From positions 2,724,212-2,788,211 of the forward strand of contig JABAKD010000003.1 of NCBI GenBank assembly GCA_012845835.1: DNA of 64,000 bases. Direction: 5' to 3'. Each line of letters starts with the position of its first letter. Position 1 is the first letter of the stretch. The translations under genes and the position numbers were made by a program. Below are positions 1 to 64,000 of this stretch, piece after piece. Below the pieces are notes generated by a model. That model worked only from the letters and a program-made list of their open reading frames with translations, was not told the DNA's origin and made no database searches. This DNA is from Undaria pinnatifida (lineage: Eukaryota > Sar > Phaeophyceae > Laminariales > Alariaceae).

Positions 1-2
1 CG

Positions 3-499
3 ACACCGGGACCTCAAACGGCGGCACAAAAACGGAAACACAGCCGCGCCAATGCTGCCGCGTCTGGAAGGGCTTCGGCTGTCCCCAGAGGGGGCAAGCG
101 ACGGGGGACAGCAGAAGAAAGCACTGCGGACAACGGCTCTGACCGAGAGTCCTCCCAAAACATCTCTGACCGAGAACCTTGCCCCTCACGAGCGGATGGA
201 TCGGACGCGCTGGGCGGGGCGGCTACTGGGAGGAAGGCCAAGAAGAGAGGACGCCCGGCGAAAACGGTACCCGGGAACGGTTCGGGGGCGTCCCCGGCCC
301 CAGATGCCCGCGCGGGTGAGGCTACGTCCAATGTTGGCGTCGGCAAAAAAAGAAAGGGTGGGGCAGGGTGGGATATGGTTGCGCCTTGGGACCGGAAAAG
401 GCGTTCGTGTGGAGCAAGCAAGGTGGCGGTTGGAGATAAGGTCAAAGCGACCAACCAAGGCGTTTTCACGAGGAGAAAGCTCGGCCTCGGGGTCGACGG
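3..499 (+). CDS. AT-hook nuclear protein, internal exon (gene cut by left edge)
   Basis: Frame 3 is open from the first bases of the window to a TAA at 501-503. There is no start codon, so the 5' part of the gene lies outside. The product is rich in K, R, G, S and A, with an AT-hook-like core KKRGRPAKT (codons near 245-271) followed by a second basic patch GKKRKGG. The end of the exon, VGDKVKATNQG, resembles the opening strand of Tudor/agenet-type domains, but too little is present to be sure. A strong donor (GG|GTAAGG) at 499/500 removes the stop codon and leaves phase 2, which fits the acceptor at 8036/8037. AT-hooks bind the minor groove of A/T-rich DNA, so a nuclear chromatin role is inferred. 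The overlapping ORFs in other frames are shadows. Confidence 0.6.
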
Positions 500-599
500 G
501 TAAGGGTCCTTCTTGACGAACACAAAGAATAACGATTTATGCCACTTTTTCGGAATTCTGCAATTGCACGTAAAAAATCAATCAAACGCGGTTTTTTGC

Positions 600-1030
600 A
601 GGGCTTTTCACGGGTCAAGGGTGTTTCAAAATCTCGCGGGTCGGGTCGGGTCGGGTCATAACATTTTAAAATGTCACGGGTCGGATCGGGTCGGGTCTAG
701 AGGTTTCAAAATCTCGCGGGTCGGGTCAGATCGGGGCAATAGGCTTGAAAAGTCCTGCGGGTCGGGTCGGATCGGGTCGGGTGAAGAGGTTTCAAAAGCT
801 CGCGGGTCGGGTCGGGTCGGGTCAAGAGGTTTTCAAAATCTCGCGGGTCGGGTCGGGTCATGACCCGCGAGATACGGGTCACTCGCGGGTCAAGCCATCA
901 TGACCCGCGAGTGGTTTTCGGCTGACCCGCGGGTCAAAACCGCGGATCTGACCTACGGATCCGCCTTTTTCCACTCACAGCTGAGGGCCATTGCCGTGCA
1001 GGCGCCCCGCGGGTCCGCCCCGCGGATCCG
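600..1030. repeat. GGGTC pentamer array with spacer
   Basis: Runs of GGGTC are separated by a recurring spacer of about 55 bp containing AAGAGGTTTCAAAATCTCGC. Inverted GACCCGCGAG/CTCGCGGGTC pairs lie at 860-945. Related arrays lie at 21580-21740, 24960-25255, 56670-56790 and 57085-57275, in both orientations. The ORFs that read [10 protein letters not shown] are translations of the pentamer, not genes. Confidence 0.85.
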
Positions 1031-1487
1031 TAAATCATACAAAACTTACCGCTTCCTGTTTCTCTCGTGCCGATGCTCCAATCATATGTCATCACAGCGT
1101 GTAGAACAATCACCAGGCAGTACCCCTAGCTACTCGTACCATGGCATACAGCAGTGTGACGCGAATCCCGTGCCGGCCGAAGCCATAACAGCGGTACAGG
1201 GGATGGGGGTTTAAGATGGCGGGGAATTTGCTGGCGTATGATGCTTTGCCATGCGATGCCCCTTTGCATCACTCGATGGTCCAATAATATATAACGTTAG
1301 CGTGATCGTCTGGGAGTCTACCTCGTCCCGTCGCATCCATCCTTATAAGACCTGTCATCGCTTTGAGGGGCCAAAAATGAAACCGACACAATATCGAGTA
1401 GCTCAGTGGGCATTTCATGAATTGCGTAGCCCCGTCAGTCAGAAAACGAATAGCCCAAAAGTGCTACCCGTATCGATGCACGAGTCG

Positions 1488-2070
1488 TGTGTGTTTTCAC
1501 GTTAAAATGTGAATCTCCACTCATGGGACACTCAGCACAACTAGTGTGTTTTATGTTTTCTTCACTTTAAGGTGTTCTCTTCACACACGGACATTCAGCA
1601 CGCCCAGTGAGTGTCTGTGTTCTTTACGTTAAACTGTTTTTTCCACCCATCGACACCCAGCGCACCTAGTGACCGTTCCGCGACTCTGTCCCCCCCGGCC
1701 CTTACTGTTTATTGTGCTGTGTCATTTTGCCGCTGACCGTCGTAGCGGCAAGTCGGTGTGGGCTTCAGACACCACAGTGGGAGATTTAAGGCCAGTTCTT
1801 GGGGAAAGGTGAGCGACAAGTTCAGAGAAATGCCACGTTACACCCTTTTTTCTGGGGCGAAACATATCCTAGGCTGAATCCGAGTAGTATGTTTAGGCTA
1901 ACCCTTGTACTACCGCAACAAGCGTCCTACACTGAATCCAAGTAATACTTTTAACCCGTTTACTACTGCAAAACGTATCCTACACGGAATCCATGTGTCA
2001 CAGTAAGTTTAACCTTTCTACTACTGGGCCAACACTGAATCAAAGTATTTTGACATTTCTACTACTGCGG
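1488..2070. repeat. Two adjacent short tandem arrays
   Basis: From 1488 to about 1690 there are three copies of a 65-75 bp unit (TTTTCACGTTAAA, CACTC, GACACTCAGCAC, AGTG). From about 1858 to 2070 there are four copies of a 55-65 bp unit (ATCCTACACTGAATCCAAGT then TTTAACCTTTCTACTACTG). Both are diverged and intronic in the proposed left-hand gene. Confidence 0.7.
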
Positions 2071-4379
2071 TAAAATCGCTACCCAATGAGATGGATCAAA
2101 ACTTTGAAACAGAGATTGGAACCACACCTTTGATGAGATTGACTTGAAAACGCATCGAGTGCAGCCACTTTTACCGCAGCCCCCACAAACCCTCGGTGAG
2201 ACACGAGGAACGAGCTGAACACTTGAGACCGACCCGCCCACCCTACGTTGTGTATTCTTCCACAAGTTGCGGTCATTTCCGGCAAATGCTGCAGTGCTGG
2301 GGTACCTCAGCCAAGGGCATCCTCAACGCACGTGGTATATCCACGGGCGAGGACCTCCTGCCGGCGCGGGAGGCCTCATCCAATCCAACACTTACATTAA
2401 GTGATCCGTAACGGGGAGAACAAATACGACAGTAGTATACACATAACAACATATCTATGGTATTGTACCCCCACTTCCACCATCGATTTTGGCCCCTCGC
2501 GCGAGTCGCCCTATCTCGCTCCATGATGTCAGTGCCAACCACGACGACACCAAACGTCTCAAATGCTTTTAAGATTCGCAAATAAAGAGAGGGCAGCCAC
2601 GTATCTACTATTAACAGCGCGAGTGACTGATCCGCTGCAACGTGCCCCCCCCGCCGGAAGCAGCCTTGGTCGGTAGTGGACGTTGGGGTACCTTACCCTA
2701 TATCGCACCCTTCGACCAAGGCTACGGTAGAGGTGGTCTGGGCCCCTCTATCCCGGCGGCTCGGGCGGATTCACATGGCCGATGCCTAGAGCTTTGACTC
2801 GGCATGGTTTCACCCCCAATGTCTAGTCGGTAGGTGGCATCGACCAATTAACTGACTGACTTTAGTCGACAAGCTTGCTGACGAAGCCAGCTGATGGCCA
2901 CCTGACTAGCCGACTTGAGTTAGGCGAGCGAAGCGTTACGAATTTCCCCCTCCCCCCAGGCCGAGGGGGCCACGCTCAAAAACGAAGGAATGCACGGCGC
3001 ATTAAAGCAAGCCTACCTGCAAGTATGAAAACCGAAGAAGTCGGGGAGTCGGTACCTCCGGGGAACGACTGACTATTATCAATAGTCCGATTGATAACTT
3101 AGTTGGTGAGCTAAGCCCTGCCGACTCACAGCTCGACCGATGCCCTAATCGTCTATGCGTTTCGGCATGTTTTCTCTCTGAAACCCCAAAGACGCTTGCT
3201 ACGACGAGGATGGCATATACGAACCCCCGGACGTTTTGTCCGATAGAGGTGGCGCTTTTTGGCCTTGTTTTTCTAAAAAACAGGGCTGATATTAACCCAA
3301 AATCGCCGGAATAATGTCATTCTTGTTTCGCAATAAACATTTTTTTGTATACCTAGGCCAAGGGGTTTGTCCATCGGAATGCACATGGATTATACTCACA
3401 AGCGGTTTTGTGCCTCAGAGCTCATAAGATACTGATAATGTAGAGACCCTCAATATGCTAAGAACCTCAGAAAAACAAACGTAGCACACCTCTACCGTAG
3501 CACACTTATACGAACGTAAAAAATGTCGAACTGACCGGGCTCCCTCAACGGGGGAACTACTAAATGTAGTTGGGATGCCATTTTGTTTGTGTTTTATACT
3601 ATACTTTGTTGTCATATGCCTATGAATGTAGGTCATGATGAGTTTTTTTACAGTTTTCCCTCCCCTTTAAATCATTTGTGGGGTGAAGCACAGAGCGCCT
3701 TAAGCCCTTAAGAACTGAGTCTACGTTTTCTGGGGGCTAGTGACTTGGCATTAGCGTGGGGTGGGTTCTGCAATTCTGAAAGGATTAACCCATTTTTAAC
3801 TCCTTTAATTTTCCTAGGCTAACTCGAAACGCTTTGTCCCCATGTCGGGACTGCGGTGCTAAAGGGGTTGAGCGAGGAGCCCCAGAAAATACGGTTGTTG
3901 ACCCCTACAATAGCATGCTTCCAAAGCAGTTAAACAGCCGCGCTACGGTAGAGATTGCACTTTTGAGCCGAACCATCCCACAGAAGAGGCGCGGCGGAAG
4001 TCTCTGAGCCCCTCTACCGTGAGGAGCTAGCTCAATGTCTCACCCGAAGCATGACTTCGAAGGCATTCGTTCGCGCAAACCTACAAACTCTTTCTTTCGC
4101 TACAGGCTACTGGTTCACGTAACAATATATATATATATTCCCCGGCGAATGTCCACGCGGTTTTTTTGCAGACCGTGACATTTTGCACACGTCTTCTATG
4201 TTCCATTGCGAAGACCTCACCCGTCGTGCTTTATGCTTTATTTTTTTTGGTCTGATTTTTTGTCAGTTGAACATTTTTGGAAAATTTCGCCCACCTTAGA
4301 CCAAATGTTTTCGGCTCAAGAAAGAAAAAGAGCCCCCCTCCGGAGGTCAGGCCTCGGGATAGGCATGTAGAACACACCC
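2071..4379. other. Intron DNA without recognised genes
   Basis: About 2.3 kb with only short shadow ORFs. It contains a TIR element related to those in PPOX introns (about 3232-3512, ends matching GATAGAGGTGGCGC and CACCTCTACCGTAGCACAC). A partial copy of the GAGGAGCTAGCTCAAT family lies near 4020-4100. Nothing else is supported. Confidence 0.5.
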
Positions 4380-6430
4380 CTGACAATAGCCTATTGAATG
4401 TGCCTATTGAATGCCAATAGGTTGGGGTATTGCATATCGATACCTATCGGCACGTTCGATAGGTACGCGAATTTGTCGGTCCATACCCATTGCTTGGACC
4501 AATGGGTCCAGAGAAATTGGTACAACAGCCTATTGTTCTTACGATAGGTGTGTGAATCCGTCTATCGATACCTATTTCTTCGACCAATAGGTTATGATAA
4601 ATCAGCACAATAGACTATTGTTCTCACAATAGCTTATGTCACACTACCTTTTACTAGTGTCGATCTATACCTATTGTTTGACCAAGAGGTATGTGAAACG
4701 GTCGATCGATATCTATTGCTATGAGCATGAGTAGTAGGTACAGAGCCCTGCACGGTTGTCTACCACGAATTGAGTACGGCTGTTGGTCTGTTCACAATTT
4801 GGTGTATCAAACATCGATTAATTGGATATCGATTCGTACGTATTATTTTGTTTGCCCTCCGACAATATAGCGTAGATGCCGTTCCGATGTAAATCGAGTA
4901 TCCTTCCATAAAGCAGCAGTATCTACGAAGTCGAATAATCCCTCCATAAAGCAGTGGTATCTTCTGCCAACCATTTCTCCATTTCCGTTCCCAACTCCTT
5001 CGTTAATCTGCTGCTTCCTTTCCTTACATGTCGATTGAAATTCTCAAAAGCCTATCGATTAATTTAAACTTATTTTAATACCAGGTATTATCGTAAAGCT
5101 GCTGTATTGAAACGAAAGACCAGGAGTAGGTCAAGGTACGTATTATTGCTTTCATCCAAGGAAGTCATTCACACAATAGCTTGGGGTATACGGCACGTAT
5201 AGATATGTTCTAAGCAGTACGAGGGTACCCATTTACAAGCAGTAGGTATCGATCGAAACCCTTGCAAATATATATCTTAAATTGTCAGTAGGTATCGATC
5301 GATACCCTTAAGAACCTATTAAATTGGGCAATAGGCATCGATCGATACCCTTGCAAGCCTATTACATTGAGCAATAGGTATCGATCGATATCATCGCACA
5401 TCTATCGCTTTAACCAATAGGTTTTTATTGACTGGTGGCGATAAAAATATATTGATACGATAGCCTGTTGGGAGTCATTTTCAAATTGTGTTGGTGCCCA
5501 AGATACCTATCGATATACACCTTCACAAGCATATCGGCCGCACAATAGGCTATTGTGGCCACTGCCCTAACCCTATTGTTGCTTACAATACCTATCGATA
5601 GACCCCGAAGCCGAGCTATTGTGCCTCGCGATAGGTATCGATCCTTATAGTTGCCGACCTATTGTTGGTCCAATCGCCTGTTCGATAGGATATTTTCCAG
5701 GGTATAAGAAGGAACTCGACGGCTCACAAACAGGTCGCTCTAAAGCACTGCAGGCTTGAGCTTCGCATCGAACACACATACGTAGTTATCACTATCTTAT
5801 TGTTGAGACCATCCACCTTGAGCTTCTTAGGGCACAACACGGACAGACAGCGCCGTTTTCGGGGATTCTCCGCTGGAGGGGTGTGCGGCGAGGGTAATGA
5901 ATGGCGAACTAGAGTTGATTGTACCTAGACGGGCCCTCTTCGAGCGCCTTTGCTCTCCAACACTGAAACAACAATATGGCGAAAGGTCTGCGTACCGATA
6001 CCTATCATGCGAAACAATAGAATGGTGAAAGTTCTGTCGATAGCTATCGTCCCAAACAATAGAATTGTGAAAGGTCTATCGATACCTGTTTTCCGAATTA
6101 ATAGGTTTGGTGAAAGGTATATCGATACCTATCGGACAAACCCATAGGTTCCGTCTCCGTCTCTCAGCGCAAATATTCTATCGCCTAAACAATACCGTCC
6201 TGAAAATGTCTGTCGATACCTACTTGTTGTATCAATATGTTCAGATAAATAGGTACTGTAGGCTATTGGGCAAACAGTAAACCATTGAAGATGCCAATCG
6301 ATACCCGTTGTCGGCCCCAATAGGCTACGGAAAGTACCCCTCGATACCTATCGCGGGCAACAATAGGTCTCCTATTGGAATAGGATCCTATCGATTGCCT
6401 AATGACCTGGAACCTATTGTCCAGGGTGTG
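4380..6430. repeat. Palindromic satellite with ATAGGTATCGATCGATACC core
   Basis: About 2 kb of degenerate units of roughly 55-70 bp. Each carries a self-complementary core close to GGTATCGATCGATACC flanked by CCTATTG/CAATAGG. The clearest cores are at 5285-5400. Spacers are variable and partly unrelated (4760-5160, 5690-5940). ORFs here are translations of the repeat. Confidence 0.85.
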
Positions 6431-7272
6431 AATTGTTAAACACGTATGCAAATTTCAGGGTCTATCTCTCAAAAACGGCGTGGACGTTTGGACGTTTGTG
6501 CGTAAAAATGAGTAAGATACGTTATTTCCTTCAAATTGCTTGGTTTTAGTCTAGGATCCAGTTTTTTGGCCAGATTCTGCGTAATGTTGAACGCAGGTCC
6601 GATCTTCGATTTTTTGCGCGAATAATCCTACAGACATGCCTTGGAGTACCTCCAACCGGTTCGTGTAAAATGTGGCGTATTTTTTTTTCTCGCCTTCGCT
6701 TGTAAAAAGGCCTGAATATTATTGAAGAACATGAAGGCCTGCCATTGATCGATACGAGTTTTGCTCCTAGAGACAGCCCGAGACCGTTAAAAAATGAAGT
6801 GGCCATATCACCCTCTCCCATTAGTCATGGAGGTCAGTACGATACCAAATATTCACCCTTTGGCTGGTTAATGCGAGCGGCATTCGCCGGGGAGAGAATT
6901 TGGGCTTTTTTGCTTGAACCAGCCTGCAGTCCTAAAACAAAGTTGGTCGTAATGTATCAGGCTAGCCGGTGCTTCCTCGCTTGGGGAGCTCAACTGCACT
7001 ATAGAGGCCAGACACACCATATGGCCCAAAAACTGCCTGCAATCCCTACCGTGGGGTGAATCTCACCCCTACGGAGCATGCTTCCAAAGGAGTTCCACAG
7101 CCGCACTACGGTAGAATTTGCTATTTTGAGCCCAACTAGTTGTCACCGTCAGGGTTCCTTGACCCATGTAGAGCCCCCGCAAACTCTCCCTATACTAGCT
7201 CCTAGTAGTGGGTTCCCGAACATGGACGTCCGGTATTTAAAAGGTTAACCGAGAGGAGCTACCAACTATGTT

Positions 7273-7730
7273 GTGTTTGATGCGTGCTTCAGTCGCGGTC
7301 GCTCGTTTAGGGCGGTACCCTTTAGTTTCGACCCCCAGTTTAGTGCGGTGGCAGTCGCTTGTCACGACCTCGTCCGGCGGCGTACTCCACTACCCGGGGT
7401 AATGCGAGGTCCCGCTATAGTGCGGGTATTGTCTCCTGGCAAAGGCACCGCACTAATGAGAGACAACTGTCCCGGGATAGCGCGGGGTCCCGCTATAGTG
7501 CGGTTATTGTCGCCTGGCAAAGGCACCGCACTAATGAGGGACCACGGCCCGGGATAGTGGGGGTCCTGTTGGTTATATAGAACTACCCACTGGCCTATTA
7601 GTGCGGGCATTGTCGCCTGGCCTAGGCACCGCACTACCGAGGGACCACTGTCCCGGGATAGTGCGGGGCCCCGCTATAGTGCGGGTAGTGTCGCTTGGCA
7701 AGGCACCGCACTAATAATGAGGGACCAAAG
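7273..7730. repeat. Tandem array of a short TIR element (GGTCCCGCTATAGTGCGG)
   Basis: About four copies of a 90-100 bp unit between 7405 and 7725. Each starts GGTCCCGCTATAGTGCGG and ends near-complementary, CCGCACTAATGAGGGACC, so the unit is a short inverted-repeat element repeated head to tail. A related single copy lies at about 28060-28245 in PPOX intron 1. The three overlapping ORFs repeat the same peptides and are not genes. Confidence 0.8.
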
Positions 7731-8036
7731 CTAAATATAATGTTATTCGTTAGATGCCTAAATAGCCCATGGGATTGTTTATTGAGCTTAGCCTTTTTTT
7801 TTTTTGCTAGACGAGGTATATACAGTAGCAGTCGTGTGAATTGAGCTGTACCGTAAAAGCAGTGACCAGAACAACAACGCAAAACACCTGGTCAAGTATT
7901 CGTAGACCAGGCGAGTAACCAAAACCCTGTAACGCCCCCCCCCCCTCCCCCCCCCCCCTATTGTCGTTCCCCGGCGTAGGTACATGTTTGTCCATCACTG
8001 CGACTGCTACCACTTCTTTATCTTGACCGACATCAG

Positions 8037-8547
8037 ACTAGAGCCGCTGTCGGTAAATACGTCCCCCCTCCCTTCCACCACCACCTCGAGTTGTGCAAGC
8101 CCGGGGACGGCACCATCCATCCCCGCCGCAGATGGCTCAACCTATAGCGACGTGGAGCCTTCGGAACGGGCGCACGTCGGTGGAGTTTCCCCTGAACACA
8201 CAGAAGGCGCTTCTAACGACGAGGGGGTCGGTGGTGGCGGGATTGGTTCCGGTTCGGGACAACAGGAGGCGGTGTTAGGGGCGGGGACCGGTGGAGATAC
8301 GACGGAAGAAGGCGGAAAGGGGAACGGTTTTGTAGGTGTAACGGAATCAGGCGGGGCGAGGAAGGGTTTTGTGGATGTTTCCGAAGCAGCCGAGGAGAGG
8401 AAGGGTCTTGTAGAGGATTTTCCCCGATTGACGTACAAGGCGAAACCAGGGGCGAGGAGATGCTCGGTTTGCAGGACGAAGACCGCGGCGAAGATGACTC
8501 TCGGGCACCCTCTGTCTGACCAGGCGAGCGAGCGCATGAACGCATGC
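8037..8547 (+). CDS. Second exon of the left-hand gene: low-complexity region plus CxxC zinc motif
   Basis: Acceptor CATCAG at 8031-8036; the single base 8037 completes the split codon from the exon ending at 499. The frame then stays open through a Ser/Thr/Pro/Gly/Glu-rich disordered stretch with imperfect repeats (GKGNGFVGVTESGG, ARKGFVDVSEAAEE, RKGLVEDF). It enters an ordered-looking end, RLTYKAKPGARRCSVCRT, then a His and MNAC. The CxxC (about 8461-8472) with a downstream Cys pair resembles half of a treble-clef zinc site, which the next exon could complete. The 3' boundary is uncertain: the best phase-0 site is TGC|GTTTCT at 8547/8548, a weak donor, and the frame also continues into CVSCFERIPF. 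No family is recognised. Confidence 0.45.
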
Positions 8548-8859
8548 GTTTCTTGTTTTGAGCGCATCCCATTTATTTTTTCCATCACATTCTTTCATTT
8601 CTTGTTTCGTCTTCTTGCATGCATGCTGTTGCTGATGTTGCTTGTTTTACGCGCATCCCCTTTTAATTTTTCGAAAAGATTTTCCTTTTCTTTTTTATCT
8701 CTTTGTTGAGTGCTGCTGCTGATCGTCTTGTTGATCCTGCGGATCATAATCCTGCGGCTGATCCTGCTGCTGCTGATCCTGCTGATGCTGTTGCTGCTGC
8801 TACTGCTGCGACGGTGACGGCAAGCTTTAGACATCCACGGGACGGGTCCTGTCTGATTT

Positions 8860-9360
8860 CGTCTGATCGCGAACGGACAGGGCAAGCAGTGGCCGCGACT
8901 GACGGCAATCGTACCGTTTCTGCTCGCTCTCTGTTCGTGAGCCACGGTCGCGACGCTCCCCCCAATGAACCCCCACTCTCTCCTCCTCCCGCCTCCCCCT
9001 CCTCCGTCCCGCCGCCACCGCCGCCTCCGCCACTGCAGCTGCCATCAATCAACTACTATCGCGAACGTGAAAATTGCACGCGCTCTGTTCGTGAGATGCC
9101 GTCGCGACATGCCCACTTGCAACTCCCCACTCGCCCGTCTCCACCGCCACCACCGCCTTCTCCACCAATGCCGCTCCCATCAGTCGGCTCTTTTAGCCGC
9201 CATGATGCCTACTCGCGCTCTTTGCGTGAATTATTATGACGGTTTTCCCATCAGTCACTCCCAACTCCCCCCCCCGTCCCCCCTCCCTCCTCTGTCCCCC
9301 GTTTCCCTCACCTCCCCTCTCTCACTTCCCCCGTCCCCCCTCCCCTCACGACTATGGCCA
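8860..9360. repeat. Three tandem units upstream of the 9549 acceptor
   Basis: Imperfect copies of about 130 bp begin near 8865, 9050 and 9180. Each carries TATCGCGAACGT/CTCGCGCTCTNTTCGTGA followed by CCCAACTCCCC and a long C/T tract. The units resemble a pyrimidine tract plus branch region repeated upstream of the splice acceptor. C-rich ORFs translating as poly-Pro are artefacts. Confidence 0.65.
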
Positions 9361-9548
9361 TGCACAAATTGAGTACACCCCCCCCTCTCCCTTCCCCCCT
9401 CCCTCCTCCCTCCCCCTCCTTCGTCCCCCCTCCCCCCACCTACCCTCTTCCTACTCCCACCTCCCCCCATCTCCCTCCGCTCTCCCCCCTCCCGCCTTCC
9501 CCCTCAACTCATGTCGTGCCTCGTGATGAAAAAAATATCGCGTAACAG

Positions 9549-9788
9549 GCCCCACTATTGTGCTGCAATGAATGCTTCGAGATGCTCTTCTACGACGCAC
9601 ACGGGAATCCACTGAAGGGGAAGCGGGCCGGAGAGACGTGGCCCGACCCCCTCGCCGCGGGAAGACATCAGGAGGCTCTTCCCAGGGGGCGGGGCGGGGA
9701 TGGCAGCGGGGAAGAGTCGGAACCGGAAGAATCTGGGGCTGAAGGGCCGAAGGGATGGACTGTCTATAACTGCTACGACGAGCGCTAG
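9549..9788 (+). CDS. Terminal exon of the left-hand gene, CxxC motif and acidic tail
   Basis: The acceptor GTAACAG at 9542-9548 follows about 250 bp of C/T-rich DNA. The frame reads CCNECFEMLFYDAHGNPLKG, then a Gly/Arg segment, an acidic run (GSGEESEPEESGAEGP) and the end GWTVYNCYDER before TAG at 9786-9788. The CxxCFE motif resembles the CVSCFE that lies just beyond the previous exon, so one may derive from the other. Everything from about 9600 onward is the first and least decayed copy of a tandem array that runs to 10732. The coding assignment rests on the open frame, the acceptor and phase 0 agreement. Confidence 0.45.
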   Translation, partial: APLLCCNECFEMLFYDAHGNPLKGKRAGETWPDPLAAGRHQEALPRGRGGDGSGEESEPEESGAEGPKGWTVYNCYDER

Positions 9789-10732
9789 CGTATTGAGTAA
9801 CCCCTTTTAGATGGAAGGCTGGCAACCTAGAGGTGGCCCGCCCCCTTTCCTGCGGGGAGAAAACAGGAAGCTTTGCCGGGGGGGCGGGGGGGGGAGGGGG
9901 AGGCGGCAACAGTGAAGAGTCGGGACCAAAAGAAATTGGGGCTGAGGGGCCGGAGCGGTGGACAATCCACAACTGTTACTACAAACCAGCGTATTAAGTA
10001 ACTCCCTTTGATGGAAGGCTGGTCACCCAGAGATGGTCCGCTCCCCTTCCTGCGCGAAGAGATTAAGAGTCTTTTTTCCGGGCCGGGGGTTGGGGATGGC
10101 AGCGGGGATGAGTCGGAATTGGAAGAACCTGGGCTGAGGGGCCGAATGGATGGTCCGTCTATAACTGCTATGACGAGCGCTAGCGTATTGAGTGACCCCT
10201 TAGATGGAAAGCTGGGCAACCAGAGGTGGCCTGCCCCTCTTCCTGCGGGAAGAAACCAGGTGGCTTTCCCTCGGGGAGGGAGCGCGCGGACGACATCATC
10301 TGGGCTAGGGGGCCGACGGAGTGGGACGTCTATAACTGTTACCACGAACGCTAGGGCATTGAGTGATCCCCGCCGGTAGAAACCAGAAAGCTTTTCGCAG
10401 GGGCGGGGGCGGGGACGGCAGTGGGGGGGAATCAGAACCGGTAGAATCAGGGGCCAATGGGCCGACGGGATGGACTGTGTACAACTGCGACGACGAACGT
10501 TAGCGTATTGAGTAACCTCCTTGGATGAAAGGCTGGTCGCCTAGGGGTGGCCTGCACCCGTTCCTGCGGGAGGAAACTAAAGAGTCTTTTTCGATAGGGG
10601 GGGGACGGGGACGGAGACGGGGGAAGAATCTGGGGCTGGGAGGCCGCCGGGATGGATTGTCTATAACTGCTGCAACGAGCACTAATGTAGCGTGTTGAAT
10701 ATCCCCCATGGACGGAAGGCCGGCCACCAGTA
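9600..10732. repeat. Tandem amplification of the terminal exon (six copies plus a fragment)
   Basis: Unit of 150-200 bp. Approximate copies: 9600-9806, 9807-10003, 10004-10199, 10200-10370, 10371-10520, 10521-10708, fragment 10709-10732. Each contains ATGGAAGGCTGG, CCTGCGGGA(A/G)GA, a G-rich block, GGGGCCGA, and a conserved end TCTATAACTGCTACGACGAG followed by CGTATTGAGT. The first copy lies inside the exon ending at 9788. Later copies carry indels and in-frame stops. Confidence 0.85.
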
Positions 10733-11140
10733 AAATTCACGCAAGATGGTACACCTTCCGAGGGCAGAATTTCGAGACAGATTTTTTCGATAACGGCAAG
10801 AGTGAAAAGGGCCGAGCCATGCCTGTATGGTAATATCTCAACGAGATCATTCCAGAGTCGCCGATTTTGATGAGATCTGTCTAAATCCACTGTATTTCGT
10901 TGCTACCCCTCTTTGTTTAGGAAAAAACCGGTTCTGAAAAAGCATCCCAAGAGTTCTGTTGTCTTGCGTGTTCTACGGTAGTCAGTTGGTGCGGTCCTTG
11001 GTTGGGAGTTGTCACACCCCTTGGCAGAATTTCGAAGCTGATGTTTCTCGACAAAGGATCCAGGATGCGAATACGCAGAGCGATGCATCTGTGAAAGATG
11101 TCGACGAGAGCCGTCCAAAGCCACCGTTTTTGCTGCATTA
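10733..11140. repeat. Diverged duplicated segment, no gene recognised
   Basis: Two related segments (about 10770-10890 and 11025-11140) share GGCAGAATTTCGA, TTTCTCGA(T/C)AA and a GATGAGATCTGTC/CGACGAGAGCCGTCC end. Minus-strand ORFs across them are short and resemble no family I know. Confidence 0.4.
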
Positions 11141-11181
11141 GCCCCCATTGTGTGGGACATAATTGACTTGGTAAAAGACTG

Positions 11182-11530
11182 CACACGTCGGGCAGATCAC
11201 TGATCTACACTTGATGATCTAGATATTTCAGGGAAGATCTGTAGTGTCTAGCTCATGATACTGGGTGGGATCCGTACGATCTGCTTGGTCTAACAAAGTT
11301 TTTCGTCACCGATCTACCTTTGATGATCTAGATATTTCAGGAAGATCTGTAGTGTCTAGCTCATGATACTGGGTGGGATCCGAACGATCTGCTTGGTCTA
11401 GCGAAGTTTTCCAGGGTTGGGTATGTGCCCGTAATATACAGATCGTGATCAGCATCTCGTAACAGGCAGATACAGGATCTATTGTAGATTATGTAGATGA
11501 TCTAGATCGTGATCTGTCCTACAGTAGGTG
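11182..11530. mobile_element. MITE family A copy with internal duplication
   Basis: Starts CACACGTCGGGCAGATCA and ends TGATCTGTCCTACAGTAGGTG, imperfect terminal inverted repeats of the family seen whole at 14629-14886. The segment TTGATGATCTAGATATTTCA to CTGCTTGGTCTA occurs twice in tandem (about 11212-11290 and 11321-11400). There is no coding capacity, so it is non-autonomous. Confidence 0.7.
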
Positions 11531-14138
11531 GGGGATATCTCTTTTCTTAGACGCTATTTTCGCCCCCCCCCCCCCCCTTGTTTAGGGTCTATGGTCATGC
11601 GACTACGGCCATGCACAAACTGAGTACATCCCCCCCCTTGTTTAGGACCAAACAGGTTTCGGGCCATAACATCCCAGGAGGTGTGTTCGCTTCCGTGTTG
11701 TACGTACGTTTGGTGTCGGTTCTTCGGGTGGGTTGGCAGATGGCCGGATTGATTTTTCGGCGAATCGATTATCGAAAGGTAGCGAGAGAGGCTGGTGACT
11801 TGTTTATGTGGACGACGCAGTACAATGTGTTTGCGACGTGGCTCAGCTTCGACAAATGGTTGAACAGTCCAAGTCCACACTGACTCCTGATTACCTTTTT
11901 GGTGTCATCCCTCTCTAGGGGTGCACCAGAAGTTTCTGAGCTCCTAATGCAAATGGTTGAATAGTCAAAATCCATGCTGACTCAATATCTGTATGTTCAG
12001 TCTTCCAACGTTAGGGGTGCAACAGATTCTAAGATGTTTCTGAGCTCCTAACATGAGGAGCTAGCTCAATTTCAACATCAATATCAACATCAACATCACC
12101 CGAAACATGACTTCGACGTTTGTTTGCGCAGCCCGACCAACGTTTATATGCACTATATAATACCCAAAACAAATACGATACACCACTCGTAGAATTTGTC
12201 GTACTAACCGATAGCTCCACCCTTAAGGAGCTCAACCGTAACATTATCAGAAATGTTTGACCCCCAAGAAAGTACCGCCCCTACCGTGGGATGAGTCTTA
12301 CTACGGTAGCCCCCCCAACGCTTCTTCAGCGAAATCGCCGGTTTTGAAACCAGCTCCCGGCTGTATCTCCTGCAATACGGTGCCCCCCGCCACCTCGATG
12401 TCATCGTTCGATAGTCTTTTGCAACCAAGGAAATACATGAAGATCTTTTCTTCATAGCATCATTCCTCGTGTCGAGCAGCCATGAAACGTTCGTTAAAGA
12501 AAACCGCTGGTTTTGGGGGGGGCTATCGTAGAATCAGTCGGATGGCTCCTTTGCATTTCGAGAATTTTCCCAGGCGATCGAGGTTTTGGTTAGACCTTAA
12601 AAGCTACCTACTTGGTGGTGTATTTTATGTATTTGAACCTTTACGTTGAAGCTTGTCCAGGACTAGCTAATCACACCTGCATTCCGAGAAATTTCCTAAG
12701 CGATTGGGGTTAGGAAGAGTGTTGAGATCAAGTATGATGCAATCAGTTTATCGAAGCTCGGTCAGGGACTGTACAGAGCCGTTTGTAGATGGGCGAGCGT
12801 GCTTATTATCGGTTGTCGGGCATGTTTGGCGTGCTTACGCTGCTGTGCATGTTGGTTTGGAGGCGTGTTGGAAGAGGGACTGAAGTGGATTGTCCCCCCC
12901 TAGTGCCTCGGAAGGTATCGTGTCTGGCTTAGCCTGTAGCCTTTGTAGTGATATACTCCGTGTCACAGCTTTTTTTTCGATTATATGCCGTGTGAGTGTC
13001 ACAGGTGTGGTGCATTGGCTCTCAAACGAAAACGACAAGAATACCATTCTATGCTCGCAGGAACATCCAGCTTCAAGGCCGTCACGCGATCTCCGCAGCC
13101 ACCCATCTCTAAACTTGTTTTTTCGGCTTCAGGAATACTTGCGCAAAATATTTGTCCCTTTCTCGATGGCATCGCTTTCGGTACACGGTTGGTCCGCAGC
13201 TTGCCTTTTCTCTGAGCACGATGCTGACATTTTTCCTTTCGCCTGCTACGCGCCAAAAACAATTTGTTTTGCGACACCGATATTGCCGTTGCGGTTGCGC
13301 TTGCAGTTACGTTGTGATAACACACACGCCACGCGTACAGAATGTGCTGTACAGTACGCAAGAAATGATCCAGTAAGAGACTAAGACTTACTTTTTCCGA
13401 AACGCTAATAAGTTGGGGTTAACCTCTTTGGGGGTCCATAGAGAACAAATGTCGAAGGAAAATGACAATTACTCAGTACTGTTCCCTTGCGTCTTGGTGC
13501 TGCAGTGGACGTACTTTACCAGGTAACTAGTAATTGTGTTTAATCCGGTCGGGGATGCTTTCTTAGCCTTTTCCGTGACCACGGACCAGATTTCACGCAC
13601 GTGAGCCAGTGTAATACACGCGAAAACATCACCGCGGCCCACGCAAAAACATTTCCGTTCCGTCTCACACAACAGCACCGAAGATACACTCTTGCTCCGC
13701 AGTCGAGAGCGGCCGCAACGTAGGCGAAATTGTGAAGACCCAGCCAATAATAAATTTGATCTCAAACCTCCATCAGCAAAACAGCCAAGAGACGGTCATC
13801 CTCCGTTGATTGTTCGCTCGTGGAACTTTTCCTGAAACAGCCAAAACAACCAACAAGAAATCCGGCCATGAACGGTCAATACCAATGCCAAAGTAAAACA
13901 TATCAGAGCAAAAGCTCCGGCCGTAAACGGTCGACTCCAATGATAAAACAAAAAGCCATCTTGAACTTGCAGCGTTACAAACTACTGCAAGCAGAGCAAA
14001 GCAGCAGCGCAAAGCAGTCACAGTGCTTGACCGTGGCACCCATCCCCCCAAACAAAACAAGGCGCTTGATCTTTCCTAGTCTTTCTCCCTAAAACATATC
14101 AATAACTACAAGTCAAAACCCGGGGCTCTAGCGCTATT
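11530..14138. other. Region between genes: dispersed repeats, no supported gene
   Basis: Contains a poly-C junction element (11562-11640, GTACAT next to a C run) and a family C copy (about 11900-12300 with GGGGTGCA, AGCTAGCTCAAT and ACCCGAAACATGACTTCGA). ORFs of 60-165 codons occur at 12890-13384 (plus) and 13469-14060 (minus). None shows a motif or consistent splice structure. Confidence 0.45.
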
Positions 14139-14226
14139 TTATGCCGCAACCGCTTCCTTCTCGGCCACTTTTCCCTCGAGCGACCCGTTCTTCAGCATCT
14201 CCTCGATCCGCTCGGCTTCCTCGTAC
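14139..14226 (-). CDS. PPOX: PPOX exon 14, stop codon
   Basis: Acceptor GACTCAAG; encodes [19 protein letters not shown] and VAEKEAVAA then TAA at 14141-14139. The Y-GYE-x-A join matches the C-terminal helix of other PPOX proteins, and the phase is correct. Confidence 0.88.
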
Positions 14227-17200
14227 CTTGAGTCACGGGGGCAGGGGGCGATAACAAGGAACACAAGCGGGGGGGGGCGTACTAATTGGTTGCTTGCCTT
14301 AGTAATTTGACCATTGACCACGCATCCTTTTCGAGACGGAGCACCGTTCCTATTCCTAATAGAGACACCTCCAACGTTTGTGCGCTTATCACGCTTTTTC
14401 CATATATTGCATAAATACTGTTTGCCTATCCTACCCCCGTCCTGTTTCGCCATCTGTGGCCACCATCTATCTCCCAGGGTAGCGAGGGGGGGGGATTTGT
14501 TGCTTGCTTTCGTATTTTGATCAGTCCATTGAGCACGCACCGCTTTCGAGACGGAGTACCGTTCCTACCCCTAATATTAACACAGGCACCTGCAACATGT
14601 GGGCGCTCATCGCGTTTTTCCACATATTCACACCTCGAACAGATCATCGACCCGTACTTGATGATCTAAATATTTCAGGTAAGGTCTGCATGGTCTAGCT
14701 TGTGTTACCCGGCGAGAGCCGTACGATCTGCATGCTCTAGCACATGTTTCCCGGGTTGAATCTGTACTCTACAGATCCAGATCCAGCACATCTTACAGCG
14801 GCAGATACGGGATCTACTGTAGATGATTTAGATGATCAAGATGATCTGTAGATTATCCAGATAGATCATGACCTGTCTGAGGTGTGCACATATTACTTTC
14901 TTGATTTTTGACTACCTTATCACCTTCCTGGTTATCACAAGGGGGCGCGGGGGGGGGGGGGGTGCGGCATGGTTTGTTTTGCTCTTCTTGCGGTAATTCC
15001 CGTCCACCGGACGGAGGTGAAATGCTCGAGCTGAAGGTTTTATAGATGTTGGCTTGGCTTCGACAAAAAGGTTGAAAAACTACTGGACTTAAGCTATAAC
15101 CCTAAACCCAACTGCCTGGGAAATTTTAGGTGTAAGTTGGGCTACAGGGGCAGGGAACAAAGGCGAGCGACGCGAGGGGGGGTGGGGCATGGGTTTGTTT
15201 TGCTCCAACAAGCTACCAGGTACCAGGTATCAAACAGGTATTAAATACCTGACATTATCATTAATAGTAACCACCTGGCAAACACACAATGTGTATATAT
15301 ATCAGCCACATGCCACGGCTAGTACCTCGGAAGTTCCCGTGCACCGGCGGAGGTGGAACACTCGAGATGAGGGCTGTAAATACCGAGACCCAGCATCGAA
15401 AAAACATTTGAAAAAACATGCCTCCGCACAACTGTAGCTTTGATACATCTCTGCCCGAAACATGAGTTGAATGCTCATCCGTAGCTGTCGGTTGGGCACG
15501 CCTCCGACACTTGAATGAAAAACCTAGCCCTGACCCCTACCACCCTGGGTAAAAGCCAACAGCAAACACCGACGAAAGCGCGTCAATCGCCGGGCGGCAA
15601 CGCGTGGTCCTCACCCGTACTGCACGCAATCACCAAACGCTACGCCGGTGATGTAGTTCCCCCCCATCAAGAGCCCCGGTGCCTTCTTCAGGCCCTCTTT
15701 CAAGTCTTCGAGGATGCCAAGGTGTCCCCTCTGGTACCTGCGATATCATAGTTCGAGAAACGCTCGGACGGTAAGTGGCTGGACTTTATTACATGCGCAT
15801 ATAGTTTCGTGAAATAAAACAGGGCTGTGTGTTACCTAGAATTCACGGCTAGGCATTAGTTGAGAGGAAGGGGGAAACCAACTAACCGACGTGGTCTTGA
15901 TATAAAAATTCCACACTTCCGAGCGAGTCGTCGATAATGCCAAGATGCCTTTGGTACCTGCGTAGTTCGACAAATGAGGCTCGACGTGAACATCGGCATC
16001 GGAGCACCGCTCCGTGTGATTACTACGGCGTGCGCCTGGCAGAGTACCGATGATGGGTTTTGATTGTATGATGGGTTTCGATTGTAACCCTTCTAAAACT
16101 GCCCATAAGTTTTTCGAGGATAGACTGCTAGGAGTTGGTGCGTGATAATTTCGCACCACTGATAACAGGGTTAGCGGAGTCGTCACGATATATTACTGTG
16201 GGGCGGTCTACTGCCACAAGCGCACGCCCAGGGTCTCAACAACAACAGTATATCCACGATACACCGTCGTACCTGTGCTGTTTTCTTTTCATCTGTCAAA
16301 AGTGTGGATCGGGTTGTTTCTTGATTTGCTATTTTTCGTCATCGACGCACCAACTACAGTAAATCGAAGGCAAGTGTCAGAGACGTTACAAATACAGACG
16401 GAGTACTGCAAGTGTAAGATATCGTCGCGTGTTTTGTACCAGTACCACACGTATGCTCTTGTGTGCTTTTTTTAGAAGATGGTCCACAAGATCGTCAAAT
16501 ACGAAATGCGCCTGGAATACCCGAAAAATTAGTCATGTTGGCCCATAATGGGCAAAAATTTGAAGGCCTGGCTCTCCCCAGCAACTCAAACATGCGCGGT
16601 TGGCATCGTCAGGAGCCCTGCAACAAGGCCTGCTACATTATCAGGTTCAATTGTAAATAATATGCAGATGTTTCGAGATCGGTCTATATCTACGTTGAAA
16701 AAAAAAACTTTAAAAAGCAAGTTTTGGCTACTACACCTTCGTATTCACTCGAATATCCAACAACAAAACTGAGAGTGCCGTAGACATGTTGGGTTTGCAG
16801 ATATGCCTCGAGGTTCGGTATCGTCGCAGATTCGTCCAGAATCTCCAGCTAGGGCATTAAAAAACTGCGAATTTATTACCTGGTACGCCGCAATCCAGTG
16901 ATCCTACGGGAGGCTTCACTCTTGGCAGGAATTGCTTTTGTTTCGGGCTGGTGGTTGGCAGGTCGTTGTTGCCGGTTTTTTTGTGGTCGATACGCACAAA
17001 AGCACAGGCTTGACATTCCTACCATGCGATCGCACCACCATCATCCATTCTTGCGCTTCATTTTTTTACAAGAGCGGTCACGGCGGCAACTCACTGTGGG
17101 ATGGCCTTCTGCCACAAGCGTACGCCCAGGGTCTTGGGCGGCGGTGCGTCATCCTTGAGAAGGATGGTGCGGATGTCACGATCGCACTCCGCCACGATCT

Positions 17201-20200
17201 CCTCGTCCGACAAGTCCTGCCAAACATCGGGGGGGGGGGGGGGGGGGGCGTACTCATTAATTGCTTGCCTTAGTCGTTTGAACATAGACCATGCATACTT
17301 TGAGGAGGGGGTGGTGTACTCATTAGTTGCTTGCCTTAGTCATTTAACATAAACCACGCATACTTGGGGGGTGGCGGGGGGGTGGTTTACTTATTACTTG
17401 CTTGCCTTAGTCATTTGACCATTGACCACGCGTACCCTTCGAGACGGAGAACCACCATTCGAGGGCAGGGCGTTACTTAGCGGAATAGTAAACAAGGACA
17501 ACACTGACTGCTAGAACTGCTGCAGGGCTGTAGGCAGCACTATGAGTTGGCTCGACGTCAGGGTTATAGTTAATACATTGGCATCCCGGATGGTCTAGTG
17601 GGTCAATCTGGTAACCAACAAGGTCGATTTCGCTGGTTTGAGCGCCCCCGAGCTCCTAGTCGTACTCGTACGGAGTTTTTCTTGTGCAAACGGTTGACTC
17701 GCGGGAAGCGCGAGAGCACGAGTTGGCAATATTCGATGAAAATCAACGGAGGGTTGTGAATGCCCTCTGCGCGATAAAAAACAAAGGCGCGCACCGGGGG
17801 GGGGGGGGGGGGGGGGGAGACGGCACCTGTGACCACGGCTAGTTCAGAAGCTGGAAAGCAAAAGTGAGCCTTGACAACAAAAATAACTAAATAAAAACGT
17901 GAGCTTAATACCAGTCTGGGTCCAAGCATTAGCCACTTCGGCGAATTCGAGAACGTCCAAAAGTGCCGTAGATTTAGGCCTTTAGACTGGTACTTGGGGC
18001 GGCGTAAAAACAGCCAACTAACTAATTTTCACGGTCGCACACTGCCACATTCTCCTTGTCCATGCCAAACACTGCAGGAAGTCGTTGTAGCGCATCAACA
18101 ATAAGGGACAAAAAAAAAAAAAAAAATCAACAAAGCAGTTACACAACAACAAGCAGCTACACAACCACAACACGTGACAGTTATTTTCCACACCTCGGGC
18201 AGAACACGATCTAGATCATATAGATCATATAGATTATATAGATCATATAGATCATCTACATATAGATCACATAGATCGTATAGATAATCTAGACCCTCTA
18301 GATCCTCTGGATCATCTAGATCATCTACAGCAGATTCTATACCTGCCGTTGTGAGATGCTGTGCAGGATCTGTATATGTCGAGCACAGATCCAACCCAGG
18401 AAACATGTACCATATCATGCAGCTCGTACGGCCCCCACCCGGCAACATGAACTAGACCATACACATCATCCCTCTGAAGATCTACATCATCACATGGGGA
18501 TCGATTCTCTGTCCGACGTGAGCATTTATCCTACTGCAAAAAAATCGACACCTCGATTTCCAAGTACAGCGCTGTTCATTGTTTTACGTGTTTTTTTTTC
18601 ATCCAAAATCTATGTTCAAATTTACCGCATCGTGATGCTGGTTAAAAAAAACTATCTGAAGCAAACGTGGAAATTTGGAAAGAAAAACAGTGAATCAATC
18701 GCAGTCCACAAGGCTTGAACCTCCGAGCACCTACAATCTCTGCCGCTACCGTCAGCCTCACCTTGATGCCAGGGTCCTGGGCGCCGCCGATGTAGTTGAG
18801 AAGCATAGCGTAACCTTCTGGAGCACGGCCAGGGAACAGCGACGACGACCAGATCGTGCCCAAAGTCCTGAAGTGGCCCATCCGACATAACAATATTCAG
18901 CGGTGGGGGTCGCGGTTTAAGATAACTGTGCATCAGGTCCTTTTTGACCCGAACTTCGACACGTGCTATTAATATAATGGAGGCGGCACTTTTTGGCTGC
19001 AACGTTTATATTTTTCATTGACGGGGCTCCTTAACCCTTTTGTGACTAGATTATAGTACAGCAACAATACAAGGTATAAACGCCTTATTATCGTGGCGCG
19101 AGCACGCAGCACACGACAGCGCAAGCCACGCGCGTGTCTTACAGGCACTTGGGTTGGAATTTCGACTGTACTATTGTGGTCAGCTAACCTAGCAGCCCGG
19201 GTTGCTTCGTGTGAAGAATGCTGCAATCATCCGTTCTATTCGTCGATTTTTCCCTATAATATGACCAAGATATAAGTAAGCCCCGAAAGGGTTAACCCCA
19301 AAATCGAGCGGGAAAAAAAAAAGGTTTCTCAATACTTTTCGCAATATGTCTGGGGCATGGGATTCGTCATCGGGATGCCCTGTTCTTTTTTTCCAAATCA
19401 ATTCTTGGGGTAAATGTATAGCGCAGCTGAAAGTGGCATATGCCTCAGACACAAAATCGGCGCAGCTCCACCTCAGCCCGGATGGGTTCTTCTCTTAAAA
19501 ATCGGAACGTGCATGGTACACCTTTTGTAGTATCGCATGTGAAGCCATTTGGCCTCTCTAAAAAACCAGCACTTTGATTTAGCCGGTCGCTCTTCAACGG
19601 CGACCCCCGCTTTAAAACCGTTAATCGGAAGCGCTCACAGAGCACTTTGCTAAATAAGTTTGTAGAATACAGATCGACAGATACTTCGCATTACACGTAG
19701 GGACTTTTTGGCTTACGACCAAAAGCAGAAATGTGGCGTTCAAACGGGGGGACCAAGGCTATGTTTCAACGGCTTAGAGCCACGGGGGAAAGTGGCTCCC
19801 CTACTTTTCTGTGCTCGTCAGCTTCGCAACAAGCACGGCGATGGACTGTTTCGATTGCGCTGGGCCAGCAACCGATTTTGAAGTTCGGTGTTGTGTGGGA
19901 CACAGAACCTTAATTCAGTAGCGACAATGGGGGCACCTCCCCTGCAGTACACAATAGTCGGGCTAAGCGCTAAGCCCGTGAGTTGGCTCACTGTCAGACG
20001 CGTGCTACGATAGAGGTGCGCTACTTTTTTTTCTTAATACTACCCCTCAATTTGGGGGCTCAAGACCTCTCCCAAGGCAAAAACTGATTTAGAGAAACAT
20101 AAAATTACTATGGGATGAAAAATCTCATCTGGCCTAGGTATTGGGTTAAGGAGCCCGGTCAGTCAGAGGCCATTTCAGACGAAAAGTACTGCTACCTACC

Positions 20201-23200
20201 TCTATCGTACCACGCGTCGTCCGTCGCCGATTCTGGTAGCTATTTTAGTTGGGAATTAATACGCATAACAGTTACTAGCGCGCGGAAATTAGAGGAATTC
20301 CGCGTTTGTTTCAATGACTGGTGCGTCCGTAGCTCGCATGTTCAGCACACAAAAAAAGCTACCACTTTGTCAAAGCTGGGGAACGGTCTTCATAGCCCTC
20401 CCGGAAAGACCGCAAAAAGCCAACACGCACCTGTGCATTCAACGTGAGAGGTACAAGGCAAGTGATCCCTCTACCGTAGCATAACTCTAAAGGCGACAAC
20501 AAAATGTTCAAGCACCTGATTTTCATCTTGCGCGGGATCAGGTTGCCGAAGCCCCGAAGGTCAACCTTGAAGGCGGACTTCGGGTAGGCAAGGGTTACGC
20601 TCGCCACCGGGGGGTAGTACACCTCGTCTAACCGCGCTGCCTCCGGCACAATGTCCTGCAATTGTAAACAACACACACATACGTAAGCTGAGTTGATTAA
20701 TTGATTTTCCACGAAAAACAAAACTCAGACAGTTGAGTTGGTTGAAGTTCGTGATCATTTCTCACGAGAGAAAGAAAAAGGAGAGCTCGAGTTCGTTGAA
20801 TCTCGTGATAATTTCGGAAAAAAAGCACAGACTGAATATTCAGCAGTTGAGTTGGTTAAATTACGTAATTACCTTAGTTCAAATCAAACCACGACTGCCG
20901 CGAGGGGGATGGGGGGGGTGGGGAGGGGGGAGGGTGACGATGTGAAGATGACGATCAGGGTCTCTTCCAAGCGAAAGCTAAAAAGTCTTCGTCATTTTCA
21001 GTATAAAATCATTACCAGGTACCCAGGTATTATTCTTATCCTTCGGCCGCCACTCAGGTATTATTTTTACCTTTCGGTCAACGCTCGCCCAACCATTGTT
21101 CTCACCCTCAGACCCTCGACGCCCGACAGCCTGTGGGCCGGGGCAGTACAGACAGCCACCTTGGCGTGCAGACGCTTGGGCCCCTGCGGCGTGTCGAATG
21201 CGAGCATGTAGCCCCCGCCCTCCGGAGAGCGCTGGATCCCTTTCATGATCCACGACGTCCGCATCTGCCCGCGGCAACGAGCGGCGGCGGCGGTGTCAGC
21301 GATTGTCTTCCAACCCATTGGGAGCCACGTATAACATCCGTCTAGGGTAGGGGGTTCAATTTTACTACCGAGTACATATGCCACTCGCACAAGTGGCTCT
21401 TCGCATCGCTATACTGGACTCTGAAAAAAATGCTGGCGCAACATAAAAAATAAAAGCATTCCACAGCGTCGCCGACGCCTGTCGCGAAACCGGAAAGCGT
21501 GAAAGCCTTCCAAGACTGCGATCAAAAAGGCTAGACCATCGACGCGAGCGACTTCCATCCGCTGAAAACAGCAGGGCATTGCACGGGTCACGACCCGGCC
21601 CACGAATCGGACCAGCAGGTTTTCAAAACCTCGCAGGTCGAGTCGGGTTGGGTCAGGGGAAGATGGTAAATTTCACGGGTCGGGTCGGGTCCAGTCGGGT
21701 CGGGTCGGGTCGGGTCAGGTCCGGAGGTCTTTTAGTCTCACGGTCATGTGCTAGATCATACAGCTCGTATGGATCCCACCGGGTCACATGAGCTAGACCA
21801 TACAGATTTTCTCCGAAATATCTAAATGATTAAGAAGGGATAGCTCATCTGTCAGAGGTGTGAAACATAATGAACGCCGACCTTTCTTTTCCCCATGTCC
21901 TCGAGATCCTTGACGGCACCAAACAACAAAGCAGTTTTTCTTTATCCACGGCCTTGACAGCCTCTGCGGCAAGTAAAACATGTGATTGCTCTTTACCCAT
22001 GGTAGCCTTGTGGGCAAAACAATCTGATATATCTGATACTCTATTTATTTGCCCATGGTTTTGAGAGTCTCGACGGCAAAAAAAAAAAAGAAGAAAAACG
22101 GACCTTGTTTTTACCCATGGCTTCGATGGCAATAATTAATATATATGACCTACTATTTATGTGAAAACAATAATAAACGGTGACCCTTTCTGAACTATCT
22201 GGCCTTGAAAGCCTATGGCAAAAATAACTGACCTATAATTCTTCTTGAAAGAAAAAACACTCACCTTGTCTTTCCCCATGGCTTTGAGAGCCGCATTAGG
22301 GAGCATCTGCAGACCCTCACGGAACGACCCCAAACTGCCCCCCTGATATTTCGGCAGGTCTTCGGACTGCAAAACTTCCGGCAGCTCCTTCTCCTGCCTT
22401 GCGCGTTCCTGTTTTTTTTTGCCAAAGTTATCGGATCCATTTGGAATTGATCGGATTCAGTGACGGCAAGGTGCGACTGTGTGGCGTTCACTTGTGACAA
22501 CACAACCATGTTGTGCTTATACGGCGAGGGAGGCGTACCTTTTACGGCGCACAACAGTAACTTTGTGGTACGTGTCGCTCCCAACGTAACATTGCGTTGA
22601 CTGCGGCGAGAGAGGCTTACATTTATGGCATAGAGCGACGCCACTGTCCGTTTTCACATACACCGACGGTAGACCGACTGCACACCAACGCACACCAACA
22701 CGGCATGACCGATCGAAAACCTTGCCCCCCGCCGGCGCGCGTGTCATAACGGCCTCCCTTGGAGTCATCCAATGGCAGGGGTGCAGCAAATGATTCCAAG
22801 AATTTTCTGACCTCCTAAACACGAGGAGCTCAACACCTCACTCGAAGCAGGGCTTCGAAGGCATTCAATTGCGCAGCCCGCCCAACACTTCCGTGCGCTG
22901 ATATACTTGTAACAGCATCAGGCGAACCGGTAGTTCCTCACTCTGAGGAGCTCAACCGGCCACAAACATTTGTTGACCCAAAAAGTGTACTCCCTCCCGT
23001 GGGTTGGCTGGGAATGATCCTTGAATCCACTGCAAAATGTATCCCGCACTGAATACACGTTATTTTCCCCAAGTAACACGGGTTGCAGTTCTAAAAGAGG
23101 CACAACCTCTTTGAGCCGTCTAGAGATGGAACAGGTGCATACCTCGGACAGATCAGACCCTTATAGGTGATTTATAGATGATCTATGTCATTTGGGGCGG

Positions 23201-26200
23201 ACAGATCCCTGGTATGTACGATCTGTATTATCTATACGTCATGTTATGCAGTGGGAGCCGAACAATCTGCATGACCTCGCACATACGCCCTGGGTTGGAT
23301 CTGTGTACTCTACATATAACAGCATCCGGCATACAAGGCAGCCCGGGCTAAAGGGGTACCAGGTAAGAGATGAGCACCCCAAGTGCAACGGAAGGGGATG
23401 CATCGCACGTGAGGCCAGCGGAGAGCTCTGGGTCACACCGATTGACGACGCACGCTACGATAGAGGTCGCACTGTTCGTCTGAAACGGTTTCTGAATGAC
23501 GGAGCCCCTTAACCAAAATCGTCGGAAATATGATATTTTTTCGCGTGATTTTCGTTGTATACCGAGCCTATGGGATTTATCCCGTAGCAGCTTTGTTTTC
23601 GTCCAAGTCAGTTTTTGGGGCCAAGAAGGACATGTCTTAACCTCTTAAAGTGAGGAATCTCAGAAAAAAAGTGGTGCACCTCTATCATAGCACGCGTCTG
23701 ACCTTAAGCCTGAGAATGGCACCGTCGACCAGTCCCGGGCCTCCAAGAACTTCCAGCCGTGCCACCTGAACGGAACCGCGTCAGACAAGAGGGGGGGGGG
23801 GGGGGAGGCATCAGGCGACGATGGTCAACTTCTCCACAACCAAATTAAAAGGAGAGAAAACGGAAGAAAATAGCGAAGATCTCCACACCACAGAAAAACA
23901 AAACGAGACACGACCGTTATATCGTTAAACTGCAGACTCAGACCTATAAAAAACACTGGCATCTGATCACGTTCCCTTGCGTTCCCTTCCGCCGTGAGCT
24001 TCACCGGGCGGCTATCGCACCGCGTGGCCGCGAGGCTATGATACGTTTTTGAGGGGTACGGGTATTTTTCTGAGGTACGCGAGTGCCTTTCTGATGGCCG
24101 TGGGTACATTTCTGAGCCGCCCGCGTACCTTTATTAGTGGCGCGAGTGCCTTTCGGAGGATCCGGGGTACCTTTCTGACGGGCGCGGGTATTACACCCTT
24201 CCGAGGGATGAGGGTGCCTTTCTGAGGGGCGCGAGCATGATACCTTTCCGAGGGACGAGGGTACCTTTCTGAGGGGCACGGGTATGGTACGTTTCTAGGG
24301 CGCGCGGGTAGATTTCTGAGGGGCACAGATACCTTTCTGAGCGGCGCAGGTACCTTTCGGGGGAGTGCGGGTACCTTTCCGAGGGGCGCGGGTATGATAC
24401 CTTTCTAGGGGGTGAGGGCACCTTTCCAAGGGGCGCGGGTATTATACCTTTTTGAGGGCAGCCTTGATGGCGAGCTTGGACGGGTCGCCGGCATACACCC
24501 CGCTGACAAAGGGGTCGATCAGCCTCTCGAACGCTTCGGGCCCAAGGTGCCTCGTCACGAATTCCTTAACGCTCTCCTCGTGGTCGGAGGGTGGTGGCAG
24601 CACCAGGCCGATCGCGCCGAGACCGGCCCTGCGGGTGAAATACAGCACGGCGGTAGCACAACGGCAGCGCAAAAATCGGGCTGGGTCGACATACTCATGC
24701 GTGAAGTGTGAGTGTTCTTCGCATAAAACTGCTATTGTACCCACATCTAATTTCAGATTTTTCATCTTGCCCAAAAGTGCTGCCTCTATTGTATTAAGGC
24801 CAGCGTCGGCGGTAGTACGGATTTTTGGCCACAGCAGTATTAGACGAGCTCCTTCAACTGTAGAAATTACGCAGTATCGTCGGAAAGCCGTCAGGTTTTT
24901 TTTACATGTTTCCTTGTATGTCTAGCCCATGCGAATATCGGGGTGTACTGTTAAGCAGGGGCATTTCATGGGTCAGATCGTTTCTTGCGGGTCGGGTCGA
25001 GCTCGGGTGACCCAACCCAACCCGACCCGACCCCACGCGACCCGACCCGATCCGATCCGACGCGTGAGATTTCGAGCATATCCTGAACCGACTCGACTTA
25101 CCCGACCCGGCCGGACCCAAGCCGCGAGATTTCGACCCGACCCGATCCGATGCGTGAATACTTCGAGCACCTCCTGACCCGACTCAACTCGACCCGTGAA
25201 GGTTAGAAAAAATACTGAGCCGACCTCGTGGCCGGAGTCGCGACCCGTGAACAACCCTGCTAGTTTTGACTTTTTTCCTACTCGAAAAAAAATCCAATAC
25301 TAATTCCACGTACTTTGTCCACCCAAAAAAACGCAGGCTTGTTTCTGAAGGCGAGGAGCCTCACAAAAATGAGGGTGCCCCTCTACCGTAGCCCGCGTCT
25401 GACAGTACAATGCAATGGAGTTGATACTGGATGGAAGCATCGTCCTCGACCGGGGGCGTGACGAGCCATCCCACGGCAGGGGTGCAGCGGGGGTTACTGA
25501 GCTCCTACCAAGAGGAGCTCAGAATCTCACCCGAAAAATGACTTCGAAGGCATTGGGTGCAACCCGACCAAACAGTCATGTGCGCTAGTCCTAAAACAAT
25601 TGTACGCGTAAAAGAATCACCGGTAGTTCCTCGCTTGGGGAGCTCAACTGGTCAGAAATATATTGGCGCATAAAATGCTAAACCCCTTCCGAGGGAAGAC
25701 TTGTACCTGATCTTTCCTGGCCAAGAGAGAAGCCAGAAGTCCGTGATGATGGACTTAATGGAGGAAGGCAGGGGGAAGAGACCGCCTTGCCAGTACACAA
25801 ACCGCGGCAAGGTGGGGTCGGCCAGGACGAGGTCATCCTTCGCCGACGATCATAATAACAATGACAGCACCAAGAAGAGAAATTTAAGAAAAATAACAGA
25901 GCAAGAGAAACAAGAATAAGACGGGCCATGAGGACAATATTAAGATCCATATCAAGAACAAGAGCAAGAGCAACAACAAGAGCAAGACCAAGAACAAGAT
26001 GAAGAGCACGAGGAGGAAAAATAACAAGAAATACGGCAAGAGCAGGGGCATGAGCATGAGCAACATCAATAAGAACAAGAGCAAGAACAAACAAGAGCAA
26101 AAACAAGAACAAGAGAAAGGGCAAGAGCAAGAGCAAGACAACAAACGCAACACAGGGTGTGAAGGATACGCGTGCGAGAACTGACATCTCGCGCTCAGCA

Positions 26201-28484
26201 ATGCTGACACACGACACAGAGGTGGAAGTGTGGTACTACCCTTTTTTTTACCCATCCGCCTGAGGCATAAACAAAGACTAAAACAAAGCATCTTAGCATG
26301 GTTCTATTCCCGCCGAAAACGGGCCTTACCTTGATGCCAAGGTCGACCGCCGTTCGCATGATATAAGGGGTTGGCTGAAAAGAGTTGGGCCCCTCCTCCC
26401 ACCTAAACCTGTTTTACCAACAGCGATCCGTGGAGGGCGGAACCATGAAGGGCCGCGGCTTAAATATTCCCTTCTGGGTAGGGCTGTGAGCTGGCCGACT
26501 ATAAGCCGCCGACTAGTTATTAGTTGGATACAAGTTTCCCCTTCGGGATGTGGCTGGCTTGAAATCCCGGGAGTGTGGCAAGCTGAAAAGGGGGGTGGCA
26601 CAGAAAATATTTAGCCACCACGCAAGAAACCGGGCAAGTAACACCGACTATTCATAGCCAAAAGGAGTTTATAGGTGTAGTTTACATTTTACAGTTATGG
26701 GTGCGAGCTGTTCCCAGCGACAAACAAGTGTTTTCATTTTCGGGCTACAAACCGATGGATATGCTGACAAAACACGACTGACCATCTTCGGGCTTCAAAA
26801 CGACGAATAAACCGAAAAACTGCAACACTAAACATACGCACGTGACCGCATCAAACGAGGCGAGCACATGTCGGTCAAGCTAGATTTGGCGTGGGGGCTA
26901 TGGTTCGCGAGATCGTAGTTGCGTGCGGTAACTTGCGATCTCGATCACATTTGATCTGTGTGAACCGGCCCTTTCGCGCATGTGTTTTTCCGGGTGGGAT
27001 CTGTACGTTACGGCTCCTGCACCCCACAAGGACAAACAAGTCATCTCACGCTAGGGGTGCAGCAGGTTCTAAGAATTTTCTGAGCTCTTACCATGAGGAA
27101 CTAGCTCAATGTGTCACCCGAAACATGAATTTCAAGGCATTCCTTCGCGCAACCCGACCAACATTTTTATGCTCTACTCCTAAAAACAACCATTATTGTC
27201 GGGAAAATTGTCATGCTAACCAATAGTTCTACACTTTGAGAAGCCCAACCGGTCAGAAACGTTTGGCCCCCGAAAAAGTCCAACCCCCTTCCGTGGGATG
27301 CCTCAAATCTTGGATCTAGATGATCTAGATCATGATCTGTCTGAGGTAAATCGTTTGGCGAAATTTCGACACGACGTCCGAACACAACATTGTACGACAC
27401 GATTCGGGGAAAACGTGTAACTCACCCGTCTTTCGTCTTGGAGATAACGTTGCCGCCCACCTCGTCCCTTGCCTCGAGCACGAGACAATCGACGCCCTTC
27501 TTATCCAGGTAAAACCCAAGTGTGCTCCCGCTGAAAAAAGCCAAACACACCAATTGTTTTTTTGGGCGGGGCGGGGGGGATTGATCAAGCGAGGGACTTA
27601 TGGATTGTATGATACAGCAATTCGATGCGAGTGGACGAGGGAAGAAAGGGTTGAAGCTTTCTCGCGATAAAAATGAAGGGGGGCACCTCAATAGGGACGA
27701 GGGAGAAGAGCCTGCTTAGTGACACCGGATCTGAGTTACGTTTAGGGAGGGAGGAGGAGAAATAATAATGTGAAGACAAATACATGGGATGAGCAAAAAA
27801 AAAAAATGAAAAACAAAACGCCAAGGTATTCTTCTACTTCAGAGTTAACCGAGCCTGTCTCGTGACCACAACTAGACTACGGCGACAAGCCAATGTGAGA
27901 AAAACATCAGTACATATTCACCTGATCCCGGAGCCGACGACGGCGCAGTCCACCTTTTCGATAGGACCCGCCTCTGCCCGTACAAGGAGAGAGCGGTACG
28001 GGAAAAAACGAACACAGCAACGTGCCAACTTGAGGCAAAAATAACTTATACAGTGTATTCAGTGACGGTCCCGCGTTTGTGCGGTACCTTTCTAGTGCGC
28101 CCCCCCGTTTAGTGCGGTGAAAATCGCTTGTCATTACCTATATATACATCGTACGGGTTCGCGCTATTCCAGGATAGTGCGAGGTCCCGCTCAAGTGCTG
28201 ATGTTACCATCTGACAAGGTAATGCACTAATGAAGGACCACAACTGTAAGCGGCGATGGAGGCTCACCAAAAATGTCGGCGGACATCCTCGTTGGCGACC
28301 CGGTCCTCGCTACTGCTGATGTTTCCTTCACAGCGACGCCCCGCATGCCCGCCGTCCCCCCAGCCCCACGCAGGGAGTTTGACACCGCAGAAGGCGCCAA
28401 AAACGCCGAAACGGGGAGGATGGAAATCGTCCCCGAAGTGGCCAGAAGGCCTACAGCGGTGGCGGCTGCGCTGGAAGATACCAT
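14139..28484 (-). CDS. PPOX: Protoporphyrinogen IX oxidase, oxygen-dependent HemY/PPOX type, plastid-targeted, 14 exons
   Basis: FAD enzyme oxidising protoporphyrinogen IX to protoporphyrin IX, the last shared step of heme and chlorophyll synthesis. Exons in transcript order: 28268-28484, 27922-27973, 27426-27530, 26330-26408, 25707-25837, 24448-24628, 23703-23765, 22265-22408, 21106-21264, 20516-20655, 18762-18867, 17095-17216, 15615-15737, 14139-14226. They sum to 1710 nt (569 residues plus TAA). Every intron is GT-AG and all 13 junction phases agree. Family landmarks: GSGISG FAD loop at residues 86-91, [10 protein letters not shown] near 128-137, [15 protein letters not shown] in exon 5, [19 protein letters not shown] in exon 6, [16 protein letters not shown] in exon 11, and [16 protein letters not shown] at the C-terminus. 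The length is normal for a plastid PPOX with its targeting leader. There are no internal stops. The introns hold MITEs, minisatellites and decayed copies of the exons. Confidence 0.95.
14265..14600. repeat. Two poly-G-ended repeat copies in PPOX intron 13
   Basis: Copies at about 14265-14375 and 14485-14605 share a G run, TTGCTTGC(C)TT, GACCATTGA(C)CACGCA, TTTCGAGACGGAG(C/T)ACCGTTCCTA and a GTGCGCTTATC/GGGCGCTCATC end. The same sequence occurs three times beside exon 12 (17230-17450). Confidence 0.75.
14629..14886. mobile_element. MITE family A, intact 258 bp copy
   Basis: Begins CACACCTCGAACAGATCAT and ends ATGACCTGTCTGAGGTGTG, near-perfect terminal inverted repeats of about 19 bp. The body is rich in GATCTAGAT palindromes and carries no ORF. 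It lies in PPOX intron 13. Other copies: 11182-11530, 18189-18520, 39218-39446, and partial ones near 21738-21858, 23137-23345, 27300-27350, 50880-51035, 51120-51245, 52533-52700, 52905-52965, 60120-60165. Confidence 0.85.
15615..15737 (-). CDS. PPOX: PPOX exon 13: C-terminal FAD-binding motif
   Basis: Acceptor ATATCGCAG; the first base completes Gln of IPQ. Encodes [15 protein letters not shown] and [20 protein letters not shown]-x-x-x-GV-x-x-x-DC is the conserved C-terminal FAD contact. Reading through gives a stop at once; the donor GG|GTGAGG with exon 14 restores YGYE. Confidence 0.95.
15924..16240 (-). pseudogene. Decayed copies of PPOX exons 13 and 12 inside intron 12
   Basis: 15924-15975 repeats the start of exon 13 with its acceptor (CCTTTGGTACCTGCGTAGTTCG versus CCTCTGGTACCTGCGATATC at 15728 onward). 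16172-16240 repeats the end of exon 12 (CTGCCACAAGCGCACGCCCA) with its donor side. Read in the gene's frame the exon 12 ghost gives TLGVRLWQ followed by a stop. Confidence 0.85.
17095..17216 (-). CDS. PPOX: PPOX exon 12
   Basis: Acceptor TTTGGCAG next to a long C run on the coding strand, donor CA|GTGAGT (phase 2). Encodes [19 protein letters not shown] and [12 protein letters not shown], equivalent to the V-R-x-W-x-x-AIPQ motif. Confidence 0.94.
17230..17450. repeat. Three tandem G-run units next to exon 12
   Basis: Units of about 75-85 bp, each with a G tract, a GTACTCATTA-type junction, TTGCTTGCCTTAGTC(A/G)TTT and CATAGACCA(T/C)GCATACTT. The array starts 14 bp beyond the exon 12 acceptor in PPOX intron 11. 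Confidence 0.8.
18189..18520. mobile_element. MITE family A copy with expanded GATCATATA core
   Basis: Ends CACACCTCGGGCAGA and GATTCTCTGTCCGACGTG. The interior has an expanded GATCATATA repeat (18210-18320). PPOX intron 11. Confidence 0.75.
18762..18867 (-). CDS. PPOX: PPOX exon 11
   Basis: Acceptor CACTTCAG, donor AAG|GTGAGG. Encodes [18 protein letters not shown] and [17 protein letters not shown], near-canonical for plastid PPOX (LGTIYSSSLFP-x-RAP and LLNYIGG). Confidence 0.95.
19993..20222. mobile_element. MITE family B copy
   Basis: About 230 bp, from GTCAGACGCGTGCTACGATA to CTCTATCGTACCACGCGTCG, with terminal inverted repeats over about 25 bp and no ORF. PPOX intron 10. The same family supplies the donor side of intron 7. 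Confidence 0.75.
20516..20655 (-). CDS. PPOX: PPOX exon 10
   Basis: Acceptor AATTGCAG, donor CAG|GTGCTT, phase 0 to 2. Encodes [19 protein letters not shown] and GFGNLIPRK, equivalent to the PPVA-V-x-x-x-Y and GFG-L-x-PR motifs of the family. Confidence 0.92.
20680..20880. repeat. Tandem units beside PPOX exon 10 acceptor
   Basis: About four 45-60 bp copies of a unit with (A/G)GTTGAGTTGGTTGAA, TTCGTGATAATTTC and an A-rich end, directly upstream of exon 10 on the coding strand. The ORFs crossing them (for example 20738-21211) simply translate the repeat. Confidence 0.65.
21106..21264 (-). CDS. PPOX: PPOX exon 9
   Basis: Acceptor GCGGGCAG, donor AGG|GTGAGA, 53 codons. Encodes [19 protein letters not shown] and [17 protein letters not shown], the strand and turn where the second half of the FAD domain resumes (V-x-x-x-x-P-A motif). 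Confidence 0.92.
21580..21740. repeat. GGGTC array, PPOX intron 8
   Basis: GGGTCGGGTC runs with the spacer AGGTTTTCAAAACCTCGC, same family as 600-1030. Confidence 0.8.
21871..22225 (-). repeat. Array of about seven decayed copies of the PPOX exon 8 tail and donor
   Basis: Units of 50-65 bp near 21880, 21935, 21985, 22045, 22105 and 22185. Each repeats, on the coding strand, a form of GCCATGGG(G/T)AAA with flanking GCNGTC/GAGNNTCTCAA and often an AAGGT junction. The parent is the exon 8 end at 22265-22300, where the same bases read LKAMGKDK before GTGAGT. Confidence 0.85.
22265..22408 (-). CDS. PPOX: PPOX exon 8
   Basis: Acceptor after an A-rich tract (AAAACAG), donor AAG|GTGAGT, phase 0 on both sides, 48 codons. 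It carries a charged insert [20 protein letters not shown] followed by the family motif [17 protein letters not shown]. The tail LKAMGKDK is repeated in decayed form through intron 8. Confidence 0.94.
22500..22660. repeat. Tandem duplicate near PPOX exon 8 acceptor
   Basis: Two copies of a 70-80 bp unit (CATTGCGTTGAC/CATGTTGTGCTTA, CGGCGAGAGAGGC, TTACA, GGCATAGAGCGACG/GGTACGTGTCGCTC). Confidence 0.5.
22770..23000. repeat. Dispersed repeat family C
   Basis: About 230 bp starting near GGCAGGGGTGCAGCA, with TTCTGA(G/C)CTCCTA, GAGGAGCTCAA, ACTTCGAAGGCATT, GCGCAGCCCG, GGTAGTTCCTC, GAGGAGCTCAACCGG and CCGTGGG. Related copies: about 11900-12300, 25470-25695, 27045-27300, and fragments at 4020-4100 and 6960-7060. 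Two self-complementary GAGCTC blocks suggest a foldback, but clear terminal repeats are not seen. Confidence 0.7.
23444..23702. mobile_element. MITE family B abutting PPOX exon 7 and providing its donor
   Basis: Left end GACGACGCACGCTACGATAG; right end CTATCATAGCACGCGTCTGAC at 23682-23702. Exon 7 ends at 23703, so on the coding strand intron 7 opens with the MITE terminus GTCAGACGCGTGCTATG. The same terminus occurs away from any exon at 19993 (GTCAGACGCGTGCTACG) and, inverted, at 25390-25400. Confidence 0.75.
23703..23765 (-). CDS. PPOX: PPOX exon 7 (21 codons)
   Basis: Acceptor CGTTCAG, donor AAG|GTCAGA. Encodes [21 protein letters not shown], matching the W-x-LE-x-x-GGS-x-x-GA region of other PPOX proteins, here with GGPGLVDGA. 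The donor lies in the terminal repeat of a MITE that abuts the exon exactly. Confidence 0.9.
24030..24450 (-). repeat. Minisatellite made of the PPOX exon 6 donor
   Basis: About 19 units of 20-26 bp, on the coding strand close to CCCTCAGAAAGGTACCCGCG. The unit touching the exon reads GCCCTCAAAAAGGTATAATA, where CTCAAAAAG is the exon end and GTATAA the functional donor. Most units keep AAAGGTA. The KVP/RPSER-like ORFs on the minus strand are translations of this repeat. Confidence 0.9.
24448..24628 (-). CDS. PPOX: PPOX exon 6: conserved AGLGAIGL to GDPSKL block
   Basis: 181 nt, starting with one base that completes Arg. Encodes [33 protein letters not shown] and [20 protein letters not shown], the most conserved PPOX core. 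Ends ctcaaaaag|GTATAA in phase 0. The last 10-12 exon bases with the donor are the first unit of the intron 6 minisatellite. Confidence 0.95.
24960..25255. repeat. GACCC array, PPOX intron 5
   Basis: CCGACCCGACCC runs with spacer GTGAGATTTCGA(A/G)CA, inverted relative to 600-1030. Confidence 0.85.
25707..25837 (-). CDS. PPOX: PPOX exon 5
   Basis: Acceptor GCGAAG, donor CAG|GTACAA, phase 0 to phase 2. Encodes [29 protein letters not shown] and the [10 protein letters not shown] segment typical of plastid PPOX. The DNA upstream on the coding strand (25860-26190) is a long CTTGCTCTTG-type pyrimidine repeat. Confidence 0.94.
25860..26190. repeat. AAGAGCAAGAACAAC-type purine repeat, PPOX intron 4
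   Basis: Degenerate hexamer repeat, purine-rich on plus. On the coding strand it is a 330 bp pyrimidine-rich tract directly upstream of the exon 5 acceptor. The Ser/Leu/Cys-rich and Lys/Asn/Glu-rich ORFs across it are artefacts. Confidence 0.85.
26330..26408 (-). CDS. PPOX: PPOX exon 4
   Basis: 79 nt from AAAACAG to AAG|GTAAGG, encoding [20 protein letters not shown] and VDLGIK. E-x-G-P-N-S-x-Q is a PPOX family signature near the FAD. The exon ends in phase 0. Confidence 0.94.
27426..27530 (-). CDS. PPOX: PPOX exon 3: FAD-binding helix and second strand
   Basis: Starts after TTTTTTCAG and ends GG|GTGAGT. Encodes [20 protein letters not shown] and [15 protein letters not shown]. The E-A-R end of the second strand binds the FAD ribose, and the R-x-x-x-G-G motif is standard for this flavin monooxygenase/PPOX superfamily. 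Confidence 0.94.
27620..27765. mobile_element. SINE-like dispersed repeat (pair with 38432-38585)
   Basis: Shares with 38432-38585 the blocks AATTCGATGCGAGT, GACGAGGGAAGAA, CGCGATAAAAATGAAG, GAGAAGAGC(C/A)TGCTT and GGATCTGAGTTACG. The 38 kb copy carries CACGTAGCGTAGTGGGTAAG and GGTGACCCTGGATC, which resemble pol III A and B boxes. It is probably a tRNA-derived SINE, but a functional promoter is not shown. Confidence 0.5.
27922..27973 (-). CDS. PPOX: PPOX exon 2: first beta strand of the FAD fold
   Basis: 52 nt between acceptor GGGCAG and donor GTGAAT, entering in phase 1 and leaving in phase 2. It encodes [17 protein letters not shown]; the split codon with exon 3 gives the Ser of GSGISG, the dinucleotide-binding loop. 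Confidence 0.93.
28060..28245. mobile_element. GGTCCCGC inverted-repeat element, PPOX intron 1
   Basis: Ends GGTCCCGCGTTTGTGCGG and GCACTAATGAAGGACC; related to the tandem array at 7273-7730. Confidence 0.6.
28268..28484 (-). CDS. PPOX: PPOX exon 1: start codon and bipartite plastid-targeting leader
   Basis: ATG is at 28484-28482. The leader has a hydrophobic stretch ([18 protein letters not shown]) and then [13 protein letters not shown]. The A-F junction with following AP matches the ASAFAP-type motif of stramenopile plastid proteins: signal peptide for the ER-derived outer membrane, then a Ser/Arg-rich transit peptide with a required Phe. The exon ends in phase 1 at TTTTG|GTGAGC. A longer start upstream is unlikely: the duplicated ATG at 28682 is followed directly by a stop. 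Confidence 0.9.
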
Positions 28485-28840
28485 TCTTCCTTGTCTCGCT
28501 CTTGCCTGTTTGACGGGAGGTGGGTGGGGGTGGGGTTAGCGTTGTAGTTAGGGTTAGAGTTAGGACTGTGCTTTGATTTAGTTCGGCCAAAAGTCTGGCG
28601 GAGTTTGCATAACAATCAAGGGGGCGTTTCGATGCGGGAGGCATCAAGTGGGCGAGGAAGGGTAAGGGTAGGACTACACCATTCTTCTTTGCCTCGCTCC
28701 ACTGTAGACACTCGCCGGGAGACGAGAGGGGATGGGTTACGCATTGTCCGGTTCTGTCAGAAGGTCTGGCCGGGGTTTCACAGCAATCAAGGAGGCGTTC
28801 CAACGCGGGAAGGACGCAGTGAGAGAGGAAAGGTAAAAGT
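28471..28840 (-). promoter_or_regulatory. Tandemly duplicated PPOX 5' leader with upstream ATG and two-codon uORF
   Basis: Direct duplication with a unit of 170-200 bp: 28471-28668 and 28669-28840. Shared blocks are ACCATTCTTC(C/T)TTG(T/C)CTCGCTC, GGCCAAAAGTCTGG/AGAAGGTCTGG and CAATCAAGG(G/A)GGCGTT. The inner copy contains the PPOX ATG (28484-28482). The outer copy keeps an ATG at 28682-28680 read as ATG GTG TAG. If transcription starts upstream of 28682, the outer ATG is a minimal uORF that could dampen translation. No TATA box is recognised. Confidence 0.6.
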
Positions 28841-28860
28841 AGTGGTAGTTCTTATAGATC

Positions 28861-29500
28861 TGCACCCACCTTTGGGGAACAAACTACTTCAGCTTAGAGC
28901 TGAACAGTTTCTGCAATGGCAAACCCCACTTGGGACTTTAGGGGGGAAAATGTCGAACATGAATGAATGACGACTACACCATCGGCCACACGAAGACGCC
29001 AGGGCTGTTGGGGTAAGGGGGGCGTCCAATGTGCAACGAAGGAGCATGAACGAAACACGCGCAGCGTAGTGATACTTGCGCATCTGCACGCTCTTCCGGA
29101 ACGGTCGATAAGACCACACATGTCTTGTCTTGGGTCGCTACACCTAATCTCCCTGAGGGTTAAAAGAAGTGAGAAAAAAACTAGGAAAGAAACAGAGAAA
29201 AAAGGGCGCTTCCAAAGGCGTAGTTGCGGCCAACAGGAGCGACCGATTCGGGCGAAGCTACTTCCTCTACCCCATTCTACACGCAACGCGCTGAGCGGCT
29301 GAAATTAGGTTCGCCTGCTGCTGTTGCCCCGTCAGCCCTGCGCAAAGCAACAAAGGACGGACGTGCTGATCAGCGCGCGGCACCGCAAGCAAGCAGGCAG
29401 AATAGCCGAGGGCCAGCATGTCGTCAAACCTTTCGAGCGAGTGTAACGGGCGGAAGCCATCCGCGGTGCGAAGCGCCTTGCGTTTTGTTTGTTAATCCCT
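28861..29500. other. Upstream flank of PPOX, nothing recognised
   Basis: Short overlapping ORFs on both strands (for example 28967-29302 plus, 28894-29286 minus), without motifs or a plausible splice pattern. It may contain the PPOX promoter. GTAAGGGGGGCGTCC near 29013 and CAGGAGCGACC near 29235 are of unknown significance. Confidence 0.4.
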
Positions 29501-29687
29501 GCAATATATAACCAACCAACATGTTTTGCGAGTCCGTCAATAGACCCTTACCGACTCCGGGGCTCTCCCCTTGCCACGCACTACCGTAGTACTCAGCAGC
29601 AAACTATCGAACCATTCACGTCTTCAGCGCGCATGCTCGCAAATACGTTATTTCCCTTCTTCTCTCGGTAAAAAAAGCAGAAATATG

Positions 29688-29767
29688 AAGTCGGTGGGAT
29701 CCGAACCCACGAACCACCGTTTGATGGTTTGTTGGTTATCTAGCACTACCTGAGCTACGTAGTCAAG
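29688..29767 (-). repeat. tRNA-like segment, not a functional tRNA gene
   Basis: Coding-strand order: GACTACGTAGCTCAGGTAGTG (A-box-like D arm), then GTGGGTTCGGATCCCAC, a perfect T arm with a B-box-like loop. The putative acceptor stem (GACTACG with CGACTTC) pairs in only four of seven positions and the anticodon arm is irregular. Similar 5' halves occur at 30492-30530 (plus) and 30717-30756 (minus), each fused to gag fragments. Confidence 0.6.
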
Positions 29768-30075
29768 TGGCTTCTTCCTTTTCCAACATTCTGCTTGTGC
29801 GGCATGTAAGCGTTTTTGATGCTCCCTTCTATGCTTGCGCGAGTCAGGCCAGGGCTGGACAAAGGGGTTTTCTTCATGTCGAAAGATGCCGACAGGTTTT
29901 GGACGATGTGTACGTCTACGTCGTCGTCATCCTTTGTTCATCCCAACACTGCAAGTTTCTGGACTGCCTCGTCAATACGGCTCAAGTATTCTACAGGGTC
30001 TTCACCCTTCACCATCGAGATCGAGTCAAACTCCTGAGCTACCGTGCGCTTCTCCATCGCAACCAGCCACCTCAT
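29767..30075 (-). pseudogene. Ty1/copia-type gag fragment, copy 1
   Basis: On the minus strand the peptide MEKRTVAQEFDSISMVKGED, then PVEYLSRIDEAVQKLAVLG, matches the two other copies and the UBN2-type gag of copia elements (basic start, EDPVEYL, leucine-rich helix). Frameshifts break the rest (VQNL, PWPDSRK and NAYMSH appear in other frames). Confidence 0.7.
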
Positions 30076-30189
30076 GCCGATTCCAGCTCTGGCCCATAAA
30101 CTACGAACCGTATCTGTCGTGCTCCGTGTGAGCGGCGGCTGCTGAGCCCATTGACGTCTGGGCCAAGGCCGGGATCGGCAAAAGGTGGC

Positions 30190-30490
30190 TGGTTGCGATG
30201 GAGAAGCGCAGGGTAGCCCAGGACTATGACTCGACCTCGATGGTAGAGGGTGAAGACCCTGTAGAATACTTAAGCCGTAATGACAAGACAGCCCAGAGGC
30301 TTGCAATGTTGGGAAGATCAAAGGATGACGACGACGTAAACGTACATCGTCCAAAACCTGTCGGCGTCTTACGGCGTGGAGAAGAACATGTTTTTGTCCA
30401 GCCCTGGCCTGAGTCGCGCAAGCTTAGAAGATACCATCAGAAACGCATATATGTCGCACACGCAGAATGCTGGAAAAGGAAAAAGTCACG
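30190..30490 (+). pseudogene. Ty1/copia-type gag fragment, copy 2, inverted to its neighbours
   Basis: Plus-strand MEKRRVAQDYDSTSMVEGED, PVEYLSRNDKTAQRLAMLG, then a frame change into QNLSA-like and LSRASLEDTIRNAYMSH-like peptides. It faces copy 1 head to head across 30076-30190, forming an imperfect palindrome, and continues into a tRNA-like segment at 30492. Confidence 0.7.
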
Positions 30491-30755
30491 TGACTGCGTA
30501 GCTCAGTGGGTAGTGCTATATAGCCAACAAAATATATGTTTTGCGAGTCCGTCAATTGGCTCTCGCCGACTTCGTACCAGAGACCTCCGGGGCTCTCCCC
30601 ATGCCACGCACTACCGTAGTACTCAGGAGCTAACTACTATAACCATTCACGTCTCCAGCGCGCACGCTCGCAAATACGTTATTTCCCTTTTCTCCGGGAG
30701 AAAAAGGGAACATGTAGGTTATATAGCACTATCCACTGAGCAACGCGGTCACGTA

Positions 30756-31536
30756 ACTTTTTCCATTTCCAACATTCTGTTTGTGCGACATGTAAGCGTT
30801 TTTGATGGTCTCTTCTATATGCTTGCGCGAGTCAGGCCAGGGCTGGACAAAATACTTTTTCTCCACATCGCAAGACGCCGACAGGTTTTGAACGATGTGT
30901 ACGTTTACGTCGTCATCTTGTGTTCCTCCCAACACTGCACGTTTCTGGACTGCCTTGTCAATATTCAAGTATTCTACAGGGTCTTCACCCTCTACCATCG
31001 AGATTGTGTCAAAATCCTGAGCTACCCTGCGCTTCTCCATGATTGTTTTGGAAGCATAAAAGTCAGTCATGACTTTCCATACGCCCCTTGGGGGTTTGGT
31101 CTCTAACATCCGGTTCAACCACGGGGGGTCAAAGTCAAGAGCTTCCAACAAAAAACCCCAAGCCATCCTAGCACGCACGATTGATGAAGCCGAGTGCCTC
31201 AACAAGTCCTCGTGGGCGAGGGAGTCATTTGGTACTAACACAGGATTCGACGTGTCTCTGTACGCGTCTCTACACTCTTTAATTCCCGCAAGCGATGTGA
31301 ATTTGCTCTTGCCAGAGGGGCCACGTGTCCTTCTGGTTGTTAAACTTGGGGGGGCGATTACTACCTAAATACCCGCCCGGATGGGCTAGGCCCTGCATAA
31401 CAGGCGTCAGCGAAGGAGAAGAAGCTGGGGTCTCGCGTATCTCAGCTCTCGGTGTGGCTCCTTCCAGGAGAACCACTCTCCTCTGGAAGTCGGCCAGCAG
31501 CAGTTTGAGAGGGGGAAGAAGGGATGGCTCGAGCAT
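30756..31536 (-). pseudogene. Ty1/copia-type gag, longest fragment, copy 3
   Basis: Begins near 31536 (RPPKFNNQKDTWPLWQEQIH, the W-x-x-W start of copia gag), shifts frame, then reads LLRHSASSIVRARMAWGFLL, PPRGVWKVMTDFYASKTIM, EKRRVAQDFDTISMVEGED and NAYMSHKQNVGNGKS to about 30756. No protease, integrase or reverse transcriptase follows. Instead the reading ends at a tRNA-like segment at the same point as in copy 2. Confidence 0.75.
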
Positions 31537-31539
31537 GGA

Positions 31540-33630
31540 TTAACACGCCTGTTGCACTGTGATACTACCTGTTGCTCTTGGAAGGAATATGCGCATTAAC
31601 TTGACCCTCGATAGAGCAACCTCGTGACGTGTAGCGAGGTGTTTTCGCCATGATTTATCGGTACTCTGAAACAAACAAGCGGTTGATTTCGTGCTATTCC
31701 AACATCAAGTAGGTGTAGGTGTCGAGTAAACTCTGGAATATAATGGCTTTACGACTTGACTTTGGAGAACGGTGAAATATCTCATGATTTAGTAGGTTAG
31801 GTTCGCTGTTTGTGCAGCTTGATAATTATATTTGACGATATGGCGTATATAATGAGCAGGAATTATGACATTTGGGGATTTGGGGGTGGCATTATTTTGG
31901 TAAACTGCCTAGGGTCAGCCCTGCGTAATCAGTCTATGGTTTTCTCAAACCAGCCCATTAGTGAGACCCAGCTGCTCCAAAATTGCCAGTGTAATCCCGC
32001 CGCTGCTCACTGGGGCTGCATTCGAATCGGTGTCCGCCATGGCTTCTGTCATCTCCAGTTAATTCCCTTCCGCAGAAGAGCCCACGCCACACAGCACCCT
32101 TTGCTTCGAATAGGAATGTATTGCGTGCGCGATAATTATCGTGTTTGTTAAACCCTACGAAGCGTACAGGGCTTACCCATTGCACAATCGGCCGTGGGAT
32201 GGTGGGCCAGCAGCAGGTAGATAAATGCATCATGAATATACTTCGAAGTATTATATTATCACGGCTCCATGCCGAGGCGCAACGTGGAGCGCAACGTGGA
32301 GAGCCAACGTGGAGAGTAATCATGGCTCCATGCCGGGGCGCAACGTGGAGAGCCAACGTGGATTGCGCTCGTCAGGGAGAAAGGAGGCCAAATAGCCAGA
32401 ATATTTCCACCATCCCGATATCCCGCTACTATGTAGCCGACCTATCATCGGAACCCCTACTATACTCAACCGTCATCATATCCGTATCATATCCAAGCAT
32501 ACAGTCCACATGTTTCCTATATTTAGTATATATAATAACACATGTATACGTATAATGATCCTTTGTGCCTCTTTTTTCGGACACATCTCTTCGTGCTCGC
32601 CCCTTTACCCGAAACGTCAGAGAGGATTGGCACAATTCGACCCTTGGGGTCACGTTGCCGGAGGTTTGGGCGCGATCCGTGCTGTGTGTAGCGTGTGGCA
32701 AGGTTGTTGAAGTTTTTTGGCCTTGGACATATTTAGGGCAAAAACCCGGGTTTCCGCAACATCCGCATCCCCTATCCCCGTTACTTTACGTACGTAAGGT
32801 TTTGGTGCAAACCAATAAAATATGTGCAAATCATGCGCGCGTACCACAGGTAACATTCGGTCTGTGTCTTGCGCTCTCATGAGTACAGCCATGAACACAG
32901 CCAACACGCAGAGAGCACAACGTTAAAAACTGGTGCCCAGCGGCACCGCCAGCAGGCAACACCGTGCGTGTGTGGCACATCCATCTGCGTCGTACTGTTG
33001 TGGCTAGTTGATTTTTTCGGGGCCTGCTTCGTATCTGTAACCGACGACCTGTCTCTCATTGCTGCTGTGGGTGGCATCGCCATTCTGGATGAAAATATTA
33101 GAGCCGTTTGGATAAACTTTTGCATCAACGGTCCTTACATTATATATGATCAGCTGGTGTTTCGTCCCCCGCGAGCACACCCAGCCATGTCTAGACAATA
33201 GTGAACACAAATGCAGATAACAGACAACGCTACAACCGTGCCCAGCAGCACAAGCAACAGCAGACAACATCCTGTACTAGATACGGCAGTACAGCAGTAC
33301 TTACAGCAGCAAACCGATGCGTTGGTTCGTACTCGAACCTCGCTACGCTACGTCGGTATAGCCAAAGTAAATCCGTCTCCTCGAGGGAACGATTTTGAAT
33401 CGGACGACGATCAAAACAACCCAGCATGTTTTTTTCTGGCTCTAGAAAACAAACAGCAGTGGATAAATACAGGTGCTGATGCTCAATGAGAGAGGGCTTC
33501 TCTGTCTTAGCAACAATAGAAGCCCTACAGTTCCTCATTCCGCGCACTTTCTGCGACTAGCTGGTGGTGAAGGGGGATGAAATGCCTATCCTGGCGTGGA
33601 TCACTCGTCGTGGGGTTCAAAATCTGGCTT
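31540..33630. other. No supported gene; short tandem repeat at 32262-32362
   Basis: 32262-32362 contains five or six copies of GCAACGTGGAGAGCCAACGTG-type units with two GGCTCCATGCCG blocks. An open plus frame at 33211-33489 (Gln/Ser/Thr-rich) is the only ORF with mildly coding-like composition. It has no motif and no splice partner, so I do not call it. Confidence 0.4.
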
Positions 33631-34168
33631 CTTACACAGTCGAAAAAGTTTTTTTCGACTCATTTATTTTCGACGGAGCAATCCGAGTGGCCCACAGTCG
33701 GAAACGTTTTTTCGACACATTTTTTTTCGACGGAGCAATCCGAATGGCAAATCCACTCGAATAAAGCTGTCGATTCGACTGGTTGTGCGAGTCGGATTGC
33801 TCAGTCGAAAACTTTTTTCAACCCATCGCATCGCTCATCTCACCAGAAAAAAACACAAACACTCCCACACACCCATACCAGTACCACACAGCAGACTCAT
33901 AAAACAGCTCCGACGCTGGCTTCGTTGCTATCAATGCTGCTGCTGCTTCTCGCCGCACATGTTGCTCGCGGAGAACACACAAAGCACAGAGCTTCCAACC
34001 GGCATTTGACTACCATTCAGCAGTACTCCCTCACACCAACCGCCGCCAGAAAAAACACCAAACGATAAAATCGACTCGACTGACAATAAGAAGGAGGCCC
34101 AGAAGAATCCAGCCGAAAAAAAGCTCAGTCGGAAAAGTACTTTTTCGACTCACAGATCCGACTGTGCA
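33630..34168. mobile_element. CAGTCGGA-family inverted-repeat element, 5' end degraded
   Basis: Starts with GTCGAAAAA(G)TTTTTTTCGAC foldbacks and CAGTCGGAAACG, ends GTCGGAAAAGTACTTTTTCGAC then AGATCCGACTGTG. It shares interior blocks with 46567-47259 (CACACACCCATACCA, TACTCCCTCACA(C/T)CAACCGCC, ATAAAATC(G/A)ACTCGACTGAC). No transposase. Confidence 0.7.
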
Positions 34169-34169
34169 A

Positions 34170-37100
34170 TAATTGGCCTCAACACCCATAAGACATTGTT
34201 GTGAAAAAAAATGATGACGGCTGCAGACGTATGATACAAGCAAAGCCGATCTCCGATTTCCGTAATTACCCGCAAGCAAGTTCCGCACCTTGCTACTGAC
34301 TAATATAGACAGCTCTCTCTGAGACGCGGACACACGATGCAAACACAGCTCCTTCGGAGCGGTGCCACTGACGACGTTGCTTTACGCGGCCACGTGGTAA
34401 CCGGCGAAGGACTTACAGTCGGCGGTGACTGGTGTTGGGGGTAGACAAAAGTTTTTTCCAACCCTTTTCTGACCTACTAGGTATGAAGCACATGTGCATC
34501 GACCAAACAAGCAATCGAGCGCGCTATATTAATCAAGCGCCTACGATAATGAAAAGGGGTGTAACGCCAGTCGTCGACGCATTGACAACTAACTGAGTTT
34601 TTTAAACGGATCACCCTCAATAAAAACGTCTCCCAACTTGGTACGTAGTGAGTAGGGGTGCACCCGAGTCATGGTGGGAATAATCCAGCACCCACTCGGA
34701 CGAATTCCCGAGCTCCTTTTCTCGACAACAGGAAATATAAGGCAAACACCGAGCGACGCACTTACAGGCAGATAGATGTCGACGACGAGGTACTTCCAAA
34801 ACAACCGTTGTCGTTGTGTGTGGCTACGCCCCCCCTCGTATGGGAAAAATCGTTTTGGAGAAAATCATCCCCTTTGAGACTTCCAAAGGTAAAATTTGAC
34901 GAACTTTGACGATTTACGGCGTCGGCTATTACTGCTGGTTCATGATAAAAGTTGGGGTCCGAACGACAACAGGGCAAAGGCTCGTGCGGGACGGGCGCAG
35001 CATGATCTTACTCGTACTGCTGCGTGCTCACGCTACTCGCAGGTGCTCGGAAATATCGCAATCGTCGTTTTTTTGGTCGCCTTTCTATAATCAAGATATT
35101 TTCACGGGCCCCAAAAGGGGAAAAGTCATCCCACCTTTGGGGCGGTGTGTCATCAGGTGTGTTTCGACCACCACGTTGCGCGCGTGTCTCACGAACTATA
35201 GATCCCTGATACTGCTGTTCATGTTTAGAGACACCCGCTACCCGGGTTGCTTTGTGTGGCCGGTGCTATGGTATGATCGACATTTACTTTCGGCAAATTT
35301 TCCTTCTGGAGTCACGAAGGTCGCTCCCTGAAAGCTCTACTCGGGAATCTCTCGCGGAAGAACTCTCTGAACAACATGATCGCAAAATGGAAAGAAATCA
35401 GCGGGTACGATACTGCTCCTGGACGCACGAAAGTGCTGTGAGTTACCTGGTATGTCAAAAACAAAAGGTTATGTTTTAACATGTTGAATGTTAAATAACA
35501 TGTTATGATTAGACTAACATGTTATGGTTTATGGGTTGCTGGGTTCGTTTCGCCGTTGGAGCGAGGTCGTGCTGAAGCTCAAACCTCCTGCTGGACATGG
35601 TAATATACAATATACAGCCTCCAGGTACACGTTACACGTTGTTATGAAGGGCTCGTTGCGGCCTTGTGCGTAACAAGCAGGCTGGGCAAGTTCAGTAGAC
35701 GATATAAGGTAGCATTTCAACCAGAGCTGGTCATTTAGCGCTCATGCTGAGGAGCCTTGGTCAGCTCACACCAAATTCACTACGAAAACAACACCGACGA
35801 CACAAATTACAGATGGTCGCAATGGACGTAGTTGTATTGCATCGGACTCACACTGTGATCGCCTCGGACGTCACGCCAGGAACCGAAGTTGAGCAACCGC
35901 CGCAGAGCAGCGGGTCTGAATCTAGGAGTTGCACTGACGAAATGGCATTCCTTGAGAGGGGAGGAAATCGCCAAAGATTAAAATGCGGCCGCGTAGGATC
36001 AATCCAATCAACCTGCGAAGACAAACATCGACCGGACTCCCTTCCTCGCCGGCGACGGAGCAAGACCGACACGACCACGGTGTGTACACTATCCCATCCC
36101 TCGTCGGGCGGTGGTAAGATCTTGCCTTGAAGCCAGGAAAAACGATGTACTCTTAGGATTAGTGTGTTTTATGTTTTGTTGGTAATCCGTAGGTTTGCTT
36201 TTGTGCTCTCCAGTGAGCCGTTGATGAGAACCCCCCATAGCCAAGGCAATGCCCCTGCCGACCGTGCCAATTGTGCCCAAGAGGTCCGCTTGGTGGAAAA
36301 ACGTCGAAAACGGCAAAGCCATGCCTCTCCCCGATGTCGGCCGGTGCGTTCCGTGGCTGTATTCTCAACGGCGGTATACAGGACATGCTGGTGGTAGTCC
36401 GGGAGTGCCTCTAGGGTTGTTCGCGGCCCCTGATCGACTTCCAGGCAACGGACAAGCTACCGCCGCCGTCATGGACTAGCCAACCGCCTAACGAGCCACG
36501 CACTCCGGACGCGCCGCGAAGCATCCGTGCCGAGCAGAAGGTGCCGAAGTCGTGGCTGGCATAGGCAGGCGCAAAGGCGCGGACCTGCTCGGGCTGTTTT
36601 TCATTTGTTCATTAATTTTCGCGGCGCGATTTTTTGAATTTGGGTAACGCCTTTTGTCTTCTGTGTACGATTGTGTGTACGAGTACTCGTGACAACTACT
36701 TTGGACTGTGTCAATCAAAAAGTTTTGATTTTGGGTCAACACAACAGCATCAGATCACAGCCACAGCATTAGGTTACAGGGCATGGTGGTTAATGTACGT
36801 ATGGTATCATATCTCACCAGAGGAGAACCAGAGGTATCACGTGTGATGATCCTTCAAGTGTTCATGGCATCCACGATCGCTAAATGGTTCGTTTGCAAGT
36901 TGAGATGTGCTACACAGTAGATTCGCTCTTGCGAGCGAGAACCGAGCAGTGCGTACCGATAGGCGTCTATCATACGAGCCGCGCGTAGAAGCGCGGGAAA
37001 CGCAAATGGTGCCCCCATCCTCCAATCTCTGGTCTCTTTGCGACAGCAATCTCACCAACAAGCAGTACATCCAAAAATCAATTTTCCACCTTTTGGGGCC

Positions 37101-40100
37101 CACCTGTAAATGGACCAAACAAACGAGAAGTGCGATCGAACCGTCTATGAGGAGCACGCACCAGTAAATAGGAGTATCAGCATGCTGGACTCTGTGCGCG
37201 TGTCGTATGGTAGCTCCTAGCGTTGGGTCGTGGTCACGCCCCCCACCCAGCACCCCGGATTGCTTCGTGTGGCCGATGCCGTGACTTGGTATCCCCATCT
37301 CCAAAGGATTATGATGTTATTATAACCCTTTTGGGACCCAGGTAATGCGCGACCGGCAAAACGAGAAGTACGATCATGCCAACCGCCTGTACTTGCTTGT
37401 GCGCAGCACCACGAATATGAATTGTGTGCTCGTAGTATGAGCCATGCGTGTCTTATTCCGAAACTTGCGTGTGTGCCTTCCCCTCAACCAGCAGCCCAGC
37501 CTGTTGTGTAGCACCAATGCTGCAATCGTCGTCTTCGTCCGTCATTTGGTCATTGACCCCATCTGAAGCCCTATCGTAGCCCTTGTGGGTAAAGAGACCG
37601 ACAAAATGAAAACGGGGTCACACAGCTTGCAAAGATGAGTTTCGACGAAATCTTTGATCTCAGTGTATCTCAGTTTTTTGTTTTAAAATGGAAACGAGAA
37701 GTACGATAATGTCAACCGCTTAAGTGTGTGTATACCTTGGTACCGTCTGTTAGTCCTGTGAGCACGGACTTGATTATGCGAGTTATTGTGGGAAAAACAA
37801 CAACAATTAGTAGTGTGGCACGCAGCAGCTCATGTGGATATCATGCACCACTTCGGGCACTCCTTTATGATACCAGTATGCGTCATCCCCTCACCCGGAA
37901 GCCCGGGCTGCTGTGACGCCTGTTACCGATGCTGTTATGGTCGTTTTCTTACCCTGGTTTCCCCTCATTAAACGCCCCAAGGGATTACCTGGTATATGCC
38001 AAGCGACCGGCATTGCGCGAAGTACGATCATGATCATTTCAACCGCTTATCATAGTGTGAGCGTAGGCATCATGCACTACGCGTGTGGTATAACCTACGC
38101 CGGGCACTTGCATGCATGCCATCCCCTCACCCAGCTGCCCGGGCTGTTCCTTGTGACCGATCAATGCGTTCAAAAATAATGAAAAAATACGTACACTTCA
38201 GCTGTGAGATTGACGAAAAAGGATTTTGATCAAAACTCAGCTTTGCAAGCTGCGTGTGGTACTTCGATCTCCCTATTCCGTCATTTCGTCAGTTCTCCCC
38301 TACGCCTAGGTTTGTGACCCTTTTGGGACCCATATCCACTAGGGGTGGACTTGACTGCTTCCTGGTAGTTAATAGTGGGTGGCACTTCTGGCTGACTTTT
38401 TTCAGTCTTGAGTCAATGTTAATGCTTCAAGTGTAAATTCGATGCGAGTCGACGAGGGAAGAAGGGGCTGAAGTCTTGTCGCGATAAAAATGAAGCCACG
38501 TAGCGTAGTGGGTAAGGGGGAGAAGAGCATGCTTGGTGACCCTGGATCTGAGTTACGCGTAGGAGAAAGTGCGAAGATAATATATGTGGGATGACCTAAA
38601 AACACGCGTAACACAAGTCGAGCCACAAACACGCCAGTCATATGCAAAACGGCAGAACTCTGCATGTTTCGGTCCGCAACTAACTGTAATACCTAGCCAA
38701 CCAATAACTAGTCGACTCACTATTAGTTACTATGGTAACAGTATTGTCCGCCAACTCAGAGCCCTAATACTTACCTCGTCTAGAAACTAAGAAACCGGTG
38801 TGCGCGATCTTACGAAGTGCCTATTGACAGAAGAGCGTACAGCAGTACGAGTGTCGCCATGCCTCGCTCGTGTCGTATAATACAGCCCCTTGCATCGCAA
38901 CTCGGGCACGCCCGCAACCCCAGCTACTCGGACTGCTTCGTGTGACCGATGCTGTAATCGTCATTCATTCGCGTTCGCCATTTTTCCCCACAGGGGTTAG
39001 ACTAGCCCCTTTTGGGACCCATATTCAGCAGCCAAGATAACGATGGGTGCGATATTGTCGGGAGACTAGGAAGAGCGTGCAACGATATATGCATCACGCC
39101 GCTCACGCGTGGTACAGGTCTTTACACTGATTGCAGGTCGAACACAAACCTTATCCCGGCAGCTTGGACTGCTTCGTGTTGTCGATGCTGAAATCGTCAT
39201 CCGTGATCCGTCGTTTCCACACCTCGGACAGATCGTGATCTAGATCTACAGATAGTAGATACTGTATCTGCCGTTATGAGATATTGCGTAGGATCTGTCT
39301 AGAGAGAGCATGGATCCAACCAATAAAAAATGTACTAGATCATGCCGGTCGTACGGCTCCCACCTGGTAACACGAACTAGGCCATGCAGATGTTCCTTGA
39401 GATATCTAGATCGTGAAGTGGGAATCGGTGATCAGTCCGACGTGTGCATATATTTGACATGTGATTCTCCTGAAGCCCTACTGGCGTTGGTACCAAGAAA
39501 CAATAATTGAGAAAGCAAGGCCTGATATTTACCCACAGTAAGAAATTCGGGAGTCGTTGTACTCAAGTTTTCATGGTTGTGTTCTGCAGGGTACGTACAG
39601 AAGAGTACCCGGGGTACTTTCCGTGTTGTACCCGTACTCGGCACTTCTGTGTTTGGGTTCTGTAAGAGGTTGATACCCGAGGCTTGTGCGAGTTTTTTGC
39701 AAGAAATGTATATCTACCCGGAATACACAAACCCTGCAGAAGACAACGTTGAAATATTTGGTAAAACGCACCCATCCTCAAATAGGAACTCTAGCCTGGA
39801 CAAACTTTCCTGTTTCTTACCGTCATTTTTTTACGTATAGGCCGGATTATCATGCGTTTTATAGCATATTTGCAGTAGTGGAATCGGGCCTAAAAATCGA
39901 CTATGCTAAAATTTTGCTAGCACACAAAGATCCAATTGCAAAGATCAACGCCTAGGTGATGGGGTTACAATTTTCAACCTGCTGTTTTCGCGTTTCGGAG
40001 TTTGTTATTTTTGGACAGCAACTCGTAGAAAGTTGATCTTAATCTTGCATACTTGACCGCCTGTATGACGTGCTGACGAGTGTTTTAACCCCCATTCTCT

Positions 40101-40934
40101 GCCAAGTCCCGTGCCTGGTTTGTCCCCTCCCATGTTTCGAACTCCGTGATACTTCGTACGGCGTGCGCATCTATGCGTATAATATCGCTGTATTATGGCT
40201 GCAGTCAGTAAACCGCATGCTTATCATAGCCGCAGTCGGAATATATCACCGGCGCGGACGCTATCTCGAACTACTTCACTATTTTACTTTACGCCGTATT
40301 TACTGCAGTGGCTGCAGTTAGTATGTACGTATAAACGGCGCCTACGTCAACTTTTTTTACGTCAATTTCGTAGAATCGACGCGGTTGCAGTGGGCGACAC
40401 GCAAACTTTCGATCTATTTGCGGCGGAATGGCAACATTTTTCCTCGCTGGAGTTGTGGTCATTGTTAATTTATCCATAATATTCCACTGGGAGAACAAGC
40501 ACAAATGTACTGCTGTGTATGCCCACGCCGAAGAGCGACCTACATAATTCGCAGTGCTGTGTCAACGAAAATATTTTGTACTCGCTGCCTTGCCGTTCGG
40601 CGTCTGTCTAAAGTTTGCTTGCTCACACAGGAAGCAGCCCCAACCCACCGACCCACCGACCCACCCACCACGCATACCTCCAACCCAACACACACTAACC
40701 CAACCCCACCCAACACAGTACAACCCAACGTAACCCATCCCGACCCAACCCAACCCAACCCGACGCAACCCAACCCAGCCCAACCCACCTCAATTTCTAA
40801 CTCAACCCAACCCAACCCAACCCAACCCAACCCAACTCAAAGGAAGGATCGACACTGGATCACGTGCGAGCAACCTGTTCCTTGTAGCCGGTAGCCTGCG
40901 GACTGTACCTGGAGGGGTATACGGGGAGGGTTAG
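34170..40934. other. Repeat-rich interval without supported genes
   Basis: Contains a cluster (35220-35290, 37160-39215) of a family marked by CGGGCTGCTTCGTGTGACCGATGCTGTAATCGTC, TTTTGGGACCCAT and short A/T tracts. Also present: family E copies (37613-37682, 38186-38265), a family F copy (37735-37815), the SINE-like copy (38432-38585) and MITE A (39218-39446). ORFs at 35744-36130 and 36837-37304 show no recognised domain. The start of the right-hand gene may lie here unseen. Confidence 0.4.
39218..39446. mobile_element. MITE family A copy
   Basis: 229 bp, CACACCTCGGACAGATCGTG to CGGTGATCAGTCCGACGTGTG, in the same orientation as the 18189 copy. Confidence 0.8.
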
Positions 40935-41215
40935 AGTGCGCCCCTCCTCCGGAAAGTCTGTGAAGACTAAGATGTCCGAAGCCAGCGCCGACAAGATGTC
41001 CGACGACGTCGAGCAGGTCGAAAAATCTTTGGAACAGGTGCGGTCTGTCGGCTCTTGGTGCGACGAGAAAATCAATCAACTCAACCCAACCCAACGAAAG
41101 CACTAGCTGTCTTGCCGCTATTAAACCCAACTGACCCACCCGCACACCCACCCGTGCTCCCACACCCCAGTCCCGCCACGACCCAACCCCAACCCAACCC
41201 GACCCAACCCAACCA
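40640..41215. repeat. CCCAA pentamer arrays flanking an exon
   Basis: 40640-40845 and 41080-41215 are CCAACCCAAC runs with occasional substitutions. Flanks such as GGCGTTGGTGTGTGTTC recur at 42715-42770 in reverse complement, so the arrays belong to a dispersed element. A third, longer array with CAACA units is at 53370-53640. The poly(NPTQ) and VGLGWVG ORFs are artefacts. Confidence 0.85.
40935..41037 (+). CDS. Right-hand gene, first exon seen
   Basis: Between acceptor GGGTTAG and donor CAG|GTGCGG. Reads VRPSSGKSVKTKMSEASADK then MSDDVEQVEKSLEQ, a polar, probably helical segment, wedged between two CCCAA arrays. The frame continues beyond the donor for a while, so the 3' boundary rests on phase 0 agreement with 43006. 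An ATG at 40972 could be the start if no earlier exon exists. Confidence 0.5.
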
Positions 41216-44200
41216 AATTGCTTTTCCTGTCTTCCGGCGTTGGTGTGTGTTCGCCCCAATTTGGTTGGAACTACAGTACTGCATCAAGTTCGTGGTATGA
41301 TTTGCGGCAATGCTGTTGAAAGAGCATGGGGGAAAAAATAACAAAGCTAGCAGAGCAAGTTAAGCTTACACAGTTGTATATATCCTTGTCTTTTCTTTCC
41401 TTTCCTTTCCTTTATCTTCTCTTCTCTTCTTTTGTTTGTTTTCATTTGACTTGCGTCTATCGTGCGTATGCGCAGTGATAGGTACTACGTGCAATATATA
41501 CGTGGTAGTCTTTCTTGAGTGGCAAGCGGTATAGTCGGTTTTCCAGGCGCGAGTAGTGAAACGTATGCACCAGTATGGACCTGGCACATCGTAGGCTGAC
41601 TCCCCATTTCACTTTTATATGTTTCTGGTGGAGGCATAAATTGCGTCAGCTGTGATATATGCGTGTACCACCTTTGGTTTGTGTTTTTTTCCCTGGGGTA
41701 TTCCTCAGCTCCAGAGTTACTGAGCCTGTCCTGTGACCACGGACTTGATTATGCGAGTTAATGTGAGAACAACGACAATATGTCGGTCGCTAGGAACTTG
41801 CGCAGCAGCACGTTTGTAGCTATCGTCCATTTGTGTCCGTTGGTGGTCCGCGAACGCTTCAGGCTACTCGAAAGGGGCCCCTAGTTTTTGGCGCCGTCAG
41901 AGCTAGAAGCCCACATTCGCTCGTATGACCAGCGGAGGGGGCAAGGTTAGCAGAGCAATTGAAACACCAGCAGAGCAAGCAACGCTAGCGCAACAAGCCA
42001 AAGCTAGCAGAGCAAGCGACGCTAGCAGAGCAAGCAACGTTAGCAGAGCAAGCATCGCTACGGAGCAGAGCAAGCAATGCGAGCACACCAAGAAAAAAGC
42101 TAGCAGAGTAAGCACTGCTACATAGCAGAGCAAGCAAAATCAGCAGCGCAAATCTAGCAGAGGTGATGCTGCGACCCCCCCTCTTCTCTCTCTTCCCCCT
42201 TTGGTTTACTTTTGATGGGAGGTTTGGGAGATACCAAACATGGTTGGGTCAGGTTGGGCAGGAAAGCATATGATATACAAAGAGCATTGAAACCGACGAA
42301 CGTTGTAACCCAAGGCTTACCCAACCCACGAAATATTTAGTCAAAACTGCCGTTTTGGCCCGTTTTTGCTCAGTTTTCATGGGTTGGATTGGCCTTGGGT
42401 AGGGACGGTTATCGGTTTCAATACTGTTCTTGATACAATTTCCTACCCAACGAAATTTGGTATCCCGAAAACCCTCTATTAATGCTGATGTATTATATTG
42501 TTTTCCGACAATGTACATATTTGCAGCAGCACATACTTATTTCCAATGTTGAACTGTTACTAGTTAATTGCGAGCGAATCGACTTTTTTATTTCCAACGG
42601 CGCAACGAAATTGGTGGCTCATTTCCAGCCTAGCATGCCCGATTTTCCATGTCCCTCGTCCCATCCGGCCGCTGGAATGTCCCTAAAAAAAACATTAAGC
42701 CTACTTTTTCGACGCGCACACACCAACGCCCGATGGCAGCTAAAGCGATTTTTGTTGAGTTGGGTTGGGTTGGGACTTTCCTGCTCCCCACCAACGTACG
42801 TAGTTGATGACAGCTACCAAATATCCGCCAGTGCGAGTTTCTAGCGAAAGCTACAGTATTATCTTAATACTCATGGCCCTTTTGCCACGGAACGTGATGC
42901 GAAAGCTGACGAACGAGGCACTGAACGCGTTCACCCTCACTTAAAACCCTTCTCCCCTACGTTTCTTGTACCCCCCTATCTCGACCGGGGTGTGAACACC
43001 CCCAGGGCTTCCCGAGGAGTTGTCTCCTGAGCAACTGCTATCTGAAAAAGCCCAAGATGTTCACCAGCCACGACGAGCTCAACAAGCACCTACAGCGGTG
43101 CATGCCCAAAGTCGACAGTAAGAGCACCTCCCCCGCTACCAGCACGCCTCCGGCGAGGCAGGGTAGGCGAAGGGGGGCGGCAGCGGTACGGGGGGGGGGA
43201 GCAACGGCGGTCCCTCTCGGCGTCCGCCTAGACTACGAGCGGGTCGCCTCTATCACGCGGGGTGCTAGCGGCACGCCTAGTTCTTCCACACCGTCTTCGT
43301 CAGCTGATGACAGCGGTAGCGCCAAGCAAGGTGGTGGTGGTCGCGGCGCCACCTTGAGTGGGGGTGGCGGTGACGGTAGCAGCAGCAGCAGCAATGGGCG
43401 CCCTGAGCGGCAAAGCACTCTCTCCTGGAGGAACACCAGCGGAGGCGGTGCTGGTGGCGGTGCTGGTGGCGGGCGTGTAGCCGGCAACAACGCTGACAAC
43501 GGCCGTCTGCAGTGGAGCGCGTCCCTGAGCGTCGGAACGGGCAAAACAGCAGATACGGAAGTTCTTGGGGGCAGGGCAAGCAGCGGACGGCACGGCCGAT
43601 CCCCTAGGACGCGCCATGTGAGCAATGGGGACGCCGCAGGCGGTAAGGGTGTGGGGACGGGGGCAGGCGTAGCCCCGGGGGTAGAGGCAGGGGTTTCCAC
43701 GGACCGTCGGAGGGGGGGGGCTGCGGGGTCTAGCCCCTCACGCCCTCGGGCGGCACCGGTGGCGGCGAAGGTGGCGGTGGGGGCTATTTCTCGGGGGAGG
43801 GGTCGGTCTGCCACGGTGGGGGTGGCGGGGAAGGATGAGCTCGGCTCGATCACCGGGGGTGATGTGTCGTCGGACGAGACCGCGGGGCAGGCCGATGGTA
43901 GCCCTTGTGATGAGGAGAGCTCCGAAGGGGGGGAGAGCCTGGTGGGTGTGACCGTGAAGCAGGAGGAGGTGGAGCAGGAGGAACAGGAACAAGATCAGGA
44001 GACGGAGGAGGGGGGGGGGCAGGAGGAGGAGGAGGAGGAGGAGGAAGAGGAGGAGGCCGTGGAGGACGGCGGTGATGTTGTTGTTGTTGATGCCCCTGAA
44101 AAGCCGGCGCCATGGAGAGGGTCGCTGGGGGAGTGGCGGCCGTCGGGAGGGTTTACGTGCCCGGTTAACCCGGTGGAAGCGTGGGGGCTGCCCGGATGCG

Positions 44201-47200
44201 GGAAGGAGAGCAGGGCGCGGGACACGAAGTGTGATTCTTGCGGCCGGTACTTGAGGGTTGAATGGCATGTCGGGTGAGTGGGCGCCTGGTTTTTGGGTGC
44301 AGGTGATGTTGGTGTTGGTGTTGTTTGTAATGCTGCTGCGTTTTGTTGTCTCTGCTAGTGCGACCAGTGCTACGGCAGGGGTGATACATGTTGGGCTAAC
44401 ATTCTGAATGATGCGGCTTCTTAACGTAGGACCTGGCGAATATTTTCGGAGTGCGATTTGTGGTTTATGAGATTGGTCCTGTTGTTCCCTAGGCCATGGG
44501 GTTCTTCGGGTTGTTCATCGGGTTGGTAATGGTTTTGGTGTTGGTGGTGTTATTGTTGGTGTTTGGTGTTGTTGTTGGTGTTTGGTGTTGGTGTTGTTGT
44601 TGTTGTTGGTGTTATTGGTGTTTCTGTTGGTGGTCGTGGTCGTGGTGTAGGGGTTGGTGGTGGGGTTGTTGGTGTTAGTGGTGCTGTTGGTGTTGGGGTT
44701 GTTGTTGGTGTTGATGTTGATGGTGTTAGTGGTGTTGGCGATGGTGTTCTTGTGCTATTGGTGTTGTTGGTGTCATGGTGATGTTGCTGTTGGTGTTTTT
44801 GGGTGTCATGTGTGGTGTTGATGTTTGTGTTGGTGAGCTGTTCCTGTTGAAATCATTGTGTTTCGCTTTTGGTGTTGGGGCCGGTGTCTGTTGTTTTGCT
44901 GTTGATGTCGGTACCGTTGGCGTTGTTGTAATCTATCTACCAACTGTTGTTGCTCTTTGGTGACGCAGGCTATTGTACGGTAAGACTACACCTAGTTTTT
45001 CTGAGGCTGCTCTCGTGAGGAGCTCTATATCCCACCCTTACGACGGCTTTGAGAAAAATGAGAAAAGGGCAACCTCACGAACAACCCCATGGCCAGGGTT
45101 AGGGTATAGAACGATTTTTTGTTGGGCAACACACATGTATGCCGACGACTATCGGGTAGTGTTGTCGTTGGTTGACTACCGTAGTATCGTACAGTCAGCT
45201 GCAAATGTTTTTGTCCAAAAGTCGTACCCCTATCGTGGAACGCCTCCGCCGCTGTTGCACCTTCCTCCATGCGGGTCGACCAGCAAGGACACCCAAGTCC
45301 TAATAGTCAGTACGTGCGTTGGCAACTATCGGAAGTCTCACGCCAACGCCCCCGACCTTATCCTTTTTTACTACAGTACGGGCTCCCCTAATACGACTTT
45401 TTCAGCAACAAATTTTGGGCTCGTTTTTTCTAAACGCTTGAAGAACTTTGGCTCAAGAAGAGGTGCTTAAATTGACAAGAAACGAAGGCGTAAGAAAAGT
45501 GTACCGTCATGCAGCAGTACTCGAGCATAAATGCAGAAAACTGCGTATAAGAAACACTGCTGGTCTGGGCACACAATATAGTATTGAGGCCAGGGCCAAA
45601 GCAAGCGTTTCTTACTAGAGTGCCCGTGATGTGTTTTTTCCGAAAACCAATTTCCCAGTCTACTATCAGGACCGCAGTTTCTTTCTAGATTTATAATTAT
45701 TTGTACCGCAATATTTTTCCAGTCTATTTCCAAATTTAGTTTCTCCTATACACTGGTGCGGCTGTTAGCAGGTTAGCAAATGCTTCCTCCAGTGGACCAG
45801 GGGCACGCCGTCTGTTCCGCCAATCGCATGACATTGATTGCGCCCGCCCCCGCCCCCCCCGCTTTGCCCACTCGCGTGACAACATGTTCTATACGCAACC
45901 CGTGCATACATGCATTCTGTGCCGCCAATCACACCACCCAGATGGCGACCCTCCTCCCTACCCGTCGACCCCCCCCCCCCCCGCCAATTGCCCGCCTGTG
46001 CGACAACTCCTTGTGTGCGAAACCCTTGCATTCGCATTTTGTATGCTTGCGCCAGAGCTTGCGCGTCCATCACATCACGCTGAGTGCGACCCTTCCCTCC
46101 CTCCCCCTCCCCATTCCCCTCTCGCGCAACAACACGACAACACCTTCTATACCAAACCCATGCGTGTATGCATGAAGAGCTTCTGCATCGGTGGGGAGCG
46201 GGGTGGAAAACCCGGAGCTCAAGCTTGCCGGCGTTGTCACGTTCCAGAACAAGAACGGGCTGACCTATAAGGGGAGGGTAGTGGCGATTGACCCCAGGCC
46301 TCGTGAGGGATCCCCGCGCGGTCGCGTGCGCGTCAAGTACGACGACTGGCCGTACGACAAGTGAGACGAGTAGGGCTGTGATTAGCTGAAGTTGACGGCT
46401 GCCGTATACGGACCGGTGCTACGATAGGGATGGCACTTTTTGGCTAAAATATTCTCTAAATTGCGGGGCCTCCTTAACGCCTTTACACCTGGAAACCCGT
46501 GTTTAGGGACAAGTCACTTGAAATTAGTACAGGGAGATATTTTGGGGCTCCAAGGCCATTCAATATGCAGTCGGATTGCTCAGTCGAAAACGGCCTTTTT
46601 CGACTGAGAATTCCGACTGGCGGATCCAGTCGAAAAACTTGACTTTTTCGACTGGATCCTCCAGTCGAAGAACTCAGTCGACAAAGTTTTGCACGTGTGT
46701 TTTGAACCGATCACATCGCCCATCCCACCACCAAACACACACCCACACGGCCACACGGCCACACACCCATACCAGGTACCACACTGCAGTATCATACAAG
46801 GCGCTGACGCTGGCTTGGCTATCCCTGCTGTTGCTTCTCGCAGCAAGTCAGCGTGGCGCATTCCTAGTGCCGCTCGCCAGCAGCGTGTATCACACGACGG
46901 CAGCAGCGCGCGGTCTCGATCCCATGCTGCCAACAACGGCTGCGCCTGCTGTAGCTTTGGCGGCTCTCGGCTGAGTGCAAAGCCACGAACGTAGCTTTGG
47001 CGGCTTTCGGCTAAGCCCAAAACCACCAACTCGCAGGGACGAAGGTTCGTGGAGCCGTTGCTCGCGGACAAAGCGCGAAGCACAGAGCTGCCAACCGATT
47101 CTGCCTGCTGTACAGCAGTACTCCCTCACATCAACCGCCTCTAGGAAGAGCACAAAAACTATAAAATCAACTCGACTGACGATAAGAAGGACCTGAAGAA

Positions 47201-50200
47201 TCCAGTCGAAAAAAAGTCCAGTCGAAAAGGGCCGTTTTCGACTGGCGGAATCCGACTGCATAACAAATGGCCTAATAGGGGTTAAATAAACCTTGTTGGA
47301 GCCCAGGTGTAGCTGCCGAAAACATGACATGTGCAATGTTATCCACCGTCTCTGTCAGTGCGCAGCAGTGCGAAAGGAGTCGTGTCGTGCGTCTTGTTTG
47401 TATTATTTTCAGCGGGGAAAATTGCCGAAAAAAAATGCCGATGACAGTCGTATCGGCCACACGAAGCAATCCGAGCTGCTGGCGTAGTGGAGATGTGTTC
47501 GAACTGCGACGCAGGAAGCTATGAGGCAAGCCGTAAGGCATGACGGTACTCGGATTGCCTCAAGCTTTTCCTAGACGCTTCGCTAGATCGCGCTCGTCGG
47601 TTTTTGGTCTGTGTACTATGATGAAGATATAATCAAGTCCCAAAAGGGTTAAAATGTATCGCACGTCAAGCCACGAACGCACCAGTCGGCAAAGACGCAG
47701 AACTCGCAGTTTGCCGCACGCAACTGATAGTTATAATATACTGTTGTACACTGTAATACACTGCTGTAGTACTTAAGCCAACTAATAACTGCCAGGGTAG
47801 TCGGCAACTTACTAGCAGTATCGTCAGACAACTCACGACGTTGAGATGTAGGGCGTAGGGGTGGGTTTCGACGTCGGGGTGGGCGTTGTTACTAGGATTG
47901 GCGTCAAAGTTGTTGGTCATTGACGCACGTTACGATAAGGGGATGGTTTTCTGAGGCTCCTGACTTAAGCTCTATACCTTACTCACCCAAACACTTACAA
48001 TGATCCCCTGCCCCCCCTCCCCCCCCCCCCCCACCTCCTCTCCCTTTCCGCCCCCCCTCGATTATGTCCTGTCCTCCCTCCCCTCTCGCCGGTGCCGCCT
48101 CTATATTTCCAGGTACGACGAGGATACCGACATGGAGATGGTGACGCCTTTTGGGTGGGTACCCACGCCGGTAGGCAGGGCGGGCAGGCGGGCCAGCAAG
48201 CCAGTTGTTCCCTTCACGCCAGCAACCGAGGTGAACCGAGTCTCTATTTTGTGAGACGATGGGGGTAGAAGTATTGACGGCAACCATCCACGTCACGTTT
48301 GAATTTGTTAAATCGTGTGATTATTAGTAACTACTAACCAATCGCGAATGCTGTGATTGTTTGGTTATATTTTTCCTACAACATAAATTCGGTTTAGGAT
48401 GGTGTGTATTCTACACGCCATGCGAAGGCAAGCGGTGCATGGGTTGGTCGTTCCTTTCATGCCTGCAACCGAGGTGAAACGTTTTTTTTTCGGCTGACGC
48501 GTACGACGGGGGTAGCACTATTAGTGACGGCAACCAACAAAATAATCACCTTTGGAGCTGGTTACATCGTGTGATTGTTGTTACGAGTAACCAATAGCAA
48601 AGGCCGTAGAGTGTGATTAGAGAGTAACCACGCGCGAAGACCGTGAGCATTCGTTGATTATTTAACGATATGTCTTGGGATGGTATCCTAGGCGCCATGC
48701 AAATACAGTGTATGGGTTGGTCGTTCCTTTCACGCCAGTATCCGAGGTGAACTGGTTCGACTCACGGGTGCTACGATAGGGAGGTCACTTTTGGGCCAAA
48801 TCCCCGACGCAGACATGCCTAATTTGCTCTACAAAATTAGCTGCTCTTAAAAAAAAGAAGGTTTCAAATACGTCAGCTGTGAGTTCGATCAATTTAAGGG
48901 TCGATACTCATCTTTGCAAGTTGCGTGATAATGCGGTCGCGCGTTTTTACTCTTGGAAGATGCATGAATCCCCTGGATGTGTCACAGGCCATTTCGGTCC
49001 ACAATGCGTTATGTTCATTCCTGCGTTTGCGGAAGCCGTTGCTTCGTGCACAGAACCTACCATTTTTGCCCAGTTTTTCTCCCTGACGGGTCCGTATGTC
49101 AATACGAGGTTCACAGAAAGATTGCGTTGCTTTCTTGAACATTTGGGAACAGCCCCCGAATAGAAACGCATCCATCTCTATGTTGAAAACCTCCCCTCTT
49201 TACGCATTATCACAAGGGGATGATAATGATCCATCGCCTACGCTAAGTTTGCGGTTTGTAGCGGATGTTGCGGTTGTCATAAACGCTGTTTATTTCGGTG
49301 TTATATTACCGTCATGTTCTTCACGTTTAGTCTGCTGCTTTACGAATCTTTGTTTTTCTACGCGTTTCTGATGCGCACCTCGCGGCAGTCCCAGTACTCG
49401 AAGAGGGTACCTCATTCTTTCATCCCCGCAATCCACGCTTTAGCGCAATTCGTGGCAACGGCAGCCTTAAAAAATCACGTATTTGATAAATTTATGGACC
49501 ATGATATATTTCAGACATATTCATATCAGGTATCATATACCAGGGATATCCTATGTACAAATCTGGTATGACACCAGGTACCTTGGTATGTATGCTACCG
49601 GGTACCTTGATATGTATTCTACCAGGTACCTTGGTATGTTTTTTCGTGTTTTTGTACCCCTTTTTTTTTCTTGCTGGCCTTACAGTCTCCCTCGATGTTG
49701 GGAAGTATTTAGTGTCTTGAGTTGGGGTAGTGTGAATTTGTGAAAGTTGCCGTCTCCCCCAACCTTGATGGAAGTATATTAACCATGAACCCTTATGGGA
49801 CTTGATTAAAGTACAGCGACAAAACAAAAAGACGATTGCGGCGTTTTCAAGCGTCCACGAGTAACGTGAGCTCGCAGCAGTACGAGTATGATTATGCCTC
49901 ACCCGTCCCGTATCATACGAGTCTCTGCAATTGTTGTAGTCGGAAGACCACTTTTTTTATCGTCAACCACACCATTAAACCCAGCAATGACCGATACCGT
50001 GATCGTCAATTTTCGTCGTCATTGTTTCCATGTACCATAATCACGTAAGTCTCGAAGGTGTTGGCTAACGCCCCCCCCATTTACACCCGCCCTGTTTTGG
50101 TGCACGTGCAGTCTCAGTACCCGAAGAGGGTACCTGCGGTGTACTATGCGTTCCCCGCGATTCCTACTCCGGCGCAGTTCGCGGCAGCGGCGGCGGCAGG

Positions 50201-53200
50201 CCATGCGTGGATGGGGGAAGAACATGAGCGCCCTGAAGGGTATCGATTGGCAGAGGAAGAGACGTCTGAGGAGGAGGAGGAGGAGGAGGAGGAAGAGGCG
50301 GCTCCCGTGTAAGTTGTTTTTGGTGGTGTTTTTGTCGTTGCGGTGATCGTGGTAATCGTGGGTTTGGTGTTGGTGTCGGTGTTGTTAGTGGTGGTGTTGG
50401 TGTTGAAGATTCGATTAGACAAGGGGGAAGACACCTCTGGTGAGGAAGAGGAAGAGGTGGCTCTTGGGTACGTTGTTGGTGATGGTGGTGTTGGTGCTGG
50501 TGTTGTCGGTGTTTGTGTTTAAAGGTGTCGATTGGAGTAGGGGAAAGGCACTTCTGATGAGGAAGAGGAATAGGAGGAAGAAGAGCAGGCGTGGTGGTGC
50601 TGTTGGTTTTGGTGTTGGTGGTTTGTTGTCGTTGTTGGTGTTGGTATTGGTGTTGTTGTTCTCACGTTGACTCATCGACATGGTCTAGTCCGCGGTCACA
50701 GGGCAGGCTCTAAGCACTCTGAAGTAGTAGAACGCCTCAGTATCATAAACCTCTATTAATATTGCACCAGTATAGATGCCTTGATCTGTCCATTACATGA
50801 GATGATTCGATTGCGATTGATACCTTCGCTAATTCATCAGGTTAACAAAAACGAAATCTACCAGATACTGATTTTTCTCCTTACACGTGTCGGACACAGC
50901 GTAAAAGCGTGGCAGTGCAATGTTTTCTGGGTTAGATCCGTGCTATGATATGCAGATGCTGCGCAATATATCGCAACGTCATATTTAGGATCTACGCCAA
51001 GTTGATGATCTACATTAGAAGATCGTGATCTGTCCAACATGATTTTTTCAGTTTTCTCCCGTTTTGCACCCCCCGGACACAGCGAAAAAATTGACTGCAG
51101 GCACTTTCGAAAAGAAGAGGCCGAACACTAGCACATGGGTTGGATAGGTACTATATACAGATCCTGCATAACACCTCAAAACGTCAGATGTAGGATCTAC
51201 GGATGATCTATCAGACAATAGATCGTGACATGTCCTTAGCCTGAGATGTTTTTATTGTATGTATTCTCCCAATCATGAGCTGTTTTTTTCTCCTTGCACC
51301 CCCCCACCCCCCTTTACTTGTAGCGTTTCAACTGCTGACTTAGCCTACTCATCGGCTGACATTTTCTCTCTCTCCTGTTTTTCTTGCACCCCGCCTCCAT
51401 GTGTGTGATTTGTTGGTGCTGACATGTTACATTTCTCCTGTTTCGTTGGTATGTTCTCGTTATCCCAGCGTGAAAGTGTGGCAGTGCAAGCATGTTCGAA
51501 AGGAAGAGGCCGAAAACTACAGGGGCGGGGCGTGCCGGGCCTGCTTCAACGCCGCAATAAAGTCGAGGGCGGGCATTAGCGTACGTATTTTATGATAGGA
51601 ATAGGAATTTGCCGATTTTTTTTCTGGTATGTTTAGAATTTCCTACAATTTTCCGTTTATTTCCGTGAATTGTTCGTCTGTCAGAGGACTGCTGTGCTTT
51701 GTTTTGGTCGCGTTCTTTTTTTTTGTTCGCGTTTTTCTGACAATTGATACAAGTTCGGTACCTGATACACGTTTTTATATTACTGCTGTGCTTTTTTTTC
51801 ATGATCCAACGGCGTTGACAGCATTTTTTTTTTTTGCACACTTTTAGCAGCAGGAGGTATCATGCGGGTTGATGGTTGCTCATTAGGCTATGGTGGCTTT
51901 ATTTTATTTTTTATCATTGGGCTATGGTTGAGGGGAATTGTGTGGACTGCTTTTTTTTTTAGTAACAAAGCTCATGCTTCCTATTTTTCCAATTGCGCGT
52001 ATTTATTTGAGTTTTGAGTCCATCGCCGACGACGTCGGGGCAGGAGACTTGGTGTTGCATTTCACGTTTGAGACAAGGATTTGCCAGGTGTGTGCGGACC
52101 GCACGTGATTCTAAGAGCTGCTGAGAGTCTTGTACCGCGGTATTACACATGCCTGATCCAAGCAGCAGACGATATCATGCGGGTTGACGGTTACTCAGCA
52201 TGTTGTGATTGGACTTGGAATTATTTGTATCCAGTCCAGCTATATACGAAGTAGTCTATTGATAGTGCTCTAGTGTGTTCATGCTCCATCTTTTCGATGA
52301 TTGTTTGCTTGTTTGTTTGTTTCCTTCTTGTTCATGGTTAATGGCGTCGGAACACGAGACTTGATTTTGCGTTTTCGACTGGGATAATGATTTACCCGGT
52401 ATAGCGTTAGGCGCGGAGATTTTGGATTCGGTTTGGTTCGGTCCAGTTGTGTTATTTTTGTGTGTGGCCAATGCTGTGATCGTCTTTTTTTTCGACCATG
52501 TTCCCTCTGAAGCCTCGAAGGGTCATAACCACGCGCACCCCGGACATATCAATTATCCCCCCTTGATGATCTACATATTACGGGGAAGATCTGTATGATG
52601 TAGCTCATGGTACCGAGTGGGAGCCGTTCGATCTGCATGTTTTATTCACAGCAAATTTTTCTAGGGTTAGATCTGTCCTCTTCATAAACATATCCTGTAC
52701 AGCATGGTCGCCACCGTTATTATTGATCATTTTTTTTTATGTTGATGTTCACCCTGGCAACATACATAGGAGTGATAAACAGTTAAAGATACTACATCTG
52801 TAAAACCGAGCGGCCTGTGTATCACGCAGCTTGCGAAGATGAATATCGACCCTAAATTTGTCGAACTCACAGCTAGCATGTTTACAAAAGTTTTATAAAA
52901 TATCCCAGAACGGCAGAGACGGAATCTACCGTAGATGATCTAGATCATGATCCGTTCGAGGTGCGTAGTATTTTCTACGTTAGTGCAAGAATTATCCAGC
53001 GCTTGTTCCAACTTTGTTCCCGAAATTACTAGTGGCGTTCTCACGGAGCTGAGAACAGGGACGTCGTTTTGACGACTCCCCCTCCTTGTGCCTGGTTTGT
53101 GTGATTTGTGTTTTGAGCAGATGTGCAAGCATGTGAGGGAAGGGGAGGCGAGGGCGTACGGGCGAGGTCCCGGTAACTACGGCAAGGGGCACTGCCGCGA

Positions 53201-56200
53201 GTGCACCATAGCGAAGTTCCCCGTGAAGGCAAGCAACATGTGATCGTAGGGATGCGATAAGCGAATGTACATAAAAGGCGATGTATATTTCGCGAGGAAC
53301 TCGCGCTGATGGATATCTGTAACTGTCGTCGACTGCTGTGTGCGTTGGTGGGAAGCGGGAAGGGCCCAACCCAACCCAACCCAACCCAACCCAAATCAAC
53401 ACAACACAACACAACACAACACAACACAACACAACACAACACAACACAACACAACACAACACAACACAACACAATACAACACAACACAACACAACACAAC
53501 ACAGCACAACACAACCCAACACAACCCAACCCAACTCCCACCAACACAACACAACACAACACAACACAACACAACACAACACAACACAACACAACACAAC
53601 CCAGCCTAACCCAACCCAGCCCAACCCAGCCCAACAAAAGTGATTTGAAGTCGCCTCATTACCGCCCACTTCCTAGTAGTTGTTTAATTTGAAGATTCCG
53701 GTCGTCGGCCGGGACATAGAGATCCGGGCACGCGGGGCTGGAAAGGAACTCCTCTTTTTTGGCGTCTTCGGAAACTTTGACACTCGCTTCGCTTGTGGTG
53801 AACATGTGTGCGGTGTCCCTCGGCCTCGGAGAGAGTTCCAGTTTCGTCAACATATGCTAGGATTCGAGCTTGGAAAAACGTTCCATCTGTCGTCCTTGTC
53901 TTTTGTCTTGCGTAGCGTATTTTTCCTTGGGTATTGCGCTACGTACTGGGAGTATTTTTCGAAGGTGCGTACAGGTACCGTATGTTTGGATTGGGTTCTA
54001 CATAGATTGTTACACACTTTTACTGCAGTAATATTCGATAGTAAACACTGCAGCTTCTGAAGCTGCTCTGTGCCTTCGCTGGACTGATATTATTGCGACG
54101 AGCGTGCCGCTGCTGCTCTGTTGTTACTGCTGCGACTATGTGTTGTTGCTGCTGCTACAATATGTTGTTGGTGCTGACGCTGCCGCTCTGTGCTGATGCT
54201 GCACATAGCATACGTGGCTGTACCCGGGTGTGACCAACGGGTGGTCGACTGTGTTGCCTGACGCTTGCTGTCGATGTTGCTGGTGATGTAGATGTTGGTG
54301 GTGATGTAGATGTTGGTGGTGATGTAGATGTTGGTGGTGTCGTTGTTGTTTTTGCGCTGGTACGTGCCGTGTATTTTTTACCTTGCTTTTTTTGTGTTTC
54401 ATTTGTTGCAGTGTTGATGCTTCCCATCTTTCCTTTGTTCTGTCCTCGATAGAAAGCCACAGTGCCGAAGCCCCGGATATACGACCGAGCTACTTGTTGG
54501 TGGTCGACGTATGGTGTTGTTTTCCACTTCTTTTTGTTCTGTTTTTTATCCTCCGGTGGATGGGGAAACATAAAGCTTAAGCTCACCACACTTCCACGTA
54601 TTTTCCTACGCGTCGTGTGTCAATTTAACTCAATTGCATACTTTTTTGTGTGTACGTTTTGTTGGTATGTTTTGACGTTTTTTCGTGTTTCCTTTGGTAC
54701 CATTTTCCCACTTTTTCCGTTGTTGTCTCCTCGACAGAAAATCAAAGTCCCGAAGCCCCGACTGTGGCCGAGCTGCGTGATACCGGAGTGTCGCCGGAGG
54801 CACAGTGCCTGGGGAATGTGTGCGGCATGCCTCGCGGTAAGAGTGTCGTATCATGCAGCTGGTCATGTACGTTACTGCAGTCTCTGATATGTGAATGCTA
54901 TTAGAGTATTATTGATACAATAGATGACATTTTGAGGCACTCCGCTGTAAGAACAATCGGCATATAAAAGCCCTCAAACTTCTCCGCATCGTTTTTCCCC
55001 ACTTGAACCGGTTTCGTCCCGTATAGCACTATTAATAGTGGACGCAACACTCCGTAAGGGACCCCACGTGCCTTTATTTTAAAGGGGTCACCACATAGTC
55101 CCCCGCTTGAAAAACGCCACATAGACGGCTAGAAACCTTGACAACCTCTTGGCAACTCCAAAATCCCCCTGCACTAATTCCAAGTAGTTTTCCCCCAAAG
55201 CCGGGTTTCCCGTTGTAAAATCGTTAAGTGGGGCCACACTTGTTGGAAGGACGTCGGTATATTAGGGACGCTGCCGCCCCGTATGGTAGCCCTCTTGCAG
55301 CCCGGATATAGCCACCAAAGACATGACCAGTGCGATGTTATCCACCGTCACCACCGTCTCGTGAGTGCGCAGCAGTCCGAATGGGATCGTAGCGTGCGTT
55401 TTGTTGTTTTGTTGCAGGTCGGACACGAAATGTGTCACCAGTATCCAAGCAGCCCGCGTTGCTTGGGATGGTCGATGCTGTAATAAACGTCAGGTTTTTC
55501 GTATTGGTCATTTTTTCGTTTGCGTTTGGAGTCCCAGAGGGATCACAAACCTGGAGAAGTGCAGCCACGTTTTTGAAGATGAATTATTCAAGAGTTGGTG
55601 TGGAAAGTTTTTCTGCGGTGGCAAAAGGGTTAAAAAGGGCCACCTATGATTGTGATCGTATTTACATCGTATGGTATAGTATCTTTTCTGACCTTGCTTT
55701 CGCATTGCCTTGTCTGATGTTATCTCGTACCGGGTATGTTTTGTCTTTGTTTTGTGGTTTGTCTTGGTTTTGGTTTGCACGTTGTGTTATGTCGGCTTGG
55801 TGCGATTTTGTGTTGTTTTTACTTACATTGCCTTGTGTTGTATTTTCGCATCGTTTCACATCGTCTATTACTAATTAATTCGCCCATGTAAGTATTTTCG
55901 GGGGGAAGCGCATTACATATTGTCTTATCTGAGCTTGTGTTGCCGTGCCGTGCGTTGCCTTATATTACGGTATCTTATGATGTGTTATCTCCTGGGTACC
56001 TGGCCTGACGTCGTTTTGCACTTTGTCTTGTTAATTCACATGCAGGTCTTTGAGAAGAAAAACCCCGCGGCATATCCGCCTTCGTATGTTTATTTTATAA
56101 AACTATTTCAAGGACGCCAGCCGTATGTTTATTATTGTTTTGCCGTGTGTGATGTTATGTTGCCTTGCATCGCCTTGTCATACAATATCTCTGGTCTTGT

Positions 56201-59200
56201 TTTGTTTCATCTTGTCTTGACTTATCTGCAGATCTACAAGGAGAAGCACCCCCAGGCGGATCCGCCTTCACAGGCTTCACAGGCGAAGCGCAAGAATTTT
56301 AAGGCAAGGCGGAATTGAGCGGAATTGAGGTTTTGACCCAAAAAGCGTACGTACAGAAGTCTATACTACTATAATAAAAGAACGAAAAGCAAAATTTGCA
56401 TCCCGAGTTCTGCAATTGTCTGCATTATTTTGTTTCTGTGGCTCTTCACAGGAGGAGCTGAATGCCTCTCCCAAGGACTGATTTTGGGGGAACATAAAAT
56501 ATTCTAGTCTATGACGTAGGTCCCATGGCCTGCCAGGTAGGTGTGCCAAGACAGTTATTGCGAAACAAGAATGATCTTCCAAGGGTTGTGGATCAAGGAA
56601 CTCCGTTATTCAGAAAACGTGTCGGCCTGACAGCGCTTCCGCTATCGTAGGACGCTTATTATCTCATCTCCTCACCCGACCCGACCCGCTAGATTTTCGA
56701 ACAACTCCTTGACCGTCCTGACTCGACTCTCGAGATGTTGAAAGCCTCCTGATCCGACCCCGCGGGTCGGGTCATGATCCGTGAAAACCCCTGAAATTTC
56801 AATATTTGTCCCAGTGATCGGCTTTTTGTTTTTTTTTACTGCAAATGTGGCGTAATTTACACCAACCGTCCTTTTTTTTTTCGCGAAATTACCTCCAAAT
56901 AAAAATTAGCATCACTACAAAACTACGTATTTCTAAACTTATACCCTGACATATCGAAAACCAGGCTGGACGGAATGTAAGGGCGCCGGACAGGAATATA
57001 AGGTCCATTGGTACATCAAAATGAATACGAAACAGTTCTTACATTTACGTTCAGATTGCGAGAAGACACGAACATATCAGGGGTTTTCACGGGTCGGGTT
57101 ACGTCTCGTGAGTCGGGTTGGGCGGGGGTAACCCGACCCGTCCCGTGAAAGTTGAAACCCTCCTGACCCGAGTCGACCCGACCCGACCCAGCCCGAGAGA
57201 TTTCGAACACCTCCTGACCCGACTCGACTAGACCCGCGAGATTTTGAACCGCTCTTGACCCGACCCGCAGGTCGCTGGAAACAAGTGGCCCCTTAACGCC
57301 TTTACAACTGGAAACCCATTTGGGGGACAAAGTTACTTGGAATAAGTATAGGGAGGGGTTTCGGGGCTCTAAAGGGGTTAATGCGAAAATAGTTGCGACC
57401 TTATTGAGTCTAAACCTAGCGAGGTAATGAAGTTTTCCACACCCTGCACGGCGCGCGGTGCGGGGGTTTTGTTCGTCGTCGTTTTTTGTTGTTGGTGTTA
57501 TGAAGCCGCTACTCTAGGAGAATGCCCTCTTGGCGATGCATTGTTCGATAGAACAAGATGGCTGGGCATCTCTCTTGTCGTTTGTTCAACTGCCTCACAG
57601 CAGTGTCTTTGTTGTGGTGTTGGTAGTCTGATGCAAACCCGCTCTTCTCCCCTCCCCCAGCCCCCCGCCCCCCCATCCAATTCCCCGCTCCCCCGCTCCC
57701 CCGCTAACTCCCGCCCGCTGTACGGACACGCTTCCGGCTACCTGGCAGCCAGCTCGCCTTTTCACTACAGTAGGGGTCTCCCAATAAGTCGGTGTGCGTG
57801 AGGGGGTGTCCCGATGTATGGCGGTTAAAACCGCGTGGCGCGACTGGGGAAATAGCTCTCATAATATAGTCTGAGGAAGGCGGCTTCCCGTAGTAACGCA
57901 GTTACAACGCAGTTATATTGCTCTGGCACACCACCGCTTTACTCTGCATTCCCTACTGTACGTCGAATATTTTGATTTTTTACGCCATCAACTGTACCTG
58001 GTATAAACGTATAGACCCATTTTTGTTGTTGACGACCCCCCCCCACGTCCCCACCGTGCGGACACGCCTCCGGCTACATTGAAACCAGGCCGGCTTTAGG
58101 TACATGGGGGAAGACGCAGAGTTCACGGATTCTTCGGACGATGAAAATCCTCGACTAAAGGGAGGGGGTAAGGTTGTCAAGTTCAGCCCGGGGGGTGACC
58201 CCGTAGCAGCGAAAGCGGCAGCAGTGGCGGCGGTGGCGGCGGTGGCGGCGAAGGCGGATGCTGGTTCTCCTGGGCCTGGAGCCGGCGATGAGGTTGGCTT
58301 GTAGGCTCTGATGAAAAAATACACTGCAGCTGTGAGATCGACCATTTTGACCAAAACCAGCTTTGCAAGCTGCGTGTGATACTTCGATCGCGCGTGTTCC
58401 GGGGTGTTTATACCCTCGTGAAGGATACAGGTCGGTGACCCACCTGCCAATGCCAGGGTCAACAGGACTAAGCCGTTCAGCCTTGTTCTGCGCACGGAAA
58501 CTGTATAACGCGCATTGAGGGAGACAAAACAAGACATGGAAATCATTATGCACAGAACGAATAATCGTTACAGTGAGTTTACTTTTGGAGTGGGCTACTT
58601 GGGTTTACATATCATCGGGAAGGTTTGCATGTAAGGATGGTATTGCAGGTATTATTTGAATTGATTGCACCCGATGTGAGGGGGGGCGAGGGATTGCAGG
58701 TATGATTAAAATGGTTGCACCCGATGTGGGGGAGGGCGAGGAAGGGATGTGGTAGGTTCCCCTGAGCTTCGAACCGGCGCGGCGTATGGAGGATGACGAG
58801 GAGGGTTTGATGAAATCGATTGCGTGCACCTGGCATGGAGGAGCGGGAGGGAGGAGGAGGGGGCGTACTCATTACCATGCAGGGCTGTAGCATTGACCTT
58901 TTTCCAACTCCTAAAATATTTTCCTGGTCTTACTCCAAGTGTTTTTTCCTCAAGCCGGGAGAGCGGTGCTAAAAAGGTTGTACGACCATAGACCCTTGCA
59001 TCCTTACAATGCCGAGACGGAGCTCGTCGGATTTTCACAGACCAGGCGGGGGGTGTACTCATTCCATGCATGGCCGTCGTATTTAGGACCATAGACCCTC
59101 GCATCCCTACGATGCCGGGACGGAGCGCTTCGGGTATCCGATGGGCGCACTCGTGTCGCCTGTTGATATTAGCGCAATTGGCAGGGCAGCGGGGGGGTAT

Positions 59201-60506
59201 GGCAGGCTATCAACGCAACGCCTCTCATGGATGCCTCTCGACCCCCACGCCCACCTCTACCCGCCCCCACCCCTTATCCCTTCCACCCGCGCCCCCCTGC
59301 ACCGTCGCATACGCCTCCAGCCCCACCCCATGTACCTTCCACCTCACCCCCACGCCCCTTTACCCCCCCCCCCCCCACCAACCCCGCCACCAACCCCCCC
59401 CCACCCCCCCCCAACCTACCACTCCCTCCCCCCGCTTTACCCATCGATACAAGGAGCAGGGCGACGCTTCCCGAACCTCCAAAGAGCTAGGATCGGGAGG
59501 AGTTCCGCAATCGCCTGGCGGGGTTTCTGGAGGGAAGGGGGGGGCGGGGGGCAAGAAGAGGGGTGCTAAGGGTATCCTGAGTGGTGCTGGTGGCAATGGG
59601 GGGGTGGGAGCTCGGCAGGGGAAGCGAGCGAAGATGCACGTCGGAGAAGGCAAGTTTTTTTTGTAGAGTTTTTGAAGGCGGTGGAGGGGACGGGACGGGA
59701 CGCGATGGGAGGGGAAGGGAAGGGAAGGAGTGGACGGGGGGCGGGGAGGGGAAGAGGGGAGAGGAGAGGAGAGGAGGGGAGAGGACGGGGCACGTAGCGT
59801 TGTTGTCGTGGAGTTACTGAAGCTAACGCCCCCGCTACTGCCCTGTGTTGCCTTGACTTTTGCCTTGCCATGCCTTGCCGTTCCGTAATCCTGTCTGTTT
59901 CCCTTTGGTGCTGGGTTGTTGTTCCTTCGAGCAGATGCTCCTATTTGCTTCTACTGCCAGAAATCGGCGGGGCGCGACGCGAAGGACCAGCTGCTGCTTT
60001 GCGCGGACTTTGACTGCACCCGCAGCGTGCACATGAAGTGCTGCAGCCCTTCGCTCGACAAGGTACTGTTCGGTACTTAGTACTAGTGCATATAAAATCT
60101 TGTATGGTATACACGTACCAGGTACAGTAGATTATTTGGATGATCTAGATCGTGGCCTGTCGGCAGCCCTTCGCTCGACAGGTATTGTTTGATACTACTA
60201 CTGCACAGGGTAATGTTTCGGTTCAGACGGAAATAATGTCGAAATGGTCTCATGACGGTTACAGCATCGGCGACACCTTTTCTGCTGGAGAAGGGTGTGT
60301 GTCCGGAGAGCGGCGTTGAGAGCTTTACCATGCGCTCAGAGCAGGCTGATAGTCGTCCTGCTGCTGGCTCTTCCAAGATGCGTGACAAGGCCACAGGTGA
60401 CAAGACCGCTGTGTATGTGTGGGACAAACGCTCTAGAAATAACAAGCGTTGCTCCCCAAAGGAGATCGTAGTCGACGACGCCAAATGTCGGACGGTAGTC
60501 CAGTAG
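40935..60506 (+). CDS. Large multi-exon gene for a probable chromatin reader (Tudor-knot-like, Cys/His knuckles, PHD half)
   Basis: Proposed exon chain: 40935-41037, 43006-44273, 46178 (or 46199)-46360, 48113-48158 (or 48170), 50112-50308, 51469-51580, 53121-53222, 54738-54836, 56232-56303, 58089-58292, 59454-59649, 59935-60062, 60291-60506. Adjacent phases agree under this choice, in places by picking between nearby sites, which supports one transcript. Domain order: acidic/helical segment, C2HC-like finger, about 330 residues of Gly/Ser/Ala low complexity, acidic Glu run, C4 motif, Tudor-knot/chromo-barrel-like block, Ala-rich then Glu-rich segment, two CKHV knuckles, one C4 knuckle, basic and Ala-rich linkers, PHD N-terminal half, Cys-containing end. 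The start codon and 5' exon are not located. The PHD finger's last Cys pair is not found, so the 3' exons may be incomplete. A nuclear role in recognising histone marks is inference. Confidence 0.6.
43006..44273 (+). CDS. Right-hand gene, large exon: C2HC-like finger, low complexity, acidic run, C4 motif
   Basis: Acceptor CCCCCAG at 42999-43005; donor GG|GTGAGT at 44273/44274, phase 2, which removes the in-frame TGA. It starts with SCLLSNCYLKKP then FTSHDELNKHLQRCMP (Cys-x4-Cys, F, L, H-x3-C, a finger with an enlarged loop). Then come Gly/Ser/Ala-rich stretches with AGGGAGGG, an acidic segment of about 20 Glu (near 43960-44060), and GGFTCPVNPVEAWGLPGCGK, DTKCDSCGRYL (four Cys, treble-clef-like). 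GC content is clearly higher than in the flanking introns, as expected for coding DNA here. Confidence 0.75.
45790..46175. repeat. Three tandem units upstream of the 46178 acceptor
   Basis: Units of about 125 bp near 45797, 45920 and 46040. Each has GCC(A)ATCNCA, a C-rich tract, GCGTGACAACA/GTGCGACAACT/GCGCAACAACA and a TACGCAACCC/CGAAACCC/ACCAAACCCATGC end. The pyrimidine tracts make poly-Pro ORFs that are not genes. Confidence 0.7.
46178..46360 (+). CDS. Right-hand gene, Tudor-knot-like exon
   Basis: Acceptor either ATGAAG (46177) or GGGGAG (46198); both restore Gly and the same frame. Reads NPELKLAGVVTFQNKNG, LTYKGRVVAIDPRP and GRVRVKYDDWPYDK. Hydrophobic-strand spacing and YDDWPYDKYDE (completed by the next exon) resemble the Y-x-GW-x-x-x-YDEW strand of Tudor-knot/chromo-barrel domains of the MRG15/MOF type. 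Donor AA|GTGAGA. Confidence 0.7.
46567..47259. mobile_element. CAGTCGGA-family element, complete 693 bp copy
   Basis: Begins GCAGTCGGATTGCTCAGTCG and ends CGACTGGCGGAATCCGACTGC, terminal inverted repeats rich in nested GTCGAAAA/TTTTCGAC. No transposase ORF. The ORFs at 46576-46974 (plus) and 46580-47083 (minus) cross the repeats and are unlikely to be genes. Confidence 0.75.
48113..48170 (+). CDS. Right-hand gene, short exon completing the Tudor-like block
   Basis: Acceptor ATTTCCAG; the first base completes Lys to give DKYDEDTDMEMVTPFGW. Two phase-0 donors are possible, TGG|GTACCC (48158) and CCG|GTAGGC (48170). Without splicing the frame runs on to a TGA at 48252-48254. The segment after 48170 is repeated twice downstream in decayed form, so I treat it as intron. 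Confidence 0.6.
48418..48765 (+). repeat. Decayed copies of the 3' side of the 48113 exon and its intron
   Basis: The block at 48192-48330 (GTTGTTCCCTTCACGCCAGC, AACCGAGGTGAAC, ACGGCAACCA, TCGTGTGATT) recurs at about 48443-48640 and, truncated, at 48715-48760 (GGTCGTTCCTTTCACGCCAG). Unit length is about 275-290 bp. Confidence 0.8.
49384..49480 (+). CDS. Possible alternative exon, paralogue of the 50112 exon
   Basis: After GCGGCAG the frame reads SQYSKRVPHSFIPAIHALAQ then FVATAALKNH, aligned to SQYPKRVPAVYYAFPAIPTP then AQFAAAAAAG at 50112. The length difference is 6 nt, so the frame is kept, and there is no stop for another 90 nt. It could be a mutually exclusive exon or a young ghost. No clear donor is seen near its end. 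Confidence 0.4.
50112..50308 (+). CDS. Right-hand gene, Ala-rich/acidic exon
   Basis: Acceptor GTGCAG (or TCTCAG at 50117, same frame). Reads SQYPKRVPAVYYAFPAIPTP, AQFAAAAAAGHAWMGEEHER and a run of about 12 Glu. Donor CCCGT|GTAAGT in phase 2 joins the Val codon with 51469. The acidic end and donor are repeated at 50404-50475 and 50519-50605. Confidence 0.65.
50404..50605 (+). repeat. Two decayed copies of the acidic exon end and donor
   Basis: GATTCGATTAGACAAGGGGG...GAGGAAGAGGAAGAGGTGGC and GTGTCGATTGGAGTAGGGGA...GAGGAAGAGGAATAG match TATCGATTGGCAGAGGAAGA...GAGGAGGAGGAAGAGGCGGC of the 50112 exon. The GTGTTGGTGTTGGT intron sequence between copies is also shared. Confidence 0.75.
50894..51135 (+). 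repeat. Two decayed copies of the 51469 exon start
   Basis: 50894-50935 (ACACAGCGTAAAAGCGTGGC then AGTGCAATGTT) and 51070-51135 (ACACAGCGAAAAAATTG, CAGGCACTTTCGAAAAGAAG, AGGCCGAACACTA) match CCCAGCGTGAAAGTGTGGCA, AGCATGTTCGAAAGGAAGAG and GCCGAAAACTACA at 51464-51530. Both are out of frame or carry stops. Confidence 0.85.
51469..51580 (+). CDS. Right-hand gene, Cys/His knuckle exon 1
   Basis: Acceptor TATCCCAG, donor AGC|GTACGT. The first base completes Val. Reads VKVWQCKHVRKEEAENYRGG then ACRACFNAAIKSRAGIS: C-x-H, 15-16 residues, then C-x2-C, a putative zinc knuckle. Its core CKHVR-x-x-EA...Y...C-R-x-C recurs in the next exon, so the two arose by exon duplication. Confidence 0.75.
53121..53222 (+). 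CDS. Right-hand gene, Cys/His knuckle exon 2
   Basis: Acceptor TTTTGAGCAG, donor CCC|GTGAAG; 34 codons, phase 0 at both ends. Reads MCKHVREGEARAYGRGPGNY then GKGHCRECTIAKFP. If the donor is skipped the frame ends VKASNM and a stop. Paralogous to the 51469 exon. Confidence 0.7.
53370..53640. repeat. CAACA/CCCAA pentamer array
   Basis: Over 45 near-perfect CAACA units between CCCAA blocks, in the intron after the second knuckle exon. The flank at 53270-53360 matches 42760-42850 inverted. Confidence 0.95.
54443..54500 (+). repeat. Decayed copy of the 54738 exon start
   Basis: CCTCGATAGAAAGCCACAGT, GCCGAAGCCCCGGATA and CGACCGAGCTAC match CCTCGACAGAAAATCAAAGT, CCCGAAGCCCCGACTG and TGGCCGAGCTGC at 54730-54775, including the acceptor. 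The CxxxxC core is lost. Confidence 0.85.
54738..54836 (+). CDS. Right-hand gene, C4 knuckle exon 3
   Basis: Acceptor CTCGACAG, donor GCG|GTAAGA, 33 codons in phase 0. Reads KIKVPKPRLWPSCVIPEC then RRRHSAWGMCAACLA: C-x4-C, 8-10 residues, G-x-C-x2-C. The spacing resembles the short C-x4-C...G-x-C-x2-H/C zinc knuckles that are repeated in many stramenopile proteins. Confidence 0.75.
54901..55122 (-). other. Unassigned open frame in the intron after knuckle 3
   Basis: Minus-strand frame with a protein-like composition (FKIKARGVPYGVLRPLLIVL). I recognise no family, and the flanks look like a dispersed repeat (55140-55260 matches 46470-46560 and 57290-57390 loosely). Probably a transposable-element remnant. 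Confidence 0.25.
56046..56087 (+). repeat. Copy of the 56232 exon start
   Basis: After ATGCAG the frame reads VFEKKNPAAYPPSY, aligned to IYKEKHPQADPPSQ at 56232. There is no consensus donor (TAT|GTTTAT), so I treat it as a ghost, although the frame is intact and use as an alternative exon is possible. Confidence 0.55.
56232..56303 (+). CDS. Right-hand gene, basic linker exon with GC donor
   Basis: Acceptor ATCTGCAG. Reads IYKEKHPQADPPSQASQA then KRKNFK. No GT donor fits; AAG|GCAAGG is a good GC-AG type donor in phase 0. Without splicing the protein would end KARRN and TGA at 56316-56318. Confidence 0.5.
57085..57275. repeat. GGGTC/GACCC arrays
   Basis: Together with 56670-56790, inverted pentamer blocks of the 600-1030 family. 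Confidence 0.8.
57716..57780 (+). repeat. Decayed copy of the 58089 exon acceptor region
   Basis: CGGACACGCTTCCGGCTACC, then CAGCCAGCTCGCCTTT and CAGTAGG, match CGGACACGCCTCCGGCTACA, AACCAGGCCGGCTTT and TTAGG at 58058-58100. Confidence 0.75.
58089..58292 (+). CDS. Right-hand gene, acidic and Ala-rich linker exon
   Basis: Acceptor AAACCAG at 58082-58088 (phase 0). Reads AGFRYMGEDAEFTDSSDDEN, PRLKGGGKVVKFSPGG, then AAAVAAVAAVAAKADAG. The DSSDDE block is a likely CK2-type phosphorylation patch (inference). The donor is uncertain: GAG|GTTGGC at 58292 keeps phase 0; otherwise the frame ends in TAG at 58302-58304. Confidence 0.5.
58314..58390. repeat. Family E short foldback repeat
   Basis: Contains CAGCTGTGAGATCGA and GCTTTGCAAGCTGCGTGTGA. 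Other copies: 37613-37682, 38186-38265, 48866-48935, 52815-52885, 61553-61600, 62733-62800, in both orientations; about 75 bp each. Confidence 0.75.
58845..59125. repeat. Tandem units upstream of the 59454 exon
   Basis: Two copies with a G run, TGTACTCATT, CCATGCA(T/G)GG(C/G)C, CCATAGACCCT(T/C)GCATCC, TACNATGCCG(A/G)GACGGAGC. Related to the poly-G repeats of PPOX introns 11 and 13. Confidence 0.7.
59454..59649 (+). CDS. Right-hand gene, Gly/Lys-rich exon ending in a GC donor
   Basis: Acceptor ATACAAG (59453) or GAGCAG (59459), same frame. Reads GDASRTSKELGSGGVPQSP, GGKKRGAKGILSGAGG and GKRAKMHVGE. It ends GAGAAG|GCAAGT, the GC-AG donor consensus, in phase 1. The next exon begins with the two bases that complete Asp. 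Without splicing the frame stops at 59664-59666. Confidence 0.65.
59935..60062 (+). CDS. Right-hand gene, PHD-finger N-terminal half
   Basis: Acceptor TCGAGCAG, donor AAG|GTACTG. Reads APICFYCQKSAGRDAKDQ, LLLCADFDCTRSVHMKCC and SPSLDK: C-x2-C, 14 residues, C-x4-C, x4, H-x2-C, the first six ligands of a C4HC3 PHD finger, which reads histone H3 tails in known proteins. The last C-x2-C with its Trp should lie in a further exon that I could not find with confidence. Confidence 0.8.
60162..60198 (+). repeat. Decayed copy of the PHD exon end and donor
   Basis: GGCAGCCCTTCGCTCGACAG then GTATTGTTTGATACT repeats GCAGCCCTTCGCTCGACAAG and GTACTGTTCGGTACT at 60043-60077. A MITE A end (TAGATCGTGGCCTGTC) lies between them. 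Confidence 0.85.
60291..60506 (+). CDS. Right-hand gene, tentative last exon
   Basis: From acceptor GCTGGAG (weak) the frame reads KGVCPESGVESFTMRSEQ, SSKMRDKATGDKTAVYVWDK and KRCSPKEIVVDDAKCRTVVQ before TAG at 60504-60506, in phase with 60062. Composition is protein-like and differs from the surrounding repeats. It lacks the W and C-x2-C needed to finish the PHD finger, so an intervening exon or a different gene is possible. Confidence 0.4.
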   Translation, partial: KGVCPESGVESFTMRSEQADSRPAAGSSKMRDKATGDKTAVYVWDKRSRNNKRCSPKEIVVDDAKCRTVVQ

Positions 60507-61526
60507 CAGGTAGATATCTTCGTTCAGTTTGGGTGGGCAGACACACTGGGTTGGGATTGTGTGGTGTTGCCACGCTCTCGGGGGTCGGCAACGAGACGTA
60601 ATTTCAGTGAGTGCCCCAGTCGAGGATGCAGACAGAATGGCCTTGAAGGATTATAGTGACATAGAGGCGGTACGGTCTTGGGGATCGGACCTGGTATCCA
60701 CGTATGTTGTATTTACGTTAAATCGGTTCGTTCTACCCAGCGAAATAACTAGCGCACCCAGTGTTCATCCTGATTCATCTTAAGAGGGATACACTTTATG
60801 TGGTAACAAGACTGTGAAACAAAGAAACCGAAAACAAGTAATTCGCTGATGGAACAGAGGAAAGCAAATGATAAAATGTCGACGTACCGGGAACGAACAA
60901 CACAGCATGAAAACAAACCAAAGAACAAAACACAGAAGAGTAAGCAAAACACATAATCTCGCTTTTACCTCGCTATGCCTGGGTTACGAAAGGGTTCATC
61001 CCTAGGCCCTGATTCCTGATCCGCGTTCGCCTGGCTTAGGTGACGGGGGGTTTTAACTCGGGTGTTTGCGATTTCCAGTCTCTGCTTGGGTTGGAAAAAA
61101 CGTAGAAATAGTATTGAAACAAACGAATTTCGTAGCCCTAAGGCAACCGACGAAAAAAATAGGTTAGAAAATATTCAAGTGGTAGAAACACGTATTTCTG
61201 ACCATTTTTTTCCGCTGATTTTTCGTTGGTTGGGATTGGCCTTGGATTGAGACGTTTGATCGTTTCAATACTATTCTTAATATTAATAGTACCGGTACAT
61301 GTTTTTCTAACCCAAGCCCTACCCGAACAAGCTCGGACACCGCAAACACTCTACTGTCTTTTGTGCGAACTTTTGTTGATGTTGTTGTTGTTCTCACATT
61401 AACTCGCATAGTCAAGTCCGTGGTCACAGGACAGACTCCAGCCACTCTGGCGTGGTGGAGTACCCCAGGGAAAAAACCACAAACAAAACCAAACTGATAC
61501 GCGCATATATCATATATATTCTCGAT
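60507..61526. other. 3' flank, one unassigned open frame
   Basis: The plus frame 60601-60783 (APVEDADRMALKDYSDIEAV, ending VHPDSS and a stop) follows a TTTCAG and looks mildly coding, but I recognise no family. 61080-61330 matches 42290-42475 (dispersed repeat); 61372-61475 is family F (also 27841-27905, 37735-37815, 41702-41790, 50655-50745; core GTCCGTGGTCACAGG). Confidence 0.35.
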
Positions 61527-62135
61527 CGCCTAGACCTAGCACCACGCGTATAACAAGCTGCTACATATCTTTGATCTCACAGCCGAAGTGTATTTGAATA
61601 TTATTTGTGACCTAAACCTCCTAAAAATCCCCCCCCCCCCCTCTTGCTCTCCCTTACTCAAACGCCCCACCAAATATCAAAATCCGCCACATTAATAAAC
61701 ACTTCACGCACAGGATATCACCTCATTATCTTTCGAGAGCCATCCATGCCGCTGTGTTCCCCCCCCCCCCCCCCCCCCCTCCAACGCCCCCTCTTTCCCG
61801 ACCACCTGCACGATCGCCTAGACCTAGCACCACGCGTATAACAAGCTGATACATATCTTTGATCTCACAGCCGAAGTGTATTTGAATATTATTTGTGACC
61901 TAAACCTCCTAAAAAATCATTCCCCCCCCCCCCCCCCCCCCTCTTGCTCTCCCTTACTCAAACGCCCCACCAAATATCGAAATCCGCCACATTAATAAAC
62001 ACTTCACGCACAGGATATCACCTCATTATTTTTCGAGAGCCATCCATGCCGCTGTGTCCCCCCCCCCCCCCGCCTCGAACGACCCTTCTTCCCCATCACC
62101 CGCACCTTCGCCTAGACCTAGCACCACACGTATAA
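61527..62135. repeat. Tandem duplication of about 290-300 bp with poly-C tracts
   Basis: 61527-61814 and 61815-62108 are over 90 percent alike (start TCGCCTAGACCTAGCACCAC, middle ACTCAAACGCCCCACCAAAT, end TTTCGAGAGCCATCCATGCC). A third copy is cut after 36 bp at 62109. Poly-C tracts of 10-19 differ in length between copies. ORFs 61644-61841 and 61944-62135 are the same repeat translated twice. Confidence 0.95.
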
Positions 62136-62620
62136 CAAACCCCTCACCTAAAGCCCTTTCCCCCCCCCCCCCCCCCCTCCCCCCACCCCCCACCCCCGCC
62201 CCCACCCCCCACCCTCCCCCCCCAACCCATCCCAACCCCACCCCCTCGAACACTCCACCCTCTCTTTACTCACTGATTGTACGACTTACCCCAGGATATA
62301 CACGATAAACTGATGTATTATTTCCAAAAATGTCACATTTATCCCCTCGAAATAATGTATAGTTTCCAGGCACATATCGAGCTGCCCCCCCCCCCCCCCC
62401 CCGCCCCCAATAATATACTGGTGCCAAAACCGTCAGATTTATCCCCTCGAAAGGATTTATAGCTTACATGCACAAATTGCCCCTTCCCCCCCCCCCCCCC
62501 CCCCCCCCCGCCCCCCTCCAAACCCGCTCGCTTTTGATCAAAACCAGGCCCCCCCTTTCCCTTCACAGCTGTCAGATTTTGTCCCCCTCAGAAACGGGTT
62601 TTATAGTTTCCGCGCACAGA
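62136..62620. repeat. Poly-C tracts with short shared spacers
   Basis: C runs at 62160-62225, 62384-62402 and 62480-62512 alternate with copies of CATTTATCCCCTCGAAA, TATAGTTTCCAGGCACA and AATT/AGCTGCCC. This is a tandem unit of about 110 bp (62335-62400, 62427-62500, 62565-62620). Confidence 0.75.
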
Positions 62621-63111
62621 CTGACTAAAATCATCCTGTTGACCCTGATAGCTACACTGTAGCTGTAAGGGGAGTCGCCGACCTATATCCTTAATGAGAA
62701 CACACAACTCGTAATGCGCGCGATCGGAGTATCACACACAGCTTGCAAAGATGAGTTTCGACGAAATCTTCGATCTCACAGCTGGAGTGTATTTTAATTT
62801 TTATAATATATTCTGACGCAGTTCATGCCCCCGCCAGAAAAATATAAAAATGTGAAATCGGGAGTCAGTGTACGATGTGCCAGGTCCATACTGGTCCATA
62901 CGTCTCACTACTCGCGCCTGAAAAAACGACTACGCCGCTTGCCACCCAGAAAATACTACCACGTATATATTACACGTGGTACCTATCACTACGCGTACGC
63001 GCATCAGACTCAAGTCAATTGGAAAAAGAAAAGAAAAGAACAGAAAAGGAAAGACAAAAAGCGGAAACAAAGACCGGAAAGAAAAAAAACACATACTAGC
63101 AGACCCTAGGA

Positions 63112-63330
63112 ACTGACTACAGACGGCATTGGGCTCATAAAGGGTATCAAGTGCATCAATGGCACTGGGGGGAGAACGCAACAAGGCGAAGAAGTCAGGG
63201 CGGCGTTACGCTCACTGGTGACGGCCATTGGAAGGAAGGCACACAAGCTTCGAGACGACGATGCCCAGACCCAGACTTCAGTCTCTTGGGCAGGACCCCC
63301 TCCCCTTCCCCTCTTGCCCCTCCCCCTCCC
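63112..63330 (+). CDS. Possible exon of an unidentified plus-strand gene
   Basis: After a CTACAG at 63117-63122 one frame reads GIGLIKGIKCINGTGGRTQQ, GEEVRAALRSLVTAIGRK and AHKLRDDDAQTQTSVSW before C-rich DNA. The composition is more protein-like than anything else nearby, but no start, partner exon or domain is recognised. Confidence 0.3.
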
Positions 63331-64000
63331 CTGGCTGTTAAACCCGATTGAGACGTGAGGGGGAAAAGTTGACGATTACAGCATCGGCCACCGCTGACCG
63401 GAGATGATAAGGTTGTGTCCGAACGACGACGCCAACTATGCAAAGGGCCGTACGGGATGGGCGCGGCATGACCCTACTCGTACTGCTTCGCGCTCACGTT
63501 ACTGGTGGATGCTTGAACATATCGCAATCGTCGTATTTTTGGTCTATACACGGACTCGAAAAGGGTTAATGTGAACTAGTCGGTGACTTTTATTTTTAGT
63601 AAGCCAACTCTCGCCCCTAACGCCTGTGAATGTCGACGGCTTGTGGAAGATTGACTACTTGCTCGTACCAATGTCTGACATGTTTGACTGCATATAATCT
63701 ACGGAGATGGTAGCGTAGAATTTATTGATCTGATTGGCGGTCCCCATCTTCGATATGGTCGAATTCAGCCCCCTCTGGCTCAGTGTCGGTGTCGTGTGTA
63801 AGACGAGTCTTGTTCCTCTATAGTAGGTTGCTTGTATTTCGTGAGTAAAACTAGTTTATTCTATCTGGTCCCCTGATGGCGAAAGCGCGTGCTATCCTCT
63901 CCTCTACGTAAGGAAGCGGACCCCGCGCACCGATTACTCCATTATTTGTTTGTTTATCCGTCTCCGCGTTCGCCCGATTCGCCCATCTGTTTGCTCTTCT
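63331..64000. other. Right end, repeat-derived, no gene
   Basis: 63410-63570 matches 34950-35110 (GTCCGAACGAC, GGGCGC(G/A)GCATGA, CTACTCGTACTGCT, ATATCGCAATCGTCGT). The rest shows no long frame. Confidence 0.4.

Follow-up and report, generated by a model that had tools for sequence, protein, structure and literature searches.

Tandem duplication of exons can yield mutually exclusive exons. Local duplication has also been described in brown algal ROCO genes, in which LRR exon shuffling involves whole exons encoding repeats, and these exons are both expressed and spliced in alternative ways (PMC11378527). Repair-mediated duplications in human were collected with copies within 50 bp excluded, and the accessible part of that study gives 4 partial exon/intron donors among 824 and describes one inverted exon copy (PMC2671141); the 'doublets' of Thomas et al. 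are cited in the same source. Sequence (or exon) stuttering was described in 2026, mainly in birds and their GC-rich dot chromosomes, as the repetition of exon edge fragments in the neighbouring intron, with more than 90% of the sources lying within one base of an exon border (PMC12954441). According to the accessible sections of that paper, stuttering occurs in 190 of 5,572 dot-chromosome introns, and 190 of the 236 stuttering introns lie on GC-rich dot chromosomes, GC-rich genes of the gerbil being the sole exception mentioned there. A link to high GC is suggested by its authors and the cause is left open; variation of intron length between birds is the third main feature and GC-richness only an association (PMC12954441). 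This was the only paper found on sequence stuttering, and no such description was found in the titles and abstract openings of those brown algal and kelp papers on introns and duplication that were listed.

An earlier note on one stretch of the genome of the kelp Undaria pinnatifida had reported degenerate copies of exon edges, with their splice sites and adjoining intron, beside most exons of three genes, and had read them as intron growth by repeated short local duplications centred on exon boundaries. As set out below, its observation is borne out in part and its interpretation is half right.

Sequence, exon sample and edge tests

The window, a stretch of 64,000 bp (G000:C37:2724212-2788211) with a GC content of 46-55%, belongs to an assembly of 511,146,479 bp in 68 contigs with GC near 50%. 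It holds a PPOX gene on the minus strand and, at 46-60 kb, a plus-strand gene with a PHD-finger exon. The TIGR00562 profile has six matches in the window, of which three reach E <= 0.01; a minus-strand frame from the PPOX region, when compared with solved structures, had no useful match. Exon boundaries in the window were placed by hand on the basis of splice sites, reading frames and profile matches, no transcripts being used, and the numbering of the PPOX exons is provisional, exons 24448-24628 and 22265-22408 being taken as exons 6 and 8 of the earlier note. The full sample comprised 73 exons, 19 from the window and 54 placed elsewhere by protein profiles; the latter came from fetched loci and included 22 amino-oxidase or PPOX-like exons and 32 kinase exons. 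The kinase exons were chosen from 133 profile matches by a short stop-free open frame, with 30 regions of 2 kb fetched that cover 32 matches, and the ends of profile-placed exons are accurate to some tens of bases. The window had been picked for the feature studied here, which inflates any effect measured in it.

A first edge test, confined to the window, compared 80-bp edge queries with their own flanks and with 150 foreign flanks (threshold p <= 2/151). The main edge test used 100-bp queries from all 73 exons and 300 foreign flanks (threshold p <= 0.01), and scored 135 of 146 exon ends, queries with more than 30% masked sequence or less than 400 bp of flank being omitted. Among the 37 window ends scored, two do not mark a splice site: the exon at 46250 begins at an arbitrary point, and the last PPOX exon ends with its stop codon. 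Neither of these ends matched. The foreign pool of the main test could contain parts of the window, even the query itself, which makes the p values of the window conservative; the run for the positional profile was free of this. Shuffled controls were single-base shuffles, in which dinucleotides are not kept. Two loci, L015, which is a dense array, and L017, of which 40% is masked, were excluded from the pair summaries, null pools, non-coding controls and positional profile, and the exons of L015 were retained in the main edge count, to which they contribute 2 of 26 matches.

Copies of exon edges in the window

Copies of exon edges in the neighbouring introns are real. For 13 of the 37 window ends scored in the main test, the end's own flank contains a copy in the same orientation that foreign DNA fails to match. 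The 80-bp test found direct copies for 12 of 35 edges, inverted copies for 2 of 35 and matches for 3 of 19 exon middles, the corresponding figures for non-coding controls of the window being 60 (direct) and 22 (inverted) of 286. Chance similarity was rejected with foreign flanks, single-base shuffles and inverted orientation as controls. Copies above the shuffled maximum show 66-93% identity and number 1 to 5 per edge; the many copies proposed earlier are thus not confirmed as the rule, and a single array, of about 18 short units, lies beside the exon at 24448.

On the plus strand, five head-to-tail copies, each about 150-195 bp long and 75-81% identical, lie behind the terminal exon of the first gene (9606-10701 together with the exon end); the stop codon lies at 9786-9788, and the copies fill 9811-10701 nearly without gaps, past the stop, and are not intronic. 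In the PPOX gene (minus strand), exon 15615-15737, exon 13 of the earlier note, has an acceptor copy at 15924-15990 (84%, AG kept; 15615-15990 overall), and exon 17095-17216 has both edges copied within 16171-18075, the donor at 16171-16236 (77%, GT kept) and the acceptor at 18030-18075 (77%, AG kept). Exon 22265-22408 has four donor-edge copies above threshold in its downstream intron at 21861-22213, three of the four with GT kept (21861-22408 overall). Exon 24448-24628 has a minisatellite-like array on its donor side at 24026-24459 (24026-24628 overall), whose 21/47-bp unit spans the exon end and the GT. The donor of this exon sits inside a unit of the array, and GT is kept in all five scored copies.

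Further copies accompany exons on the plus strand. Exon 48113-48158 is followed by a degenerate intronic array at 48204-48751, seen by self-comparison (48113-48751 overall); its donor gave p = 0.026 in the 80-bp test, did not fall below 0.01 in the 100-bp test, and had nothing above the shuffled maximum. Exon 50112-50308 has a clean acceptor-side copy at 49385-49412 (93%; 49385-50642 overall); its donor-side copies at 50442-50507 and 50557-50642 lie in simple-sequence-rich DNA, and the donor query, as masked simple sequence, was omitted from both foreign-flank tests. Acceptor-side copies lie beside exon 51469-51580, at 50895-50920 (88%) and 51078-51119 (79%; 50895-51580 overall), and beside exon 54738-54836, at 54421-54493 (80%, AG kept; 54421-54836 overall), the local origin of the copies at these two exons being judged by the foreign-flank test alone. 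Exons 56232-56303 and 58089-58292 have acceptor-side copies at 56011-56083 (76%, AG kept; 56011-56303 overall) and 57714-57776 (75%, AG kept; 57714-58832 overall), respectively, and the latter also has a donor-side copy at 58755-58832 (73%, GT lost). The PHD-finger exon 59935-60062 has a donor-edge copy at 60161-60207 (87%, GT kept; 59935-60207 overall).

Two observations were made by eye. Apparent donors at 53228, 56303 and 59649 in the PHD gene read GC, not GT (AAG/GCAAG), which suggests either GC-AG introns or misplaced exon ends. A family of 'gatgatctagat'-like motifs recurs at 11197-11410, 14630-14870, 18210-18520, 52540-52640 and 60140-60165, and is perhaps a dispersed element of the kelp genome; one such piece falls into the interval that separates the copy at 60161 from its parent exon.

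Of the ten examples named in the earlier note, eight stand above foreign-flank or shuffled controls, namely the donors of PPOX exons 24448-24628 and 22265-22408 and of the exon at 59935, and the acceptors of PPOX exon 15615-15737 and of the exons at 51469, 54738, 56232 and 58089, whereas the donors at 48113 and 50112 are not clear. Beyond its list, copies also accompany both edges of PPOX exon 17095-17216, the donor at 58292 and the terminal exon of the first gene. The copies do leave decoy splice sites in the introns, as had been claimed. The graded record expected from that note, with the best copies nearest the exon, does not hold as a rule: beside exon 22265 identity is lowest in the closest copy (66%) and reaches 72-80% in those further away, and at exon 51469 the farther copy is the better one, while the exon at 24448 follows the grading (87% nearest, 80-85% further out).

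Exon edges compared with other non-coding DNA

In the main test, direct matches were obtained for 26 of 135 exon ends, about one being expected at p <= 0.01, for 4 of 64 exon middles and for 129 of 820 non-coding stretches; inverted matches numbered 3 of 135, 0 of 64 and 38 of 820, respectively. The direct orientation claimed earlier was therefore recovered, and so was the excess in own over unrelated DNA on which the earlier note had staked its reading. For 25 of the 26 copied exon ends, the copy lies in the intron adjoining that same end. Exon middles differed from exon ends (p = 0.02). The further claim that duplication is centred on exon boundaries found no support, the frequency at exon ends being close to that in non-coding stretches (Fisher p = 0.31). 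By sample, matches were found for 13 of 37 ends in the window, 3 of 43 in amino-oxidase loci and 10 of 55 in kinase loci. Outside the window, 13 of 98 ends compare with 85 of 586 non-coding stretches (p = 0.88), and inside the window, which was chosen for the feature, 13 of 37 compare with 44 of 234 (p = 0.03). Copied ends occur in 11 of 19 window exons and in 12 of 52 exons elsewhere; copies beside most exons were not confirmed as a general rule.

A positional profile with 64-bp queries gave a similar picture. On the intron side, pooled frequencies were 12-16% at 500 to 110 bp from the edge, 12% at 80, 8% at 50 and 10% at 25 bp; the edge itself gave 16%, with inverted matches at 1 of 135, and the exon side 15% at 25 bp and 7% at 50 bp. 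At the edge, the window contributed 13 of 36, the amino-oxidase loci 1 of 37 and the kinase loci 8 of 62, and within the window the edge value compares with 5 to 11 of 34-37 at positions inside the intron. When the samples are pooled, the profile stays flat across the edge; a peak is present in the window sample only and absent from the other two. In the sampled genes, exon edges are duplicated about as often as other non-coding DNA, and the targeting of edges, assessed on 135 ends, 64 middles and 820 non-coding stretches, is unsupported outside the window.

Local direct duplication across the genome

Self-comparison of the masked window revealed 28 times as many direct repeats as a distance-neutral expectation at distances below 250 bp (37 pairs), 11 times as many at 250-500 bp (15 pairs) and 7 times as many at 500-1000 bp (19 pairs). 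Inverted repeats at the same distances numbered 3, 1 and 6 pairs (4, 1.4 and 4 times). An excess of nearby direct over inverted repeats that falls with distance is thus present. Pairs within 2 kb were then summarized for 24 pieces, each 10 kb long, of which six belong to the window and 18 to other regions; these pairs amounted to 206 direct and 12 inverted pairs, with none in shuffled sequence; the direct pairs have a median identity of 79.5%, a median length of 75 bp and a median spacing of 210 bp. Direct local repeats cover at least 10% (mean) or 7% (median) of the sampled bases, and 11-26% in four regions placed regardless of genes. The pairs group into 108 clusters, and the 71 pairs outside arrays comprise 70 direct and one inverted. 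Of these isolated direct pairs, 21 of 70 lie within 10 bp of each other and 49 more than 10 bp apart, the former figure being 13 of 30 among pairs of at least 85% identity. As a technical control only, the same pipeline gave one direct pair in 50 kb of E. coli. The locus L015 (G000:C13:191000-200999), which has amino-oxidase-like exons, holds 233 direct and one inverted local pairs in 10 kb. In the window, 29505-31040 resembles a mobile element, with a direct pair of 77% and an inverted pair (30198-30529/30713-31040) of 84% identity.

Origin of the copies

The copies are local and direct, occur in nearly every sampled region and are not enriched at exon edges outside the window. The flat pooled profile argues for local duplication that is not centred on boundaries, and short local direct duplication looks genome-wide and, given 70 direct against one inverted isolated pair, is probably tandem. 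Its combination, unbiased as to position, with selection on exons probably explains the edge copies. Short stretches, mostly of about 35-290 bp, of the nuclear genome would be duplicated repeatedly beside themselves in the same orientation, in genic and intergenic DNA alike, probably through tandem duplication by replication slippage or unequal sister-strand exchange. Where a duplicate spans an exon end, a copy with part of the exon, its splice site and some intron would stay in the adjoining intron, the coding-side splice site remaining in use. A duplication wholly within an exon would break the protein and be lost, and the exon parent, held constant by selection, would keep its decaying copies recognisable. 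Exon edges would thus be conspicuous because exon-internal duplications damage the protein and because the exon parent does not decay. Some results run counter to this explanation: the isolated pairs more than 10 bp apart may in part have been spaced from the start, window ends exceed their own non-coding controls, rates vary among samples, as between the amino-oxidase and kinase ends, and one of the 24 pieces, L011, holds no pair at all.

Repair of double-strand breaks, in which proximal DNA is copied into the break (repair-mediated duplications, 'doublets'), would also leave spaced local copies. Many pairs are indeed spaced, 64 of 206 by 100-500 bp, and the copy at 60161-60207 is 87% identical to its parent, yet by eye the intervening sequence is not repeated. 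By our own reasoning, however, a captured fragment has no obvious orientation bias, against which the near absence of inverted isolated pairs must be set, and the five copies behind the terminal exon of the first gene form a nearly gapless array; break repair is regarded as rather unlikely. A process aimed at exon boundaries, mediated for instance by splicing, R-loops or nucleosome edges, would multiply splice regions and make introns grow. It would account for the higher frequency at window ends than in the non-coding DNA of the window and for the pooled value of 16% at the edge against 8% at 50 bp into the intron, but there is no excess outside the window, and in the pooled data the edge is matched as often as the deep intron, although exon constraint alone should raise detection at the edge; such targeting is considered quite improbable.

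The copies might instead be alternative or mutually exclusive exons under selection, as 19 of the 22 copies spanning the splice site keep its dinucleotide and, in trimmed alignments, the bases of the dinucleotide match at 32 of 36 positions, compared with 75% over the alignments. The latter figure is weak, its observations being non-independent and including five copies of one array, and one splice site per copy is the rule. Both ends copied on the same side, as duplication of a whole exon with its two splice sites would give, were found in one of the 23 exons with a copied end (L051), on which ground this very improbable explanation was rejected. Insertions of transposons or captured gene fragments could be expected in a genome of which 54% is repeat-masked according to the consulted part of PMC7058681, and some local pairs are mobile-element-like, such as 29505-31040 with its inverted partner. 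The exon-edge copies, however, are closer to their own neighbour than to foreign flanks and are direct in orientation, unlike a transposon scatter, as the earlier note had stated. In the one array checked, a 451-bp stretch beside PPOX exon 22265-22408, the only match in the 511-Mb genome was to itself, and a transposon origin, hardly credible in general, was rejected for this array.

Implications

Beyond the edge copies themselves, it may be proposed tentatively, and with some doubt, that kelp introns stutter genome-wide at ordinary GC, with repeated local tandem duplication as a main engine of intron growth and decoy splice sites peppered through the introns, so that neither GC-richness nor microchromosomes would be needed for stuttering. 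If so, the same signature in a brown alga at 50% GC would suggest that stuttering is a general outcome of a high local duplication rate, and kelp would provide a second system in which its causes and its effects on splicing can be tested. Edge-centred repeats can, as a caution, arise from unbiased duplication and selection on exons.

Comparison with known systems

The kelp copies share with the repair-mediated duplications and 'doublets', as far as these are described in the accessible part of PMC2671141, that short copies lie within a few kb and that some contain pieces of exons or splice sites, and differ from them in the dominance of direct orientation and the presence of a nearly gapless array. 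Measured against the criterion of that study (more than 50 bp apart, non-tandem), 21 of 70 isolated pairs lie within 10 bp, the rest are spaced, and one array is near-gapless. With tandem exon duplication leading to mutually exclusive exons, the kelp has in common that exon material is duplicated into the neighbouring intron, but its copies contain partial exons and one splice site. The ROCO genes likewise show local exon duplication in brown algae, but involve, in the available account of PMC11378527, whole repeat-coding exons and not decaying exon edges.

Avian exon stuttering is the nearest known case. As in the accessible description of the birds (PMC12954441), kelp introns were found to contain local repeats, imperfect and direct, that are tens to hundreds of bp long, and lateral exon fragments duplicated together with a donor or acceptor into the intron beside them; coding exons remain intact, and intron-only and intergenic repeats occur too. 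This likeness covers the repeat and exon-fragment features and comes from one assembly. Unlike those of the birds, the kelp copies show no association with GC-rich DNA or microchromosomes, significant copies lying on many contigs at about 50% GC, and they look older, given the median identity over all local pairs, and usually number 1 to 5 per edge. The cut-off of 42.1 bits taken from PMC12954441 was applied with settings that are not identical to those of that paper (exon with 15 bp of flank as query, up to 1.5 kb of flank searched, gene models not manually weeded). At this cut-off, 9 of 144 kelp exon flanks qualified (95% interval 2.9-11.5%), 3 of 38 in the window and 6 of 106 elsewhere, as compared with 0 of 144 foreign flanks; none of the nine alignments is simple sequence, and no shuffled flank exceeded 25.6 bits. 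Judged from sequence, the kelp frequency thus appears to be of the same order as that given for avian dot chromosomes, in genes drawn from many contigs.
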